This document shows, piece by piece, positions 1 through 64,000 of a DNA stretch of 64,000 nucleotides. The position numbers and the translations under genes are program-made. Each line of letters opens with the position of its first letter. Within the stretch, counting starts at the first letter, position 1. A model generated the notes under the pieces. The model worked only from the letters and a program-made list of their open reading frames with translations. It searched no databases and was not told the DNA's origin. The stretch is from positions 2,542,001 through 2,606,000 of the forward strand of contig NZ_CP088252.1 in assembly GCF_021117385.1 (NCBI RefSeq), in the 5' to 3' direction. Source of the DNA: Frateuria soli (GTDB lineage: Bacteria; Pseudomonadota; Gammaproteobacteria; Xanthomonadales; Rhodanobacteraceae).

Positions 1-903
1 CCGCTTCGCCTCGAACGCCATCTGCTCGCCCGTCGCGGGATGCTCGAATGCCAGACGTTCGGCATGCAGCGCCTGCCGGCGGAAGCCGCGCAAGGCCGCG
101 ACCAGCTCCGGCGTCGCGCCCTTGGGCAGGCGCAGGCTGCCGCCGTACAGCGGATCGCCGACCAGCGGGTGGTGGATGTGCGCCATGTGCACCCGGATCT
201 GGTGCGTGCGGCCAGTCTCCAGGTTGCACTGGATCAGGCTGTGGGCGCGGAAGCGCTCGCGCAGTCGGTAATGGGTGATGGCGTGCTTGCCGTCGTCCTC
301 GTCGCGCACGGCCTGGCGCAGGCGGTCGCCCATGTGCCGGCCGATCGGCGCATCGACGGTGCCGCCGGCCACCAGGGTACCGAGCACGACCGCTTCGTAC
401 TGCCGCTCCACCTCATGGCGCGAGAGCATGTCCACCAGCGCGGTGTGCGCGGCCAGCGACCTGGCCACCACCATCAGGCCGGAGGTGTCCTTGTCCAGCC
501 GGTGCACGATGCCCGCGCGCGGCAGCTCGGCCAGCGCGGGGTCGTGGTGCAGCAGCGCGTTGAGCAGCGTGCCGGCCGGGTTGCCGGCGCCCGGATGCAC
601 CACCAGCCCGGCTGGCTTGTCCAGCACCATCACGTGTCCGTCCTCGTACACGACGGAAAGGTCGATCGCCTCGGGGGCGCTTTCCACCTCGTTGGCCAGC
701 TCGACCTCCAGCCGCACCTGCTCGCCGCCACGCAGCAGCTGGCGGGGCGGCGCCACGGCGCCGTCCAGGGTCACCCCGCCGGCCTTGATCCAGCCGGCCA
801 GGCGCGAGCGCGAATAGTCCGGGAACATCTCGGCCAGCGCCTGGTCGAAGCGCTTGCCTGCCGCCGACAGCGGGACCTGGGCCTGATGCCGGATGACGGT
901 CAT
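1..903 (-). CDS. rluD: 23S rRNA pseudouridine synthase RluD (3' end outside window)
   Basis: Makes pseudouridines in helix 69 of 23S rRNA (positions 1911/1915/1917 in E. coli numbering) during ribosome assembly. Reading leftward from an ATG at 903, about 301 codons are open to the window edge with no stop, against roughly 310-330 residues for the family, so only a short C-terminal part is missing. The N-terminus looks like an S4 RNA-binding domain (residues 15-80, including [12 protein letters not shown]). The family signature [12 protein letters not shown], with the catalytic Asp, lies near residue 134. The gene is divergent from bamD with 68 bases between the starts, the usual neighbourhood in gammaproteobacteria. 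Confidence 0.95.
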
Positions 904-971
904 GCCGCCCTCCGCGGGTGGCCGACGGTTTGGGCTATCATCCCCACGATCACATCCATAAAAATTTCCCA

Positions 972-1799
972 ATGCGCTTATTCTTCAAACTGCTCGCCGT
1001 GCTGGTCCTGGGCCTGTCCCTGGGCGCCTGCTCGATGTTCGGCCACAAACGCGAGACCATCGACACCATGCCGGTGGAGAAGCTCTACGCCACCGCCCAC
1101 GACGACCTGATGAACGGCGACTACGCCGCGGCGACCAAGGCGTACCAGCGCCTGATCGCACGCTTTCCGTCGGGCGAGTACAACGAGCAGTCGCAGCTGG
1201 AGCTGGCCTACTCGCAGTACAAGGACAGCCAGCCGGACGACGCCTACTCGACGATCAACCGCTTCATCAAGACGTACCCGACCCAGAAACATGTCGATTA
1301 TGCCTATTACCTGCGCGGCCTGATCAATTTCGGCCGCACCAGCGGCGTGATCGAGCGCTTCATTTCGCGCGAGGGCTCGCAGGCGCGGCGCGACCAGGCG
1401 TACAACCTGCAGGCGTTCGACGACTTCTCCGAACTTGCCCGCCGCTTCCCCGACAGCGCCTACACCGCCGATGCGCGCCAGCGCATGATCTACCTGCGCA
1501 ACATCCTGGCGCAGTACGAGATCAACGTCGCCAAGTTCTACCTGCGCAACAAGGCCTTCGTGGCCTCTGCCGACCGCGCGCAGTACGTGGTCGAGCACTA
1601 CCAGCAGGCGCCGCAGACGGGGGATGCCCTGGCCATCCTCGCCCGCAGCTACCTGGCGCTGGACCAGAAGGAGCAGGCCGAGAACGTGCGCAAGGTGCTC
1701 GCGCTCAACTATCCCGACCACCCGTACCTGACCGACCCGAAGTGGCCTCATGCGCCGTCCACGTTGCGCAAGATGATTCCCTTCTCCGGGCACCATTGA
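972..1799 (+). CDS. bamD: Outer-membrane protein assembly factor BamD (lipoprotein)
   Basis: Essential lipoprotein of the BAM complex, which folds beta-barrel proteins into the outer membrane. The chosen ATG gives a 275-residue protein with a lipoprotein signal ([20 protein letters not shown]; lipobox LGAC, acylated Cys20). An earlier in-frame ATG at 918 would add 18 hydrophilic residues before the signal peptide and is unlikely. The rest is TPR-like helical repeats typical of BamD ([18 protein letters not shown], then YAYYLRGL). Length matches the family (about 245-290). A -10-like TATCAT lies about 35 bases upstream in the gap shared with rluD. A strong terminator follows. Confidence 0.96.
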
Positions 1800-1806
1800 G
1801 AAAAGA

Positions 1807-1833
1807 GGCCGGCGGATCGCCGGCCTTTTTTTT
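1807..1833 (+). terminator. Rho-independent terminator of bamD
   Basis: Perfect 8-bp stem GGCCGGCG / CGCCGGCC with a 3-base loop (GAT), followed directly by eight T residues. It starts 8 bases after the bamD stop codon. Confidence 0.93.
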
Positions 1834-1868
1834 GTAACGTCGTCCCGCGCGCCGCCGTGCAGGATGGC

Positions 1869-1892
1869 GGTCGCACACGGATGCGCTCCTGC
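1869..1892. repeat. Single arm of REP family B
   Basis: The sequence GGTCGCACACGGATGCGCTC followed by CTGC matches one arm of the palindromes at 47433-47492 and 54716-54797 with three mismatches. It lies between the bamD terminator and the nadE stop codon. Confidence 0.7.
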
Positions 1893-1898
1893 GAGGTG

Positions 1899-3605
1899 CT
1901 ACTTCCAGCCGGACGTGATCGGGTAGCGGCGCTCGCGGCCGAAGGCCCGGGTGGTCACGCGGGGACCGGGGGCCGCCTGGCGGCGCTTGAACTCGTTGCG
2001 CAGGACCAGCATGGCCACGCGGCGCACGGTGTCCGGATCGAAGCCGGCGGCGGCGATCTCGGCCTGCGATTGCTCGTCCTCGATGAAGCGCTTGAGGATG
2101 GCGTCGAGCACCTCGTAGGGAGGCAGCGAGTCCTGGTCGGTCTGGTCTTCGCGCAGCTCGGCCGAGGGCGGGCGGTCGATGACTTCCACGGGAATCGGGA
2201 ATCGGGAATCGGGATTCGCACGAGCCACGGCAGCGCGGGATCCGGCTTTTCCGAATCCCGACTCCCGCTTCCCGCATTCCGCCTCCCCCATCACGGCCTC
2301 GTTGCGCCAACGCGCCAACCGGTAGACCACCGTCTTGTAGACATCCTTGAGCGGCGCGTAGGCGCCGCACATGTCGCCATAGAGCGTGGCGTAGCCGACC
2401 GCCATCTCGCTCTTGTTGCCGGTGGCCAGCAGCAAGTGGTTGTGCTTGTTGGACAGGCCCATGAGCATCACGCCGCGGGTGCGCGACTGCAGGTTCTCCT
2501 CGGTGGTGTCGGCGGCCTTGCCGGCGAAGGCCGGCGTCAGTGCGGCGAGGAAGCTCTGGTAGGTCGGCTCGATGTCGATCACGTGGTAGGCCACGCCCAG
2601 GCGCTCGGCCTGTTCGCGCGCGCCGTCCAGCGAGAGTTTCGAGGTGTAGCGGGTGGGCAGCATCACCGCGGTGACGCGATCGGCGCCCAGCGCGTCCACC
2701 GCCAGCGCCAGCGTCAGGGCCGAATCGATGCCGCCGGAGAGGCCGAGCAGCACGCCCGGAAAGCCGTTCTTGTCGATGTAGTCGCGGATGCCGCGCACCA
2801 GCGCGGCATACAGCACCGCCTCCGGGCGCGTATCGGCGGCAACCGGCCAGTCCTGCGCGCTCAGCGTACGGGTGGCCGGATCGAAGGTGGCCCACAACAG
2901 GGCGTCGACGAAGGCGGGGGCGCGCGCGGCAATCGAGCCGTCGCCGTTGACCAGCATCGAGGCGCCGTCGTAGACCACCTCGTCTTGGCCGCCGACCAGA
3001 TTGAGATAGACGATGGCGCAGCCGGTTTCCTTCGCGCGCGCGACGAGCAACGCCTCGCGCGTGGCCTGCTTGGCGTCGTCCCAGGGCGAGGCGTTGATCA
3101 CGATGATCAGTTCGGCGCCGGAGCGGGCCGCCTGCGCGGCCGGCTCCGGCTCCCAGATGTCCTCGCAGACGAGGAACCCCACGCGCACGCCGTTGACCAT
3201 GCCGGTTGCGCTGGCATGCCCTGGGCGGAAGTAGCGCTTGTCGTCGAACACGCCGTAGTTGGGCAGCGCCTGCTTGTGCGCGACGCAATCGATGCGGCCC
3301 TCGCGCAGCAGCGCGGCGGCATTGTAGACCTCGCCCTCGCTGTGCGGGAAGCCGACCAGCGCGGCCAGGCCGTTGGTGCCTTGCGCCAGCGTGGCGATCG
3401 CCTCGTTGCAGGCCTGCAGGAAGCTCGGGCGGATCAGCAGGTCCTCCGGGGGGTAGCCGCTGATCGCCAGTTCGGGGAAGACCACCAGGTCCGCGCCGCC
3501 GGCGTGCGCCCGGGTCATCAGCTCGCGGATCTTCGTGGTGTTGGCGGCGACGGCGCCGACGGTGAAGTCGAACTGGGCCAGGGCGAGGCGGACTTGGGCG
3601 CTCAT
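1899..3605 (-). CDS. nadE: Glutamine-dependent NAD+ synthetase with an in-frame repeat insertion
   Basis: Last step of NAD synthesis: amidates nicotinic acid adenine dinucleotide using ammonia released from glutamine. The 568-residue protein has an N-terminal nitrilase-type glutaminase domain (about 1-250; Glu in FPELAISGYP, Lys in HKQALPNYG, Cys in LVCEDIWE) and a C-terminal synthetase domain with the ATP loop GLSGGIDSAL near residue 290. Between YRLARWRNE and VEVIDRPPSAEL there is an extra stretch of about 30 residues (near 438-470) that does not look like NadE. It is encoded exactly by an imperfect palindromic repeat (2191-2280). The frame stays open, so the protein may still work because the insertion falls in a loop before the conserved IDRPPSAEL segment. 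ATG at 3605 is the natural start. Confidence 0.94.
   Translation of the reverse strand: MSAQVRLALAQFDFTVGAVAANTTKIRELMTRAHAGGADLVVFPELAISGYPPEDLLIRPSFLQACNEAIATLAQGTNGLAALVGFPHSEGEVYNAAALLREGRIDCVAHKQALPNYGVFDDKRYFRPGHASATGMVNGVRVGFLVCEDIWEPEPAAQAARSGAELIIVINASPWDDAKQATREALLVARAKETGCAIVYLNLVGGQDEVVYDGASMLVNGDGSIAARAPAFVDALLWATFDPATRTLSAQDWPVAADTRPEAVLYAALVRGIRDYIDKNGFPGVLLGLSGGIDSALTLALAVDALGADRVTAVMLPTRYTSKLSLDGAREQAERLGVAYHVIDIEPTYQSFLAALTPAFAGKAADTTEENLQSRTRGVMLMGLSNKHNHLLLATGNKSEMAVGYATLYGDMCGAYAPLKDVYKTVVYRLARWRNEAVMGEAECGKRESGFGKAGSRAAVARANPDSRFPIPVEVIDRPPSAELREDQTDQDSLPPYEVLDAILKRFIEDEQSQAEIAAAGFDPDTVRRVAMLVLRNEFKRRQAAPGPRVTTRAFGRERRYPITSGWK
2191..2280. repeat. Palindromic GGGAATC-type repeat inserted inside nadE
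   Basis: The left arm (2191-2219) is a tandem of GGAATCGGGAATCGGGAATC followed by GGGATTCGC. The right arm (2250-2280) is its imperfect reverse complement (CCGAATCCCGACTCCCGCTT then CCCGCATTCC). The inner GGGATTCG / CGAATCCC pairing is perfect. The unit would form a long hairpin with a roughly 30-base loop. It is the only copy of this repeat type I see in the window, and it sits within a coding sequence without breaking the frame. Confidence 0.85.
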
Positions 3606-3682
3606 GGGCAGGCGGGCATCGGGGGGTCACCCATGATAGTGGGGACCGGTCATCAGGAGGCCAACGCCCCCCACGCCTCCTC

Positions 3683-3755
3683 GTAGGAGCCCACTAGTGG
3701 GCGATGCGCTCCGCCGGGATATCGACCGGGACATCGCCCACAAGTGGACTCCTAC
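3683..3755. repeat. REP family A palindrome (two arms) between nadE and sucD
   Basis: The arm GTAGGAGCCCACTAGTGGGC plus GATG (3683-3706) and the inverted arm CATCGCCCACAAGTGGACTC plus CTAC (3732-3755) frame a 25-base centre. The same unit, with GCTTGC in place of ACTAGT, occurs at 4745-4822 and 63501-63571. Confidence 0.85.
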
Positions 3756-3794
3756 AGGGGGGGCATCGCGATTCCATGGCCTGGCGGTGCGGCG

Positions 3795-3821
3795 AAAAAA
3801 AGGCCACGCAGGTGCGTGGCC
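3795..3821 (-). terminator. Rho-independent terminator of sucCD
   Basis: Stem GGCCACGC / GCGTGGCC (8 bp, 4-base loop) flanked on the plus strand by A7. Read leftward, this is a hairpin followed by seven T residues, placed just after the sucD stop codon. Confidence 0.9.
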
Positions 3822-3847
3822 TTTCGTCGTGCGCGAGGTACACGCGC

Positions 3848-4720
3848 TTACTTCATCAGCTTCGCCAGCGTCTTGCCCAGGTCGGCCGGCGACTTGACGG
3901 TCGTCACGCCCGCCTTTTCCAGCGCCGCGAACTTGGCCGCCGCGGTGCCCTTGCCGCCGGAGATGATCGCACCGGCATGGCCCATGCGCTTGCCGGCCGG
4001 AGCCGAGGCGCCGGCGATGAACGACACCACCGGCTTGGTCACGTACTCGCCGATGAACTCGGCCGCGTCTTCCTCGGCGCTGCCGCCGATCTCGCCGACC
4101 ATGATGATGCCCTCGGTCTGCGGATCGTCCTGGAACAGCTTCAGGCAGTCGATGAAGTTCAGGCCGTTGATCGGGTCGCCGCCGATGCCGATGCAGGTGG
4201 ACTGGCCCAGGCCCTCGTTGGTGGTCTGGAATACCGCCTCATAGGTCAGCGTGCCGGAGCGCGACACGATGCCGACCTTGCCCGGCTTGTGGATGTGGCC
4301 CGGCATGATGCCGATCTTGCACTCGCCCGGGGTGATGATGCCGGGGCAGTTCGGGCCGATCAGCACGGTTTCCGGATGCTGCGCGAGGACGTTCTTGACG
4401 CGCAGCATGTCCAGTACCGGGATGCCCTCGGTGATCGCCACGATCACGCGGATGCCCGCGTCGATCGCCTCCAGGATCGAGTCGGCCGCGAACGGCGGCG
4501 GCACGAAGATCACCGATGCGTCGGCGCCGGTTTCGGCGACCGCTTCGTCCATCGAATTGAAGACCGGCAGGCCGATGTGCTCGGAACCGCCCTTGCCGGG
4601 GGTCACGCCGCCGACGACCTTGGTGCCGTAGTCGATCGCCTGTTCGGCGTGGAAGGTGCCCTGCTGGCCGGTGAAGCCCTGCACCAGCACCTTGGTGTTC
4701 TTGTTGACGAGAACGCTCAT
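3848..4720 (-). CDS. sucD: Succinyl-CoA synthetase alpha subunit
   Basis: Alpha subunit of the TCA-cycle enzyme that converts succinyl-CoA to succinate with substrate-level phosphorylation. 290 residues, the normal length. The N-terminal CoA-binding Rossmann domain contains [15 protein letters not shown]. The phosphohistidine lies in [11 protein letters not shown] near residue 247, and the motif [11 protein letters not shown] is typical of the ligase domain. It follows sucC in the same direction. The 111-base gap holds a REP palindrome, so transcript stability or relative output of the two subunits may be affected, although they are needed in equal amounts. Confidence 0.98.
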
Positions 4721-4744
4721 GGATAGGTTCCTGTTCTTCTCTCT

Positions 4745-4822
4745 TGTAGGAGCCCGCTTGCGGGCGATGCCGTTGCCCTGATGCGCGCCGGAAGGACATC
4801 GCCCGCAAAGCGGGCTCCCACA
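4745..4822. repeat. REP family A palindrome between sucC and sucD
   Basis: The arm TGTAGGAGCCCGCTTGCGGG plus CGATGC is answered by ACATCGCCCGCAAAGCGGGC plus TCCCACA. It lies inside the sucCD operon, between the sucC stop codon and the sucD start. Confidence 0.87.
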
Positions 4823-4831
4823 GGGATGGGG

Positions 4832-5992
4832 TTACTTGGCGGCGGCGACGGCTTTCTGGGCCGCGTCGTTGAGATCGTCGGCCGGCGTGATCGCCAGGCC
4901 GGAGTTGGCCAGCAGTTCGCGGCCCTTCTCCACGTTGGTGCCCTGCAGGCGCACGACCACCGGGATGGTCAGGCCCACTTCCTTCACCGCGGCGATGATG
5001 CCCTCGGCGATCAGGTCGCAGCGCACGATGCCGCCGAAGATATTGACCAGGATGGCCTTCACCTTGTCGGAGGAGAGGATCAGCTTGAACGCCTCGGTCA
5101 CGCGCTCCTTGGTCGCACCGCCGCCGACGTCGAGGAAGTTGGCCGGCTCGCCGCCCGCCAGCTTGATCACGTCCATGGTCGCCATCGCCAGGCCCGCGCC
5201 GTTGACCATGCAGCCGATCGAGCCGTCCATGGTCACGTAGTTGAGGTTGTGCTGCACCGCGGCCGCCTCGGCCTGGTCTTCCTGGGTCAGGTCGCGCATG
5301 GCGACCAGCTCCGGATGACGGAAGTCGGCGTTGTCGTCGGAGTTCACCTTGCCGTCGAGCGCGGCCAGGTTGCCGTCCTCGAGGATCGCCAGCGGGTTGA
5401 GCTCGACCAGCGACAGGTCCTTCTCGTTGAACAGCTTGTACAGGCCCAGCATGATCTTGGTCAGCTGGTTGACCTGCTTCGGATTGAGATCCATCGCGAA
5501 GCCGAGGTTGCGGCACTGGTAGGGCTGCAGGCCCTCGACGAAGTCCACCACGATGGTGTGGATGTCCTCGGGGGTATCGCGGGCGACCTGCTCGATGTCG
5601 ACGCCGCCGTGCTTGGAGGCGATGAAGGAGACCGCCTTCGAATCACGGTCGACCAGCACCGACAGGTAGAGCTCCTTGGCGATGTTGGTCGCGTCGGTCA
5701 CCAGCACCAGGTTGACCGGAAGCGCGCGGCCGGCGGACTGGTAGGTGGCCATGTTGGTGCCCAGCATGCCCTTGGCGGCGGCGCGCACGTCGTCGAGGCT
5801 CTTGCAGAACTTGACGCCGCCGGCCTTGCCGCGGCCGCCTGCGTGGATCTGCGCCTTGACCATCCACTGCGAGCCGCCCAGCGCCTTGGCGGCGTCGACG
5901 GCGGCATCGGGGGAGTTGGCAACCTTGCCCGGCGGCACGGCGATGCCGTACTGCGCGAACAGCTCTTTGGCCTGGTACTCGTGGAAATTCAT
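4832..5992 (-). CDS. sucC: Succinyl-CoA synthetase beta subunit (ADP-forming type)
   Basis: Beta subunit of succinyl-CoA synthetase; carries the nucleotide-binding ATP-grasp domain and forms the alpha-beta dimer with SucD. 386 residues, within one or two of the usual 388. It begins [20 protein letters not shown], the standard start of the family, and contains the ATP-grasp segment [16 protein letters not shown] and the C-terminal CoA-ligase segment [17 protein letters not shown]. First gene of the sucCD operon. The roughly 270-base region upstream, shared with the divergent pilS, holds no other gene that I can support. Confidence 0.98.
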
Positions 5993-6232
5993 TCCTATAC
6001 CTCGAGCGAACGGGGAAACGTATCGGCCGCACGCACCTTGGCGGCGTGGGCGCGGGAGATCGGACGGCGGCTTTGGGACGCCCTGCCGGCGTGCAGTGCG
6101 CGCTGCTCCGGGTCACCGGGCGGGAATCGCGCAATACGGCCGCGCATTTTCGCGCAAAGGCGCCCTTGATGGAAAGTGCCGACCGGCCGCCGCTCCATCC
6201 GCCCGGCCGCTGGCAGTGCGCGCGGGCCTGTC

Positions 6233-6238
6233 TATACT
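6233..6238 (+). promoter_or_regulatory. Possible -10 box of pilS
   Basis: TATACT, one base from the sigma-70 -10 consensus, 29 bases before the proposed GTG start. No convincing -35 box is visible, so this is tentative. Confidence 0.4.
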
Positions 6239-6267
6239 CGACCGAACGCCGCGCCGAAGCCGCCAAC

Positions 6268-7908
6268 GTGCCCTCCACGATACCCACCGTCGAACCGCCC
6301 GTTTTCCAGCCCGTTCGCCCGCCGGCGATGGCGATCCGCCACGAACTGTTCTTCCTCAACTATTTCCGGCTCGCGCAGGCACTGGTCTACACGGGCCTGG
6401 CGCTGAGCTCGCCGAGGCTGACCTGGCCGACCGTCGACCAGCCGCTGCTGGCTTACGTGGTGATCGGGGTCTACCTGCTGTTCGCCCTGGGCATGCTGGT
6501 GCAGACCCGCAACGCGATGGCCAACGCACGGCTGGTGGTCTCCGGCGCGCTGGTGGTGGACATCATGGTGGCGGTGCTGGCCGCCTGGCTGATCCACGAT
6601 GCGCGCATCGGCATCGCGATGATGCTGGCGGTGAACCTTTCCACCGGCGCGCTGGTGCTGCCGCTGCGGCTTTCGTGCTTCTTCGCCGCGCTGGCCACGC
6701 TGGGCATGCTCGGCCACACGCTGCTCGCCGAGGCGCACGGTGATGGCGACCTGCTCGAATCAGGCCTGCTGGGCGTGGCCTACTTCGCCACCACCACGCT
6801 CTGCCACGTGCTGGGCCGCCAGCTGCGCGCGACCGAGGCACTGGCCGAACAGCGCAGCCTGGACCTGGCCAACCTCTCGCAGGTCAACGAACTGATCATC
6901 CGCCGCATGAAGACCGGCGTGCTGCTGGTGGACGATGCCAACCGCATCCACCAGTTGAACGAGTCGGCCTGGATGCTGCTGGGCAACCCGCCGGCCGACC
7001 AGCGCGACCTGGGCAAGCTGGCGCCCGAACTCTCGCGCCGGCTCTACCACTGGATGACCTCGGGCAAGCTCGACGAAACCGCCACCCAGCTGGCCGACGG
7101 CGTGCCCGAGGTGGTGCCGCGCTTCACCCGCCTGGCGCCGAACGACGACTCGCACGTGCTGATCTTCCTGGACGACACCTCGCTGCTTTCGCGTCGCGCG
7201 GAGGAGCTGACCCTGAGCTCGCTGGGACGGCTGTCCGCCTCGATCGCGCACGAGATCCGCAACCCGCTGGCCGCGATCCGCTACTCGGCGCAGCTGCTGG
7301 CCGAGTCCAAGGAACTCGCCGCCGGCGACGCACGCATGGTCGAGATCATCAACAACCACTGCGTGCGGTTGAACGAAATCATCGAGAACATCCTGCAGCT
7401 CTCGCGGCGCGAGCGCTCGCGTCCGGAAACGCTCGACCTCGGGCGCTGGGCCAACGGCTTCATCGAGGAGTACAAGCAGGGCAACGACATCGGCGGCGAC
7501 TCGCTGCGCGTGATCACCGGCTCCGTCGCGGTGGCGGCGGTGGCCGATCCGCAGCAGCTGCAGCAGGTCATCTGGAACCTGGTGCAGAACGCCCTGCGCT
7601 ACGGGCGCATGCCGGGCGAGCCGGCGCGGGTCATGGTGGTGGTGCGCCAGGGCGAGCACGGCGTGCCGATCCTGGAAGTGATCGACCGCGGCCCGGGCAT
7701 CGCGCCCAAGGTCGCCGCGCAGATTTTCGAGCCGTTCTACACCACGCACGAGTACGGCACCGGCCTGGGTCTCTACCTGGCCAGGCAGATGAGCGAGGCC
7801 AACCAGGCTTCGCTCGAATACGTGCGCATCGCCGGCGGCGGCAGCTGTTTCCGGCTGACCCTCACCCCGCCGGCCAGGCACCCGGCCGATGGCGGGGATG
7901 CGGCCTGA
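6268..7908 (+). CDS. pilS: PilS-type sensor histidine kinase of type IV pilus control
   Basis: Membrane sensor kinase that phosphorylates PilR to control pilin transcription. From the GTG at 6268 the protein has 546 residues. ATG at 6328 (MAIRHELFFLNYF) is an alternative, and the frame is open further upstream to 6046, but a TATACT box at 6233 argues against that. The N-terminus has about six hydrophobic segments (about residues 30-185), then a PAS-like region, the H-box SIAHEIRNPLAAIR (phospho-His near 327), the N-box NALRYG and the G-box GTGLGLYLA. It is followed 312 bases later by pilR, the standard pair. No pilin genes are in the window. Confidence 0.93.
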   Translation: MPSTIPTVEPPVFQPVRPPAMAIRHELFFLNYFRLAQALVYTGLALSSPRLTWPTVDQPLLAYVVIGVYLLFALGMLVQTRNAMANARLVVSGALVVDIMVAVLAAWLIHDARIGIAMMLAVNLSTGALVLPLRLSCFFAALATLGMLGHTLLAEAHGDGDLLESGLLGVAYFATTTLCHVLGRQLRATEALAEQRSLDLANLSQVNELIIRRMKTGVLLVDDANRIHQLNESAWMLLGNPPADQRDLGKLAPELSRRLYHWMTSGKLDETATQLADGVPEVVPRFTRLAPNDDSHVLIFLDDTSLLSRRAEELTLSSLGRLSASIAHEIRNPLAAIRYSAQLLAESKELAAGDARMVEIINNHCVRLNEIIENILQLSRRERSRPETLDLGRWANGFIEEYKQGNDIGGDSLRVITGSVAVAAVADPQQLQQVIWNLVQNALRYGRMPGEPARVMVVVRQGEHGVPILEVIDRGPGIAPKVAAQIFEPFYTTHEYGTGLGLYLARQMSEANQASLEYVRIAGGGSCFRLTLTPPARHPADGGDAA

Positions 7909-7914
7909 CATCCC

Positions 7915-8115
7915 GCTCCCGCTCCCCTCCGGGGGGAGGTTGGGTGAGGGGTCGGGCCTCGCGGGAAGTTTCGCCTGCGCCCCTGTCAAGGAAAAGCTGA
8001 GCCCCGCCTCTCCCCCATCCTCTCCCGCGACGCACTGTCGGTGAGGAGAGGAGCAGGATGGTTCACGGCGAGCCCCGCCCCTCACCCCAAGCCCTCTCCC
8101 CGAAGGGGAGAGAGC
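7915..8115. repeat. Family C long inverted repeat (CT/GA-rich) between pilS and pilR
   Basis: This fills most of the 312-base gap between pilS and pilR. The left arm contains TCCCCTCCGGGGGGAGGTTG plus GGTGAGGGG. The right arm contains CCCCTCACCCCAAGCCCTCT plus CCCCGAAGGGGAGA, roughly the reverse complement of the left. Each arm has its own small CCTCCGGGG-type hairpin. Similar units occur at 9645, 22966, 43998 and 45641. No gene is supported in this gap. Confidence 0.75.
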
Positions 8116-8220
8116 GCAAAGCGTGAAGCCAGTCCTCACGCGCTTTCTTGCCCCGGGTCAGAGCACAGCGTCGCCAAACTGCTATACCCTTTCGCTGTTG
8201 CCGCCTGACGAAAGAGAACC

Positions 8221-9636
8221 ATGTCCGCACAGACCGTCCTGGTCATCGACGACGAACGCGACATCCGCGAGCTGCTTACCATCACGCTGGGTCGCATGGA
8301 CCTGCAGGTGGAAGCGGTCGGCACCGTGGCCGAGGCCCGCCGGGCGCTGGGCGAACGCAGTTACGACTTGTGCTTCACCGACATGCGCCTGCCCGACGGC
8401 ACCGGCCATGAGGTGATCGAACTGATCGCCGCCACCCACCCGGACACGCCGGTGGCGATGATCACCGCCTATGGCAACGTCGATGCGGCGGTGAACGCGC
8501 TCAAGGCGGGTGCCTTCGACTTCGTCTCCAAGCCGGTCGACATCCAGATGCTGCGCCGGCTGGTGCGCACCGCGCTGCAGCTGGCCGAGGAGCGCAAGAG
8601 CGGCGGCGGCGCGACGGCGACCGGCGCGGCCGGACGCCTGGTCGGCGACTCCCCGGCCATGCAGCAGGTACGCGCCACCATCGCCAAGCTCGCGCGCAAC
8701 CAGGCACCGGTGTACATCGCCGGCGAGTCGGGCGTGGGCAAGGAGCTGGTCGCGCGCCTGATCCACGAACAGGGCCCGCGCGCCAGCGGGCCGTTCGTGC
8801 CGGTCAACTGCGGCGCGATCCCGTCCGAGCTGATGGAAAGCGAATTCTTCGGCCACAAGAAGGGCAGCTTCACCGGCGCCAGCGCCGACAAGGAAGGCCT
8901 GTTCCAGGCGGCCCACGGCGGCACGCTGTTCCTGGACGAGGTCGCCGAGCTGCCGCTGCACATGCAGGTCAAGCTGTTGCGCGCGATCCAGGAAAAGGCG
9001 GTGCGCCCGATCGGCGCGCGCGAGGAAGTGCCGGTGGACGTGCGCATCCTTTCGGCCACGCACAAGGACCTGGGCCGGCTGGTCGAGCAGGGGCAGTTCC
9101 GGCAGGACCTGTTCTACCGCATCAACGTGATCGAGCTGCGCGTGCCGCCGCTGCGCGAGCGCCGCGGCGACGTGCCGCAGCTGGCCGCCTTCATCCTGCG
9201 CTCGCTGGCCGCCAAGAGCGACGGCGCGCCCGGCCGGCTGAAGCCGGACGCGCAGCAGGCGCTGGAGGAGTACGACTTCCCCGGCAACGTGCGCGAGCTG
9301 GAGAACATCCTCGAGCGCGCCATGGCGATGTGCGATGGCGACACCATCGGTGCCGCCGACCTGATGCTGCCACAGCGTCCGCTGCGCCAGCCCGAGCCGG
9401 GCAACGCGATGCACGCGCCGCAGCCGGGCGCCCCGGTCGCTGCGCAGCCGGCCGCGCCGCACGCGGCCGGCCCGGGCAGCGGCGTGCCGCTGGACGACTA
9501 CATCAGCAACCTCGAACGCACGGCGATCATCAAGGCGCTGGAAGAGTCGCGCTACAACAAGACCGCGGCGGCGAAGAAGCTCGGCATCACCTTCCGCGCA
9601 TTGCGTTACAAGCTCAAGAAGCTCGGCATCGACTAG
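8221..9636 (+). CDS. pilR: PilR sigma-54-dependent response regulator
   Basis: NtrC-type transcription activator that with PilS drives sigma-54-dependent pilin expression. 471 residues. The receiver domain (1-120) has the acidic pair in LVIDDERD, the phospho-Asp in CFTDMRLPD near residue 54 and Lys in SKPVD. The AAA+ domain (about 140-380) has Walker A GESGVGKE (167), the sigma-54 contact loop GSFTGA (217, Ser in place of the Ala of the GAFTGA consensus) and Walker B LFLDE (237). A Fis-type helix-turn-helix (NKTAAAKKLGITFRALRYKL) closes the protein. The start ATG is preceded by AAAGAGAA, an acceptable ribosome-binding site. Confidence 0.95.
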   Translation: MSAQTVLVIDDERDIRELLTITLGRMDLQVEAVGTVAEARRALGERSYDLCFTDMRLPDGTGHEVIELIAATHPDTPVAMITAYGNVDAAVNALKAGAFDFVSKPVDIQMLRRLVRTALQLAEERKSGGGATATGAAGRLVGDSPAMQQVRATIAKLARNQAPVYIAGESGVGKELVARLIHEQGPRASGPFVPVNCGAIPSELMESEFFGHKKGSFTGASADKEGLFQAAHGGTLFLDEVAELPLHMQVKLLRAIQEKAVRPIGAREEVPVDVRILSATHKDLGRLVEQGQFRQDLFYRINVIELRVPPLRERRGDVPQLAAFILRSLAAKSDGAPGRLKPDAQQALEEYDFPGNVRELENILERAMAMCDGDTIGAADLMLPQRPLRQPEPGNAMHAPQPGAPVAAQPAAPHAAGPGSGVPLDDYISNLERTAIIKALEESRYNKTAAAKKLGITFRALRYKLKKLGID

Positions 9637-9644
9637 CACCTGGC

Positions 9645-9785
9645 TCCCTCTCCTCCGGGGAGAGGCCGGGTGGGGAGCCGGGGCTTGCGGGGAGCTCTCC
9701 TGCGCAGGGTTCGGGGCAACCTGCCAAAAGCAAAGGTCGCCCCTCTCCCGACTCTCTCCTCCGGCCGCGCCCTGGGAAAGGGGGT
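9645..9785. repeat. Family C repeat, diverged copy, after pilR
   Basis: CTCCCTCTCCTCCGGGGAGA plus GGCCGGGTGGGGAGCC forms the left arm; CCCCTCTCCCGACTCTCTCC plus TCCGG a degenerate right arm. It fills the gap between the convergent pilR and receiver-kinase genes. A copy-specific terminator cannot be told apart from the repeat hairpins. Confidence 0.65.
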
Positions 9786-11359
9786 TATTCGCCCGCTCCC
9801 GCGTCCTGCCCGCCCAATGCCTGCCGCATCGTGCGCAGCAATTGCTGGGTGTTGATCGGCTTGTCCACCAGGTAGAGCCGGTCCAGACGCGGCAGCTCCT
9901 CCAGGTCCGGCGGTGCCTCGGGGCGCGCCAGCAGCAGTACCGATCGGCGATAGCCGTGCTCGATCAGCGCCGCCAGCGTACGCACGCCGGTGAACAGGTT
10001 CATGTCCGCGTCCATCACTACCAGGTCGGGCACGCCTTGCGCCTCGATCCACTGCAGCGCGGCCGTGCCGCTCTGGCTGGCGTGCGGCTGGTAGCCGTAG
10101 CCGTCGAGGATGTCGACCAGCAACGACAGCGGGCCGGCCTCCTCCACCACCACCAGCACGCGTTCGGCTTCGCCCAGCAGGCTCTCGCCCTGCTCCTCCT
10201 CCGCCGTCGCCTCGACCTCCGGCTCCTCGATCGGGATGTAGAGGTGGAAGGCGGTGCCCCTGCCCGTTTCGCTCTCCAGCCGCATCACGCCGTTGTGCCC
10301 GGCGACGATGCGCTTGCACGACAGCAGGCCCAGGCCGGTGCCGTTCTCCTTGGTGGTGAAGAACGGCTCGAACAGATGCTCGCGCACCTCCGGTGGCATG
10401 CCGGGGCCGGTGTCGGCCACGGTCAGGCACAGATAGCTTCCCGGGCGGGGCTGTTCCGTCTGCAGGAAGAAGTCCTCGGCCAGCTCGCACTCGCGGGCCT
10501 CGATGCGCAGGTGGCCACCCGCCTCGCCCATGGCCTGGATCGCGTTGAGGCAGAGATTCAGCAGCGCCTGCTGGAGTTCGGTGTGGTTGCCCTCGAAGGT
10601 GAGGTCGCGGTCGCCGACTTCCACGTCCATCTTCACCGCGCGCGGCACGCTGCCACGCAACAGCAGGCCGAGCGCGTCCATCAATGCGCCCACGCGGACC
10701 TGTTCGGCGCGCCGCGCGCCGCGGGCGAAGGAAAGCATCGACTGCACCATCTGCAATCCGCGCCGGCCACAATCGCGCACCAGGGCCCCCAGGCGTGCCA
10801 GGCGCGGATCGTCCTGGTAGTCCTGCAGGCTGTCGCCGGCCAGCAGCAGCGGTTGCAGCAGGTTGCGCAGGTCGTGGCTCAGGCCGCCGGCGAGCATGGC
10901 CAGGCTCTCGAAGCGTTGGGCACGGATCAGTTCGGCCTCGGCGCGGCGCTTGGCACGCAGCGCATCGGCCTCGGCCAGTGCACGGCGCACGGCGCTGGCA
11001 AGGCGGGTGGGATTCTGCTTGAGGATGTAGTCGGTGGCGCCGTTGCGCAACGCCTCGACGGCCGCCTCCTCGCCCAGCGTGGCCGAGACATAGATGAAGG
11101 GCAGGTCCTCGTCGTGCCTGCGCAGCAGCTCCAGCGCGCGCTGGCCGGAGAAGCCGGGCAGGCTCAGGTCCGACAGTACGATGTCCGGCTCGAATTCCTT
11201 CAGGCACGCGGTGTAGCCGGCCTCGTCGTCGACCAGTCGCACCTGGTAATCGATGCCGTCGGCGTCGAGTTCCGCCTGGATCAGCTCCGCATCGATCGGA
11301 TCATCCTCGACCTGCAGGATGCGGATGGTGGGAAGCGGGCGTGTGGTGGCGTTCGGCAT
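9785..11359 (-). CDS. Hybrid two-component protein: receiver - histidine kinase - receiver
   Basis: Cytoplasmic, with no membrane segment. 524 residues. Receiver 1 (about 10-130) has LQVEDDP, phospho-Asp in IVLSDLSLPGFSG and the Lys in YILKQN. The kinase core has the H-box GGLSHDLRNLL (near 180), N-box NLCLNAIQAMGEAGG, G1 VADTGPGMP and GTGLGLLSCKRIVAGHNG. Receiver 2 (about 395-515) keeps the phospho-Asp (VVMDADMN) and Lys (LVDKP) but has Glu-Glu at the metal site and Ala at the usual Thr/Ser switch position, so it may be a weak acceptor. It is last in a leftward operon after a sensor kinase and a single receiver, 45 bases behind the latter. The signal sensed is unknown. Confidence 0.85.
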   Translation of the reverse strand: MPNATTRPLPTIRILQVEDDPIDAELIQAELDADGIDYQVRLVDDEAGYTACLKEFEPDIVLSDLSLPGFSGQRALELLRRHDEDLPFIYVSATLGEEAAVEALRNGATDYILKQNPTRLASAVRRALAEADALRAKRRAEAELIRAQRFESLAMLAGGLSHDLRNLLQPLLLAGDSLQDYQDDPRLARLGALVRDCGRRGLQMVQSMLSFARGARRAEQVRVGALMDALGLLLRGSVPRAVKMDVEVGDRDLTFEGNHTELQQALLNLCLNAIQAMGEAGGHLRIEARECELAEDFFLQTEQPRPGSYLCLTVADTGPGMPPEVREHLFEPFFTTKENGTGLGLLSCKRIVAGHNGVMRLESETGRGTAFHLYIPIEEPEVEATAEEEQGESLLGEAERVLVVVEEAGPLSLLVDILDGYGYQPHASQSGTAALQWIEAQGVPDLVVMDADMNLFTGVRTLAALIEHGYRRSVLLLARPEAPPDLEELPRLDRLYLVDKPINTQQLLRTMRQALGGQDAGAGE

Positions 11360-11404
11360 GCAGTCTATTGCGCTCCTGTTTCGTTCCTTCGTCCAGCACC
11401 CGCG

Positions 11405-11851
11405 TCATTCGTGCTCGGGCAACTGGTTGAGCACGGCCCAGAACCGGCCCAGCGTTCGCACCGCCTCGAAGAACTGGTCCACGTCCACCGGCTTGATCAC
11501 GTAGGCATTCACGCCCAGGTCCCAGCTGCGCGCCAGGTCGCTCTCCTCGCGCGAGGAGGACAGAATCACCACCGGGATCAGCCGCCACCGCTCGTCCGCG
11601 CGCAGCCGGGTGAGCACTTCCAGCCCGTTCATGCGCGGCATCTTGATGTCGAGCAGGATCACCGATGGATCGACGTCGTCCCGGCCCAGCCAGGGCCCGC
11701 GGCAATGCAGGTAGTCCAGGCAGTCGACGCCATCTTCCACGTGCACCACGGGATTGGCCAGGTTCGCCTCGCGCAGCGCGTCCATGGCCATCTCGGCGTC
11801 GGCCGGGCTGTCCTCGACCAGCAGCACGGAACCCAGGTGACGGTTGTTCAT
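11405..11851 (-). CDS. Single-domain response regulator (Rcp1/CheY-like)
   Basis: 148 residues, one receiver domain and no output domain. It has the acidic pair in LLVEDSPADAEMA, the phospho-Asp in VILLDIKMPRMNG, the switch Ser in VVILSSSREE and Lys in YVIKPVD. The long insert around HCRGPWLGRDD is typical of the Rcp1-type regulators that pair with phytochrome-like kinases. Its start overlaps the stop codon of the upstream sensor kinase by four bases, indicating translational coupling and a cognate pair. Confidence 0.9.
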   Translation of the reverse strand: MNNRHLGSVLLVEDSPADAEMAMDALREANLANPVVHVEDGVDCLDYLHCRGPWLGRDDVDPSVILLDIKMPRMNGLEVLTRLRADERWRLIPVVILSSSREESDLARSWDLGVNAYVIKPVDVDQFFEAVRTLGRFWAVLNQLPEHE

Positions 11852-13713
11852 GACGGAAGCCTCGTGGTGCGCGCCTCGGCCAGTTCGGTGGCTGGCAACG
11901 AGAAATGGAAGCTGGCACCGCGGTCCGGTTCCGCCTCGGCCCAGACCCGGCCGCCATGGCGCGCGACGATGCGGCGCACGTTGGCCAGACCGATGCCGTT
12001 GCCAGGAAATTCGGAGGCGCGGTGCAAGCGCTGGAACACGCCGAACAGCTTGCCGGCGTACTCCATATTGAACCCGGCGCCGTTGTCCGCCACCGTGAAG
12101 ACGTATTCACCGTCGCGGTCACGGTTCATGTCGATGGCGATCTTCGCCACCTCGCGCCGGCCGGTGTACTTGACCGCGTTGCCGATCAGATTCTGCCAGA
12201 CCGTGCGCAGCATGTTCTCGTCGCCGATCACGATCGGCAGCGGACTGATGGTCCATTCGATGCGCCGGTCGCCCGCCTCCGACACGGCCAGCGCCCGCGC
12301 CTCGTCGACCAGCGACTGCATGTCCACCGCCTGCAGCCGCAGCGCGCCGCGGCCCAGGCGGGAAAACACCAGCAGGTCGTCGATCAGCTGCGCCATGCGC
12401 GTGGCCGAGGTGGCGATGACGTCCAGGTAGTGGGCGGAGGTTTCGTCCAGATGCTCGTCCAGGTGGCGCTTGAGCTTGCCGGTGAAACCGGCGATGTGGC
12501 GCAGGGGCGCGCGCAGGTCGTGCGAGACCGAGTAGCTGAAGGCCTCCAGCTCGCGGTTGACGTCGGAGATCTGTTCCACCTTGCCCTCGAGCTGGCGGTT
12601 GAGCTCCTTCACCTGCTGCTCGACCAGCGCGCGCGCGGTGACGTCGCTGATGGTCAGCAGCAGCACCGGCTGCTCGCCCTCGTGCTGCTGCAGGCGGCGA
12701 GCGTTGACCATGACGTGGCGGTCGATCCCGCCGACCGTGCGCTGGACCAGCTCGTAATCCCACAGCTCGCGGTCGTGCAGCAGCACGTCACGCAGGCGCT
12801 GCAGCAGCGCGCCGTCGGTCCAGGCGCCCTCGCCCACCTCCTGCAGCGGGCGCAACTCGCGTTGCTCCTCCTGCGGCAGGCCGTACAGCTCGCTGAAGGC
12901 GGTGTTCACCAGCAGGGTGCACAGCTGCGCGTTGAGCAGCGCAATCGGCTCGCGCACCGCCTGCAGGATCATCTGCGCGCGGCGCACCGCCTGGCTTTCG
13001 CGCGTCTCGGCGCGCATGCGCCGGGCGATCTGGCGCTCGGACACGACCACCACGATCGACAGCAGCACGATCTGTGCGATCGAGGTGATCGTCAGCACCA
13101 GCGCGCTCTCGAAGGCGCTGCGCCGGGCATGCGCGCGGCGCTCCATCAGGATGGTGCCCTCGTTGCGCACGACGGTATCGATCTGGTCGTCCATCGGAAA
13201 CAGCGTGCCCGCGTCATGCAGGGCCGCCACCGCGCCGGACCGGTCGCCGTGCTGGATGCGCGCGAGCGCCTGCTCGAGCAGCGCCAGGCGGCCGTTGACC
13301 ACGTTGCCCAGCGAGCCGATCGCGGCCTGCTGGGCGGGATTGTCGCGGGTCATGTCGCTCAACTGGCCGAGCAGGGCGGGCACGTCGTTGCCCGCCTGGC
13401 GCGCCTTGTCGAGCAGCTTGGGCTCCTTTCCGCCCTCGAGCAGGCGGAAGATCGCCGCCTCGCTGCTGCGGGTCACGTAGGCGATGCGGTAGGTAAGCGA
13501 CTTGACCTCCGACGAATGCGTGACCAGATGGCCCGCCTCCATCGCGTCCTCGTGACTGGTGCGCGTAGCCAGGTAGGGCAGCAGCACGATCACCAGCACG
13601 GCACTCAGCAGCCCGGCCATCCGCCAGCGGGGCACGCGCCAGCGGTACAGGCCGCGGCGGAGCTCGGGCAGCAGGGCGCGATGGCGGCTGGGCATGCGGG
13701 GAGGATTCCTCAC
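11848..13713 (-). CDS. Membrane sensor histidine kinase (CHASE3-like sensor, PAS, HisKA, HATPase)
   Basis: 621 residues. The first membrane helix is MAGLLSAVLVIVLLPYLA (about 32-49), followed by a periplasmic helical domain of about 145 residues resembling CHASE3, then a second helix (LTITSIAQIVLLSIVVVVS, about 210-228). A PAS domain (LQAVREPIALLN) follows, then a short coiled coil and a kinase core with H-box FSYSVSHDLRAPLRHI, N-box NLIGNAVKYT and G-box FPGNGIGLANVRRIV. The His-kinase subtype is that of bacteriophytochromes, but no bilin-binding domain is present. First gene of a three-gene operon with the Rcp1-like receiver and the hybrid protein. The signal is unknown. Confidence 0.88.
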   Translation of the reverse strand: MRNPPRMPSRHRALLPELRRGLYRWRVPRWRMAGLLSAVLVIVLLPYLATRTSHEDAMEAGHLVTHSSEVKSLTYRIAYVTRSSEAAIFRLLEGGKEPKLLDKARQAGNDVPALLGQLSDMTRDNPAQQAAIGSLGNVVNGRLALLEQALARIQHGDRSGAVAALHDAGTLFPMDDQIDTVVRNEGTILMERRAHARRSAFESALVLTITSIAQIVLLSIVVVVSERQIARRMRAETRESQAVRRAQMILQAVREPIALLNAQLCTLLVNTAFSELYGLPQEEQRELRPLQEVGEGAWTDGALLQRLRDVLLHDRELWDYELVQRTVGGIDRHVMVNARRLQQHEGEQPVLLLTISDVTARALVEQQVKELNRQLEGKVEQISDVNRELEAFSYSVSHDLRAPLRHIAGFTGKLKRHLDEHLDETSAHYLDVIATSATRMAQLIDDLLVFSRLGRGALRLQAVDMQSLVDEARALAVSEAGDRRIEWTISPLPIVIGDENMLRTVWQNLIGNAVKYTGRREVAKIAIDMNRDRDGEYVFTVADNGAGFNMEYAGKLFGVFQRLHRASEFPGNGIGLANVRRIVARHGGRVWAEAEPDRGASFHFSLPATELAEARTTRLPS

Positions 13714-13814
13714 GGCGCGTCGACCAGACGGAGCTTACGGCCTATCGCTCCCGGCCGGTAAACGTGTAATGAAAGCCCACGCCGCGTTAGTGGCGGGTGA
13801 TGGCGTGCACCCCT

Positions 13815-14015
13815 TCCCCTCCTTCTGCGGGGCGGGTCCGGATCCGGGCCGCACTGGCCGCCTGGTGGAAAGTCCTGGAGCCCCTTGCCCGCGATCGCCC
13901 CCGCGAGCCCCGGCTCCCCACCCGGTCCGCCGCCAACGGGGGGAGGGTTCAAGAGCGCCCGCGCCCGCGGGGGCCGCCAGCCGCGCCCTACCCCCGGCGA
14001 AGGAGTCCGGGCAGC
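13815..14015. repeat. Degenerate CT/GC-rich repeat stretch after the GH92 gene
   Basis: The 303-base gap between the sensor-kinase start (13713) and the GH92 stop (14017) holds eroded family C motifs (CACCCCTTCCCCTCCTTCTG; AGCCCCGGCTCCCCACCCGG; ACGGGGGGAGGGTTCAAGAG). No open frame here looks like a gene. Confidence 0.45.
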
Positions 14016-14016
14016 G

Positions 14017-16281
14017 TCAGCGCGCCGGTTCGGCCTGCATGCGGAATTGCAGCTCGCCGCCCGCGAGGATCTGCGCATGGTGCAGAAAGGGTCCGTCCAG
14101 CGGCCTGCCGTTCAAGGTGATCTGCCCGACATACGGGTGCGCGTCGTCCAGCGGCGCTGCGCTGACGGTGAAGTCCTTGCCGTTGGCCAGATGCAGCGTG
14201 GCCCGCTCCACGAACGGCCGGCCGATGGCGTAGATGTCGCTGCCGGGCGTCACCGGGTAGAAGCCCATCGCGGTGAACACGTACCAGGCCGACATCTGGC
14301 CCAGGTCGTCATTGCCCGAGAGCCCGTCGGGTCGCGCGGCGTACTGGCTGTCCATGATCTGCTTGAGCCGCTGCTGCGTCTTCCACGGCGCGCCGGCGTA
14401 GTCGTACAGGTAGGCGATGTGGTGGCTGGGCTCGTTGCCATGGGCATACCAGCCGATCAGGCCGGTGATGTCTTCCACGTGCTTGAAATGCGCCGGGTCG
14501 ATCCGGGCGTCGAACACCTGGTCCAGTCGCTGGATGAACTTCGCATTTCCGCCCATCGCCTGGATCAGCCCCGGAACGTCCTGCGGGACGTACCAGGAGT
14601 ACTGGTAGGCGTTGCCCTCGGTGTAGTCGGTGCCGTAGCCGGCGGCGGCCGGGTCGAAGGGTGTGCGGAACTGGCCGTCCGACAGCCGCGCGCGCATGAA
14701 GCCGGTGCCGGGGTCCCAGGCGTTCTTCCAGTTGCCGGCGCGCTTTTCGAAGGCGGCGGCGACATCGTGGCGCCCCATCGCCTTGGCCATCTGTGCCAGC
14801 GACCAGTCGTCATAGGCGTACTCGAGCGTCTTGGAGGCGCCTTCCGGTTCCTTGTCGATCGGCACGTAGCCCAGCCGCATGTAGTCGGCCAGGTCCCCAT
14901 ACGGGGCATAGGTGGCGCTGGCGACCATGGCTTGCAGGGCCTTGTCCGCATCGAAACCGCGCACGCCCTTGATCCAGGCGTCGGCGATCACCGGCACGGC
15001 GTGGTAGCCGATCATGCACCAGGTCTCCAGGCCCTGGTACGCCCACACCGGCAGGATGCCGAACGGGCTGGCCTCGCGCGCGGCGACCAGCGAGCGGATG
15101 AAGTCGCTGCTGCGCCCGGGGTTGAGCAAGACCATCAGCGGCTGCTGTGCGCGGTAGACGTCCCACAGCGACCAGGTCGAGTAGAACTCGTAGCCGTCGG
15201 CCCGGTGCACCGCATGGTCGGGGCCGCGGTATTCGCCATTGACGTCCATGCTCAGCGTGGGCGAGAGCATGGCGTGGTAGAGCGCGGTATAGAACTGTTT
15301 TCGCACGGTGGCCGGTGCCTCGACGTCGACCACCGCCAGCGCCTTGTCCCACGCGGCCTTCGCCTGCGCACGGCGAGCGTCGAAGTCCCAGCCCTTGCCG
15401 CCCGCATCCAGGTTGGCCACGGCATTGGCCGCGCTCACCGGCGAGATCGCCACCTTCAGTTCCAGCGGCTCCTTCAGCACGCCGAAGTCGAACACGCCCA
15501 CCAGCGCGCGGCCGTTCTGCGCATCATGGTCGACCGGCTGGTTGCCCGGACCCTTGAAGCCCTTGTAGACCACGTCGTTCTCGCGGTCGTACAAGGTGCG
15601 CGCGGCGATCGGCTGGTTGAAGCGCATGGCGAAGCACAGCTCGCGCCCCGGCGCCCAGCCGCGGGTGGTCCGGCAGCCGGTGACGGTGCCATCCTCGTGC
15701 ACCTGCAGGCGCGACCACAGCACCTTGCCCGGGTAGTCGTAGATGCTGGGACGAAGATCCAGCAGCAGGTGCGCGCTCCTGTCTTTGGGGAAGGTGTAGC
15801 GGTGCCAGCCGACGCGACGGCCGGCAGTCAGCTCGGCGCGGATGCCGTAGTCGGCCAGGGTCACGGCGTAGTAGCCGGCCTGCGCGACTTCCGTGGCGTG
15901 GTCGAAGCGGGAGCGGTAGCCACTCCCCGGGCTGGACGGATCGCCCGGATCGAGCTTCACCTCGCCGGCGACCGGCATCACCAGCACGTCGCCCAGGTCC
16001 GAATGGCCGGAACCGGAGAAGTGCGTGTGCGAGAAACCCATGATGCTGCCGTCGCCGTACTGATAGCCGGCGGCCCACTTGTAGGCGTGCTTGAAGTCCG
16101 GCATCGCCGTGTCGGGCGAGAGCTGGATCATGCCGAAGGGCACCGTGGCACCCGGAAACGTATGGCCGTCGCCGCCGGTGCCGATGCGCGGATCGACCTC
16201 GCCGGCGTGACCGGCAGCTGCAAGGGCAAGGCCGGGCGCGAGGGCCAGGACGAAGGCGAGGCAGGACAGGCGGGCGGCCAT
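14017..16281 (-). CDS. GH92 family alpha-mannosidase, Sec-exported (mannoside locus 1)
   Basis: Calcium-dependent exo-alpha-mannosidase family acting on alpha-1,2/1,3/1,6-mannosides of N-glycans and mannans. 754 residues from ATG 16281. An in-frame ATG at 16296 would add five residues, but it lies inside the operator (16295-16312), whereas ATG 16281 has GGAG nine bases upstream. Sec signal peptide MAARLSCLAFVLALAPGLAL. GH92 hallmarks: DPRIGTGGDGHTFPGATVPF, GFSHTHFSGSGHSDLGD, HGNEPSHHIAYLY and GNDDLGQMSAWYVFTAMG near the end. Divergent from the LacI regulator with two operators in between. The linkage cleaved cannot be read from sequence alone. Confidence 0.94.
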   Translation of the reverse strand: MAARLSCLAFVLALAPGLALAAAGHAGEVDPRIGTGGDGHTFPGATVPFGMIQLSPDTAMPDFKHAYKWAAGYQYGDGSIMGFSHTHFSGSGHSDLGDVLVMPVAGEVKLDPGDPSSPGSGYRSRFDHATEVAQAGYYAVTLADYGIRAELTAGRRVGWHRYTFPKDRSAHLLLDLRPSIYDYPGKVLWSRLQVHEDGTVTGCRTTRGWAPGRELCFAMRFNQPIAARTLYDRENDVVYKGFKGPGNQPVDHDAQNGRALVGVFDFGVLKEPLELKVAISPVSAANAVANLDAGGKGWDFDARRAQAKAAWDKALAVVDVEAPATVRKQFYTALYHAMLSPTLSMDVNGEYRGPDHAVHRADGYEFYSTWSLWDVYRAQQPLMVLLNPGRSSDFIRSLVAAREASPFGILPVWAYQGLETWCMIGYHAVPVIADAWIKGVRGFDADKALQAMVASATYAPYGDLADYMRLGYVPIDKEPEGASKTLEYAYDDWSLAQMAKAMGRHDVAAAFEKRAGNWKNAWDPGTGFMRARLSDGQFRTPFDPAAAGYGTDYTEGNAYQYSWYVPQDVPGLIQAMGGNAKFIQRLDQVFDARIDPAHFKHVEDITGLIGWYAHGNEPSHHIAYLYDYAGAPWKTQQRLKQIMDSQYAARPDGLSGNDDLGQMSAWYVFTAMGFYPVTPGSDIYAIGRPFVERATLHLANGKDFTVSAAPLDDAHPYVGQITLNGRPLDGPFLHHAQILAGGELQFRMQAEPAR

Positions 16282-16294
16282 CGGGGCGGGCTCC

Positions 16295-16312
16295 ATTTGG
16301 ATCGTTCCAAAT
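16295..16312. promoter_or_regulatory. LacI-type operator in front of GH92
   Basis: ATTTGGATCGTTCCAAAT: 7-bp perfect arms around TCGT, with the central CG expected for LacI-family sites. It sits immediately upstream of the ribosome-binding site of the leftward GH92 gene, where a bound repressor would block transcription. The same core occurs at 16386-16401. Confidence 0.85.
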
Positions 16313-16385
16313 TCCTACGCTAGCAGCGTGCCGCCGGTCGCGCATGTTGCGCTGCGTGAAGCCGGTTCGCTCAGGATCGGCTAGA

Positions 16386-16401
16386 TTTGGATCGTTCCAA
16401 A
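16386..16401. promoter_or_regulatory. LacI-type operator in front of the LacI regulator gene
   Basis: TTTGGATCGTTCCAAA, identical over 16 bases to the site at 16296-16311 and 23 bases before the regulator start. This suggests autoregulation and joint control with the downstream permease-kinase-isomerase genes. Confidence 0.85.
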
Positions 16402-16424
16402 CCGTCTTTTCCACCGGGTGCCCA

Positions 16425-17474
16425 ATGGAAAGCAACACCCCGCTCGGCCGCAAGGTCACCGTGCGCGACATCGCCGCGGCCTGCGGCGTATCGCGCGCCA
16501 CCGTGTCGCTGGTGCTGCGCGACAGCCCGCTGGTCAACAAGGACACCCGCGCCCGCGTCGAGGAGGAGCTGCGCCGCCAGGGCTACGTCTACAACCGCGC
16601 CGCCGCCAACCTGCGCCGGCGCACCTCCTCGTCGATCGCCCTGGTGATCAACGAACTGGCCAACCCCTTCTTCGCCGAGTTCGCCGCCGGCGTGGACGAC
16701 GTGGTCGGCGAGGCCGGCATGGTCACGCTGCTGGGCTCCTCCAGCGAATCGCCCAGGCGCGAGCAGGCGGTGCTCGGCTCGCTGATCGAGCACGGACCCG
16801 GCGGCATCATCCTCTCGCCCGCCGAGGGCAGCGACGCCAGCCAGGTGCTGGCCGCGGTCGGCGCGCGCACGCCGCTGCTGGTGTTCAACCGCGAGCTCAG
16901 CGGCGAGCAGCCGGAGTACGCGCACTGGGACTCGCTCGCGCTGGACAACCAGCAGGGCGCGCGCGAAGCGACCGCGCACCTGATCGCGCAGGGCCACCGG
17001 CGCATCGCCTTTTTCGGCGGCCATGGGGATTCCTCGTCCTGCCGGCAACGCCGCGCAGGCTATCGCGAAGCGATGAAGGCCGCCGGGCTGCAGGTCGCAC
17101 CGCACTGGGAAGTCGAGTGCCTGCCCACCCGCCTGGATGCGGCCCGCTGCGCCGAAGCGCTGTTCGAGGCCGATCCGGCGCCCACCGCGGCGGTCTGCTA
17201 CAACGACGCGGTGGCGCTGGGCCTGATGCATGGCCTGGCCGAGCGCGGGCTGGTGCCGGGTCGCGACTTCGCCCTCACCGGCTTCGACGACATCGCCGAA
17301 GCCGCGCTTGCCACCCCGTCGCTCACGACGCTCGCTGCGGCGCCGCGCGCGCGCGGTCGCCAGGCCGCGCAGATGCTGCTGGAGCGGCTGCGCGACCCGG
17401 AGGCCGAAACAAGGCGCATCGTCGCTCCGGTCAAGCTGGTCATCCGCGCCAGCAGTTGCCCGCCCATCGCCTGA
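16425..17474 (+). CDS. LacI family transcriptional regulator of the mannoside regulon
   Basis: 349 residues from the ATG at 16425. The frame is open upstream to 16344, but that would run through the operator. The helix-turn-helix is at the N-terminus (VTVRDIAAACGVSRATVSLV, then LRDSPLVNKDTRARV), followed by the periplasmic-binding-protein-like effector domain (SIALVINELANPFFAEFAAG through ALTGFDDIAEAALATPSLTT). It lies between the divergent GH92 gene and, 20 bases downstream, the sugar permease. Adjacent operators make it the likely repressor of this locus. Mannose or a manno-oligosaccharide is the most plausible inducer (inferred from the neighbours). Confidence 0.92.
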   Translation: MESNTPLGRKVTVRDIAAACGVSRATVSLVLRDSPLVNKDTRARVEEELRRQGYVYNRAAANLRRRTSSSIALVINELANPFFAEFAAGVDDVVGEAGMVTLLGSSSESPRREQAVLGSLIEHGPGGIILSPAEGSDASQVLAAVGARTPLLVFNRELSGEQPEYAHWDSLALDNQQGAREATAHLIAQGHRRIAFFGGHGDSSSCRQRRAGYREAMKAAGLQVAPHWEVECLPTRLDAARCAEALFEADPAPTAAVCYNDAVALGLMHGLAERGLVPGRDFALTGFDDIAEAALATPSLTTLAAAPRARGRQAAQMLLERLRDPEAETRRIVAPVKLVIRASSCPPIA

Positions 17475-17494
17475 CCGGACCGAAGGAGTCCTCC

Positions 17495-18817
17495 ATGGCC
17501 ATCATGCAAGCCCCCAACCGGTCGCCCGCCACCCCTGCCGACGGATCGCGCGAGCGCTATACCACCTACCCGGCAGCACTCGCGGTGGTCACCACGATCT
17601 TCTTCATGTGGGGCTTCCTCACCTGCCTCAACGACATCCTGATTCCGCACCTGAAGGCGCTGTTCGAGCTGAACTACAAGCAGGCGATGCTGGTGCAGTT
17701 CACCTTCTTCGGCGCGTATTTCCTGATGTCGCTACCGGCCGGGCGGCTGGTCGCGCACCTGGGCTACAAGCTCGGCATCGTCGCGGGCCTGGCGATCGCC
17801 GGTCTCGGCGCCGCGGGCTTCTGGCCGGCGGCGGGGCTGCATTCCTATTCGGCCTTCCTGCTGGCGCTGTTCGTGCTGGCCACCGGCATCACCGTGCTGC
17901 AGGTGGCCGCCAATCCGTACGTGGCACTGCTCGGACCCGCGCGCACCAGCTCCAGCCGGCTCACGCTGGCGCAGGCGCTCAACTCCTTCGGCACGTTCCT
18001 CGCGCCGCACTTCGGCGGTCTGCTGATCCTTGCCGTCGCCGTGAAGAGCTCGCTCGAAGTCGCGCAGCTCTCGCCTGCCGAGCAGATGGTCTACCGCGCG
18101 CAGGAAGCACAGGCCGTCCAGGGTCCCTATCTGGGCCTGGCCATCGCACTGTTCGTGCTGGCCGTGCTGGTGTACCTGTTCCGCCTGCCCGCGCTGGAGG
18201 AGGCCACCGAACAGGCCGACCGCGGCCACCACACGCTGCTCGACGCACTGCGCATCCCGCACGTGCTCTTCGGCGTGATCGCGATCTTCTGCTACGTCGG
18301 CGCCGAGGTGGCGATCGGCAGCTTCATGGTCAACTACCTGTCGCTGCCGCAGATCGGCAACATGCCCGAGACCACTGCCGCGACCTATGTGTCGTACTAC
18401 TGGCTGGGCGCGATGATCGGCCGCTTCGCCGGCTCCTGGCTGATGACGCGCTATTCGCCGCGCGCGCTGCTCGCGCTGTTCGCGCTCGTCAACATCGTGC
18501 TGCTGGCGGTGACGATCAGCACCAGCGGCATGACCGCGGCATGGAGCATCGTGGCGATCGGCCTGTTCAACTCGATCATGTTCCCCACCATCTTCACGCT
18601 GGGCATCGAGCGGCTGGGGCCGCTGACCGAAAAGGCGTCGAGCCTGCTGATCATGGCCATCGTGGGCGGCGCGGTGATTCCCTTTGCGCAGGGCGCGCTG
18701 GCTGACGCGATCGGCGTGCAGGCCGCCTTCGCCCTGCCGGCCCTGTGCTACGCCTACATCGTGTTCTACGGCCTGCGTGGCTCGCGCGTCGTCGGCACGA
18801 CGCTGGAGGATCGATGA
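17495..18817 (+). CDS. MFS sugar permease, FucP/NagP/GluP family (probable mannose transporter)
   Basis: Inner-membrane sugar:proton symporter. 440 residues with about 12 hydrophobic segments. Family marks are FFMWGFLTCLNDILIPHLK at the start of helix 1, FGAYFLMSLPAGRL and LFVLATGITVLQVAANPYV. Start ATG at 17495 has GAAGGAGTC upstream. It lies 20 bases after the LacI gene, and its stop codon overlaps the next start (ATGA), so it is translationally coupled to the kinase. With an isomerase and fructokinase downstream it most likely imports mannose; fructose or fucose are alternatives. Confidence 0.92.
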   Translation: MAIMQAPNRSPATPADGSRERYTTYPAALAVVTTIFFMWGFLTCLNDILIPHLKALFELNYKQAMLVQFTFFGAYFLMSLPAGRLVAHLGYKLGIVAGLAIAGLGAAGFWPAAGLHSYSAFLLALFVLATGITVLQVAANPYVALLGPARTSSSRLTLAQALNSFGTFLAPHFGGLLILAVAVKSSLEVAQLSPAEQMVYRAQEAQAVQGPYLGLAIALFVLAVLVYLFRLPALEEATEQADRGHHTLLDALRIPHVLFGVIAIFCYVGAEVAIGSFMVNYLSLPQIGNMPETTAATYVSYYWLGAMIGRFAGSWLMTRYSPRALLALFALVNIVLLAVTISTSGMTAAWSIVAIGLFNSIMFPTIFTLGIERLGPLTEKASSLLIMAIVGGAVIPFAQGALADAIGVQAAFALPALCYAYIVFYGLRGSRVVGTTLEDR

Positions 18818-19782
18818 ATCGCCCGATCCTCTGTTTCGGCGAGGCGCTGATCGATTTCCACGCCGAGGGCGCCGGCGCGAACGGGTTCCCACGGGCGTTC
18901 GTGCCCTTCGCCGGTGGCGCGCCGGCCAACGTGGCGGTAGCGGTGGCGCGCCTGGGCGGTGCGGCCCGCTTCGCCGGGATGCTCGCGCACGATCCGTTCG
19001 GCGACTTCCTGCTCGACAGCCTCCGGCGCGCCGGCGTGGGCGTGGCCGACGTGGCGCGCACCGACGAAGCCAACACCGCGCTGGCGTTCGTCAGCCTGGA
19101 TGCCCGTGGCGAGCGCAGCTTCAATTTCTACCGGCCGCCCTCGGCGGATCTGCTGTTCCGTCCGCAGCATTTCCGCCCGGAAACGTTCGAAGGCGTCGCG
19201 GTCTTCCATGTCTGCTCCAACAGCATGACCGACCCGGACCTGGCCGAAACCACCCGCGAAGGCATGCGCCGCGCGCAGGCCGCCGGCGCGCTGGTGAGCT
19301 TCGACCTCAACCTGCGCCCGGCGCTGTGGCCGCGCGGCTCGAACCCGCGGCCGCTGGTGTGGCCAGCACTGCACCTGGCGGACGTGGTCAAGCTGTGTGC
19401 CGAGGAATTCGCCTGGCTGGCCGAGGACGGCGCACTGCTCAACCGCCTGTGGCGCGGGCGCACGCGGCTGCTGGTGGTCACCGACGGTCCGCGGCCGCTG
19501 CGCTGGTTCCGCCGCGATGCGAGCGGCGAACTGCCCTGCCCGCAGGTCGAGGCGGTCGACACCACCGCCGCGGGCGACGCCTTCGTCGGCGGCCTGCTGT
19601 GCAGGCTCGCGGCGCTGGAGAATGCCGAGGCCTTCGACGCCCTGCTGCACGACGAGGCGGGCCTGCACGGCCTCCTCGCCTTCGCCGCCGCCTGCGGCGC
19701 CCTCACCGTCACCCGCCAGGGCTCGTTCACCGCGATGCCGAGCGCGGCGGAAGTCGACGCCTTCCTGGAATCGAACCGATGA
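18814..19782 (+). CDS. PfkB family sugar kinase (probable fructokinase)
   Basis: ATP-dependent kinase of the ribokinase fold, predicted to make fructose-6-phosphate. 322 residues. N-terminal substrate segment FGEALIDFHAEG and GGAPANVAVAVARLGG. C-terminal PfkB signature DTTAAGDAFVGGLL with the catalytic Asp. Starts inside the permease stop codon (ATGA) and ends in the same arrangement with the isomerase gene, so three proteins are made from one coupled message. Fructose as substrate is inferred from the mannose-isomerase-like neighbour; a mannokinase cannot be excluded. Confidence 0.9.
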   Translation: MNRPILCFGEALIDFHAEGAGANGFPRAFVPFAGGAPANVAVAVARLGGAARFAGMLAHDPFGDFLLDSLRRAGVGVADVARTDEANTALAFVSLDARGERSFNFYRPPSADLLFRPQHFRPETFEGVAVFHVCSNSMTDPDLAETTREGMRRAQAAGALVSFDLNLRPALWPRGSNPRPLVWPALHLADVVKLCAEEFAWLAEDGALLNRLWRGRTRLLVVTDGPRPLRWFRRDASGELPCPQVEAVDTTAAGDAFVGGLLCRLAALENAEAFDALLHDEAGLHGLLAFAAACGALTVTRQGSFTAMPSAAEVDAFLESNR

Positions 19783-20990
19783 CCACCCTGCCCGACTTCC
19801 GCAGCGAAAGCTTCCTGCGCGAGCACATCGCCCGGACCATGGCCTTCTACCACCCGCGCGCGATCGACCCGGCGGGCGGCTTCTTCCACTATTTCAAGGA
19901 CGACGGCACGGTCTACGACCGCAGCCATCGCCACCTGGTCAGCAGCACGCGCTTCGTCTTCAACTACGCACTGGCGGCAATCGAGTTCGAGGATGCCGGG
20001 TATCTCGAGGCCGCGCGCCACGGCCTGCGCTATCTGCGCGAGGTACACCGCAACCCCGCCACCGGCGGCTACGCCTGGACCATCCGCGACGGCCAGCCGG
20101 AGGACCGCACCAGCCACGCCTACGGCGTCGCCTTCGTGCTGCTGGCCTGCGCCAGCGCGCTGCGCGCGGGGCTGGTCGAGGCCGAACCGTGGATGGACGA
20201 AACCTGGGCGTTGCTGGAAAAGCACTACTGGGACGCGGCGGCCGGCCTTTACCGCGACGAGGCCGATGCGAACTGGAACTTCTCGTCCTACCGCGGCCAG
20301 AACGCCAACATGCACTTGTGCGAGGCGATGCTGGCCGCCTACCAGGCCAGCGACGACGTGCGCTACCTCGACCGCGCGCTGTTGCTGGCCGACCACATGA
20401 CCCGCCGCCAGGCAGCCAGGGCCGGCGGCCTGGTGTGGGAACACTACGACGCGAACTGGAACGTCGACTGGGACTACAACCGCGACAACCCGCGCCACCT
20501 GTTCCGGCCCTGGGGCTTCCAGCCCGGCCACCAGACCGAATGGGCCAAGCTGCTGGTGATCCTGGAGTCGCACCTGGCCGAGCGCGGCCGCGAGGAGCGC
20601 TGGCTGCTGCCGACCGCCCGCCACCTGTTCGACACCGCCCTGATGCGCGCCTGGGACCCGAAGCACGGCGGCATCCATTACGGCTTCGCACCGGACGGCA
20701 GCATCTGCGATCCGGACAAGTATTTCTGGGTGCAGGCCGAGTCGCTGGCCGCCGCGGCGCTGCTCCACGCGCGCACCGGCGAGGCGGTGTATGACCTGTG
20801 GTACGAGCGGCTGTGGACGTACGCGTGGGAGCATTTCGTCGACCACGAGCATGGCGCGTGGTACCGCATCCTCACCCAGGACAACCGCAAGTACGACGAC
20901 GAGAAGAGCCCGGCCGGCAAGGTCGACTACCACACCATGGGCGCCTGCCATGAAGTGCTGGCGTTGATCCGCGCCGGCGGCCAACCGTAA
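19779..20990 (+). CDS. AGE family epimerase/isomerase (probable D-mannose isomerase)
   Basis: 403 residues of the N-acylglucosamine 2-epimerase (alpha6/alpha6 barrel) family, which includes mannose isomerases of the YihS/ManI type. Recognisable segments are HLVSSTRFVFNYALA, TSHAYGVAFVLLA, RGQNANMHLCEAMLAAY and WGFQPGHQTEWAKLL, which carry the barrel His and Glu residues of the family. Predicted reaction: mannose to fructose, feeding the kinase upstream. Cytosolic, no signal peptide. Coupled to the kinase by an ATGA overlap and followed 14 bases later by an M1 peptidase gene. Confidence 0.9.
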   Translation: MTTLPDFRSESFLREHIARTMAFYHPRAIDPAGGFFHYFKDDGTVYDRSHRHLVSSTRFVFNYALAAIEFEDAGYLEAARHGLRYLREVHRNPATGGYAWTIRDGQPEDRTSHAYGVAFVLLACASALRAGLVEAEPWMDETWALLEKHYWDAAAGLYRDEADANWNFSSYRGQNANMHLCEAMLAAYQASDDVRYLDRALLLADHMTRRQAARAGGLVWEHYDANWNVDWDYNRDNPRHLFRPWGFQPGHQTEWAKLLVILESHLAERGREERWLLPTARHLFDTALMRAWDPKHGGIHYGFAPDGSICDPDKYFWVQAESLAAAALLHARTGEAVYDLWYERLWTYAWEHFVDHEHGAWYRILTQDNRKYDDEKSPAGKVDYHTMGACHEVLALIRAGGQP

Positions 20991-21004
20991 CCAGGGGACT
21001 TTCG

Positions 21005-22957
21005 ATGAAGGCACTCGCAGCCTGCGCTCTGGCGCTGGCCACCACCCTCGCCGCGGCGGCCGACGCGCCCCGCTACGACCCGCTCCAGACCTTTGCGCCG
21101 TTCAGCTATCCCGACCCGGTCAACGCCTACCGCTCGGCCGACGGCAAGCCCGGCCCGCTGTTCTGGCAGAACCGCGCGGACTACGCGATCGAGGCGACGC
21201 TGGACCCGGCCAGTCGCCTGCTGACCGGCCACGAGACGATCACCTATACCAACCACAGCCCGAGCGCGCTCGACGTGCTCTGGCTGCAGCTCGACCAGAA
21301 CCGCTACAAGCCCGACGCGCGCGGCGCCTTCACCCGTGAATTTCCGACCGAGTTCACCAGCGGTTACAAGATCGCCTCGGTGGAGGTGGAGGACGGCAGC
21401 GGCCACCGCGCGCCGGTGCAGTGGATCGTCTCCGATACCCGCATGCAACTGCGCCTGCCCGAAGCGGTGAAGGCCAACGGTGGCAGCGTGCGCGTGCACA
21501 TCGCCTGGAGTTTCACCGTGCCGGGCGAGTTCGGCGGACGCATGGACGTCAACCAGAGCAAGCACGGCGACATCTTCGAGATGGCGCAGTGGTACCCGCG
21601 CCTGTGCGTCTACGACGACCTGCGCGGCTGGGACACCGCGCCCTACCTCAACAGCGAGTTCTACCTGGAATACGGCGACTTCGACTACCGGATCACCGTG
21701 CCATCGGACATGATCGTCGCCGGCTCCGGCGAGCTGGTGAACCCGCAGGATGTGCTGACCCGCACGCAGATCGAGCGCCTGGACCGGGCCCGGCACAGCG
21801 ACAGCACGGTGATGATCCGCACGCCGGCCGAAGTCACCGATCCGTCCAGCCGCCCGAAGCAGGGCGGCACGCTGACCTGGCACTTCCGCATGCAGAACAC
21901 GCGCGACGTCGCCTTCGGCGCGTCCAGGGCGTTCGTGTGGGACGCCGCGCGGATCAACCTGCCGCACGGCAAGACCGCGCTGGCGATGTCGGTCTATCCG
22001 GTGGAGAGCGCGGGCAATGCCGCCTGGGGCCGCGCCACCGAATACCTCAAGGCCTCCACCGAGTACTTTTCGAAGGAGTGGTTCCCGTATCCCTGGCCGG
22101 TGGCGATCAACGAGGCCGGCACCGCCGGCGGCATGGAGTACCCCGGCATCACCTTCGATTCCAAGCGGGCCAGGGGCAGGAACCTGCACATGGTGATCGC
22201 GCACGAGATCGGGCACAGCTGGTTCCCGATGATCGTCGGCTCCAACGAACGCCGCCACGCTTGGATGGACGAGGGCTTCAACACCTTCATCGACATCGCC
22301 GAACACCAGGCCTTCAACCACGGCGAGTACGGACCCAAGCGCGACGGCGAGTACGCACCCAAGGGCGGCAACCCGGCCGACGAGATCGCTGCCGTGCTGG
22401 CCGATCCGGACGCGCCCGCCCTGCTCAACGGCGCCGACGAGACGAGCGAGACCTATCGGCATCCGATCAGCTACTTCAAGGGCGCTTTCGGCCTGGTATT
22501 GCTGCGCGAACAGATTCTGGGTCCGGAGCGTTTCGACGACGCCTTCCGCAAATACATCGCCACCTGGGCCTACCACCATCCGTCGCCGTCGGACTTCTTC
22601 CGCTTCATGGAAAGCGAGGCGGGCGAGGACCTGGGCTGGTTCTGGCGCGGCTGGTACCAGCACAACTGGCCGTTCGACATGGCGGTGCGCAAGGTCCAGC
22701 CGGTCGACGGCAACTGGGTGCACGGCGCCGCGGTCACCGTGGCGAACCTGGATCCGCTGGTGCTGCCCAACACGCTGCGGCTGACCTACGACGACGGCAG
22801 CACCAGGGACGTGCGCGTGCCGGTGGAGACCTGGCAGCAGCACCGCGAGTACGTGGTGCGGGTGGCCGGGTCGCGCAGGGTGGCGTCGGCGACGCTCGAT
22901 CCGGCGCATAAGCTGCCGGAGGCCGACCGCTCGAACGACACGCTGCGGGTCAGGTAG
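21005..22957 (+). CDS. Secreted M1 family metallopeptidase (aminopeptidase N-like)
   Basis: 650 residues with a Sec signal peptide (MKALAACALALATTLAAAAD). Zinc site HEIGHSW with the third ligand Glu in WMDEGFNTFI, 19 residues after the second His, as in M1 enzymes. The N-terminal beta domain begins with NRADYAIEATLDPASR. The exopeptidase motif GGMEYPG (GAMEN equivalent) is present in variant form. It follows the isomerase by 14 bases with GGGGAC before the ATG, so it seems to be the last gene of the LacI-permease-kinase-isomerase operon. An outside-acting peptidase next to mannosidases would fit degradation of glycopeptides; this is inference. Confidence 0.92.
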   Translation: MKALAACALALATTLAAAADAPRYDPLQTFAPFSYPDPVNAYRSADGKPGPLFWQNRADYAIEATLDPASRLLTGHETITYTNHSPSALDVLWLQLDQNRYKPDARGAFTREFPTEFTSGYKIASVEVEDGSGHRAPVQWIVSDTRMQLRLPEAVKANGGSVRVHIAWSFTVPGEFGGRMDVNQSKHGDIFEMAQWYPRLCVYDDLRGWDTAPYLNSEFYLEYGDFDYRITVPSDMIVAGSGELVNPQDVLTRTQIERLDRARHSDSTVMIRTPAEVTDPSSRPKQGGTLTWHFRMQNTRDVAFGASRAFVWDAARINLPHGKTALAMSVYPVESAGNAAWGRATEYLKASTEYFSKEWFPYPWPVAINEAGTAGGMEYPGITFDSKRARGRNLHMVIAHEIGHSWFPMIVGSNERRHAWMDEGFNTFIDIAEHQAFNHGEYGPKRDGEYAPKGGNPADEIAAVLADPDAPALLNGADETSETYRHPISYFKGAFGLVLLREQILGPERFDDAFRKYIATWAYHHPSPSDFFRFMESEAGEDLGWFWRGWYQHNWPFDMAVRKVQPVDGNWVHGAAVTVANLDPLVLPNTLRLTYDDGSTRDVRVPVETWQQHREYVVRVAGSRRVASATLDPAHKLPEADRSNDTLRVR

Positions 22958-22965
22958 GCAAAGGC

Positions 22966-23150
22966 CTCCCCCTCTCCCAACCCTCTCCCCCGGGCAGGGC
23001 CGGGGGAGAGGGAACAGGTAGGCGTGCGGCGTCTGGCTGCCTCCTTTCGGAGCCGGCTCGGGGAGAGGAGCAGGCAGCTTGCCGCGATGAGCCCCCTCTC
23101 CCCCGGCCCTGCCGGGGGAGAGGGTTGGGGGAGAGGGGGAGGCTCTTCGA
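22966..23150. repeat. Family C long inverted repeat after the M1 peptidase gene
   Basis: CCCCTCTCCCAACCCTCTCC plus CCCGGGCAGGGCCGGGGGAG on the left and CCCCCTCTCCCCCGGCCCTG plus CCGGGGGAGAGGGTTGGGGG on the right are near-perfect inverted copies. It separates the convergent peptidase and LigD-polymerase genes and may end both transcripts. Confidence 0.78.
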
Positions 23151-23164
23151 TACTCCGGCGAAAC

Positions 23165-23190
23165 ACATCGCCCACGAGTGGGGCTCTACA
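23165..23190. repeat. Single REP family A arm overlapping a stop codon
   Basis: ACATCGCCCACGAGTGGGGC plus TCTACA. Read leftward it starts TGTAGAGCCCC, and the TAG in this arm is the stop codon of the LigD-type polymerase gene (23186-23188). Confidence 0.75.
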
Positions 23191-24070
23191 ATTTCGGCAG
23201 CCGCTGCTGAAACCTGGCCATCCCTTCCCAGGGATCGGCTTCCAGCTTCCGCGCCCGCTCCAGCGCCGCCTGCATCCCGAACGCCGCGCCGCCTTCCACC
23301 TTCCCCAGCTCCTCCCACCGCAACGGCATCGCCACCGGCGCCCCCTTGCGCGCCCGCAAGGACCAGCTGCACACGCTGGTCGCCCCGCGCGCGTTGCGCA
23401 GCCAGTCGATGAAGATCTTCCCCTCCCGCCGCGCCTTGCTGGCAGTGGCGATGTAGCGCCCCGGCTCGCGCTCGACCATCGCATCGGCCACCCGTTCGCA
23501 GAAATCCTTCACCGCCTGCCAGCCGGGCCCGCGCCGGAACGGGACCACCACGTGCAGTCCCTTGCCGCCGCTGGTGCGCACGAAGCTCGTCAATTGCATG
23601 TCCCCGAGCAGGTCGCGGATACCGCGCGCGCCCTCCACCACCGCCTCCCACGACACCCCGGGCGCGGGGTCCAGGTCAAGCACGATGCGGTCGGGCGAAT
23701 CGGGCCGGTCCACGCGCGAACCCCAGGGATGGAATTCGATGGTGTTCATCTGGACCAGCTGCAACAGGCCCTTGCGGTCGCGGATGTAGACGTACTCGCC
23801 CTCGCCGCCCTGCTTCTCCTCGAGCGCTACCGGGCGCACGCTGGAGCCGAGCTTGGCCGCGTGGTGCTTCTGGAAGAAGCAGGCGCTGTCGGTGCCGCCC
23901 GGGCAGCGGACCATCGACAGGGGCCGGTTGATCAGCCCGGGAAGAATCCAGTCGGCGACGGCCGCGTAATAGGCGGCCACCTCGCCCTTGGCGATGCCGT
24001 CGTCCGGATAGACCACGCGGGCCGGGTGGGTGATCCGCACGCCGGCGACCTCGATGGGCTTGTCGCTCAC
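23186..24070 (-). CDS. Stand-alone LigD-type polymerase/primase domain protein (NHEJ)
   Basis: Corresponds to only the polymerase domain of the DNA ligase LigD, which adds or fills nucleotides at broken ends held by Ku. 294 residues from GTG 24070 (AAGGG seven bases upstream); GTG 24097 is an alternative. Catalytic Asp pair in IVLDLDPAPGVSW, and family segments TSGGKGLHVVVPF and ITHPARVVYPDDG at the N-terminus. No phosphoesterase or ATP-dependent ligase domain is attached, and none is encoded next door. It lies directly downstream of ku in the same direction (94 bases). The stop codon lies in a REP arm. A full LigD may exist elsewhere. Confidence 0.92.
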   Translation of the reverse strand: MSDKPIEVAGVRITHPARVVYPDDGIAKGEVAAYYAAVADWILPGLINRPLSMVRCPGGTDSACFFQKHHAAKLGSSVRPVALEEKQGGEGEYVYIRDRKGLLQLVQMNTIEFHPWGSRVDRPDSPDRIVLDLDPAPGVSWEAVVEGARGIRDLLGDMQLTSFVRTSGGKGLHVVVPFRRGPGWQAVKDFCERVADAMVEREPGRYIATASKARREGKIFIDWLRNARGATSVCSWSLRARKGAPVAMPLRWEELGKVEGGAAFGMQAALERARKLEADPWEGMARFQQRLPKL

Positions 24071-24164
24071 GTCCGGCCCTTGATCCTGCGGGAGCACCGC
24101 TGGACACGACCGCAGTGCCTCCGGTCGCTCCCGGGGGCGCCGCTGCCAGGGGCGATCGCAGGCC

Positions 24165-25130
24165 TCATCCGGCCTTGCGTCCCTTGCGCGCGCCGGTCGC
24201 CTTCTTCGCCGGGCTCTTGCGCGAGGCCTTCTTCGCCGCGGGCTCGGCCTTCTTGGCGGCCTTCTTCGCCGCCGGCTTCTTCTCCGCCTTCTCCGCTTTC
24301 TCCGGTCCCTCCTTGCCCTTGGCCGGCGTGCGCTGCTTGCCCTCGATGCTCTTCTTGAGCAGCGCCATGAAGTCGACCACGTTGGTGGTGGCGTTGGCGT
24401 GCGCGGGCTCCTCTTCCTCCAGCGTCGTCGTGACGCCCTTGCTCTTGAGCCGCTGCTCGATCACCGCGGTCAGCCGCTCGCGGAACTCGTCCTTGTAGTT
24501 CTCCGGCTCGAACTTGCCGGACATCGACTCGATCAGTTCGCCGGCCATGTCCAGCTCGCGGTCGCTGATGCGGTACTCGGACACCGCCTTGTCCGGCAGC
24601 GCGTACTCGTCGGCATCGACCAGCTCCTGCGGGAAGCGCAGCAGGATCAGCATCAGCGCCTCGTCCTCCGGCATCACCGCGCACAGGTACTCGCGGGTGC
24701 GGATGACCACCCGCGCGATGCCGATCTTGCCGGTGCGCTTGAGCGTCTCGCGCAGCAGCACGTAACCCTTCTCGGCCTTTTTGCCGGGCACCAGGAAGTA
24801 GGGCTTCTCGAAGTACGCCGGGGTGAGCTGGCCGGCATCGATGAAGGTGTCGATCTCGACCGTCTCGTGCGCCTCGGCGGCCGCATTGCGGATGTCCGAC
24901 TCCTCCAGCACCACGTAGCTGCCCTTGGAGTACTCGTATGCCTTGACGATGTCCTTCCAGGGCACCTCTTCGCCCGATTCGGCGTTGACGCGCTCGTAAC
25001 GCACCGGCTGATTGTTGCGCTGGTCGAGCATGCGGAAGTGCAGGTCGACCTTGCGCTCGGCGGTCATCAGGCGGATCGGGACGTTCAGCAGCCCGAACGA
25101 CAGCGTGCCGGTCCAGATGGGGCGAGCCAT
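24165..25130 (-). CDS. ku: Non-homologous end-joining protein Ku
   Basis: Homodimeric ring that binds DNA double-strand ends and recruits LigD-type enzymes. 321 residues. Starts MARPIWTGTLSFGLLNVPI as in bacterial Ku. The core runs to about residue 255 (YFEKPYFLVPGKKAEKGY; RELDMAGELIESMSGKFEPE). The last 60 or so residues are a Lys/Ala-rich tail with KKPAAKKAAKKAEPAAKKAS-type repeats, like histone H1 tails; similar basic extensions occur in other bacterial Ku proteins and bind DNA. Pairs with the polymerase gene downstream. Divergent from the YceI gene. Confidence 0.96.
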   Translation of the reverse strand: MARPIWTGTLSFGLLNVPIRLMTAERKVDLHFRMLDQRNNQPVRYERVNAESGEEVPWKDIVKAYEYSKGSYVVLEESDIRNAAAEAHETVEIDTFIDAGQLTPAYFEKPYFLVPGKKAEKGYVLLRETLKRTGKIGIARVVIRTREYLCAVMPEDEALMLILLRFPQELVDADEYALPDKAVSEYRISDRELDMAGELIESMSGKFEPENYKDEFRERLTAVIEQRLKSKGVTTTLEEEEPAHANATTNVVDFMALLKKSIEGKQRTPAKGKEGPEKAEKAEKKPAAKKAAKKAEPAAKKASRKSPAKKATGARKGRKAG

Positions 25131-25238
25131 GGCTTACCTCCATAAGTGGCGGGTCCGGAGGTTTGACACGCGGGGCGTGCATGAAACGCCAAAGCCCCGC
25201 GCTGGCACCCACGCCGGCGATCGTCCAGACTTGCCCCG

Positions 25239-25856
25239 ATGAGCGCCCTGCCCGCCACCGCCCGCCTGCTTGCCTGCGCCGCCCTGCTGTGGCCGCTGGC
25301 CACCCACGCGGCGGAGCACCGCTACCGCTACGACACGGTGCACAGCCAGGTTCTCTTCAGCGTGAGCCACGATGGCTACTCGCGCCCGTTCGGCCGCCTG
25401 CACATCGCCCGCGGCTGGCTGCGCTTCGACCCGGACGACTGGAGCCGCGCCGCCACGGCGCTGGACATCGACCTGGCCAGCCTGGACATGGGCGATGCCG
25501 ACTGGAACGCCGCGGTGCTCAAGCCCGCCTTGCTCGACGCGGGCAAGGCGCGCTACGCCCACTTCGCCAGCACCTCGGTCGAGCGCAAGGACGACAGCCA
25601 CGGAGTGCTGCACGGGAACCTGACCCTGCGCGGCGTCACCCGCCCGATCGACATCCCGTTTACGTTCAACCGCCAGGCGCGCACCATCTTCGGCCTGCAC
25701 ACCATTGCCGGGTTTTCCGCCAACACCATGCTTGACCGTACCGATTTCGGCATGACCGCCCATCCAGACTCGATCGGCCAGCACGTTTCCGTGTGGCTGG
25801 AGATCGAGGCCATCCGCGAGGAACGCCGCCGGGAGAGCGCCGATGCTGCGCAATGA
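25239..25856 (+). CDS. YceI family protein, exported (first copy)
   Basis: 205 residues with signal peptide (ATARLLACAALLWPLATHA). The lipocalin-like YceI fold is visible in YRYDTVHSQVLFSVSHDGYS, the central VLHGNLTLRGVTRPIDIPF and the end HVSVWLEIEAI. Family members bind polyisoprenoid or other lipids in the periplasm. The last 14 bases overlap the cytochrome b561 gene. With the second YceI gene (26413) it flanks this cytochrome, an arrangement common in proteobacteria whose role is unclear. Confidence 0.9.
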   Translation: MSALPATARLLACAALLWPLATHAAEHRYRYDTVHSQVLFSVSHDGYSRPFGRLHIARGWLRFDPDDWSRAATALDIDLASLDMGDADWNAAVLKPALLDAGKARYAHFASTSVERKDDSHGVLHGNLTLRGVTRPIDIPFTFNRQARTIFGLHTIAGFSANTMLDRTDFGMTAHPDSIGQHVSVWLEIEAIREERRRESADAAQ

Positions 25857-26409
25857 CGAGTGGCGTTGGGGCGCGGTCGCCAAGTTCTTCCACTGGACGA
25901 TCGCGCTGCTGATCCTGGGCAACGGCACGTTCGGCCTGCTGATGGACCTGGCCAGCTCGCCGATGCAGAAGGTCAACTGGATGGCGCTGCACAAGTCGAT
26001 CGGCCTGACCGTGCTGGCGCTATTGGCGCTGCGCGTGCTCTGGCGGGCATTCAACCGCCCGCCGCGCGAACTGCCGGCCCCGCGCTGGCAGCTCTGGGCC
26101 GCGCGCGCGGTCCACGCGGTGCTCTATGTGCTGGTGGCCGCGCTGCCGCTGTCGGGCTGGTGGTTCAACTCGGTGCGTGGCTACCCGCTGCAGTTCTTCA
26201 AGCTGTTCAACCTACCCGCTATCGCGGCGAAGAACCCGGACCTGCGCCACCTCTCGCACGAGGTGCACGAGTACCTGTTCTGGATCCTGCTGCTGGTGCT
26301 CGTCGCCCACGTCGGCGCGGCGCTCAAGCACCATGTGTTCGACAACGACGACGTGCTCCGCCGGATGTGGCCGTTCGCCCGCCTTCGCCGGGAAACCAAA
26401 GGAGATTGA
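25843..26409 (+). CDS. Cytochrome b561 family membrane protein
   Basis: 188 residues with four hydrophobic helices. Haem-ligand histidines are expected in FHWTIALLILGNG (helix 1), ALHKSIGLTVLALLALR (helix 2), and later HAVLYVLVAALPLSGWW and HEVHEYLFWILLLVLVAHVG. Diheme b561 proteins of the CybB type oxidise quinol and were described as superoxide:ubiquinone oxidoreductases. Overlaps the upstream YceI gene by 14 bases and lies three bases before the second YceI gene, so all three form one operon. Confidence 0.92.
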   Translation: MLRNDEWRWGAVAKFFHWTIALLILGNGTFGLLMDLASSPMQKVNWMALHKSIGLTVLALLALRVLWRAFNRPPRELPAPRWQLWAARAVHAVLYVLVAALPLSGWWFNSVRGYPLQFFKLFNLPAIAAKNPDLRHLSHEVHEYLFWILLLVLVAHVGAALKHHVFDNDDVLRRMWPFARLRRETKGD

Positions 26410-26412
26410 CGC

Positions 26413-26979
26413 ATGATCCGACCGGCCCCTGGACGCCTGACTTCGCTGCTGCTGTGCCTCGCCCTGCCGATGGCCGCCTCGGCGACCGATTACCGTGTGC
26501 TGCAGGACCAGAGCACGCTCGGCTTCAGCGCAACCTTCCAGGGTGCGCCGTTCCAGGGCAGCTTCACGCAGTGGCACGCGGCAATCCGCTTCGACCCGGC
26601 GCACCTGGCGGACTCGAGGTTCGACGTGACGGTCGACACCACCAGCGCCAACACCGGCGATGCCGACCGCGATGGCGCGCTGCCCGGCGCGGATTTCTTC
26701 AACGCGACCAGGTACCCGCAAGCGCGCTACACGGCGACCGAGTTCGTCCAGGCCGGCACCCACGCGATCGCGCGCGGCACGCTGACCCTGCGCGGCGAGA
26801 GCCATCCGCTGAACCTCACGGTGACTTACACCCCGCAACCGGACGGCACCGCGCTGATGGACGTCAGCGGCACGCTCAAGCGTCTGGACTACGGCGTCGG
26901 CGGTGGCGAATACGCCGACACGTCGGTGATCGGCAACGACGTGACGGTAAAGGCGCACCTGGTACTCGCCCCGAAGTAG
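26413..26979 (+). CDS. YceI family protein, exported (second copy)
   Basis: 188 residues with a signal peptide (LTSLLLCLALPMAASA). YceI features: YRVLQDQSTLGFSATFQGAP, FNATRYPQARYTATEF, ARGTLTLRGESHPLNLTVTY and a C-terminal VKAHLVLAPK. Third gene of the YceI-b561-YceI operon. The two YceI proteins are only distantly alike, so this is probably old duplication or independent recruitment. Confidence 0.9.
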   Translation: MIRPAPGRLTSLLLCLALPMAASATDYRVLQDQSTLGFSATFQGAPFQGSFTQWHAAIRFDPAHLADSRFDVTVDTTSANTGDADRDGALPGADFFNATRYPQARYTATEFVQAGTHAIARGTLTLRGESHPLNLTVTYTPQPDGTALMDVSGTLKRLDYGVGGGEYADTSVIGNDVTVKAHLVLAPK

Positions 26980-27069
26980 CGTTCCGGACGCTCCCATCCG
27001 GGTATCGGCACTTCGATCCTTCCTCCGTTCCACGGCGGAAGGCCCGCCCGCAGGACGGCCGGGCGTGCC

Positions 27070-27300
27070 TCAGCCCGCCACGAATCCCCGCACGGCCCCC
27101 GCATCGAACGGCCAATCCAGCTCGCGCCCGTCCCTTGCATCGCGCAGCACGGGCACCCGCGTGCCGTAGCGCGCCTCCAGTGCCTCGTCGTCATCCACCC
27201 ACACGCTGTCGAACTCCGGTGCCCGCGCATGCGCGAGCACGGCGAGCGCCTGGTCGCACAGGTGGCAGTAGTCGCGCTGGTAGAGAACGAAGTCGGCCAT
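27070..27300 (-). CDS. Glutaredoxin-like (DUF836) small thiol protein
   Basis: 76 residues. [20 protein letters not shown] carries a CxxC pair (CHLC) at residues 12-15, and [19 protein letters not shown] contains the cis-Pro of the thioredoxin fold. This is the DUF836/glutaredoxin-like family found widely in Xanthomonadales. Divergent from the serine dehydratase gene (75 bases between starts). A longer in-frame reading upstream belongs to the antisense of that gene and is ignored. Confidence 0.87.
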
Positions 27301-27338
27301 GCGGCGGCGAATGGACTGCCAAACGTAAGGGGTGTGCG

Positions 27339-27344
27339 TAGAAT
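27339..27344 (+). promoter_or_regulatory. Possible -10 box of the serine dehydratase gene
   Basis: TAGAAT, 31 bases before the start codon. A good -35 box at the right distance is not seen. Confidence 0.35.
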
Positions 27345-27375
27345 AACGGTTTGTCCTTGCCCACGCAGTGCATCC

Positions 27376-28758
27376 ATGGCCGTCAGCGCTTTCGACATCT
27401 TCAAGATCGGCATCGGACCGTCGTCCTCGCACACGGTCGGGCCGATGCGCGCGGCCGCCCGCTTCGGCGAACGCTGGCTGGAGGAGAAGGGCGTGCTCGA
27501 CCGCGTCGTGCGCGTGCGTGCCGAGCTGTACGGTTCGCTGGCGATGACCGGCCGCGGCCACGGTACCGACAAGGCGGTGCTGCTGGGCCTCGAAGGCCAC
27601 CACCCGGACGGCATCGACCCGGACCTGATCCCCGACATCCTCGCCCGCATTCGTGCCAGCGGCCGCCTGAGCGTGCTGGGCAAGCACGAGATCGCGTTCG
27701 ACGAGAAGGCCGACCTGGTCTTCAACAAGCGCCAGAAGCTGCCGTTCCACACCAACGGCATGCGCTTCTCCGCCTACGACGCCGACGGCATCGAAGTGGC
27801 CACGCGCGACTACTATTCGGTCGGCGGCGGCTTCGTGGTCAACCACGACGAGGCGGCCGAAGACCGCATCGTCGCCGACACCACCGTGCAGCCCTACCCG
27901 TTCTCCAGCGGAGACGAGTTGCTGGCGCTGTGCGAGCGCCACGGCATGACCGTCGCCCAGCTGATGATGGCCAACGAAAGCGTGTGGCGTCCCGAAGCCG
28001 AGACACGCGCCGGCCTGCTGACCATCTGGAAGGCGATGCAGCTCTGCGTCAGCCGCGGCCTGCGCTCCCCCGGCACCCTGCCCGGCGGGCTGCACGTGAC
28101 GCGCCGCGCCCCGGCCATGGCCGAGGAACTGCGCAACCAGCCCGAAGCGGCGCTCAAGGACCCGCTCACCATCCTGGACTGGGTCAACCTGTACGCGCTC
28201 GCCGTCAACGAGGAAAACGCCGCCGGCGGCCGCGTGGTGACCGCGCCGACCAACGGCGCCGCCGGCATCGTGCCCGCGGTCGGCCACTATTACCTGCGCT
28301 TCTGCCCGAAGGCGGACGAGGACGGCATCGTCGACTATCTGCTGACCGCCGCCGCCATCGGCATCCTGTACAAGGAAAACGCCTCGATCTCCGGCGCCGA
28401 GGTCGGCTGCCAGGGCGAAGTCGGCGTCGCCTGCTCGATGGCCGCCGGCGGCCTCACCGCTGCGCTTGGCGGCAGCATCTGGCAGGTGGAGAACGCCGCC
28501 GAGATCGGCATGGAACACAACCTCGGCCTCACCTGCGACCCCATCGGCGGCCTGGTGCAGATCCCCTGCATCGAGCGCAACGCGATGGGCTCGGTCAAGG
28601 CCATCAACGCCAGCCGCATGGCGCTCAAGAGCGACGGCAAGCACCGCGTGAGCCTGGACAAGGTCATCAAGACCATGCGCGACACCGGCCGCGACATGAA
28701 GGACAAGTACAAGGAAACCAGCCGAGGCGGCCTCGCGGTCAACGTCATCGAGTGCTGA
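27376..28758 (+). CDS. sdaA: L-serine ammonia-lyase, iron-sulfur type
   Basis: Deaminates L-serine to pyruvate and ammonia using a 4Fe-4S cluster. 460 residues, the normal length of the single-chain form. ATG 27376 gives the typical start ([20 protein letters not shown]). Cluster and substrate segments: [14 protein letters not shown], the [12 protein letters not shown] loop, [32 protein letters not shown] with conserved Cys residues, and NASRMAL. Upstream in-frame extension to 27229 overlaps the divergent glutaredoxin-like gene and is not used. Confidence 0.96.
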
Positions 28759-28986
28759 GCTACCTCCGAAAGGGGCGGCCCCGGGCTTGCGGACGGGCCT
28801 CCAGTGCATCGGTCGCGAAGCCATCGTACGGCTCGCGCCTGCTCGACGGCGCGCCGCAACGGAAGACTCCCGTAATGCCAGCAGGCGCCCGGTTGCAGCG
28901 TCCAGGCTTCGCGCCATCTACGGCCTGCTTTCGACCGGGAGTACACCTGTGCCGTCGCGAACGGCGCTGGCTCTGGAGCCGCCCGG

Positions 28987-29385
28987 CTATTTGATTGCTT
29001 TTGCTTCTTCCTCGAGAAACGCCGCGCTGAGCGTGGCTTGCTGTCGGGCGAGCGGCAGCAGCGTCGGATAGAACTGCACGAAGGTCGTATCCACCGCGCC
29101 GTGTGCGGCATGGCAGGAATAACACGACGCGGCCTCGGGGATCTTCTTGGCGGAAGAGCCGCCCTCGAAGCCGAAGAAGGCCCAGCCGCCCTTGAAGCGC
29201 GCGGCATCCTTCACGTGCACTTCGATGCCCTGTACGTCGCCGCGCTGGTAGTGGCCGTGCTGGTTGATGGAACCCTTGCTGGCGGATCTCCGCACCTCCA
29301 GCACGATCTGCGTCTTGTCCGGCCAGGTGCCGGTACGGACGAACTCGCGGTAGCTTTCCGGATCGACGAACGTGTTGTCGAACAT
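28987..29385 (-). pseudogene. 5'-truncated cytochrome P460 family gene
   Basis: 132 residues remain from ATG 29385. They match the C-terminal part of cytochrome P460-type periplasmic c-haem proteins: FDNTFVDPESYREFVRTGTW, PDKTQIVLEVRRSASKGS, and a CxxCH haem site (CYSCHAAHGAVDTTFVQFYP). Family members have a signal peptide and roughly 50-80 further residues before this point. Here the frame runs back only 26 codons to a TGA, with no alternative start and no signal peptide, and no other frame upstream resembles the missing part. Without export the haem cannot be attached, so I treat it as a remnant. Confidence 0.6.
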
Positions 29386-29534
29386 CGGCTCGCCTTCCGG
29401 CGCCTTCTCGCGAAGGACGCGATGCCGACGATTCCGACCAAATGTCAGCTGGAAAACCGCTCACGGTACCGTTTCCGGCCAGAGGTGGACGTCCGGACAT
29501 CGCCGGAAGGTTGTGCGGGCAGGCGCCCGGGCGA

Positions 29535-29906
29535 TCAGGGCGTCAGGAAGAAATCCATGGGAATGAGCTCGACGGCCCATCCACCTTCCTCACCCAGCGT
29601 GGCGGCCGGGTGCATGGATGCGATGCACAGCGCCTCGTCGAGATCGTCCGCCTCGATGATGAACAGGCCACCCACCATCTCCTTCGACTCCGTGTAGGGC
29701 CCATCGGTGACGTGCGTCTTGCCGTTGCGCGGGCGAAGCGTCCTCCAGCCGTCCAGATCGCCAAGCGACGCGGAGATAAAGACTTTGCCGGTGGCGCGCA
29801 TCTTCTCGTCCAGCGCCGGGCATTGGCTGAGCAACGCCTCGACGTCGTCGGGCGCCATCGCGGCGAATTTCTCCGGGGTGAAGTAGGCCAGGCCGAGGTA
29901 TTTCAT
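29535..29906 (-). CDS. YCII-related (DGPF) domain protein
   Basis: 123 residues from ATG 29906, which has an excellent ribosome-binding site (AAAGGAG seven bases upstream). MKYLGLAYFTPEKFAAM, then VTDGPYTESKEMVGGLFIIE (the DGPF-type motif) and EADDLDEALCIA define a YCII-related ferredoxin-like fold. Such proteins often sit beside ECF sigma factors, but none is present here. Function unknown. Longer in-frame starts (to 30092) lack ribosome-binding sites. Confidence 0.85.
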   Translation of the reverse strand: MKYLGLAYFTPEKFAAMAPDDVEALLSQCPALDEKMRATGKVFISASLGDLDGWRTLRPRNGKTHVTDGPYTESKEMVGGLFIIEADDLDEALCIASMHPAATLGEEGGWAVELIPMDFFLTP

Positions 29907-30176
29907 GGAAGCTCCTTTGGGTATGGCTGCAATGACGACGAAATGGGCGACCCGAAATCGACGCACAACGACAAAGTTTGTAGCCGGCCTCGGCCAGCCT
30001 GTCGCATGGGACTGCGGGGGAAGCTCCTGCGAATCGCCTCGCTCGGCCGGTGATGGGCCGCCTCGTTGATCCGATCGCTGCGCGCCTGGCACCGCTCGGG
30101 ACGAAGCCCGACGCCTGACCTGCCCGATTACTGCAATGCGGCATGCATTGCCTCGACGGGCGATGCTACCTTGCTA

Positions 30177-30192
30177 TATAGATCGATCTAAA
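30177..30192. promoter_or_regulatory. LacI-type operator in front of the CutC-GH2-GH125-GH92 operon
   Basis: TATAGATCGATCTAAA: the core AGATCGATCT is a perfect dyad and only one outer base breaks the symmetry. It differs from the perfect site at 59767-59782 at one position and shares 12 of 16 bases with the 16296 site. It overlaps a TATATA stretch that could be the -10 box, about 95 bases before the CutC start. Confidence 0.8.
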
Positions 30193-30287
30193 CGGCAGGC
30201 AATCGTGGGTCAACCGCACCCGTCCCGAAGCGCATCCGCTTGCGCCACGCGCGTTGCGACCATCGTCGTTCGCGGGGCGGTGACCTG

Positions 30288-31055
30288 ATGCCCGCACCCT
30301 CCGTCGGCCTGCTCGAAGTCGCCGCCAACTCGGTCGCCTCCGCGCTGGCCGCACAAGAGGGTGGCGCCGGGCGGGTCGAGCTGTGCGCGGCGCTGCAGTT
30401 GGGCGGCGTGACGCCTTCCTACGCCGAGATCGCCACCGCGCGCGATCGGCTTACGATTCCGCTCTATGTGCTGATCCGGCCGCGCGCAGGCGATTTCCTC
30501 TACAACGACTTCGAGTGCGAGGTGATGCTTCGCGACGTCGAGGCCTGCGTGGCGCTGGGATGTGATGGGGTGGTCCTTGGCGTGCTGGATGCCGAGGGCC
30601 GCGTCGACCAGGCGCGTTGCCGGGCGCTGGTCGGTGCGGCCGGTCGACTGGGCGTCACCTTCCACCGCGCGTTCGACATGGTCGCCGACCCGGCGCAGGC
30701 ATTGGAGGCGGTGATCGGGCTGGGCTGCGAGCGCGTGCTCAGCTCGGGGGCGCGGGCGACTGCGATCGATGGCGCGGCGGCGCTGCGTGCCCGGTTGGAA
30801 CAGGCGGCCGGCCGGCTGGTGGTGATGCCCGGTGCGGGCGTCCATGCCGGCAACATCGCGGCGCTGGCCCAGGCGACCGGCGCAAGCGAATTCCATGCTT
30901 CGGCGAAGCGAGCGTTGCCTTCGGGCATGCGCCACCGGCCAGCGGGGCTGGACGACATGGCCACCGGCGAGTGGCGCAGCGACGCGGCGCAGGTGCGCGC
31001 GATGGTGTCGGCGCTGCAGGGCCTGGCCGCTCGTGAAACTCCGGTTTCATCCTAG
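30288..31055 (+). CDS. cutC: CutC family TIM-barrel protein
   Basis: 255 residues from ATG 30288. CutC features: LLEVAANSVASALAAQEGGA, GRVELCAALQLGGVTPSY, VLIRPRAGDFLYND, HRAFDMVADPAQALEA and the final ASEFHASAK. Long described as a copper-homeostasis protein, but the evidence for copper is thin and the TIM-barrel active-site cleft suggests an enzyme. Here it is the first gene of a mannosidase operon, 12 bases before the GH2 gene, and has the mannoside operator in front, which favours a role in sugar processing (inference). Cytosolic. Confidence 0.9.
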   Translation: MPAPSVGLLEVAANSVASALAAQEGGAGRVELCAALQLGGVTPSYAEIATARDRLTIPLYVLIRPRAGDFLYNDFECEVMLRDVEACVALGCDGVVLGVLDAEGRVDQARCRALVGAAGRLGVTFHRAFDMVADPAQALEAVIGLGCERVLSSGARATAIDGAAALRARLEQAAGRLVVMPGAGVHAGNIAALAQATGASEFHASAKRALPSGMRHRPAGLDDMATGEWRSDAAQVRAMVSALQGLAARETPVSS

Positions 31056-31067
31056 GCCGGCGCCCTT

Positions 31068-33734
31068 GTGACGATCCCGGCCTTGCCCACCAGAACGCGC
31101 TCGATGCCACGACTGGCCAGGCTCGCCGGTGCACTGGCGCTGTTGACGGGTCCATCCCTGGCCGCACCGGCCACGCAGCTTCTCGACCAGGGGTGGCAGG
31201 TCCGCCTTGCGCCCGACGATGCCCACCTGGCGAAGCACCCGCGCGCGGCCCGATGGCTCCCCGCGGCGGTGCCCGGCGCGGTGCAGACCGACCTGATGGC
31301 GGCCGGCCTGGTGGACGACCCTTTCGTGGGCCGGAACGAGGCGGCGATCCAGTGGGTGGGCCTGTCCGACTGGGTGTATCGCACGCGCTTCGAGGTCGAT
31401 GGGGCCACGCTCGCGCGCCGGCATGTGGAGCTGGTGTTCGACGGGCTGGACACCTTTGCCGAGGTCTACCTCAACGGGCACAGGCTCTTCAGCGCGGACA
31501 ACATGTTCCGCCGCTGGTCGGCACCCGCGAAACCCCGGCTGCATGCCGGTGCCAACACGCTGGAAGTGCGCCTGTACTCGCCCGTCAAGCGCCTGCAGCC
31601 GTGGCTCGAGCGGCAGCCGTACGCGTTGCCGGGCGAGTTCGACTCGGCCTTCGGCGACGAGCCCAAGGGCCGGCAGACAGCCAACTACGTGCGCAAGGCC
31701 GCCTACCAGTACGGCTGGGACTGGGGGCCGCGCATCGTCACCGAGGGCATCTGGCAGCCGGTGCACCTGGACAGCTGGGACGGCCCGCGCGTGGTCGCTT
31801 TCCATGTCGCGCAGAAGCAGCTCGATGCGCGGGCCGCACAGCTGGACGTGCAGCTGGAGGTCGACGCGGACAGCGATGCCTCGCTGCCCGCGCAGATCAG
31901 CGTGTACGGGCCGGATGGCCAGCCGGTCGCGCACCAGGTCGTGGATGTCGAAGTGGTTGCGGGCCACCGTCGCCTCGGCGTGCCGGTAACGATCGACCAT
32001 CCGAAGCGGTGGTACCCGGCCGGATACGGCGCGCAGGACATGTACACGGTCCGGGTGCAGGTGGGCGAGGGCAGCAAGCCCATTTACGAGGGCTCGCGCC
32101 AGATCGGCCTGCGCACGGTCGAGCTCCGCCGCGACAAGGACCGCTGGGGCCGCAGCTTCGCGTTCGTCGTCAACGGCATCCCGATCTTCGCCAAGGGCGC
32201 CAACCTGATCCCGTTCGACAGTTTCCCTGCTCGCGTCGACGAGGCGCGGATGCGCCAAACGCTCGAGTCCGCGCGCGCAGCCAACATGAACATGCTGCGC
32301 GTATGGGGCGGCGGCTACTACCTGCCGGACGCCTTCTACGCGATGGCCGATCGCATGGGCTTGATGGTGTGGCAGGACTTCATGTTCGGCGGCGCGATCC
32401 CGCCGCACGACGCGGCCTTCGTCGCGAACGTGCGGCAGGAGGCGGCCGAGCAGGTCGCGCGCCTGTCGGACCATCCTTCGATCGTGCTCTGGTGCGGCAA
32501 CAACGAGGTGCAGAGCAGCTGGTTGTCGTGGGGCGATCGCAAGGCGCTGCAGGCCTCGCTCGCACCCGCGGAAAACGAACGCATCAAGCAGGGCATGCGC
32601 GACCTGTTCGGCGAGGTGCTGCGCGACGTGGTTGCGCAGCACGACCCGGACGTGCCGTACTGGCCGAGCTCCCCCAGCCAGGGCGGCGACGGTTTCGCCA
32701 ACGGTCTGGACGATGGCGACTACCACTACTGGGAGGTCTGGTCGGGCGAGGCCCGGCCGGCGACCGCCTACCTGGACGTGACCCCGCGCTTCCAGTCCGA
32801 ATACGGCCTGCAGTCGTTCCCCGTCCTGCGCACGATCCGCGCCTTCGCCGGCACGGAACCGTTGCAGGCAGAGTCGCCGGTGCTGCGCGCGCACCAGAAG
32901 TTCGACGGCGGCAACGGCAACCGCCGCCTGCTCGACTACGTGCGGCGTGGTTACGGCGAACCGAAGGATTTTCCCGCGCTGGTCTACCTGAGCCAGGTGA
33001 TGCAGGCCGACGGCATCGCGCTGGCGGCCGAGCACCTGCGCGCCTCGCGGCCGCGGTCCATGGGTTCGCTGTACTGGCAGCTCAACGACCTGTGGCCGGG
33101 CGTGACCTGGTCCAGCATCGACAGCTACGGACGCTGGAAGGCGTTGCAGTTCCGCGCCCGTCGCTTCTACGCGCCGCTGCTGATGGCGGCCTTGCGGCAT
33201 GAGGGTACGACCACGGTATCGCTGGTCTCCGACCGTACCACCCCGATCGCCGCGCGCTGGCGGCTGCGGCTGATGGACTTCGCCGGCAAGGTGCGGCGCG
33301 AGGAGGCCCACGACGTGACGCTGGCGCCGCTGGCCAGCACGCGGGTTGCCCGCTATACCGATACGCAACTGCTCGATGGCGCCGATCCGCGCGCCACTTT
33401 CGCGGTCTTCGAGCTTCTCGCCGGTGGCAAGCTTCTCTCGCGTGACCTCGTGTTCTTCGCCCGGCCCAGGGACCTGCCCCTTCCGCAGCCCCGCATCCAC
33501 GCGCAACTCGCTCCCGCGGCCACGGGGTACAGCCTGACACTCGCCACCGATGCGCTCGCGCGCGACGTATGGGTGTCCTTCGGCGACCTCGATGCCCGCC
33601 TGTCGGACAATGGCTTCGACCTGTTGCCGGGTGAGCCCGTCACGCTGGATGTCGCCAGCGAAGCCTCCGCCGGAGCGCTCCGGCAAGCCCTGCAGGTGCA
33701 GGACCTTGCCCATGCCATGGGAACCCCGCCATGA
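31068..33734 (+). CDS. GH2 family beta-mannosidase, exported
   Basis: Exo-beta-mannosidase predicted to cleave the Man-beta-1,4-GlcNAc core linkage of N-glycans or beta-manno-oligosaccharides. 888 residues from GTG 31068; ATG 31104 (MPRLARLAGALALLTGPSLA) is an alternative that begins directly at the signal peptide. Domain order is that of GH2 mannosidases: jelly-roll sugar-binding domain (WVYRTRFEVDG, FDGLDTFAEVYLNG), Ig-like domain, TIM barrel with acid/base Glu in WCGNNEVQ (near 480) and nucleophile Glu in QSEYGLQSFP (near 578), then C-terminal beta domains. Neither start has a clear ribosome-binding site. Stop overlaps the GH125 start (ATGA). Confidence 0.93.
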   Translation: MTIPALPTRTRSMPRLARLAGALALLTGPSLAAPATQLLDQGWQVRLAPDDAHLAKHPRAARWLPAAVPGAVQTDLMAAGLVDDPFVGRNEAAIQWVGLSDWVYRTRFEVDGATLARRHVELVFDGLDTFAEVYLNGHRLFSADNMFRRWSAPAKPRLHAGANTLEVRLYSPVKRLQPWLERQPYALPGEFDSAFGDEPKGRQTANYVRKAAYQYGWDWGPRIVTEGIWQPVHLDSWDGPRVVAFHVAQKQLDARAAQLDVQLEVDADSDASLPAQISVYGPDGQPVAHQVVDVEVVAGHRRLGVPVTIDHPKRWYPAGYGAQDMYTVRVQVGEGSKPIYEGSRQIGLRTVELRRDKDRWGRSFAFVVNGIPIFAKGANLIPFDSFPARVDEARMRQTLESARAANMNMLRVWGGGYYLPDAFYAMADRMGLMVWQDFMFGGAIPPHDAAFVANVRQEAAEQVARLSDHPSIVLWCGNNEVQSSWLSWGDRKALQASLAPAENERIKQGMRDLFGEVLRDVVAQHDPDVPYWPSSPSQGGDGFANGLDDGDYHYWEVWSGEARPATAYLDVTPRFQSEYGLQSFPVLRTIRAFAGTEPLQAESPVLRAHQKFDGGNGNRRLLDYVRRGYGEPKDFPALVYLSQVMQADGIALAAEHLRASRPRSMGSLYWQLNDLWPGVTWSSIDSYGRWKALQFRARRFYAPLLMAALRHEGTTTVSLVSDRTTPIAARWRLRLMDFAGKVRREEAHDVTLAPLASTRVARYTDTQLLDGADPRATFAVFELLAGGKLLSRDLVFFARPRDLPLPQPRIHAQLAPAATGYSLTLATDALARDVWVSFGDLDARLSDNGFDLLPGEPVTLDVASEASAGALRQALQVQDLAHAMGTPP

Positions 33735-35161
33735 CCACCCGCCGCGACTTCCTCAGACTGCTCGGCACCACCGCGGCCGCCGGCGCCTTCGGCAACTTCG
33801 CCCGGGCTGGCACCGGTACCGGCTACGCCAGCAAGCGCCCGCCGCCGGGCAAGCGCCGCTTCACCAGCGCGGCGGTGGAACGCGAGCTGGCGCGCGTGCA
33901 GGCCCGCATCGGCGATCCCAAGCTGGCCTGGATGTTCGGCAACTGCTATCCGAACACGCTCGACACCACGGTCGAGCTGGGCACGCTCGAGGGCAAGCCG
34001 GACACCTTCGTGATCACCGGCGACATCGAGGCGATGTGGCTGCGCGACTCCTCCGCGCAGGTGGCGCCCTACCTGCCGCTGGCGAAGCAGGACCGTGCGC
34101 TGCAGCGGCTGTTCCACGGCCTGATCCGCCGCCAGGCGCGCTGCATCCGCATCGATCCGTACGCCAACGCCTTCCTGCCCGATCCGCACGCCCAGCCGCT
34201 GTCATGGGCACGCCAGGACCAGACCGACATGAAGCCGGGCGTCGGCGAACGCAAATGGGAAATCGATTCGCTCTGCTGGCCGATCCGCCTGGCGCACGGC
34301 TACTGGCAGGCGACCGGCGACGTCGCGCCGTTCGACGATGACTGGCGCGCGGCCATGCTCCTGGTCGTGAACACCTTCCGCGAGCAGCAGCGCAAGCACG
34401 ACCGCGGCCCGTACCACTTCCAGCGCACCACCGACCGGCCCACCGAAACGCTGGCGCTGGAGGGCTACGGCCACCCGTCGCGGCCCAACGGCATGATCCA
34501 TTCGATGTTCCGGCCGTCGGACGATGCGTGCGTGTACCCGCTGTTCGTGCCGGCCAACCTGTTCGCCGTGGTCTCGCTGCGACAGCTCGCGGCGATGAGC
34601 CGCGCCCTCCACCACGACGCCGGCTTTGCCGACGACTGCACCGCGCTGGCCGACGAGGTGGCGCTGGCCACCCGTCGCGACGGCCGGCTGCAGGAAGCCG
34701 ACGGCGACTACTGGGCCTACGAGATCGACGGCTACGGCAACCGCCTGTTCATGGACGACGCCAACGCGCCGGGCCTGCTCAGCCTGCCCTACCTGGGTTG
34801 CTGCGCGGCGGACGACCCGCTCTACCGGCGCACCCGCGAGCGCGCCTGGAGCGGGCACAATCCGTATTTCTTCCGCGGTACCGCGGCCGAAGGCATCGGC
34901 GGCCCGCACGAGGGCCTGCGCATGATCTGGCCGATGGCGATCACCATGCGCGCGCTGACCAGCCGCGATCCGGCCGAGATCCGCCAGTGCCTTCGCTGGC
35001 TGCGCGACACCGACGCGGGCACCGGCTTCATGCACGAGGCGTTCGACCAGGACGACCCGGCGCACTTCACCCGCGCGTGGTTCGCCTGGGCCAACAGCCT
35101 GTTCGGCGAACTGATCGTCAAGCTCGCCGATACGCAGCCGGCGCTGCTGCGTGCCCCATGA
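33731..35161 (+). CDS. GH125 family exo-alpha-1,6-mannosidase with Tat signal
   Basis: 476 residues. Twin-arginine export signal (TTRRDFLRLLGTTAAAGAFG). The family's (alpha/alpha)6 barrel segments are visible: WMFGNCYPNTLDTTVE, FVITGDIEAMWLRDSSAQV, KWEIDSLCWPIRLAHGYW, HPSRPNGMIHSMFRPSDDA, GTGFMHEAFDQDDPAHFTR and WANSLFGELI. GH125 enzymes are metal-independent inverting alpha-1,6-mannosidases of N-glycan and mannan breakdown; in the Xanthomonas nix cluster the GH125 enzyme removes the alpha-1,6-mannose after GH92 action. Translationally coupled to the GH2 gene; 73 bases before the second GH92 gene. Confidence 0.95.
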   Translation: MTTRRDFLRLLGTTAAAGAFGNFARAGTGTGYASKRPPPGKRRFTSAAVERELARVQARIGDPKLAWMFGNCYPNTLDTTVELGTLEGKPDTFVITGDIEAMWLRDSSAQVAPYLPLAKQDRALQRLFHGLIRRQARCIRIDPYANAFLPDPHAQPLSWARQDQTDMKPGVGERKWEIDSLCWPIRLAHGYWQATGDVAPFDDDWRAAMLLVVNTFREQQRKHDRGPYHFQRTTDRPTETLALEGYGHPSRPNGMIHSMFRPSDDACVYPLFVPANLFAVVSLRQLAAMSRALHHDAGFADDCTALADEVALATRRDGRLQEADGDYWAYEIDGYGNRLFMDDANAPGLLSLPYLGCCAADDPLYRRTRERAWSGHNPYFFRGTAAEGIGGPHEGLRMIWPMAITMRALTSRDPAEIRQCLRWLRDTDAGTGFMHEAFDQDDPAHFTRAWFAWANSLFGELIVKLADTQPALLRAP

Positions 35162-35234
35162 ACATGCCCACGGACCTTCCACCCCCTGGGCCGGCATCCC
35201 TCTTGCCGCCCACCGACCCACAGGAGAACTCGAC

Positions 35235-37670
35235 ATGGTGACCCGCAGACGCTTCCTGCAAGGCATGGGCGCCCTGACCGCACTGGGCGGCGCCGGCACG
35301 TTGCCGGGCTTTGCGATGAGCCGCCCGGGCGCCGGGCGCCCGTCGATGGGCACCGGCGAGGGCGTCTCCCGTTTCGTCGACGTGTTCGTCGGCACCGGCG
35401 GGCACGGCCACACCTTCCCCGGCGCCACCCTGCCCTACGGCATGGTGCAGTTGAGTCCCGACACCAACGACGCCGGCTGGGACGCCTGCTCGGGCTACCA
35501 CCAGCGCGACGGGTCGATCATGGGCTTCTCGCACACGCACCTGTCCGGCACCGGCGCCAGCGACATGCTGGACCTGCTGGTGATGCCGGCGCAGGGGCCG
35601 GTGCTGCTGCAACCGGGCGAACGCGGACTGCCGGACAAGAACTACCAGTCGCGCTACGACGAGGCGGCGTTCGCAAGCACGCGGCTGCCGCCCGATGCGG
35701 TCGGCCACCCCGGCCACGGCTACCGCTCGCGCTACGACGGCGAGCAGGCGCAGCCGGGCTACTACCGCGTGCACCTGACCGACCACGACATCCTGGCCGA
35801 GCTGACCGCCACACTGCGTGCCGGACTGCACCGCTACACCTTCCACGGCCCGGGCGACGGCCACCTCCTCATCGACCTGGCACATGGCTTCCACGACGAT
35901 CCCGATGTGCCGGCCAAGGTCAGCGACGCCACGCTGAAGCTCATTGGCGAGGACCTGCTGGTCGGCAGCCGCCGCGTGCACCAGTGGGCCAACGGGCGCT
36001 ACATCCATTTCGCGATGAAGCTGTCGCGGCCGCTCGCCCGCGCCACGCTGTACGTCGAGGACGCGCCGCTGCCGACCGGCTCGCGCGAAGCGCATGGCAA
36101 GCACCTGAAGGCCGCGCTGCATTTCGGCGACGTGGCGCGCGAGCCGCTGCTGGTGAAGGTCGGCATCTCGGCGGTCGACATCGACGGCGCGCGGCGCAAC
36201 CTCGAATCGGAAGTCCCCGGCTGGGATTTCGAGGGCACGCGGCAACGGGCGGCCGATGCGTGGGAGCGGGAGCTTTCGCGCATCCGCATCGACAGCCCAT
36301 CCGAGCCGGTCAAGCGCACCTTCTACAGCGCGCTCTATCACACCATGCTCGCGCCCACGCTGTTCAGCGACGCGGACGGCCGCTACCGCGGCATGGACCT
36401 GAAGGTGCACACGCTGCCCGAGGGCCAGCACAACTACAGCACCTACTCGCTGTGGGACACCTACCGCGCGCTGCATCCGCTGCTCACGCTGTTCCAGAGC
36501 GAGCGCGTGCCGGACCTGGTCAACGGGCTGGTGCGCATGACCGCCGAAAGCCCGGACGGCCCGCCCGTGTGGCCGCTGCAGGGCGTGGAAACCGGAACCA
36601 TGATCGGCTACCACTCAATCGTGGTGATCGCCGAGGCGCACGCCAAGGGCTTTACCGGCATCGACTACGCCGGGGCGTGGCCGCTGTTCCGCAAGCGCGC
36701 GATGGACGACGACTACCGCGGCCTGACCTACTACCGCAAGCTGGGCTACATCCCGGCCGACAAGGATTGGGAGTCGGTCAGCAAGACACTCGAATACTGC
36801 TACGACGACTGGGCGATGGCGCACCTGGCCGACGCCGTCGGTGCGCACGAGGACGCGAAGCACCTGCGCGAGCGCTCGCGCAACTACCGCAACGTGTTCG
36901 ACCGGAAGCGCACCTTCGTGCGTCCGCGCGGCAGCGATGGCGAGTGGCTGCAACCCTTCGACCCGCGTGCGATGGGCCACGGGGCCAAGTGGCGCGACTT
37001 CACCGAATCCAACGCCTGGGAAGCCACCTTCCTCAACCAGCACGACCTGTACGCCTACATGCCGCTGTTCGGCGGCGAGCAGGCGTTCGAGCGCAAGCTC
37101 GACGAGCTTTTCGAGACCAGCTCCGCACTGCCGGCTGATGCGCCGCCGGACATCGCCGGCATGGTCGGCCAGTACGCGCACGGCAACGAGCCGAGCCACC
37201 ATGTGGCCTACCTCTATGCCTACACCGGCGCGCACCACAAGACGCAGGCGCGCGTGCGCATGCTGCTGGAGAAGATGTACCGGCCCGAGCCGGACGGCCT
37301 GGCCGGCAACGAGGACTGCGGGCAGACCAGTGCCTGGTACGTGCTGGGGGCGCTGGGGTTGTATGCGGTCGATCCGGTCAGCGCCAACTACGTGTTCGGC
37401 AGTCCGATGCTCGACCGGGCCCAGCTGATGCTGACCGGCGACAAGCGGCTGGTGGTGCAGGCGCGGGGGAACGGGCCGGACAAGCCGTACATCCAGTCGG
37501 TGCGCTGGAACGGCAAGCCCTGGACGAAGAGCTGGATCAGCCATGCGGAGCTGGCCGCCGGTGGAACGCTGGAGTTCGAGATGGGCGCGACGCCCAATCT
37601 GAAGTTCGGTGCCGCGCCGGCGGATCGGCCACCGTCGTTCGGGCAGCCGGCGCCGGCGGTCGAGGGCTAG
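35235..37670 (+). CDS. GH92 family alpha-mannosidase with Tat signal (mannoside locus 2)
   Basis: 811 residues from ATG 35235, which follows AGGAGAACTCGAC. Tat-type signal VTRRRFLQGMGALTALGGAG. Upstream in-frame codons to 35151 overlap GH125 and are not used. GH92 hallmarks: GTGGHGHTFPGATLPYGMVQ, GFSHTHLSGTGASDMLDLL, HGNEPSHHVAYLYAYTGA and GNEDCGQTSAWYVLGALGLY. It diverges from the GH92 at 14017 in many positions (for example EDCGQT in place of DDLGQM), so the two probably cleave different linkages. Last gene of the CutC-GH2-GH125-GH92 operon. Confidence 0.95.
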   Translation: MVTRRRFLQGMGALTALGGAGTLPGFAMSRPGAGRPSMGTGEGVSRFVDVFVGTGGHGHTFPGATLPYGMVQLSPDTNDAGWDACSGYHQRDGSIMGFSHTHLSGTGASDMLDLLVMPAQGPVLLQPGERGLPDKNYQSRYDEAAFASTRLPPDAVGHPGHGYRSRYDGEQAQPGYYRVHLTDHDILAELTATLRAGLHRYTFHGPGDGHLLIDLAHGFHDDPDVPAKVSDATLKLIGEDLLVGSRRVHQWANGRYIHFAMKLSRPLARATLYVEDAPLPTGSREAHGKHLKAALHFGDVAREPLLVKVGISAVDIDGARRNLESEVPGWDFEGTRQRAADAWERELSRIRIDSPSEPVKRTFYSALYHTMLAPTLFSDADGRYRGMDLKVHTLPEGQHNYSTYSLWDTYRALHPLLTLFQSERVPDLVNGLVRMTAESPDGPPVWPLQGVETGTMIGYHSIVVIAEAHAKGFTGIDYAGAWPLFRKRAMDDDYRGLTYYRKLGYIPADKDWESVSKTLEYCYDDWAMAHLADAVGAHEDAKHLRERSRNYRNVFDRKRTFVRPRGSDGEWLQPFDPRAMGHGAKWRDFTESNAWEATFLNQHDLYAYMPLFGGEQAFERKLDELFETSSALPADAPPDIAGMVGQYAHGNEPSHHVAYLYAYTGAHHKTQARVRMLLEKMYRPEPDGLAGNEDCGQTSAWYVLGALGLYAVDPVSANYVFGSPMLDRAQLMLTGDKRLVVQARGNGPDKPYIQSVRWNGKPWTKSWISHAELAAGGTLEFEMGATPNLKFGAAPADRPPSFGQPAPAVEG

Positions 37671-37740
37671 CTCCGGCGTGCGGGCTGGGGCGGGCACCTC
37701 GGCTGCGGCTGCGCCTACGCTTGGCACGAACAGTGATGCG

Positions 37741-37769
37741 AGGCCCCTCTCCCGGCGGGAGAGGGGCCT
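37741..37769. repeat. Short perfect palindrome (family C hairpin) before the APC permease gene
   Basis: Arms AGGCCCCTCTCCCG / CGGGAGAGGGGCCT around one G. It matches the small hairpin in each arm of the family C repeats. The gap 37671-37904 has no gene that I can support; a second short dyad GGCGCTCAGCGCC lies near 37871. Confidence 0.75.
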
Positions 37770-37904
37770 GGGCGTCGCGGGCACCGCAAGCGGACATCCG
37801 GACGTCTGCAGCCCGCTGGTCGCAGCCGCAGGTGACATGTCCGGCCCACATTTGCGACCATCAACGCTTTGGCGCTCAGCGCCTGGCAGACACAGGGGCC
37901 CTCG

Positions 37905-39569
37905 ATGGCGAACCAGACTTCCATCCGGCGTGACGTCGGTCCTTTCGCACTCATGTTCACCGGCCTGGGCTCGATCATCGGCTCGGGCTGGCTGTTCGGT
38001 GCCTGGAACGCGGCCAAGCTGGCCGGTCCCGGCGCGATCTGGGCCTGGGTGCTCGGTGCGGCGATCATCCTGTCGATCGCGCTGACCTACGCCGAGCTGG
38101 GCGCGATGTTTCCCGAGTCCGGTGGCATGGTGCGCTACGGCCACTACTCGCACGGCTCGCTGGTCGGCTTCATCGCGGCGTGGGCCAACTGGATCGCGAT
38201 CGTCTCGGTGATCCCGGTCGAGGCCGAGGCCTCGGTGCAGTACATGGCCGGCTGGAAATGGCAGTGGGCGCAGGATCTCTACCACGCCGTTCCCGGACAA
38301 CACGGCGAGCTGAGCCAGATTGGCGTGGCGATCGCCGGCGTGCTGGTGGTCATCTACTTCCTGCTCAACTACTGGAGCGTGAAGCTGTTTGCCCGCTCCA
38401 ACAGCCTGATCACGCTGGTCAAGCTGATCATCCCGGCGGCCACCGGCGTGGCGCTGATCGCCAGCGGCTTCCACGGCGAGAATCTCGACGTGGGCGCGTC
38501 CGGCGGCAGCCATGCCAACGATTTCGCGGCGATCCTCACCGCCGTGGCCACCGCCGGCATCGTGTTCAGCTTCAACGGCTTCCAGAGCCCGGTGAACCTG
38601 GCCGGCGAAGCGCGCAATCCGGGACGGAGCATCCCGTTCGCGATCATCGGCGCGATCCTGCTCGCCACCGTGGTCTACGTGCTGCTGCAGGTCGCCTACC
38701 TCGGCGCGGTGCCGCCGGACCTGCTGGCGCAGGCCGGCTGGAGGGGCATCAACTTCAGCTCGCCGTTCGCGGAACTGGCGGTGCTGGTGAACCTGAACTG
38801 GCTGGCGATCCTGCTCTACGCCGATGCCTTCGTCAGCCCCAGCGGCACCGGCATGACCTACACCGCCACCACCGCGCGCATGATCTACGGCATGGAGCGC
38901 AACGGCACGCTGCCGCGCATCTTCGGCCGGATCGATCCGAGGTCGGGCGTGCCGCGCCCGGCGATGTGGCTGAACCTGGTGGTGTCCTTCCTGTTCCTGT
39001 TCTTCTTCCGCGGCTGGGATTCGCTGGCCGCGGTGATCTCGGTGGCGACGATCATCTCCTACCTGACCGGCCCGGTCAGCGTGATGACCCTGCGCCGCAC
39101 CGCGCCGGAACTGCACCGCCCGTTCCGCCTGGGCGGCCTGCCGGTGATCGCCGGCATCGCCTTCATCATGTCGGCCGAGTTGCTGTACTGGGCGAAATGG
39201 CCGCTGACCGGCCAGATCATCCTGCTGATGGTGGTCGCGCTGCCGGTGTACTTCTACTACACGGCCAAGCACGGCTGGCACGAGTTCGGCCGGCACCTGA
39301 AGGGCGCGTGGTGGCTGATCGCCTACCTGATCACACTGGCAGCGGTGTCGCGGATCGGCAGCTCGAAGTTCGGTGGCCTGGACTACATCCCGTACGGCTA
39401 CGACCTGGCCGTGGTCGCGGTAATCGGCCTGGTGTTCTACCTGTGGGGCGTGGCGTCGGGCTGGCGCACCCCGGCCATCGAGGCCGAACGCGAGCAGGCG
39501 GCGCAGCATCCGGATGCGCTGCAGATCCCGCCGGACGAGGAAGAGGCCGAGAAGATCACCGGCCACTGA
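37905..39569 (+). CDS. APC family amino acid permease
   Basis: 554 residues with about 12-14 hydrophobic helices; inner-membrane amino acid transporter. ATG 37905 gives MANQTSIRRDVGPFALMFTG; the glycine-rich helix 1 (GLGSIIGSGWLFGAWNAAK) is the APC substrate-site motif. Helix 6 region: IVFSFNGFQSPVNLAGEARN, again typical of APC. A hydrophilic, acidic C-terminal tail (about 30 residues) ends the protein. Single gene with its own terminator. Substrate is not predictable from the sequence; nothing in the context ties it to the mannosidase genes upstream. Confidence 0.92.
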   Translation: MANQTSIRRDVGPFALMFTGLGSIIGSGWLFGAWNAAKLAGPGAIWAWVLGAAIILSIALTYAELGAMFPESGGMVRYGHYSHGSLVGFIAAWANWIAIVSVIPVEAEASVQYMAGWKWQWAQDLYHAVPGQHGELSQIGVAIAGVLVVIYFLLNYWSVKLFARSNSLITLVKLIIPAATGVALIASGFHGENLDVGASGGSHANDFAAILTAVATAGIVFSFNGFQSPVNLAGEARNPGRSIPFAIIGAILLATVVYVLLQVAYLGAVPPDLLAQAGWRGINFSSPFAELAVLVNLNWLAILLYADAFVSPSGTGMTYTATTARMIYGMERNGTLPRIFGRIDPRSGVPRPAMWLNLVVSFLFLFFFRGWDSLAAVISVATIISYLTGPVSVMTLRRTAPELHRPFRLGGLPVIAGIAFIMSAELLYWAKWPLTGQIILLMVVALPVYFYYTAKHGWHEFGRHLKGAWWLIAYLITLAAVSRIGSSKFGGLDYIPYGYDLAVVAVIGLVFYLWGVASGWRTPAIEAEREQAAQHPDALQIPPDEEEAEKITGH

Positions 39570-39592
39570 TCGGGACCTGCGGCACGACCGAA

Positions 39593-39619
39593 CGCGCGGC
39601 GATGAGCCGCGCGTTTTTT
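39593..39619 (+). terminator. Rho-independent terminator of the APC permease gene
   Basis: Stem CGCGCGGC / GCCGCGCG (8 bp), loop GATGA, followed by TTTTTTA. It begins 24 bases after the stop codon. Confidence 0.9.
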
Positions 39620-40000
39620 ATTGCGGCAAGGCAGCGCTCACGCCCTCCATACGGATGGCTTACGTGGGGCGCGACAACATCCGCACCGGAATCGCCGAGC
39701 GACTTCGACGCATTCATCGAACGGCGCCAGGGAAGCATCCGCCGAGCGCTTCAAGTCCAGCAGCGCAATCACTTTCGAGACTGCTGCACAAGGAGCCGGG
39801 CGGCCCGTTCGCCTGGCGAAGGGCGCCGGCGCCTCGCGTGGATGGCAGGCACGGACGAAACCACTCCCACGGCGCCTGAGGATTACCGGATCGTTGCGGC
39901 ACGAGGTGCCGGGACGTTGTTCCATCGGCACGCCGATCGTCCGCCTGCAGAGGGCGCCGAATGATCGGCGGCCCCACCCATCCACCCACGGAGCATTCCC
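39620..40000. other. Intergenic stretch without a supported gene
   Basis: About 380 bases between the APC-permease terminator and the small DUF6582-like gene. Several overlapping open frames exist on both strands, but none has a ribosome-binding site or a recognisable protein, and base composition does not favour any one frame. The bases just before 40001 (CACGGAGCATTCCC) contain the ribosome-binding site of the next gene. Confidence 0.5.
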
Positions 40001-40246
40001 ATGGCAGAGCTCGATAGCGACAAGCGGGACGACCTTTCGCGGAGCAATTTCGCCTTCCCCGAACAGCGCAAGGAGCCGCTGGAGGACGCCAGCCACGTCC
40101 GCAACGCCATAGCGCGTTTCGACCAGGTCAAGGGCGTCAGCGATGACGAGCGCGATGAGGCGTGGAAGCGCATCAAGGCCGCCGCGGAGAAGTTCGATGT
40201 CCAGGTGAGCGAAAAGAGCTGGCGCGAGTTGGGCAAGAAGTCCTGA
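40001..40246 (+). CDS. Small hydrophilic protein, DUF6582-like
   Basis: 81 residues, strongly charged: MAELDSDKRDDLSRSNFAFP, EQRKEPLEDASHVRNAIARF, then an acidic/basic helix ending VSEKSWRELGKKS. The pattern FAFPEQRKYPLxDxxHVRNA recurs in small proteins of unknown function in many bacteria and phages (DUF6582), where it resembles the region that phage proteins share with rubredoxin-like or prohead segments. ATG has GGAG upstream. Function unknown; no link to its neighbours. Confidence 0.82.
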   Translation: MAELDSDKRDDLSRSNFAFPEQRKEPLEDASHVRNAIARFDQVKGVSDDERDEAWKRIKAAAEKFDVQVSEKSWRELGKKS

Positions 40247-40400
40247 TCGCCGGTTTTCCCGGCGCGCGAAATCGCGCGCTCGGGAATGTCCCGCGCCCCG
40301 CCCGGTTTGCCCGGCGACATGACGCGGCCGGACCGATTGACTGCCGAATGCTCGCCGGGCGGGCGCACCTCAAGCCGATGCCGGTCCTCGCCCGCTCACC

Positions 40401-41477
40401 CTATCTCACGCAAGCCAACGCCAAGGCGTCGCCGAGCAATGCCTGCGCGGTGACTTCCGGCCCCGCCCCCGGGCCCTGGATCACCATGGGCCGGGTGTTG
40501 TAGCGGGTGGTGGTGAGGGCGAACTGGTTGTCGGTGCCGTGCAACTGCGCCGACGGATGCGTGGTCGGCACCTCGACCAGCCCGACTCGCGCGCGGCCGC
40601 GCTGGTCGAGACGGGCCAGGAAGCGCAGGACCTTCCCGCGCGTGGCCGCCCGCGCATGCCGCTCGGCGAGCGGCGCGTCGAGCTCGGACAGCCGGTCCAG
40701 GAACGTGGCGGTGTCCACCCCGCGCAGCGCGGCCGGCACCAGGCTCTCCACCGCCACCTCGTCGCTGCCCAGCGGGAACCCGGCGTGGCGGGCGAGGATC
40801 AGCAGCTTGCGCGCCACGTCTTCGCCGGAAAGGTCCGAGCGCGGATCGGGTTCGGTGTAACCGAGCGCGCGCGCCTCGGCGAGCAGCGCGGAGAACGGTC
40901 GGCGGCCGTCGTACTGGTTGAACAGGTAGGACAGCGAACCGGAGAACACGCCCTCCAGCGTGAGTAGGCTGTCGCCGCAGCGACGCAGGCGGCGCAGGGT
41001 CGAGAGCACCGGCAGCCCGGCGCCCACGGTGGCCGCATCGCCGTAGCGCGCGCCGGTCGCGAGCGCCGCCTGCAGTGCGCGCCAGCCATCCAGTTCGCCC
41101 CCGGCCAGCGCCTTGTTGGCGGTGACCACGTGGTAACCCCGCGCCAGCCAGGAGGGATGCCGCGCGGCCAGCGCCGCGCTGGCCGTGGCATCGACGATGA
41201 TCCTGGCCGGTGCACCGCTGGCATCCAGCGCGGCGAACAGCGCCACGTCGTCGCGCGCATCGCCTTCGCTACGCAGTTGCTCGCGCAGGCTGCGCCGCGC
41301 CAGCCGCCGGGGATCGGTCTGCTGGCGGCGCGAGTTGGCCGCGCCGACCAGTCGCAGCGGCGCCGCCGCCGGCGTGTCGAGCAGCTGGAGCAGCGCACCG
41401 CCGACCACGCCGGTGCCCAGCAGCACCAAGGCGATGGCGGACGCCGGCCGCGGACAGTCGGCCAGCACCGCGCTCAT
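40401..41477 (-). CDS. hom: Homoserine dehydrogenase (monofunctional, no aspartokinase or ACT domain)
   Basis: Reduces aspartate semialdehyde to homoserine, the precursor of methionine and threonine. 358 residues from ATG 41477, which overlaps the metB stop (ATGA). N-terminal NAD(P) site VLLGTGVVGGALLQLL. Family segments VVTANKALAGG, GVFSGSLSYLFNQYD and YTEPDPRSDLSGEDVARKLL, with the catalytic Lys/Asp region intact. There is no aspartokinase or ACT domain, so control by threonine is not expected. Third gene of the riboswitch-led metX-metB-hom operon, making homoserine supply respond to S-adenosylmethionine. Confidence 0.94.
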   Translation of the reverse strand: MSAVLADCPRPASAIALVLLGTGVVGGALLQLLDTPAAAPLRLVGAANSRRQQTDPRRLARRSLREQLRSEGDARDDVALFAALDASGAPARIIVDATASAALAARHPSWLARGYHVVTANKALAGGELDGWRALQAALATGARYGDAATVGAGLPVLSTLRRLRRCGDSLLTLEGVFSGSLSYLFNQYDGRRPFSALLAEARALGYTEPDPRSDLSGEDVARKLLILARHAGFPLGSDEVAVESLVPAALRGVDTATFLDRLSELDAPLAERHARAATRGKVLRFLARLDQRGRARVGLVEVPTTHPSAQLHGTDNQFALTTTRYNTRPMVIQGPGAGPEVTAQALLGDALALACVR

Positions 41478-42676
41478 GCGCCCACCCGGCGTCTGGACGG
41501 CTGCACGGCCGCCGCCCGGTCGAGCGCACGGGACAGGTCGCCAAGCAGATCGTCGCCGTCCTCGATGCCCACCGAAACCCGCACCAGGGTGTCGGCGATG
41601 CCCGCGGCGCGGCGCGCTTCCGGCGCCATCGCGGCGTGGGTCATCGAGGCCGGGTGCGCGATCAGGCTTTCCACGCCGCCGAGCGATTCGGCCAGCGAAA
41701 AGAACACCAGTCCGTCGACGAAGGCGGCGACATTCGCCTCGCCGCCGGCCAGTTCGAAGCTCAGCATGGCGCCGAACCCCTGCTGCTGGCGCGCGGCCAG
41801 CGCGTGCCCCGCATGACCCGGCAGGCCCGGGTAGTACACCGCGCTCACCGCCGGGTGCGGCGCCAGGCGCTCGGCGATCCGCAGCGCATTCTCCTGGTGC
41901 TGGCGCAGGCGCACGGCGAGCGTGCGCAGGCCGCGCAGGGTGAGGAAGCTGTCGAACGGCGCGCCGGTCAGCCCCAGGCAGTTGCCCCACCACTTGAGCT
42001 TGTCGGCCACCGCCGCGTCGCGTGCGACCACCGCACCGCCAACCACGTCGCTGTGGCCGTTGATGTACTTGGTGGTCGAGTGCACCACCACATCCGCGCC
42101 CAGCGCGAGCGGCTGCTGCAGGGCGGGCGAAAGGAAGGTGTTGTCCACCACCAGCAGCGCGCCGACCGCATGCGCGGCTTGCGCCACGTGGCGGATGTCG
42201 GTGATGCGCAGCAGCGGATTGGAGGGGGTTTCCACCCACACCAGCGCCGGCTTGCGCGAAAGGCCGGCGGCCAGCGCGGCGCGGTCGGTAAGGTCGGCGA
42301 AGGCCAGTTCGAAGCGCCCCTTCTTCGCCCACGCGTCGAGCAGGCGCCAGGTGCCGCCGTAGCAATCATGCGCCGCCAGCACCAGGCCGCCGGGCGGCAC
42401 CAGCTCCAGCGCCAGCGCCACCGCCGCCATGCCGCTGGCGGTCACCACCGCGCCGGCGCCCAGTTCCAGCTCGGCCAGCGCGTTGCCCAGCAGGTCGCGC
42501 GTGGGGTTTCCGCTGCGCGAGTAGTCGTAGGGTCGCTTGCCGCCCACGCCGTCGAAACCCAGGCCGTCGAAGCTGTAGTTGGTCGACAGGTGCAAGGGCG
42601 GCACGATCGCGCCGTGCTGCGTGTCCGTTTCGATGCCGGCGCGCACGGCGCGGGTACAGGGGGCCGATTCGCTCAT
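41474..42676 (-). CDS. metB: Cystathionine gamma-synthase / O-succinylhomoserine (thiol)-lyase
   Basis: PLP enzyme joining an activated homoserine with cysteine (or sulfide) in methionine synthesis. 400 residues. PLP-Lys in VVHSTTKYINGHSDVVGG; YDYSRSGNPTRDLL and WVETPSNPLLRITDI are the substrate and cofactor motifs of the Cys/Met metabolism family. Overlaps the homoserine dehydrogenase gene by four bases and follows metX by 21 bases. Cystathionine gamma-synthase is preferred to the gamma-lyase because of the operon. Confidence 0.93.
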   Translation of the reverse strand: MSESAPCTRAVRAGIETDTQHGAIVPPLHLSTNYSFDGLGFDGVGGKRPYDYSRSGNPTRDLLGNALAELELGAGAVVTASGMAAVALALELVPPGGLVLAAHDCYGGTWRLLDAWAKKGRFELAFADLTDRAALAAGLSRKPALVWVETPSNPLLRITDIRHVAQAAHAVGALLVVDNTFLSPALQQPLALGADVVVHSTTKYINGHSDVVGGAVVARDAAVADKLKWWGNCLGLTGAPFDSFLTLRGLRTLAVRLRQHQENALRIAERLAPHPAVSAVYYPGLPGHAGHALAARQQQGFGAMLSFELAGGEANVAAFVDGLVFFSLAESLGGVESLIAHPASMTHAAMAPEARRAAGIADTLVRVSVGIEDGDDLLGDLSRALDRAAAVQPSRRRVGA

Positions 42677-42697
42677 GGGTATGCTCCGTGGGGTTCT

Positions 42698-43711
42698 TCA
42701 GGCCAGCGCGGCGCGCAGCAGCGGCGCGAGCTGGCGGGTTTCCTTGAGGAAGCCGTCGTGCCCGTAGGGCGACTCGAGGACTTCCAGCGTGGCGGGGCCG
42801 TGCAGCCGCCGTTGCAGCTCGCACAGGTCGGCCAGCGGCACCAGCAGGTCGGAGGCGAAGCCGACCAGCGTGGCGGGCGTGGGGATGCGCTCGGGCGTGA
42901 CGTCGTGCAGGTCGATCGATTCGGACAGGGCAAGGAAGCGGTCGGCGTCGAAACGCTCGACGAAGCGGCGGCCCTGGTGTTCCAGGTAGTCCTCCACCGG
43001 CAGGCGGAAGCGGCCATCGCGGAACTCGGGCGCGCCGGCGAAGCGGCGGCCGAACTCCTCGCGGCCGCGATAGGTGGTGACGGCGAGCTGGCGTGCCAGG
43101 CCGAGGGCCTCGCCGGTTCGCCCGCCCGCCACGCCCAGCCGCACGATGCCGCGCTGCACGCTGCGCTGGGCCGAGGCCAGTGGATGCGGACGATGCGCCC
43201 CAGCCAGCACGACCAGACGGTCCAGGACGCGCGGATGGCCCGCTGCAAAAGCCAGCGCCACCATCGCGCCATAGGAAGCGCCGACGAAGGCGTGTACGCG
43301 ATGGATGCCCAGCGCCTCCAGCAGCGCAGCCAGCGCATCCGCCTGGTCTTCGCTGGAGATCGCTTCGACACCCAGCTCGCCCGGTGCCAGCCAGTCGATC
43401 GAAAGCATGCGGTGACCGTCAAGGTCGACGGCGGCGCCGGCGCCGACCAGTGCCTGCCACCACCCGGCCGCACCCTCGAACGTGGTCACGTCCCGGCCGG
43501 CGGAGATGCCGCCCTGCACGATCACGGTCGGTGCATCGGCCGCACCGCACCAGAGGTAGCGCACGTCCACCTCGCGCCTGTCGTTGCCGTACTTCGGGGA
43601 AAGCGCCAGCCGCCGCGTGCCGCGCTGGACGGTGAGGCCGACCATGCGGGCGCCCACCCGCGGCGGAACGGCGACGGACGATACGGGCAGGGGCAGCGGC
43701 TGGGCGGTCAT
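42698..43711 (-). CDS. metX: Homoserine O-acyltransferase, MetX type (probably O-succinyl)
   Basis: Alpha/beta-hydrolase-fold enzyme that activates homoserine for MetB. 337 residues from ATG 43711, which has GGAG six bases upstream; ATG 43729 is the alternative. Nucleophile Ser in VGASYGAMVAL; catalytic Asp in FASDLLVPLAD; His in SPYGHDGFLKE. It is somewhat shorter than classical MetX. In Xanthomonadales MetX-fold enzymes have been reassigned as homoserine O-succinyltransferases, which suits the MetB partner, but acetyl-CoA use cannot be excluded. First gene after the SAM-I riboswitch. Confidence 0.9.
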   Translation of the reverse strand: MTAQPLPLPVSSVAVPPRVGARMVGLTVQRGTRRLALSPKYGNDRREVDVRYLWCGAADAPTVIVQGGISAGRDVTTFEGAAGWWQALVGAGAAVDLDGHRMLSIDWLAPGELGVEAISSEDQADALAALLEALGIHRVHAFVGASYGAMVALAFAAGHPRVLDRLVVLAGAHRPHPLASAQRSVQRGIVRLGVAGGRTGEALGLARQLAVTTYRGREEFGRRFAGAPEFRDGRFRLPVEDYLEHQGRRFVERFDADRFLALSESIDLHDVTPERIPTPATLVGFASDLLVPLADLCELQRRLHGPATLEVLESPYGHDGFLKETRQLAPLLRAALA

Positions 43712-43748
43712 GCGGGTCTCCGTGGGCATCGCCCGCGGGAACCGGAAA

Positions 43749-43785
43749 GGTCGCCACCCGTCGCCGACGCTCTGGCGTCAGCGAC
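43749..43785 (-). promoter_or_regulatory. Expression platform of the SAM riboswitch
   Basis: Read leftward: an 11-bp hairpin (GTCGCTGACGC / GCGTCGGCGAC, 4-base loop, 43760-43785) is followed by GGTGGCGACC (43749-43758). That 10-mer is perfectly complementary to GGTCGCCACC (43804-43813), next to the 3' strand of aptamer helix P1, and lies about 40 bases before the metX start. No T-run follows, so control of translation or Rho access is more likely than intrinsic termination. Confidence 0.6.
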
Positions 43786-43793
43786 GAATCACG

Positions 43794-43906
43794 CCCATCT
43801 CTCGGTGGCGACCAGCGCGCCCCGCAGGAATTGGCACCGTCGCGGGAACGCTTCCCGCAGGTTGCCCCGGCATCAAAGGGCCTATCCCTCCGCCGGTCTC
43901 GATGAG
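43794..43906 (-). promoter_or_regulatory. SAM-I (S-box) riboswitch aptamer
   Basis: Read leftward from 43906: CTCATCGAGACCGGCGGAGG then GATAGGCCCTTTGATGCCGG then GGCAACC, and further on GGTGCCAATTCCTGC followed by GAGAGATGGG. These are the conserved S-box blocks (GGAGGGA-GGCCC, the UGAUGCC(G)GCAACC element, GGUGCCAAUUCC). Helix P1 forms from CTCATC (43901-43906) and GATGGG (43794-43799), with one G-U pair. It lies 83 bases before metX. Confidence 0.93.
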
Positions 43907-43997
43907 TGGAGCGCAGTGTGGGCCTGAAGCACATGCATGTCAATGGACGTTTAGACGTCTGGATGTCCAACGTCCTTGTCCATGGCCGGACCATGGC

Positions 43998-44157
43998 TCC
44001 CCTCCCCTCCGGGGAGAGGGCTGGGGTGAGGGGCCGCTCTAGCGGTAGCCCGGCTCCAAGCGGGCGAGCTCAAACATCCCCACTGCACGGACCAGCCGTC
44101 CCGCGAGCCCCGGCCCCTCACCCAACCCTCTCCCCGGCGGGGAGAGGGCTTCAGGTC
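43998..44157. repeat. Family C long inverted repeat between the riboswitch and the dioxygenase gene
   Basis: Left arm CTCCCCTCCCCTCCGGGGAG plus AGGGCTGGGGTGAGGGGCC; right arm CGGCCCCTCACCCAACCCTC plus TCCCCGGCGGGGAGAGGG. The arms are near-complementary and each has its own small hairpin. It is the best-preserved copy in the window. The rest of 43907-44268 shows no gene. Confidence 0.82.
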
Positions 44158-44268
44158 GCGGCGTGCTGATGGCTGAGGGAGGCGTCCGGACCACGGCGTG
44201 CCGAGGACCGAGGGAAGGGGGGTGGGATCAGGCGTATCCTGATGCCCCCTCTCCGCCCACCCTGCCCC

Positions 44269-44988
44269 ATGACCGCCGCACTCCCCGCGCTGCACGACCA
44301 GCTCCGCCAGGACGGCTTCGCCTTCGTGCCCGCCGGCTCCATGCGGGAACTGCTCGAGCCGCGCCACCTTCCCGACTGGGCGGCCTTCACCGCCAGCTGG
44401 AACGACCTCGCCCCGGACGCCTACCTGGCTTCGACCGGGCGCCACCGCCGGCGCCGCCACGCGATGTTCTCGGCCGATGCGCAGGGCGTCCATCGCGAAG
44501 CGCACCAGCCGCATTACCAGAGCAAGACCTACAACGTGCTGCAGGGCGACATCGAGCGCTGGTTCGAGCCCATCACCGCCGACGGCCCCAGTCTCCGCCG
44601 CGTCCTCGGCTTCTGCCACGGATTCTTCGGCGCACTCGCGCCGCAGGTGGCCCGCTGGCAGGTGGAGGTGCATCAGTTCCGCATCGAGGCGCGCGCCGGC
44701 GAGGCCGGCGAGCCCACGCCCGAGGGCGTGCATCGCGACGGCGTGGATTACGTGATGGTCCTGCTCATCGACCGTACCAACATCGAAAGCGGCACCACCA
44801 CCATCCATGCCGCCGACGGCCACCTGCTCGGCAGCTTCACCCTCACCCATCCGTTCGATGCGGCGCTGGTGGACGATGCGCGGGTGTTCCACGGCGTCAC
44901 CGCCGTTACCCCGGTCGATCCCTCGCAGCCGGCGCACCGCGACGTGCTGGTGGCGACCTTCCGCCACGCCGCACGGGGTGGCACGTGA
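44269..44988 (+). CDS. 2OG-Fe(II) dioxygenase family protein (isoleucine-dioxygenase-like)
   Basis: 239 residues from ATG 44269. The double-stranded beta-helix family PF10014-type is suggested by VHQFRIEARAGEAGEPTPEG followed by VHRDGVDYVMVLLIDR (HxD iron site), then SGTTTIHAADGH and a distal His in RVFHGVTAVTP and the 2-oxoglutarate-binding Arg or His near HRDVLVATFRH. Family members hydroxylate free L-amino acids such as isoleucine. It overlaps the M24 peptidase gene by four bases. An upstream in-frame ATG at 44242 is less likely. Substrate unknown. Confidence 0.85.
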   Translation: MTAALPALHDQLRQDGFAFVPAGSMRELLEPRHLPDWAAFTASWNDLAPDAYLASTGRHRRRRHAMFSADAQGVHREAHQPHYQSKTYNVLQGDIERWFEPITADGPSLRRVLGFCHGFFGALAPQVARWQVEVHQFRIEARAGEAGEPTPEGVHRDGVDYVMVLLIDRTNIESGTTTIHAADGHLLGSFTLTHPFDAALVDDARVFHGVTAVTPVDPSQPAHRDVLVATFRHAARGGT

Positions 44989-45638
44989 ACCGTGAAGCGG
45001 TGGGCCGTCGCTACGACCCCGCGCTGATGCAGCGGGCCCGCGAGCGCAGCTGGGCAGTGCTGCACGCCATCCGCCAGCGGATGCGGCCGGGCATCGGCGA
45101 GGACGAGGCGAGGGCCATGGCGGCCGAGGTATTTGCGCAGCATGGGGTCCAGCGCCTGTGGCACCCGCCGATCATCCGCATCGGCGCCAACACCACCAGG
45201 ACCTACCGCCAGCGCTCCAACCCCGAAGTGCGGTTGTCCGGGAACGACATCTACTTCATCGACCTGGGACTGGTGTTCGACGGCCACGAGGGCGACGTCG
45301 GCGACACCTTCGCCATCGGCAATGCGCCACGGCACCAGGCGTGCGCCGAGGCCGCACGCACCCTGTTCTATGATGTCGCCCGCAGCTGGCGCGACGACGG
45401 CCTGAGCGGCCGGGCGCTGTACGACTTCGCGATCGAACGCGCGCAGGCGATGGGCTGGCGTTTCAACCACGCGATCAAGGGCCATCGCCTGGGTGACTAC
45501 CCGCATTCGGTGCACAAGGGCGGCGACCTCGGCACGCTGGAGGCCGCGCCGTCGCCGGGGCTATGGGTGCTGGAGATCCAGATCGCACACCCGACCGAGC
45601 CGTACGGCGCGTTCTACGAGGATCTGCTGACCGCTTGA
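44985..45638 (+). CDS. M24 (creatinase/aminopeptidase P-like) family protein
   Basis: 217 residues, starting at GTG 44985 that overlaps the dioxygenase stop (GTGA). The pita-bread fold appears as one catalytic domain with no N-terminal domain: DIYFIDLGLVFDGHEGDVGD (two metal Asp), GHRLGDYPHSVHKGGD (His) and WVLEIQIAHP (Glu). Loss of one further typical metal ligand cannot be ruled out without alignment. Coupled translation with the dioxygenase suggests that they act on the same amino acid or dipeptide. Confidence 0.86.
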   Translation: MNREAVGRRYDPALMQRARERSWAVLHAIRQRMRPGIGEDEARAMAAEVFAQHGVQRLWHPPIIRIGANTTRTYRQRSNPEVRLSGNDIYFIDLGLVFDGHEGDVGDTFAIGNAPRHQACAEAARTLFYDVARSWRDDGLSGRALYDFAIERAQAMGWRFNHAIKGHRLGDYPHSVHKGGDLGTLEAAPSPGLWVLEIQIAHPTEPYGAFYEDLLTA

Positions 45639-45640
45639 GC

Positions 45641-45773
45641 CGCTCCCCGCCGGGAGCCCGTTGGGTAAGGGGCCGTGACTCGCGGGAAGCTGCCTGGACC
45701 CTTCGCCACGGTCGTCACTTCGTCGCATGACCCGCCCCTCACCCCGGCCCTCTCCGTGGCGGGGAGAGGGAGC
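45641..45773. repeat. Family C repeat before prfC
   Basis: CGCTCCCCGCCGGGAGCCCG plus TTGGGTAAGGGGCC (left) and CGCCCCTCACCCCGGCCCTC plus TCCGTGGCGGGGAGAGGG (right). It ends 44 bases before prfC. A TACAAT sequence at 45785-45790 could be the prfC -10 box. Confidence 0.72.
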
Positions 45774-45817
45774 CACAGGCGCGGTACAATCGGCGGTTCG
45801 CCATCGAGCCCGCCCGC

Positions 45818-47419
45818 ATGTCCACGCACCTGTCCGAAACCCGCCGCCGCCGCACCTTCGCCATCGTCAGCCACCCTGACGCGGGCAAGACCACGCTGAC
45901 CGAAAAGCTGCTGCTGTTCGGCGGCGCGATCCAGATGGCCGGTTCGGTCAAGGGTCGCAAGGCCGCGCGCCACGCGACCTCCGACTGGATGGCGCTGGAG
46001 AAGGAACGCGGCATCTCGGTCACCTCCTCGGTGATGCAGTTCCCCTACGAGGGCAAGATCGTCAACCTGCTCGACACCCCGGGCCACGCGGACTTCTCCG
46101 AGGACACCTACCGCGTGCTGACCGCGGTGGACTCGGCGCTGATGGTGATCGACTGCGCCAAGGGCGTGGAGGAGCGCACGATCAAGCTGATGGAGGTGTG
46201 CCGCCTGCGCGACACGCCGATCATGACCTTCATCAACAAGCTCGACCGCGAGGGCCGCTCGCCGATCGAACTGCTGGACGAGGTCGAGTCGGTGCTGGGC
46301 ATCGCCTGCACGCCGGTGACCTGGCCGATCGGCATGGGCAAGCGCCTGAAGGGGGTCTACCACCTGCTGCTGGACGAGGTGCACATCTACGAGCCGGGCA
46401 AGAACTTCACCCGGCAGGACTCGACCATCTTCAAGGGCCTGGACGCGCCGGGCCTGGAAGAAGCCGTCGGCGCAGGGATGCTGGCCGAGCTGCGCGACGA
46501 GCTGGAACTGGTGCAGGGCGCCTCCAACCCGTTCGTGCTGGAGGATTACCTGGCCGGCAAGCTCACCCCGGTGTTCTTCGGCTCGGCGGTCAACAACTTC
46601 GGCGTGCAGCTGCTGCTGGACTTCTTCGTCGAGCACGCGCCCGGCCCGCGCCCGCGCGGCACGCTGGGCCGCGAAGTGGCGCCCGAGGAAGAGAAGCTCA
46701 CCGGTTTCGTGTTCAAGATCCAGGCCAACATGGACCCTGCGCATCGCGACCGCGTGGCGTTCATGCGCGTGTGCTCGGGCACCTACACCGCCGGCATGAA
46801 GATGCTGCAGACGCGCACCGGCAAGGAGGTGCGCATTGCCAACGCGCTGACCTTCATGGCGAGCGACCGCGAGATCGTCGAAAGCGCCTATCCCGGCGAC
46901 GTGATCGGGCTGCACAACCACGGCACGATCTCCATCGGCGACACGTTCACCGAGGGCGAGCCGGTATCGTTCACCGGCATCCCCAACTTCGCGCCGGAAC
47001 TGTTCCGCCGCGCGCGCCTGCGCGATCCGCTCAAGATGAAGGCCTTGCAGAAGGGCCTGGCGCAGCTGTCCGAGGAAGGCGCCACCCAGTTCTTCCGGCC
47101 GCTGATGAGCAACGACCTGGTGCTGGGCGCGGTGGGCGTGCTGCAGTTCGACGTGGTCGCCTACCGGCTGAAGGACGAATACGGCGTGGATGCCTCGTTC
47201 GACCCGGTCGGCGTGGCGACCGCGCGCTGGGTGCATTGCGACGATCCGAAGATGCTGGAGGAGTTCCGCGAGAAGAACGCGATGAACCTGGGGATAGACG
47301 CGGCCGGCGAGCTGGTCTACCTGGCGCCCTCGCGGGTCAACCTGCAACTGGCGCAGGAGCGCTGGCCCAAGGTGCGCTTCTCGGCCACGCGCGAGCACGC
47401 GGCGTCGCTCGAGATGTAG
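45818..47419 (+). CDS. prfC: Peptide chain release factor 3
   Basis: Translational GTPase that recycles RF1/RF2 from the ribosome after peptide release. 533 residues, normal for RF3. GTPase motifs: [15 protein letters not shown] (G1), [12 protein letters not shown] (G2), [14 protein letters not shown] (G3) and [10 protein letters not shown] (G4). Domains II and III follow ([40 protein letters not shown]). ATG 45818 is the family start. It stands alone; a perfect REP family B palindrome lies 13 bases after the stop codon. Confidence 0.97.
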
Positions 47420-47432
47420 CCGGCTTTCCGCT

Positions 47433-47492
47433 GCAGGAGCGCACCTGTGCGCGACCGGGAGGCATGGCGGTCGCGCACAGGTGCGCTCCTGC
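47433..47492. repeat. REP family B palindrome with perfect 24-base arms after prfC
   Basis: Left arm 47433-47456 begins GCAGGAGCGCACCTGTGCGC and right arm 47469-47492 is its exact reverse complement, with a 12-base centre. A hairpin of this strength just behind prfC could protect the 3' end of its mRNA. Related copies at 54716-54797 and, as one arm, at 1869-1892. Confidence 0.9.
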
Positions 47493-47573
47493 GGGAAATC
47501 CCCGCATGACCTCCCCCACTGGGACGAAGCCGCGCTCGCTGCTAGCGTGCACTTTCCACCCAGGGGGAATTAC

Positions 47574-48509
47574 ATGCACCGCTACCGTCTCGCCTTCGTC
47601 ACGCCCACCGACGCCCCGCGCTGGCAACGCTGGCTGGTGTTCTCGCCGGCAGCCCGGCTGGTGCTGTTCATCGCGCTGCTGGTGGCTGCCAGCATGCTGT
47701 TCGGATTGCTGCCGCACGGGCCGACCGACAGCCCGATCGCCAAGGGCCTGCGCGAGGTCGGCTTCCGCGCCGTGATCCCGTTGCTGGCCTACCTGGTGCT
47801 GGTCAAGCTGGTCGAGCGCCGACCGGTGCGCGAGCTGGCGCCGCACCGCCTCCTGCCCGACGGTGCGCTCGGCCTGGCCGCGGGGGTGCTGCTGTTCAGC
47901 GCCGTCGTCGGTGCCTTGTGGCTGCTCGGCAGCTACCACATCGTCGGCACCAACCCCGACGCACACTGGTTGCTCGCCGCATTGACGGTGGGCCTGGGCG
48001 CCGGCATCGGCGAGGAAATCATGTTCCGCGGCGTGCTCTACCGCACCGTCGAGGAGGGGCTGGGCAGTTGGGCTGCCCTGCTCATCTCCGCGCTGTTCTT
48101 CGGCGCGGTGCACCTGAACAATCCGGGCGCCACCCTGTGGGCCGGCCTGGCGATCGCCATCGAGGCGGGCATCCTGTTCGGCCTGATCTACCTGGTGACC
48201 CGCTCGCTGTGGATCTGCATGGGCCTGCATGCGGCCTGGAACTTCGTCCAGGGCACGGTCTACGGCATCCCCGTCTCCGGCGCCATGGCGGACGGCTGGC
48301 TGGTCTCCACCCGTAGCGGGCCGGACTGGCTCAGCGGCGGCGTGTTCGGCGCCGAGGCTTCGGTGATCGCACTGATGCTGTGTTCGCTGGTATCGGCCAT
48401 GTTGCTCACGGTGGCCCTGCGGCGCGGGTTGATCGTGCCGCCGAACTGGCGCCGCCAGCGCGTCGAACCGACGGCCGCTTCCCTACCCTTGCCCACCCCG
48501 GGCAGCTAA
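47574..48509 (+). CDS. CPBP family intramembrane metalloprotease
   Basis: 311 residues with about eight hydrophobic helices; the type II CAAX/bacteriocin-processing (CPBP) family. Motif 1 EEIMFRGVLYR (Glu-Glu and Arg), motif 2 LFFGAVHL (His) and motif 3 MGLHAAWNF (His, Asn) are all present, so the glutamate intramembrane protease site seems complete. ATG 47574 follows CAGGGGGAATTAC; the frame is open to 47481, which would run into the REP palindrome. No bacteriocin gene is nearby; substrate unknown. Confidence 0.92.
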   Translation: MHRYRLAFVTPTDAPRWQRWLVFSPAARLVLFIALLVAASMLFGLLPHGPTDSPIAKGLREVGFRAVIPLLAYLVLVKLVERRPVRELAPHRLLPDGALGLAAGVLLFSAVVGALWLLGSYHIVGTNPDAHWLLAALTVGLGAGIGEEIMFRGVLYRTVEEGLGSWAALLISALFFGAVHLNNPGATLWAGLAIAIEAGILFGLIYLVTRSLWICMGLHAAWNFVQGTVYGIPVSGAMADGWLVSTRSGPDWLSGGVFGAEASVIALMLCSLVSAMLLTVALRRGLIVPPNWRRQRVEPTAASLPLPTPGS

Positions 48510-48589
48510 TCTGGTCCCGTCGCCGGCGGGCATTGCGAGGCCGTGGCGGCAAAGTCCCCCACGGCCACCGCAACCACGACGACACACGC

Positions 48590-52234
<3,645 letters not shown>

Positions 52235-52244
52235 GCGCCCGGCG

Positions 52245-53099
52245 ATGGAACTGACCGATCCCGCGCTGGAGGACATCGAACTGGAACTGTTCGTGCGCGC
52301 CCTGCGCCAGCGCCACGGCTACGACTTCGGCCTTTACGCGCCGGCCTCCCTGCGCCGACGCGTGCGCCAGTTGGTGCAGACCCACGGCACCGGCACGATC
52401 AGCGCACTGACCGGCCGCCTGCTGCACGAGCCGGAGTTCGTGTTCGACGTGATCGAAGGGCTGTCCGTGCCGGTCTCGGACATGTTCCGCGACCCGCCGG
52501 TGTTCCGCGCCTTGCGCGAGCAGGTGCTGCCGCTGCTGGCCTCCTGGCCGCGCATCAACATCTGGCAGGCCGGTTGCGCCAGCGGGCAGGAGGTGTACTC
52601 GCTCGCCATCCTGCTGGAGGAGGAAGGGCTGTACGAGCGCTGCCAGATCTACGCCACCGACTTCAACCCCGCCGCGCTCAGGCGCGCCCGGGAAGGCATC
52701 TACCCGGCCCGCGCCGCGCAGGCCTGGTCGCGCAACTACCTGGCGGCCGGGGGATGCCACTCGCTGGCCGACTACTACAGCGCGCGCTACGAGTTCATCA
52801 AGCTCGACCAGCGCCTGCGCCGCAACGTCAGCTTCGCCAACCACAACCTGGTCACCGACAAGGTGTTCTGCGAGGCGCAGCTGGTGCTCTGCCGCAACGT
52901 GCTCATCTATTTCGCCAACCCCCTGCAGGACCGGGTGCTGGCGCTGTTCAGCGACAGCCTGGTGCGTGGCGGCGTCCTGTGCCTGGGATTGCGCGAGAGC
53001 CTGGAGTTCGCGCCCAGCGCCGCCGACTTCACGGCGGTCGAAGCGGACCTGCGCATCTATCGGCGCAATGTATTCTGTTCGCCCGATGGCAAGGCTTGA
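52245..53099 (+). CDS. CheR-type methyltransferase
   Basis: 284 residues; S-adenosylmethionine-dependent O-methyltransferase of the CheR family. N-terminal helical domain (YDFGLYAPASLRRRVRQLVQ), SAM-binding site NIWQAGCASGQEVYSLAILL, YATDFNPAALRRARE and LVLCRNVLIYF. Starts 11 bases after the hybrid kinase and its end overlaps the cheB gene by 14 bases. No chemoreceptor, CheA or CheW gene is nearby, so the methyl-acceptor may be the kinase itself or a distant receptor. Not the general chemotaxis cheR. Confidence 0.92.
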   Translation: MELTDPALEDIELELFVRALRQRHGYDFGLYAPASLRRRVRQLVQTHGTGTISALTGRLLHEPEFVFDVIEGLSVPVSDMFRDPPVFRALREQVLPLLASWPRINIWQAGCASGQEVYSLAILLEEEGLYERCQIYATDFNPAALRRAREGIYPARAAQAWSRNYLAAGGCHSLADYYSARYEFIKLDQRLRRNVSFANHNLVTDKVFCEAQLVLCRNVLIYFANPLQDRVLALFSDSLVRGGVLCLGLRESLEFAPSAADFTAVEADLRIYRRNVFCSPDGKA

Positions 53100-53658
53100 G
53101 GCGATCGTGATCGGCTGTTCGGCGGGTGGGCCGGGCGCGCTCAAGACCGTGCTGCGCGCGCTCGCGCCGCCGCTCCCGCTGCCGGTGGTCGTGTGCAGCC
53201 ACAGCGGCGAATCGGGTACCGATCTGCTCGTGCCGCTGCTGGCTCGGCACGCACGGTTGCCGGTGCGGGAGGCGCGCGAGCGTTGGCCGGTGCAGGCAGG
53301 AATCATCCACCTGGCACCGCCCGGGTACCATCTGCTGATCGAGCGCGACCGTTGCTTCGCCTATTCGGTGGACGCTCCGGTGCACTACTCGCGGCCCTCG
53401 ATCGACGTACTGTTCGAGAGCGCCGCGGAGGCCTACGGCGAACGCCTGGCCGGCGTGATGCTGACCGGCGCCAGCCCCGATGGCGCGCAGGGCCTGGCGC
53501 GCATCCGCCACGCCGGCGGCCTGGCCATCGTGCAGGACCCGGCCGAGGCGCTCGCGCCGGCGATGCCGCAAGCCGCGCTCGACCAGGCCGGCGCCGACCA
53601 CTGCCTGCCCCTGGCGCGGATCGCGCCGCTGCTCAACGAACTGGTCCACCGCGAATGA
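53086..53658 (+). CDS. CheB-type methylesterase domain protein without receiver
   Basis: 190 residues, only the methylesterase domain. Catalytic Ser in IVIGCSAGGPGALKTVL, His in VVVCSHSGESG (in the position of the QHM segment) and Asp in VMLTGASPDGAQGL (GMGxDG equivalent, here GASPDG). No N-terminal receiver, unlike chemotaxis CheB. Overlaps cheR by 14 bases and the REC-GGDEF gene by four, so strongly coupled. Probably reverses CheR methylation within this signalling unit. Confidence 0.9.
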   Translation: MARLEAIVIGCSAGGPGALKTVLRALAPPLPLPVVVCSHSGESGTDLLVPLLARHARLPVREARERWPVQAGIIHLAPPGYHLLIERDRCFAYSVDAPVHYSRPSIDVLFESAAEAYGERLAGVMLTGASPDGAQGLARIRHAGGLAIVQDPAEALAPAMPQAALDQAGADHCLPLARIAPLLNELVHRE

Positions 53659-54671
53659 ACGACACGACGCGACCGAAGATCCTGGTGGTCGATGACACAC
53701 CCGCCAACCTGGTGGCGATGCGGCGCCTGCTGGCGCACGCCGGCGCGGAGCTCTATGAAGCCGGCAGCGGCAACGAGGCACTGGCACTGTGCCTGGACCA
53801 CGAGTTCGCGCTGATCCTGCTGGACGTCAACATGCCGGACATGGACGGCTTCGAGGTCGCTTCGCTGCTGACCGAGGCCGACCAGTTGCATGAGACGCCG
53901 ATCATCTTCGTGACGGCCGCCTACGCGGACGACCTGAACCGGCTGAAGGGCTACCGTTGCGGCGCGGTCGACTACATCGCCAAGCCGATCAACGATGTCA
54001 TCCTGCAATCGAAGGTGCGCGTGTTCCTGGAGCTCTACGCCGCGCGCGTGACGCTGGAGCTCACGCTGGAGGAGCTGTCCGAGCGCAACCACCAGCTGCG
54101 GCAGGAAATCGCCGAGCGTGAGCGCGTCGAGGCGCAGGTGCGCCACCAGGCCACCCACGACATGCTGACCGGCCTGCCCAACCGCGTGCTGTTCCATGAC
54201 CGCCTCGGCGCTGCGCTTGGCCATGCGATCGAGGGTGGCCCGGGCTTTGCGCTGGTGCTGCTGGACATCGACGGTTTCAAGGCGATCAACGACCGCCACG
54301 GCCATCCCGCCGGCGACGCGCTGTTGCAGGCGATCGCCGCGCGGCTGAAGCTCAACCTTCGCGTGGGCGACACGGTCGCGCGACTGGGCGGCGACGAGTT
54401 CGCGCTGATCGTGGCCGAAATGGAGGAGGCGCGGGTGCTGCTGCGCCGCTGCGAGGAACTGGGCGCCCGCCTGGCCGAGCCCTATCCGCTGGTATCGCCG
54501 CAGGGGGCCTTCGTCGCCCATGTCAGCGCGAGTATCGGGGTGGCGCCGTGGAACGCGCAGGCGGCCAGCGACGAGGCACTGATCCAGGCCGCCGACCGTG
54601 CCCTGTACCGGGCCAAGGACGGCGGCAGGAACTGCTGCGTGCTGGCGGACGAAACCACTACGCGGTCATAG
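53655..54671 (+). CDS. Response regulator with diguanylate cyclase (REC-GGDEF)
   Basis: 338 residues. Receiver (1-125: LVVDDTPANLVAM, phospho-Asp in LILLDVNMPDMDG, Lys in IAKPI), a short coiled coil, then a GGDEF domain (about 165-335) with an intact active-site motif RLGGDEFALI. An RVGD segment five residues before GGDEF fits the RxxD inhibitory I-site. It should make cyclic di-GMP when phosphorylated, probably by the hybrid kinase at the head of this operon. Starts in the cheB stop codon (ATGA). Confidence 0.94.
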   Translation: MNDTTRPKILVVDDTPANLVAMRRLLAHAGAELYEAGSGNEALALCLDHEFALILLDVNMPDMDGFEVASLLTEADQLHETPIIFVTAAYADDLNRLKGYRCGAVDYIAKPINDVILQSKVRVFLELYAARVTLELTLEELSERNHQLRQEIAERERVEAQVRHQATHDMLTGLPNRVLFHDRLGAALGHAIEGGPGFALVLLDIDGFKAINDRHGHPAGDALLQAIAARLKLNLRVGDTVARLGGDEFALIVAEMEEARVLLRRCEELGARLAEPYPLVSPQGAFVAHVSASIGVAPWNAQAASDEALIQAADRALYRAKDGGRNCCVLADETTTRS

Positions 54672-54715
54672 GCGGCCCCGAATCGGCGCACCCTGGGCTC
54701 CGCTCCCCTGACCCT

Positions 54716-54797
54716 GCAGGAGTGCACCTGTGCGCGACCGGCAAGCTCCCATCCGGGATAACCCGGCGTGGCGGTCGCGCACAAGGTGCGCTCCTGC
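54716..54797. repeat. REP family B palindrome between the GGDEF and halogenase genes
   Basis: Left arm GCAGGAGTGCACCTGTGCGC plus GACC and right arm GGTCGCGCACAAGGTGCGCT plus CCTGC, with a 33-base centre. It lies between the two convergent genes. The remaining gap (to 54869) shows no gene. Confidence 0.88.
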
Positions 54798-54869
54798 ATG
54801 GAAACGCCGAAGACGGGCGGGAGAGCAACCGGTTTTTTCGGTGGTCCTTTTCATGACGGCCCCCGCCCG

Positions 54870-56386
54870 TCACTCCAGGGCTGCCTTGCAATGTTCGTCG
54901 ATGTAATCCTGGTGCGACGGCATGGCCTCGGCGCACGAGGCGATCGTCCGGCGCGTGCGCTCGACGAAGGCGACCAGGTCGGCCTCGGGCACTTCGTCGA
55001 CGATGGGATGGTAGCCGCGCGGCACGACGCGCTGGCCGAGCATCACCTGCACCCAGCTCGGCAACGCGAAGAAGTCCTCGCCGTTGCGGAAATAGCGGCC
55101 GTCGGCCCGGAACAAGTCGATCGTGTCGCGCAGCGGCTCGGGGATGGCCATCGTGCGGCAGTGATCCCAGAACGGCGTGTCGTCGCGCTCGGTCGCGTGA
55201 TAGTGCAGCGCCAGGAAGTCGCGCACGCGTTCGTGCTCGAAGGCGGACTCGCGGTTGAAGCGGTCGGCCAGCATCGGGTCGAACTCGCGCGTCGGAAACA
55301 GCCCGAGCAGGCGCTGGATGGCCGATTGCGCCAGGTAGATGGCGGTCGATTCGAGCGGTTCCATGAAGCCACCGGCCAGGCCCACCGCAACGACGTTCCT
55401 GTCCCAGAACTTCTTGCGCCTGCCGGGAGTGAAACGCAGCGGGCGCGGCTCGCCCAGCGCCTCGCCATCCAGCGTAGCGAGCAGGGTCGCGGCGGCCTCG
55501 TCATCGCTGAGGTGGCGGCTGGAGTACACGTAGCCATTGCCGGTGGGCTGCTGCAGCGGGATGCGCCACTGCCAGCCCGCCGCCCGCGCGGTCACGCGCG
55601 TGTACGGGGTCAGCGCCCCGGCACTCGCGCAGGCCACGACCATCGCGCGGTCGCAGGGCAGCCATCGGCTCCAGTCTTCGTAACCGGCCTTCAGGGTCTT
55701 TTCGATCAGCAGACCGCGGAAGCCCGAGCAATCGATGAACAGTTCGCCCTCGATGCGCTCGCCGCCCTGGAGCACCACGGCGTCGACGAAGCCGTCGTCC
55801 CCGCGCTGGACGACGTCGACGATCCGCCCCTCGACCCGTTGCACGCCCCGGCGCTCCGCCAGCTCGCGCAGGTACCGCGCATACAGCCCGGCATCGAACT
55901 GTAGCCGTAGGCGACGTCGGCCAGCGGCGAACCCGGCGGCGCATCGGCCATGCCGGCGGTGAACCGGTCCAGTGTTGCCGCGACCGTGGGCAGCGAAAAA
56001 GCCCCGATCCCGGGCGCGCGCCCGGCGAGGAACAGCTTCAGCCAGTACTGGTGGAACGGCAGCGGCCCCAGCGACCGGCCGATCGTGCCGAAGCCGTGCA
56101 CGTAACTGTCGCCGATGCGCCCCCAGTCGTTGAACTGGATGCCGAGCTTGAAGGTGCCTTGCGTCCGCGCGACGAAATCCGCCTCGCGGATGCCCAGCAC
56201 CTGGGCGTTGAAGGTCTTCATGTACGGGACGGTGGATTCGCCCACGCCGACGATGCCGATCTCTTCCGATTCCACCAGCCGGATGCGGGCGCCCTTGCCC
56301 AGGTAGGTGGCCAGCGCCACCGCGGCGGTCCAGCCGGCACTGCCGCCGCCCACGACGACGATGTTGCGGATGCGGTTGTCGTCCAA
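54870..56386 (-). pseudogene. Tryptophan-halogenase-like flavoprotein gene, broken by a frameshift
   Basis: Flavin-dependent halogenase family protein of about 505 residues, split over two frames. The first part (TTG 56386; GTG 56413 possible) has the FAD site IVVVGGGSAGWTAAVAL and EIGIVGVGESTVPYM. The second part (QFDAGLYARYLRELAERRGV to the end at 54870) has the family WxWxIP motif (GWQWRIPLQ) and VGLAGGFMEPLESTAIYLAQ. The frames meet at DVAYGY|QFDAG. Reading leftward, GGCTACAGTTC would need one extra C (GGCTACCAGTTC) near 55901 to be continuous. Either a sequencing error or a real mutation. Such genes accompany TonB receptors in Xanthomonadales sugar loci; it lies 110 bases after the receptor gene. 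Confidence 0.85.
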
Positions 56387-56419
56387 TGCGAGTACCCGGA
56401 GTGAGATGCACACAAGAAA

Positions 56420-56453
56420 GCGGCAGTGCCCGGGGAGTACAGGCCACTGCCGC
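56420..56453 (-). terminator. Hairpin between TonB receptor and halogenase genes (attenuator-like)
   Basis: Read leftward: GCGGCAGTG, a 16-base loop and CACTGCCGC, followed by TTTCTTGTG. A 9-bp stem with a short T-rich tail could reduce transcription into the halogenase gene or protect the receptor mRNA. Confidence 0.5.
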
Positions 56454-56495
56454 TGGAAGGTTCCCCGTGCCTCGCGGTACGGGGGCAAGGCCTTC

Positions 56496-59400
56496 CTAGA
56501 ACTTGTACGTCAGGCCCATGTAAACAATGCGACCGGCGTAGCCGTTGGAGTAGAAGCGGGCCTTGGTGTCGTTGCCCAGGTGCGAGCGCGACTCCTCCTT
56601 GGTCAGGTTCAGCACCGACGCGGTCACGCTGAACGCCTTGGTGATGTTGTAGGCCGCGTTCAGGTCGATCTGCTGGTAGGGCTCCCGGTAGACGTTCAGG
56701 CCGTTGACCAGGCCGTCCACCACCTCGCCGCGCCGGTTGTACGAGGCGCGCGCGAGGAACCGCTCGGTCTCGTAGAACACGGTGAAATTGGCCTGGTTCT
56801 TCGCGCTGCCGACCAGCGGCGACTTGCCGATCTCGGTGCCGTCCTCGAGCGTGATCGCCGCCTCGTTGGTCTTGTTGTAGGTGTAGTTCGCCTGGAAGCC
56901 GAGGCCGAAATCGAGCGTGTGCTGGGCGTACAGCTCGACGCCCTCGGAGACGCCGTCGCGGCCGCCTGCGGTGGTGGAGTAGTTCTGCACCGTCACGCTC
57001 TGGCCGCCGACGTCCATCGACACGTCCTGCACCACCGGCACCGAGAAGTTGCTGACGTCCTTGCGGAACACGCCCATGCCCAGCACCGAGCCGGGATGGA
57101 AATACCACTCCAGGCCGATGTCGTACTGGGTGGCCTTGTACGGCTCAAGGTTCTTGTTGCTGCCCGCGCCGTACCAGCCCACCTCGTCGCCGCCGCCGAT
57201 CAGGCGACGGTCGTTGACGTATTCCTGGCTGTAGTACTGCAGGCCGCCGGGGGCGGCGATGTCGTTGTAGCTCGGACGCGAGATCACCTTGGAGGCGGCG
57301 CCGCGCAACACCAGGTCGTCGGTCAGGTCGTAGGCGACGTTGAAGCTCGGCAGCACGTCGGTGTAGGTGCGGTCGAGCGAGCTGACCACGAACGAGGAGA
57401 CATGCCCGGTGGCCGGGTTGGTCTGGCTGTCCGGCAGCGTGGTGAAGCCGCTGACGCAGCCGGAGCCCGCGGGCGCGCCGGCCGCCGGCAGGTTGCCGGT
57501 CTGGCAGGGCGCCGGGTTGCCGTCGGGGCCGTCGAAGAAATAGTCGTTGTAGTAATCGACCTGGTCGGTCGAATCGGCGTGTTGCCGGGTACGCGCCAGG
57601 CGCACGCCGACGTTGCCGCGCAGGCGCTCGGTCTTGAAGTTGAGTTGCACGTACCCCGAGTAGATCTTCTCGCCGACGTTGTAGATGAAGTTGTCCTCGT
57701 TGCGGGTGTGCATCCCCCCGTAGGTCTGGTTGAGGTAGGCGACGTAGGCCGGGTAGTTGATCGCCGGGAAGGAACTGGCGTTGATGCCGCCGGCGAGGTT
57801 GCCGAGCGGCTGGCCGTACAGGAACTGCGGCTGGAACACCGAGGCGTTGGGATCGCAGCCGTTCTGGAAGCGGTTGTCGTAATCGGCCGGATCGGCGCCC
57901 TGGCAGACCCAGTAGTTGTTGCCGGTGCTGCGGTGGGTGCCGCCGTTGCGGTACTTCGCGCCGAACTGCAGCGAATCGAACCAGTCGCCGTAGACGTGCC
58001 AGGTGAAGTCGGCCTGGGCGTATTTCTGTTTGGTCTCGTTGCGGGTCCATGAGGAGCCGGTCGAGCCGAGGTCGACTTCGCCGATGCCGTTCCGGAGGTT
58101 CGCCATCAACTCGGGCGAGAACATCATCGTCGGCGTGCCGGCCAGGCTCCAGGCGCTCATGTAGTTGCCCAGGTCGTAGTCGCCGCTCGCGTTCTGGCGG
58201 CGCGGCTTGATCGGCACCGAGATCTGCAACTCGGGGCCGCCGCTGGCCCAGGTGCGGCCGGCCTTGACGCTGGCATCTAACGATTCGCCGACCCACTCGG
58301 CGCCGATGTCCGCGGTCTGCGACAACGCGCTTTCGTGGTTGTAGCTGCCGGTGATCTGCGGAGTGGGGATGCTGCAATCGTCCGGGCCGAAGCCGCCGGT
58401 ATTGGTCAGCCCGCCCGCGGCGGCCTCGTCACCGCTGCAGTAGTACGCCTTGCCCGGATGCACCGAATAGGTGGCGCCGGTGACGATGGTTCCGCTGGGA
58501 TCGAAGGTCAGCCCGTCGAGCATGCGGCCGCCGGGCCAGTTGCCGTCGCCGGCATAGCGGGCCAGGTTCCACTCCGGGACCTTCAGCGTGTTGGTCTGGG
58601 AATCCTGCGACAGGTCGAAGCGGAAATAGTTGGCCGTCAGCGTCAGGTTGTCGACCGGGCGGAACTGCAGGGTCACCTGACCGCCCTTGCGCTCGCGGTT
58701 CTCGTTGGTGACGTTGAGGTTCACCGAGGTCGGCATCATGAAGTTGCAGTAATAGCCGCACTCGGTGGGCCAGCCATCCTGGAAGCCGCCGGTGTAGGGG
58801 TGGTTCTGGTCGTTGAAACCCGATTCGCCCCACCAGTAGGAGGTCATGCCCGAGGGCTTGCCGTTGACGTCGGTCGCCGGGTGGGCGTCGTAGTCGTCGC
58901 CGTACCACTGCCAGTTCTCGGTGCTCGCACCCATGGTGCGCGTGGTGCGCTTCTGGCTGGTGTAGCCGACCAGGAAGCCGAAGCGCTCGTCCTTGTCGTG
59001 CCAGGAGTACAGGCCGGAGAACTGTCCGTCCGTCTTCTTGGTGGTGTCGGCCCAGGTGCCTTCGGCGGAAACGAAGCCGGTGTTCGCCTCCATGTCCAGC
59101 GGGCGGCGCGTGTGCAGGATCACGGTGCCGCCGATGCCGCCTTCGTCGATGCGCGCTTCGGGCGTCTTGAACAGCTCGGCGCTGGACAGCATGTTCGACG
59201 GCAGCAGCGTGTAGTTGAACGAACGGGTCGGGTCGCCGTTGGATTCGGCGGTGGCGATGTAGTTGCCGTTCAATTCGGTCAGCGTGAGCTCGGACGACAG
59301 GCCGCGGACGCTGACGTTCTTGCCCTCGCCGCCATCGCGCGAAATGATCACGCCCGGCACGCGCTGCAGCGCGTCGGCCACGTTCTTGTCGGGGAACTTG

Positions 59401-59663
59401 CTGACGTCTTCGGCGGTGATGACCTCGACGATCGCGTTGGCTTCGCGCTTCTGGTCCAGGCTCTTCTCGATCGAGTAGCGGTAGCCGGTGACCTGGACCT
59501 TCGAGAGGGATACGGCATTGTCCGGCTGTGCCGGGCTGCCGGTGTCGGCCTGGTTCTGCTGCTGGGACTGGTTCTGCTGGTCCTGCGCCTGCGCGTTGCC
59601 GCAATAGAGCGCTGCCAGGACCGCCGCGGCCAACAACGTGACCGGCACGAATGGGCTTTTCAT
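56496..59663 (-). CDS. TonB-dependent outer-membrane receptor (probable manno-oligosaccharide uptake)
   Basis: 1055 residues with signal peptide (MKSPFVPVTLLAAAVLAALY, then CGNAQAQ), a Gln/Asn-rich N-terminal stretch (QDQQNQSQQQNQAD), the plug domain (VQVTGYRYSIEKSLDQKREA; FPDKNVADALQRVPGVIISR; GGIGGTVILHTRRPLD) and a long barrel that ends in aromatic MGLTYKF, as expected for BamA-dependent insertion. The plug type (TonB-dep-Xanth-Caul) is that of large sugar receptors of Xanthomonas and Caulobacter. Two LacI-type operators upstream match the mannosidase operators, so it probably imports mannose-containing oligosaccharides or glycopeptides. Followed by the halogenase-like gene. Confidence 0.94.
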   Translation of the reverse strand: MKSPFVPVTLLAAAVLAALYCGNAQAQDQQNQSQQQNQADTGSPAQPDNAVSLSKVQVTGYRYSIEKSLDQKREANAIVEVITAEDVSKFPDKNVADALQRVPGVIISRDGGEGKNVSVRGLSSELTLTELNGNYIATAESNGDPTRSFNYTLLPSNMLSSAELFKTPEARIDEGGIGGTVILHTRRPLDMEANTGFVSAEGTWADTTKKTDGQFSGLYSWHDKDERFGFLVGYTSQKRTTRTMGASTENWQWYGDDYDAHPATDVNGKPSGMTSYWWGESGFNDQNHPYTGGFQDGWPTECGYYCNFMMPTSVNLNVTNENRERKGGQVTLQFRPVDNLTLTANYFRFDLSQDSQTNTLKVPEWNLARYAGDGNWPGGRMLDGLTFDPSGTIVTGATYSVHPGKAYYCSGDEAAAGGLTNTGGFGPDDCSIPTPQITGSYNHESALSQTADIGAEWVGESLDASVKAGRTWASGGPELQISVPIKPRRQNASGDYDLGNYMSAWSLAGTPTMMFSPELMANLRNGIGEVDLGSTGSSWTRNETKQKYAQADFTWHVYGDWFDSLQFGAKYRNGGTHRSTGNNYWVCQGADPADYDNRFQNGCDPNASVFQPQFLYGQPLGNLAGGINASSFPAINYPAYVAYLNQTYGGMHTRNEDNFIYNVGEKIYSGYVQLNFKTERLRGNVGVRLARTRQHADSTDQVDYYNDYFFDGPDGNPAPCQTGNLPAAGAPAGSGCVSGFTTLPDSQTNPATGHVSSFVVSSLDRTYTDVLPSFNVAYDLTDDLVLRGAASKVISRPSYNDIAAPGGLQYYSQEYVNDRRLIGGGDEVGWYGAGSNKNLEPYKATQYDIGLEWYFHPGSVLGMGVFRKDVSNFSVPVVQDVSMDVGGQSVTVQNYSTTAGGRDGVSEGVELYAQHTLDFGLGFQANYTYNKTNEAAITLEDGTEIGKSPLVGSAKNQANFTVFYETERFLARASYNRRGEVVDGLVNGLNVYREPYQQIDLNAAYNITKAFSVTASVLNLTKEESRSHLGNDTKARFYSNGYAGRIVYMGLTYKF

Positions 59664-59680
59664 GGTTCCCCTCCCGAGAG

Positions 59681-59700
59681 AATTTGGATCGTTACAAATT
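59681..59700. promoter_or_regulatory. LacI-type operator proximal to the TonB receptor gene
   Basis: AATTTGGATCGTTACAAATT, 17 bases before the receptor start codon. Over the 16-base core it differs from the GH92/LacI operators at one base (A for C). Confidence 0.85.
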
Positions 59701-59765
59701 CAGAGCAAACCGCTTCCCATGCGCTCGATCCGGACCCGCCTGCGAGAGCCACCATCGGCTCGGCG

Positions 59766-59783
59766 GTTTAGATCGATCTAAAC
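59766..59783. promoter_or_regulatory. Second, perfect LacI-type operator upstream of the TonB receptor gene
   Basis: GTTTAGATCGATCTAAAC, an 18-bp perfect palindrome centred on CG, 85 bases upstream of the proximal site (centre to centre, about eight helical turns). It matches the site in front of the CutC operon except at one base of its 16-base core. The 59664-60077 gap otherwise contains no gene that I can support. Confidence 0.85.
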
Positions 59784-60018
59784 CTAGTACGTCCAAACAT
59801 ATCCCAATTGCCCGGCGATGTAATGCTGCGTGACAGCAAGGCGTTTGCCATGGTCCAGGCAGCCGTGCAGCCGCCCGTTGGGCGACGTCGACAACGCCTG
59901 CGAACCGTGCAGGCCAGGAACGAGGCCGCGCCGACTATCCATGAAGCCGGTGCGTTCCTCCCACCCTGGAAGCGAGACGCTTCGTGCGCCCGCGCTTCTT
60001 TACCGCTCCGTCAGGAGA

Positions 60019-60067
60019 GGTGCCCGGGTGAGGAGGGAGCCCGACCAGCCCGGGCCCACCCGGCACC
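60019..60067 (-). terminator. Possible terminator hairpin after fadE
   Basis: GGTGCCCGGGTG (60019-60030) pairs with CACCCGGCACC (60057-60067) with one bulge. It is 11 bases past the fadE stop but lacks a clear T-run, so termination is uncertain. Confidence 0.35.
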
Positions 60068-60077
60068 GTCCCGATCG

Positions 60078-62549
60078 TCAGGCCACCGCGACCGTGCGTG
60101 GCTGCTTGTCCGCTCGGGTCACCGCAGCACCCAGCTCGGATGGGTCGAAATCGTCCACCGAGATGAACTCGAACACGCCATCGCGCACGCGCTTGAGCAA
60201 CGCGGCCTCGGCCTCGGTGAGCACGCCCTCGCGCACCGCTTCGACCAACTGGCCCTCATAGTCGTGCGCCTGCAGCTGGCCGGCCTTCAGCGCCTTGCCG
60301 AATTTGCGCTCGACCGGCTCGGCCGCGATCACGTCGGGCAGCAGCGCGTTCATGCGGCCGATGGTGTTGTTCGGCGTGGGCGTGAGGTACACCCAGTCGA
60401 CCAGCCGGTCGCGCGCCTCGCCCGGCGCGGTGAGGATGGCGGCCACGCGGCGCCCGAGTCGATCCGACGGCGGCACTTCGCGACGGCCGAACGGGAACAC
60501 CAGCACGCGCAGCAGGAAGCCCACCGGCTTGACCGGGAAGTTGCGGATCGCCCCGTCCAGGGCCATCTGCGTGCGCCACATGCACTCGTGGAACGCCCAG
60601 GCGAGCAGCGGCCGATCCGCTTCCGGACGGCCGGTGTCCTCGTAGCGCTTGAGCATGGCGCTGGCGACGTAGAGGTAGGACAGCACGTCGCCCAGCCGCG
60701 CCGAGAGCTTTTCCTTGAACTTCAGCTTGCCGCCGAGCACGCCCATGAAGACGTCGGCGCACAGCGCGAGCGCCGCCGAGTAGCGGTCGAGCTTGCGGTA
60801 GAAGCGGCGCGTGTAGGCATCGCCCGCGCTCTGTCCGATCGAGGCGCCGGTGATGCCCAGCACGAAGCTGCGCACGGCATTGGAGATGCCGAAGCCGACG
60901 TGGCCGAACAGCAGCCGGTCGAAGGTGCGCAGCTTCTCGCCGTAGTCATTGATGGCCAGCGCCTGCATTTCCTTCAGCACGTAGGGATGGCAGCGGATCG
61001 CGCCCTGGCCGAAGATCATCAGGCTGCGCGTCATGATGTTCGCGCCTTCCACGGTGATCGCGATCGGCACACTCTCCCAGCCGCGCGCGGCGTAGTTCTT
61101 GGGACCCAGCTGCACCGCCTTGCCGCCGTGCACGTCCATCGTGTCGCTGGCGACCTGACGGGCCCATTCGGTGGCGTGGTACTTGGCGATGGCCGAGGTC
61201 ACCGCGGGCTTCTCGCCGCGGTCGACCGCCGCGGCGGTGGCGCGCGAGAGCGCCGCGGTGGCGTAGGTCAGGCCACCGATGCGCGCCAGCGCTTCCTCCA
61301 CGCCCTCGAAACGCGCGATCGCCAGGCCGAACTGCTTGCGCATGCGCGCGTAGGCGCCGGTCGCCGCGGCCGAGGCGCGCATCGCGCCGGTGGCGTTGGA
61401 CGGCAGCGAGATGGCGCGGCCGACCGACAGCACCTCCACCAGCATGCGCCAGCCGTGGCCGGCCATCTGCGGCCCGCCGATGATGGTCGACAGCGGCGCG
61501 AACACGTCCTTGCCGCGCACCGGGCCGTTCTGGAACGGGATGTTGAGCGGGAAGTGGCGGCGGCCGGCCTCCAGGCCCGGGGTCGTATGCGGCAGCAGCG
61601 CCAGCGTGATGCCCAGGTCCTCGGTCGGCCCCAGCAGGTGCTCGGGGTCGTACATGCGGAAGGCCAGGCCGATCACCGTGGCGATCGGCGCCAGCGTGAT
61701 GTAGCGCTTGTCGAAGTTGAGCTTGATGCCCAGCGTCTCGACGCCGTCGACCACCTGTTTGCAGACGATGCCGTAGTCGGGAATCGAGGTGGCGTCGGAG
61801 CCCGCGTACGGGCCGGTCAGGGCGAAACAGGGGATTTCCTCGCCGACGGCCAGGCGCGGGAGGTAATGGTTCTTCTGTTCCTCGGTGCCGTAGTGCAGCA
61901 GCAGTTCGGCCGGGCCGAGCGAGTTGGGCACGGCCACCGTGGAGGACACCGTCGCCGAGGCCGTCGACAGTTTCTGCAGCACCGCCGAATGCGCCAGCGC
62001 GGAGAACTGCAGGCCACCGTACTGCTTGGGGATGATCATGCCGAAGAACTTGTTCTTCTTGATGAACGCCCAGACCTCCGGCGGCAGGTCGGCCAGCTCG
62101 TGGGTGATCTGCCAGTCGTCGATCATCGCGCAGAGCTGCTCGACCGGACCGTCAAGGAAGGCCTGCTCCTCGGTGCTGAGCTCGGGCCTGGGCTGCTTGA
62201 GTAGTTGCTTCCAGTCCGGCATGCCGGAGAACAGCTCGCCCTCGAAACCGACCGTGCCGGCCTCCAGCGCGGTCTGCTCGGTGGCCGAGAGCGTGGGCGT
62301 GGCGCGGGCGAACATCTTCAGCAGGGGCGCGCTGATCTTGCGGCGGCGAAAGGCCGGCATCAGCAGCGGCACGGCGATCAGCAGCTCGATGACCAGCAGC
62401 ACGATCATCGTCACCCAGGCGCCGGTCAGCACGCCCACCACCAGGGTGGCGGCCACCGTGGCAATCGCCCAGGTGCGCAGGCTGGTGCGGTGGTAGGCAC
62501 AGGCGCCGGACGCCACGATCGCGGCCAGCAGGGTCAGGAACACGGACAT
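60078..62549 (-). CDS. fadE: Acyl-CoA dehydrogenase FadE
   Basis: First step of fatty-acid beta-oxidation. 823 residues, as expected for the large membrane-associated FadE type (E. coli 814). Two N-terminal hydrophobic segments (MSVFLTLLAAIVASGACAYH; ATVAATLVVGVLTGAWVTMI), then the acyl-CoA dehydrogenase core (FGMIIPKQYGGLQFSALAHS, VPNSLGPAELLLHYGTEEQK, CFALTGPYAGSDATSI) and the extra C-terminal domain of this group. Start ATG 62549 lies one base after the hydrolase stop codon (TGACATG), so the two are coupled. Expected to be controlled by the TetR-type site upstream of the hydrolase. Confidence 0.96.
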   Translation of the reverse strand: MSVFLTLLAAIVASGACAYHRTSLRTWAIATVAATLVVGVLTGAWVTMIVLLVIELLIAVPLLMPAFRRRKISAPLLKMFARATPTLSATEQTALEAGTVGFEGELFSGMPDWKQLLKQPRPELSTEEQAFLDGPVEQLCAMIDDWQITHELADLPPEVWAFIKKNKFFGMIIPKQYGGLQFSALAHSAVLQKLSTASATVSSTVAVPNSLGPAELLLHYGTEEQKNHYLPRLAVGEEIPCFALTGPYAGSDATSIPDYGIVCKQVVDGVETLGIKLNFDKRYITLAPIATVIGLAFRMYDPEHLLGPTEDLGITLALLPHTTPGLEAGRRHFPLNIPFQNGPVRGKDVFAPLSTIIGGPQMAGHGWRMLVEVLSVGRAISLPSNATGAMRASAAATGAYARMRKQFGLAIARFEGVEEALARIGGLTYATAALSRATAAAVDRGEKPAVTSAIAKYHATEWARQVASDTMDVHGGKAVQLGPKNYAARGWESVPIAITVEGANIMTRSLMIFGQGAIRCHPYVLKEMQALAINDYGEKLRTFDRLLFGHVGFGISNAVRSFVLGITGASIGQSAGDAYTRRFYRKLDRYSAALALCADVFMGVLGGKLKFKEKLSARLGDVLSYLYVASAMLKRYEDTGRPEADRPLLAWAFHECMWRTQMALDGAIRNFPVKPVGFLLRVLVFPFGRREVPPSDRLGRRVAAILTAPGEARDRLVDWVYLTPTPNNTIGRMNALLPDVIAAEPVERKFGKALKAGQLQAHDYEGQLVEAVREGVLTEAEAALLKRVRDGVFEFISVDDFDPSELGAAVTRADKQPRTVAVA

Positions 62550-62550
62550 G

Positions 62551-63435
62551 TCAATGCACCTCTTGCGGAATGACCGGGCGGCGGACAGGGCCGTCCGGGA
62601 AAACATCCTGGATGAACGCGGCGATTTCACGCGTAAATGCGTCGTTGGCGTCACCAGCGAGCATGTGCGTGGCGCCGGCAACCTCTACGTGGCGTGCGTG
62701 CGGCACCAGCTTGAGGAACTCGGCCACGGTATCGCGCGAGACCACGTCGCTGCGAGCGCCGGAAAGCAGCAGGACCGGCACGTCCACGCGCCCGGCTGCC
62801 GCCAGCAGGCGCGGCTGGTGGCGTTCGCTCTCGCTCACCACGCCGGCGAGCAGCGCCGGGTCCCAATGCCAGCGCAGGCGGCCGTCGGCGCCCTGGCGCA
62901 GCAGCGGCCTGAGCTGTTCCTCGCTTTTGCGCCCATGCCGCTGCGACAGGTAGGCGGCGACCTGTTCGGCGGCCTCGGCGTAATCGGCAAAACCGTCCGG
63001 ATGGGCCTGCATGAAAGCCAGGATGCGCTCGACGCCTGCCGTTTCCCAGCGTGGCGTGATGTCGACCAGAACGAGGGCGCGGAACGGCGCCGGGGCGGCC
63101 TCGCCCGCCAGCAACAGGCCCAGCAGGCCGCCCATCGACGCGCCGATCAGCACTGGCGGCTCGGGCTGTGCCAGCGCCAGCGCGCGAAGGTCGCCGGCGA
63201 ACTGATCCATGTGGTAGTCCCCGTCCGCGACGCGGTCGCTCTCGCCATGGCCGCGGCTGTCAAAGCTCACGCAGCGGTAGCCTCGGGCCGCCAGCGCCCC
63301 GGCGGCGCCGTTCCAGGCGCCGCGGGTCTGGCCGAAGCCGTGGGCGAACAGCAACGTCGGCGCGCCGCCGGCATTGCGTGTTTCCACCGCCAGGTCCAGG
63401 CCGTCGGCAACGCAAAAGCGGTCAGTTGATACCAT
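62551..63435 (-). CDS. Alpha/beta hydrolase, coupled to fadE
   Basis: 294 residues. Oxyanion-hole segment LLFAHGFGQTRGAW, RGHGESDRV, nucleophile elbow IGASMGGLLGLLL (Ser), Asp in LLLSGARSDVVS and His in VAGATHMLAGDAND. Fits esterase or thioesterase roles. Stop codon separated from fadE by one base. ATG 63435 lies within a palindromic operator and exactly at the transcription start expected from the promoter at 63443-63471, so the mRNA is predicted to be leaderless. The context suggests release or hydrolysis of acyl chains feeding FadE (inference). Confidence 0.92.
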   Translation of the reverse strand: MVSTDRFCVADGLDLAVETRNAGGAPTLLFAHGFGQTRGAWNGAAGALAARGYRCVSFDSRGHGESDRVADGDYHMDQFAGDLRALALAQPEPPVLIGASMGGLLGLLLAGEAAPAPFRALVLVDITPRWETAGVERILAFMQAHPDGFADYAEAAEQVAAYLSQRHGRKSEEQLRPLLRQGADGRLRWHWDPALLAGVVSESERHQPRLLAAAGRVDVPVLLLSGARSDVVSRDTVAEFLKLVPHARHVEVAGATHMLAGDANDAFTREIAAFIQDVFPDGPVRRPVIPQEVH

Positions 63436-63450
63436 ACGCAAGAGTATGGT
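63431..63450. promoter_or_regulatory. TetR-type operator overlapping promoter and start codon of the hydrolase gene
   Basis: ACCATAC-N6-GTATGGT: perfect 7-bp inverted repeats separated by six bases. It covers the -10 box and the start codon of the hydrolase gene, and lies about 180 bases before the divergent TetR gene, its probable binder. Confidence 0.75.
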
Positions 63451-63471
63451 TTGGCAACGGAGCGCGGTCAA
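63443..63471 (-). promoter_or_regulatory. Sigma-70 promoter of the hydrolase-fadE operon
   Basis: Read leftward: TTGACC (63466-63471), a 17-base spacer and CATACT (63443-63448). The start site seven bases downstream of the -10 box is the A of the hydrolase ATG (63435), giving a leaderless mRNA. Confidence 0.7.
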
Positions 63472-63500
63472 CTCCCTGCGTCCACGCCGCCTGGCTTCTG

Positions 63501-63571
63501 TCGGGGCCCGCTTGCGGGCGATGCCTTTCGCCAAGGTCGGGCAAGGCATCGCCCGCAAGCGGGCTCCTACG
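63501..63571. repeat. REP family A palindrome between hydrolase and TetR genes
   Basis: TCGGGGCCCGCTTGCGGGCG plus ATGCC on the left, GGCATCGCCCGCAAGCGGGC plus TCCTACG on the right, 19-base centre. Same unit as at 3683-3755 and 4745-4822. Confidence 0.88.
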
Positions 63572-63631
63572 AAAAGACGCCGCTGCCGCGTCCGCCTGTC
63601 GCCTGCCCTTCCACAGCGCTACCATGCGCGG

Positions 63632-64000
63632 ATGAACGCCAGCAGCAAGTCCGAACGTACCCGCCTGTCCGCCGAGAACTGGGAAGACGCCGCCCTGGAC
63701 CTGATCGCCGAGCAGGGTGTCGGTGCGCTGGCGGTGGAAGCCCTTGCACGCCGGCTCGGGGTGACCAAGGGCAGCTTCTACTGGCACTTCCGCACCCGGG
63801 AAGCGCTGCTGCAGGCGGCGCTGGAACGCTGGGAACAGTATGGCGAGCGCGAGGTGATCGCGCAGATCGAGGCCATTGCCGACCCGCGCGAGCGGCTCCC
63901 CGAACTGTTCCGCCGCGTCGCCCATGAACTGCGCCCGCACCGCGTCTATGCGGCGCTGCTCAAGGCGCTGGATCACCCACTGGTAGTGCCGGTGATGGCG
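63632..64000 (+). CDS. TetR family regulator (3' end outside window)
   Basis: The first 123 residues are in the window, with no stop before the edge. MNASSKSERTRLSAENWEDA begins the protein; the N-terminal helix-turn-helix is GVGALAVEALARRLGVTKGS followed by FYWHFRTREALLQAAL, a classic TetR pattern. The ligand domain is incomplete. Divergent from the hydrolase-fadE operon, whose promoter carries a TetR-like palindrome; likely a repressor that senses acyl-CoA or a fatty acid, but ligand assignment is inference. Confidence 0.9.
   Translation, partial: MNASSKSERTRLSAENWEDAALDLIAEQGVGALAVEALARRLGVTKGSFYWHFRTREALLQAALERWEQYGEREVIAQIEAIADPRERLPELFRRVAHELRPHRVYAALLKALDHPLVVPVMA

Follow-up and report, generated by a model that had tools for sequence, protein, structure and literature searches.

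A predicted LacI-family regulon for mannose-rich glycans spans three gene groups of Frateuria soli and is accompanied by a conserved promoter element

Five short palindromic sites in the window (the whole stretch of 64,000 nucleotides of Frateuria soli DNA that was analyzed) are predicted from their sequence to be operators of one LacI-family protein encoded at position 16425, with a probability of roughly 0.85, and a single sugar-sensing repressor very probably controls three separate mannose-glycan gene groups jointly. The sites occupy defined positions, are rare in the genome, are conserved in relatives and are linked to the orthologue of this protein. The control circuit is of a familiar kind and well supported, and an extra conserved promoter element lies beside it.

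The regulator (16425..17474, plus strand, 349 aa) is a LacI-family transcription factor, with the HTH domain PF00356 (42.1 bits, cut-off 27) and Peripla_BP domains (PF13377, 126 bits); solved LacI-family chains match it over nearly the full length, and no NCBIfam model scores over its cut-off. Two predicted operators precede the gene, one on the lacI side (16386..16401, TTTGGATCGTTCCAAA, predicted to be autoregulatory) and one on the side of a divergent GH92 alpha-mannosidase gene (16296..16311, also TTTGGATCGTTCCAAA), both identified by motif match and conservation. The GH92 gene (14017..16281, minus strand; Pfam PF07971, 2.7e-177, and PF17678; NCBIfam TIGR01180 over cut-off) more likely starts at ATG 16281, with an SD-like GGAG ahead of it by eye, than at 16296, and therefore the first operator ends 14 bp upstream. 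Starting 20 bp past lacI is a gene for a sugar MFS transporter of the FucP/GluP type (17495..18817, plus strand; NCBIfam TIGR01272, 329 bits, and TIGR00885, 281 bits, both over cut-off), followed by a fructokinase-like PfkB sugar kinase (18745..19782, plus strand, ORF start uncertain; PF00294, 2.3e-50), for which the best NCBIfam match, a fructokinase, is below cut-off.

The second group is an operon on the plus strand that consists of genes for a CutC-family protein (30288..31055; PF03932, 2.2e-69), a GH2 beta-mannosidase-type protein (31068..33734; Glyco_hydro_2_N2, Ig_mannosidase and Mannosidase_ig domains), a GH125 alpha-mannosidase (33731..35161; PF06824, 1.1e-162) and a second GH92 alpha-mannosidase (35151..37670; PF07971, 9.6e-169). 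Its predicted operator (TATAGATCGATCTAAA, 30177..30192) was identified by motif match and conservation in the genus; inspection by eye makes ATG 30288 a more likely CutC start than TTG 30240. The first six bases of this operator, TATAGA, resemble a possible -10 hexamer by eye. The third group is represented by a TonB-dependent receptor of the TonB-Xanth-Caul type (56496..59663, minus strand; TIGR01782, 767 bits, over cut-off), with a proximal predicted operator at 59683..59698 (TTTGGATCGTTACAAA, also present in three genus genomes) and a distal one at 59767..59782 (TTTAGATCGATCTAAA), both motif matches. Only two GH92 genes are found in the genome, both inside the regulon, and the regulon as a whole comprises genes for mannoside uptake and hydrolysis, with exceptions in relatives.

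Re-reading of the window recovers the five sites with the positions and letters given in the earlier note, and its assignment of them to GH92, lacI, the TonB receptor and the CutC operon holds, with two start codons refined. The sites at 16296 and 16386 have the same letters and that at 59683 differs from them by one base; the 30177 site is one base away from the 59767 site, and the two subtypes share 13 of 16 positions. In the palindromes of the GTTC type, one pair is mismatched (two in the 59683 site). The set conforms to the architecture described in the available text of PMC4052901, where LacI-family sites are typically even palindromes of 16-22 bp with a central CG. The site centers lie 31 and 121 bp upstream of lacI, about 22 bp (by eye) upstream of GH92, 103 bp upstream of CutC, and 27 and 111 bp upstream of the receptor, two of them slightly nearer to the gene than is usual for such operators. 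Scanning the three control regions for sigma-70 promoters yields none at 9/12 matches; promoter positions were therefore judged by eye.

The consensus is not scattered over the genome, as the genome scan proposed in the earlier note demonstrates: places with at most two mismatches in the whole 3.49 Mb are only these five. With up to three mismatches allowed, the forward and reverse strands yield 12 and 13 matches, respectively (3 and 2 for a backwards control). Under a matrix derived from 136 sites upstream of lacI, including two from the window, the 11 further places, each with exactly three mismatches, score 2-14 bits compared to 24-31 bits for the five sites. Within the window, up to three mismatches give 10 strand matches, each of the five places being counted once per strand, compared to a mean of 0.30 and a maximum of 4 in 100 dinucleotide shuffles.

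The regulon is further supported by the ties of the sites to the LacI orthologue and to mannoside genes in relatives. The orthologue is present in 76 of 117 genomes of the family, and sites occur in 76/76 of these (median 5), versus a median of 0 in the 41 genomes without it; these counts include related species, which are not independent samples. Upstream of lacI, at least one operator is found in 72/76 genomes and two or more in 63/76 (up to three mismatches), and four genomes of group g8 have the orthologue with no site before lacI. The recognition helix SRATVSLVLR is identical in all 31 orthologues among those listed. The five other genus genomes all have the orthologue with sites beside it (at 91-97% identity in four and, in G004, as pieces of 92% and 87% on two contigs). 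The GH92-side operator is kept in 6/6 genus genomes, with a spacing to the next operator of 90, 90, 90, 153, 306 and 347 bp, and all 16 of its positions are invariant in three of them; the 30177 operator has 15/16 invariant positions across six genus genomes, compared to 33% for the aligned upstream region. A matrix trained on lacI sites only detects a site upstream of 30/30 receptor homologues (43-100% identity; shuffles, 11/900). In G033 and G048, the receptor orthologue has its site even though it is not linked to lacI. In relatives, sites also precede TonB with GH92, a GH92-GH92 pair, GH76, and TonB with GH20. CutC as a family-wide target was rejected: among 30 loci examined (a CutC match is present in 76 genomes), only the six genus members have a site, and none is found within 500 bp at the 24/24 loci outside the genus.

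Many places with two mismatches in relatives do not precede mannoside genes. Among 8 of 9 places examined in G005, five are at mannoside genes, two at a proteasome-like (HslV-type) ORF and one inside an alpha-amylase ORF; the corresponding numbers before mannoside genes are 4 of 14 examined in G053 (17 places, ten not clearly so) and 6 of 8 examined in G025 (13 places, two not). In G010, LacI is a remnant that lacks query residues 65-262, with the rest out of frame, and the genome nonetheless has 12 site-like sequences. No mannosidase like those of the window is found in nine of the 12 examined regions, and three of the sites precede genes for PQQ dehydrogenase, gluconate dehydrogenase/GMC and MFS/FGGY kinase, respectively; the family may include a different protein that reads a similar motif.

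The earlier note left a choice between one LacI protein reading all five sites and two regulators dividing them. In the latter case, TTTrGATCGTTCyAAA at GH92/lacI would be the target of the local LacI, and the symmetric TTTrGATCGATCyAAA at CutC and the receptor would be that of another protein. Such a division is improbable, even though site type correlates with location: the cores of the 136 listed lacI-upstream sites include 110 ATCGTT and only 5 ATCGAT, an ATCGAT site is present at each of the 30 receptor loci, and sites of this type occur in G010, which has no full LacI orthologue. Against it, the subtypes interchange at orthologous places. An ATC core precedes lacI in five genomes (G017, G078, G061, G039 and G052), with r and y changing freely; the receptor in the window has one site of each type; and in G002 the place of the 59683 operator is taken by TTTAGATCGTTACAAA, the other r variant. 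The LacI orthologue is present in 39/39 genomes with a close receptor homologue. Furthermore, among the four LacI-type genes of the genome, only that at 16425 adjoins mannosidase genes; one of the others is located beside MFS/SIS/amidohydrolase genes, one beside an alpha-amylase and one is a remnant, and the 16-kb regions of these three contain no site. A single LacI for all five sites is accordingly favored.

It is highly unlikely that the sites are conserved as promoter or structural elements while LacI binds elsewhere. The overlap of the 30177 site with the -10-like TATAGA would fit such a role, whereas an even palindrome with a central CG is what the available text of PMC4052901 gives as typical of LacI-family sites, the operators persist within the genus despite intervening DNA that ranges from 90 to 347 bp in length, and the occurrence of sites tracks the LacI orthologue. 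Chance similarity of palindromes, in favor of which nothing was found, is already refuted by the excess of matches in the window, the restriction of close matches to these five places in the genome and the conservation in relatives.

Under the single-repressor reading, we infer LacI binding, the effector and the direction of control as follows. When mannosides are absent, a LacI dimer would occupy operators close to the start points and repress four units: GH92, lacI-MFS-PfkB, CutC-GH2-GH125-GH92 and the TonB receptor. Mannose or a small mannoside produced by the exo-mannosidases would then bind the periplasmic-binding-protein-like domain and release LacI. The derepressed receptor would import the glycan, GH92, GH2 and GH125 would trim it, the FucP-type permease would take up mannose, and the PfkB kinase would phosphorylate mannose or its isomer.

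By function, the regulator may be called ManR-like, the name being an analogy. As far as the available text of the sources goes, ManR-type LacI regulons (PMC4052901, Ravcheev et al. 2014; PMC2996990) similarly combine a LacI-family regulator, an even palindrome with a central CG and a local sugar regulon, and the mannoside table for Shewanella manR-I/manR-II lists manR, manP, omp(Man), manI and manK (PMC2996990); the membership of GH92, GH125, GH2 and CutC and the paired spacing are described here from the lineage of the window. ManR of Bacteroides thetaiotaomicron (BT2103), according to the accessible part of PMC3878776, is a GntR-family protein, that is, an unrelated regulator with an equal job. 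The Xanthomonas nix N-glycan cluster resembles the present system in that, in the parts of PMC5700972 and PMC6718126 that were available, a TonB receptor, a beta-mannosidase, an alpha-mannosidase and cutC are in one region, whereas in the window the genes occupy three separate places within 43 kb, linked by shared operators. In further distinction from nix, no fucosidase or ENGase is found among the annotated window proteins. Among the literature matches listed, none deals with mannoside regulation in Frateuria, Dyella or Rhodanobacter or with an order-wide ManR.

The paired operators of the GH92/lacI region resemble the O1/O3 pair of the E. coli lac operon, in which the operators are about 92 bp apart. 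The lac repressor has its tetramerization tail at the C-terminus; residues 10-347 of the 349-residue LacI align to residues 3-332 of the 360-residue lac repressor chain, with two residues following, and the tail is therefore apparently missing. The C-terminal helix that a lac-type loop by a tetrameric repressor calls for is thus not in evidence.

Between the paired operators is a new conserved 18-bp element, about GCATGYTGCRSTGCGYGA (16342..16359, plus strand), recognized by its conservation in relatives. Across 63 two-operator regions from 18 genera, its best match covers 12-18 of 18 positions and is located 29-35 bp from the GH92-side operator; at least 14/18 positions match in 58/63 regions compared to 146/6300 shuffles, with a consensus drawn by eye from these same regions. 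In the other five genomes (G061, G109, G017, G078 and G068), only 12-13 positions match, a level common in shuffles, and the location is the same, so that the odds for the element are left unchanged. A matrix whose training set was confined to lacI/GH92 regions detects a second copy, GCATGCCGCATTGCAGTA (30129..30146, minus strand), 30 bp before the 30177 operator and present in 6/6 genus genomes; its 15.3 bits is the second-best score in the window, the third, 15.0, being elsewhere. A weak, tentative third copy (59821..59838, plus strand; score 4.6) is unconvincing alone; six receptor orthologues, including that of the window, have a related block 38-39 bp ahead of the operator. Of 30 receptor loci, 9 exceed the shuffle 95% point for the element, and none was found upstream of receptors in the 44% group, of GH76 or of the GH92-GH92 pair. 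As the site of a global regulator, the element was rejected: its relaxed pattern (up to two mismatches) occurs 76+56 times genome-wide versus 63+63 for the backwards control, and twice in the window (30129 included) versus 2.95 in shuffles, and thus has no genome-wide specificity at this threshold.

The spacings of paired operators cluster at 88-93 and 98-106 bp, a split at 96 bp that was chosen after seeing the data, and the distance from the element to the lacI operator falls in two classes about one helical turn apart. Monte Carlo p values for helical phasing, which include shared descent, are 0.012 over all periods and 0.009 for the gap (20 genus-level values). Because the paired operators keep two spacings and flank the element, it is plausible that repression is cooperative or involves looping, or that a second DNA-binding protein comes into play. 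A more specific and rather doubtful proposal is that the core promoters are composite, with LacI operators and, in addition, the 18-bp element as the site of a putative second DNA-binding protein. A pair of LacI dimers would then loop over a dedicated activator or compete with it, and 18 genera would share this arrangement.

A LacI mannoside regulon is of a known kind and the element between the paired operators is new. The predicted operators unite three separate gene groups into a single, testable route by which Rhodanobacteraceae would scavenge mannose-rich glycans, and they supply a working motif for related genera. The "copper" protein CutC is placed under predicted mannoside control in the genus, which hints that the CutC annotation is misleading. 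Finally, the paired operators, together with the element, would provide a simple system in which to ask whether helix-phased operators are used by a LacI protein that apparently lacks the tetramerization tail.

The predicted mannoside regulon comprises three loci: a GH92 gene (14017-16281, minus strand) with the genes for LacI (16425-17474), a FucP/GluP-type permease (17495-18817) and a PfkB kinase (18745-19782); a CutC gene (30288-31055) followed by GH2 mannosidase, GH125 and GH92 genes; and a TonB receptor gene (56496-59663, minus strand) with a tryptophan-halogenase-like gene next to it. Enzyme activities and operon boundaries are predicted from family knowledge; the two GH92 genes that Pfam identifies in the genome both belong to the regulon. 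The five LacI-type palindromes (TTTrGATCGwTCyAAA) that the earlier note had described are all located where it put them, at 16296-16311, 16386-16401, 30177-30192, 59683-59698 and 59767-59782. In the window, 10 strand matches with up to 3 mismatches correspond to these five places on both strands, with a shuffle expectation of 0.30 (maximum 4 among 100 shuffles). Apart from these five places, the whole genome, a single contig of 3,488,520 bases in which the window spans C1:2542001-2606000, has none within 2 mismatches and 11 at exactly 3; with a matrix built from 136 lacI-upstream sites, those 11 score 2-14 bits against 24-31 bits for the five. Given this rarity and the score gap, the random genome-wide scatter at similar frequency that the earlier note regarded as counter-evidence did not occur.

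The genome contains four matches to the LacI HTH domain. One of the other three LacI genes (locus L021) adjoins genes for an MFS transporter, an SIS protein and an amidohydrolase, which we read as an N-acetylglucosamine-type set; another (L022) adjoins alpha-amylase and sugar transporter genes; and the fourth match (L019, within L023) retains the HTH, which gives way to 13 copies of a hexamer and, after them, to other sequence. The repeat (L019:1416-1611, genome C1:2071650) encodes Pro-His, and what lies beyond it resembles, by eye, a TonB receptor tail in a different frame, as if a deletion had fused two genes; the neighbors of L019, compared with the window proteins only, give no match. The 16-kb regions around these three genes are free of sites within 2 mismatches. 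The recognition helices of the three (SLKTVSRVIN, SQATVSRALR and SRKTVSRVLN) differ from that of the window LacI, SRATVSLVLR, which is identical in 31 of the 31 orthologs printed. Named relatives of this LacI come from, among others, Frateuria, Dyella, Rhodanobacter, Luteibacter and Fulvimonas, the closest among the matches listed being that of Frateuria flava (97%).

LacI and its adjoining sites are found in all six genomes of the genus, the window genome included (in G004, LacI is in two contig pieces), and the GH92/lacI operators, spaced by 90, 90, 90, 153, 306 and 347 bp, are unchanged save for one y position in G005. In the family panel of 117 genomes from 26 genera, a LacI ortholog (E <= 1e-60) is present in 76, all with sites at up to 2 mismatches (mean 6.3, median 5; two or more in 72), compared to a mean of 0.9 and a median of 0 in the 41 genomes lacking it, 7 of which, including G010 with 12, have two or more; the Mann-Whitney value for these counts is not a true probability because the species are related. 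With up to 3 mismatches allowed, 72 of the 76 stretches upstream of lacI, all of which were inspected, have at least one operator, and 63 have two or more; for 80 named lacI loci, partly from the same genomes, the respective counts are 79 and 72.

The 63 operator spacings fall at 88-93 bp in 34 genomes and at 98-106 bp in 26, with none at 94-97 bp and single cases of 153, 306 and 347 bp. Since the peaks for LacI pairs given in section 9 of PMC4052901 are 13, 22 and 32 bp, such a wide spacing of paired operators, retained in many genera, seems less common. Between the operators of all 63 regions lies a block close to GCATGYTGCRSTGCGYGA (16342-16359 in the window; best match 12-18 of 18 positions), always 29-35 bp from the GH92-side operator and 24-29 bp (34 regions), 32-38 bp (26) or a long distance (3) from the lacI-side one, so that it is the lacI-side distance that separates the two spacing classes. 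At least 14 positions match in 58 of the 63 regions vs 146 of 6300 dinucleotide shuffles; in the other five, the element is not distinguishable from shuffles by score. With a matrix derived from the blocks, the second-best match in the window (15.3 bits) is 30 bp before the 30177 operator, at 30129-30146, and is present in all six genus genomes; the third-best (15.0 bits) is at an unrelated place. The match at the receptor is weak (4.6); a related block precedes the operator by 38-39 bp in six receptor orthologs, and the element is absent from most loci of the other receptor group. The paired operators can be compared with lac O1 and O3, which lie about 92 bp apart, and dimers such as GalR can form loops. 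Judged by alignment length, the window LacI appears to lack a tetramerization tail, so a lac-type loop is unlikely unless dimers contact one another.

The earlier note left open whether one LacI or two paralogous regulators read the five sites; the former is favored by exchanges between the site types, and the latter loses ground. At orthologous places, the r/y positions change both at the receptor (TTTGGATCGTTACAAA in G000 vs TTTAGATCGTTACAAA in G002) and at CutC (TATAGATCGATCTAAA vs TATAGATCGATCCAAA), and the w position swaps too, with ATC cores before lacI in G017, G078, G061, G039 and G052. Site type correlates with place, not strictly, ATCGTT being the commonest core before lacI (110 of 136 listed sites) and an ATCGAT site occurring at each of 30 receptor loci. 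When a matrix from 59 sites of 31 lacI loci was applied to the 500 bases upstream of target genes, the 30 receptor loci taken from 40 matches all exceeded the 1% shuffle threshold (weakest score 17.0, threshold 7.0; 11 of 900 shuffles above it). In G033 and G048, where separate contigs or a distance of 1.6 Mb divide lacI from the receptor ortholog, the receptor retains its site. The main case against a single regulator is G010, in which the LacI copy (L119, G010:C1:3130967) has the same, intact HTH, with query residues 65-262 missing and the remainder out of frame, next to a persisting permease and kinase. In nine of the 12 regions examined around its site-like sequences, no mannosidase resembling those of the window was found; three of the places lie ahead of a PQQ dehydrogenase gene, a gluconate-dehydrogenase/GMC pair and an MFS/FGGY-kinase pair. 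Either another protein reads these sites or the LacI deletion is recent; for the five sites of the window, a single regulator remains the favored reading.

Sites in relatives also precede TonB and GH92 genes (L138, L143, L150), TonB and GH20 genes (L142), a GH76 gene (L151) and a GH92-GH92 pair (L160), the GH92 genes of L150 and L160 being assigned by BLAST to window proteins and the others by Pfam, with some receptors by BLAST. At up to 2 mismatches, places before mannoside-type genes or lacI number 5 of 9 in G005 (8 examined; two more at a proteasome-like ORF and another within an alpha-amylase ORF), 4 of 17 in G053 (14 examined) and 6 of 13 in G025 (8 examined, two elsewhere). In G053, four places have GGDEF, barrel, glucokinase/aldo-keto or ABC genes nearby, and six form two triplets ahead of ORFs without a Pfam match. 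Thus, with 2 mismatches allowed, the pattern picks up additional places in the richer relatives that arose by chance or belong to other proteins. In each triplet (L143:16181-16378 and L144:2439-2636), three site-like palindromes are exactly 91 bp apart, and the two neighboring ORFs that follow (825 and 751 aa) have no Pfam match at 1e-8. The halogenase-like gene after the window receptor (54870-56488) occupies two reading frames, with the change near 55900; both parts share one frame in G001, G002 and G048, and the change is either a real mutation or an assembly error.

The CutC operator is specific to the genus: among 30 of 76 CutC matches, 6 have it, all in the genus, and the 500 bases upstream of the other 24 contain none, so that this set (11 of 900 shuffles above threshold) is the negative control of the cross test. 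In the six genus genomes, 15 of its 16 positions are invariant, vs 33% of the aligned region. This 'copper homeostasis' gene is the first of the mannosidase operon; cutC is also reported inside the Xanthomonas nix region (PMC6718126); and in three g8 genomes, lacI lies close to CutC, within 3 kb in G012 and G062 and within 6 kb in G035, with a GH92-like gene immediately ahead of lacI, which links the two functions independently. Together, these contexts suggest a glycan-related role for CutC.

The regulon is described here by sequence, rarity, conservation, co-occurrence and gene content; repression, and induction by mannose or a mannoside, are predicted from family knowledge. Background comes from parts of PMC4052901, PMC5343134, PMC2996990, PMC3878776, PMC5700972, PMC6718126 and PMC10154615, and such a regulon was not found among the literature matches listed. 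The finding is sound and of an ordinary kind, a predicted local mannoside regulon of the LacI type, with one promoter element, that at 16342-16359, that merits experiment.
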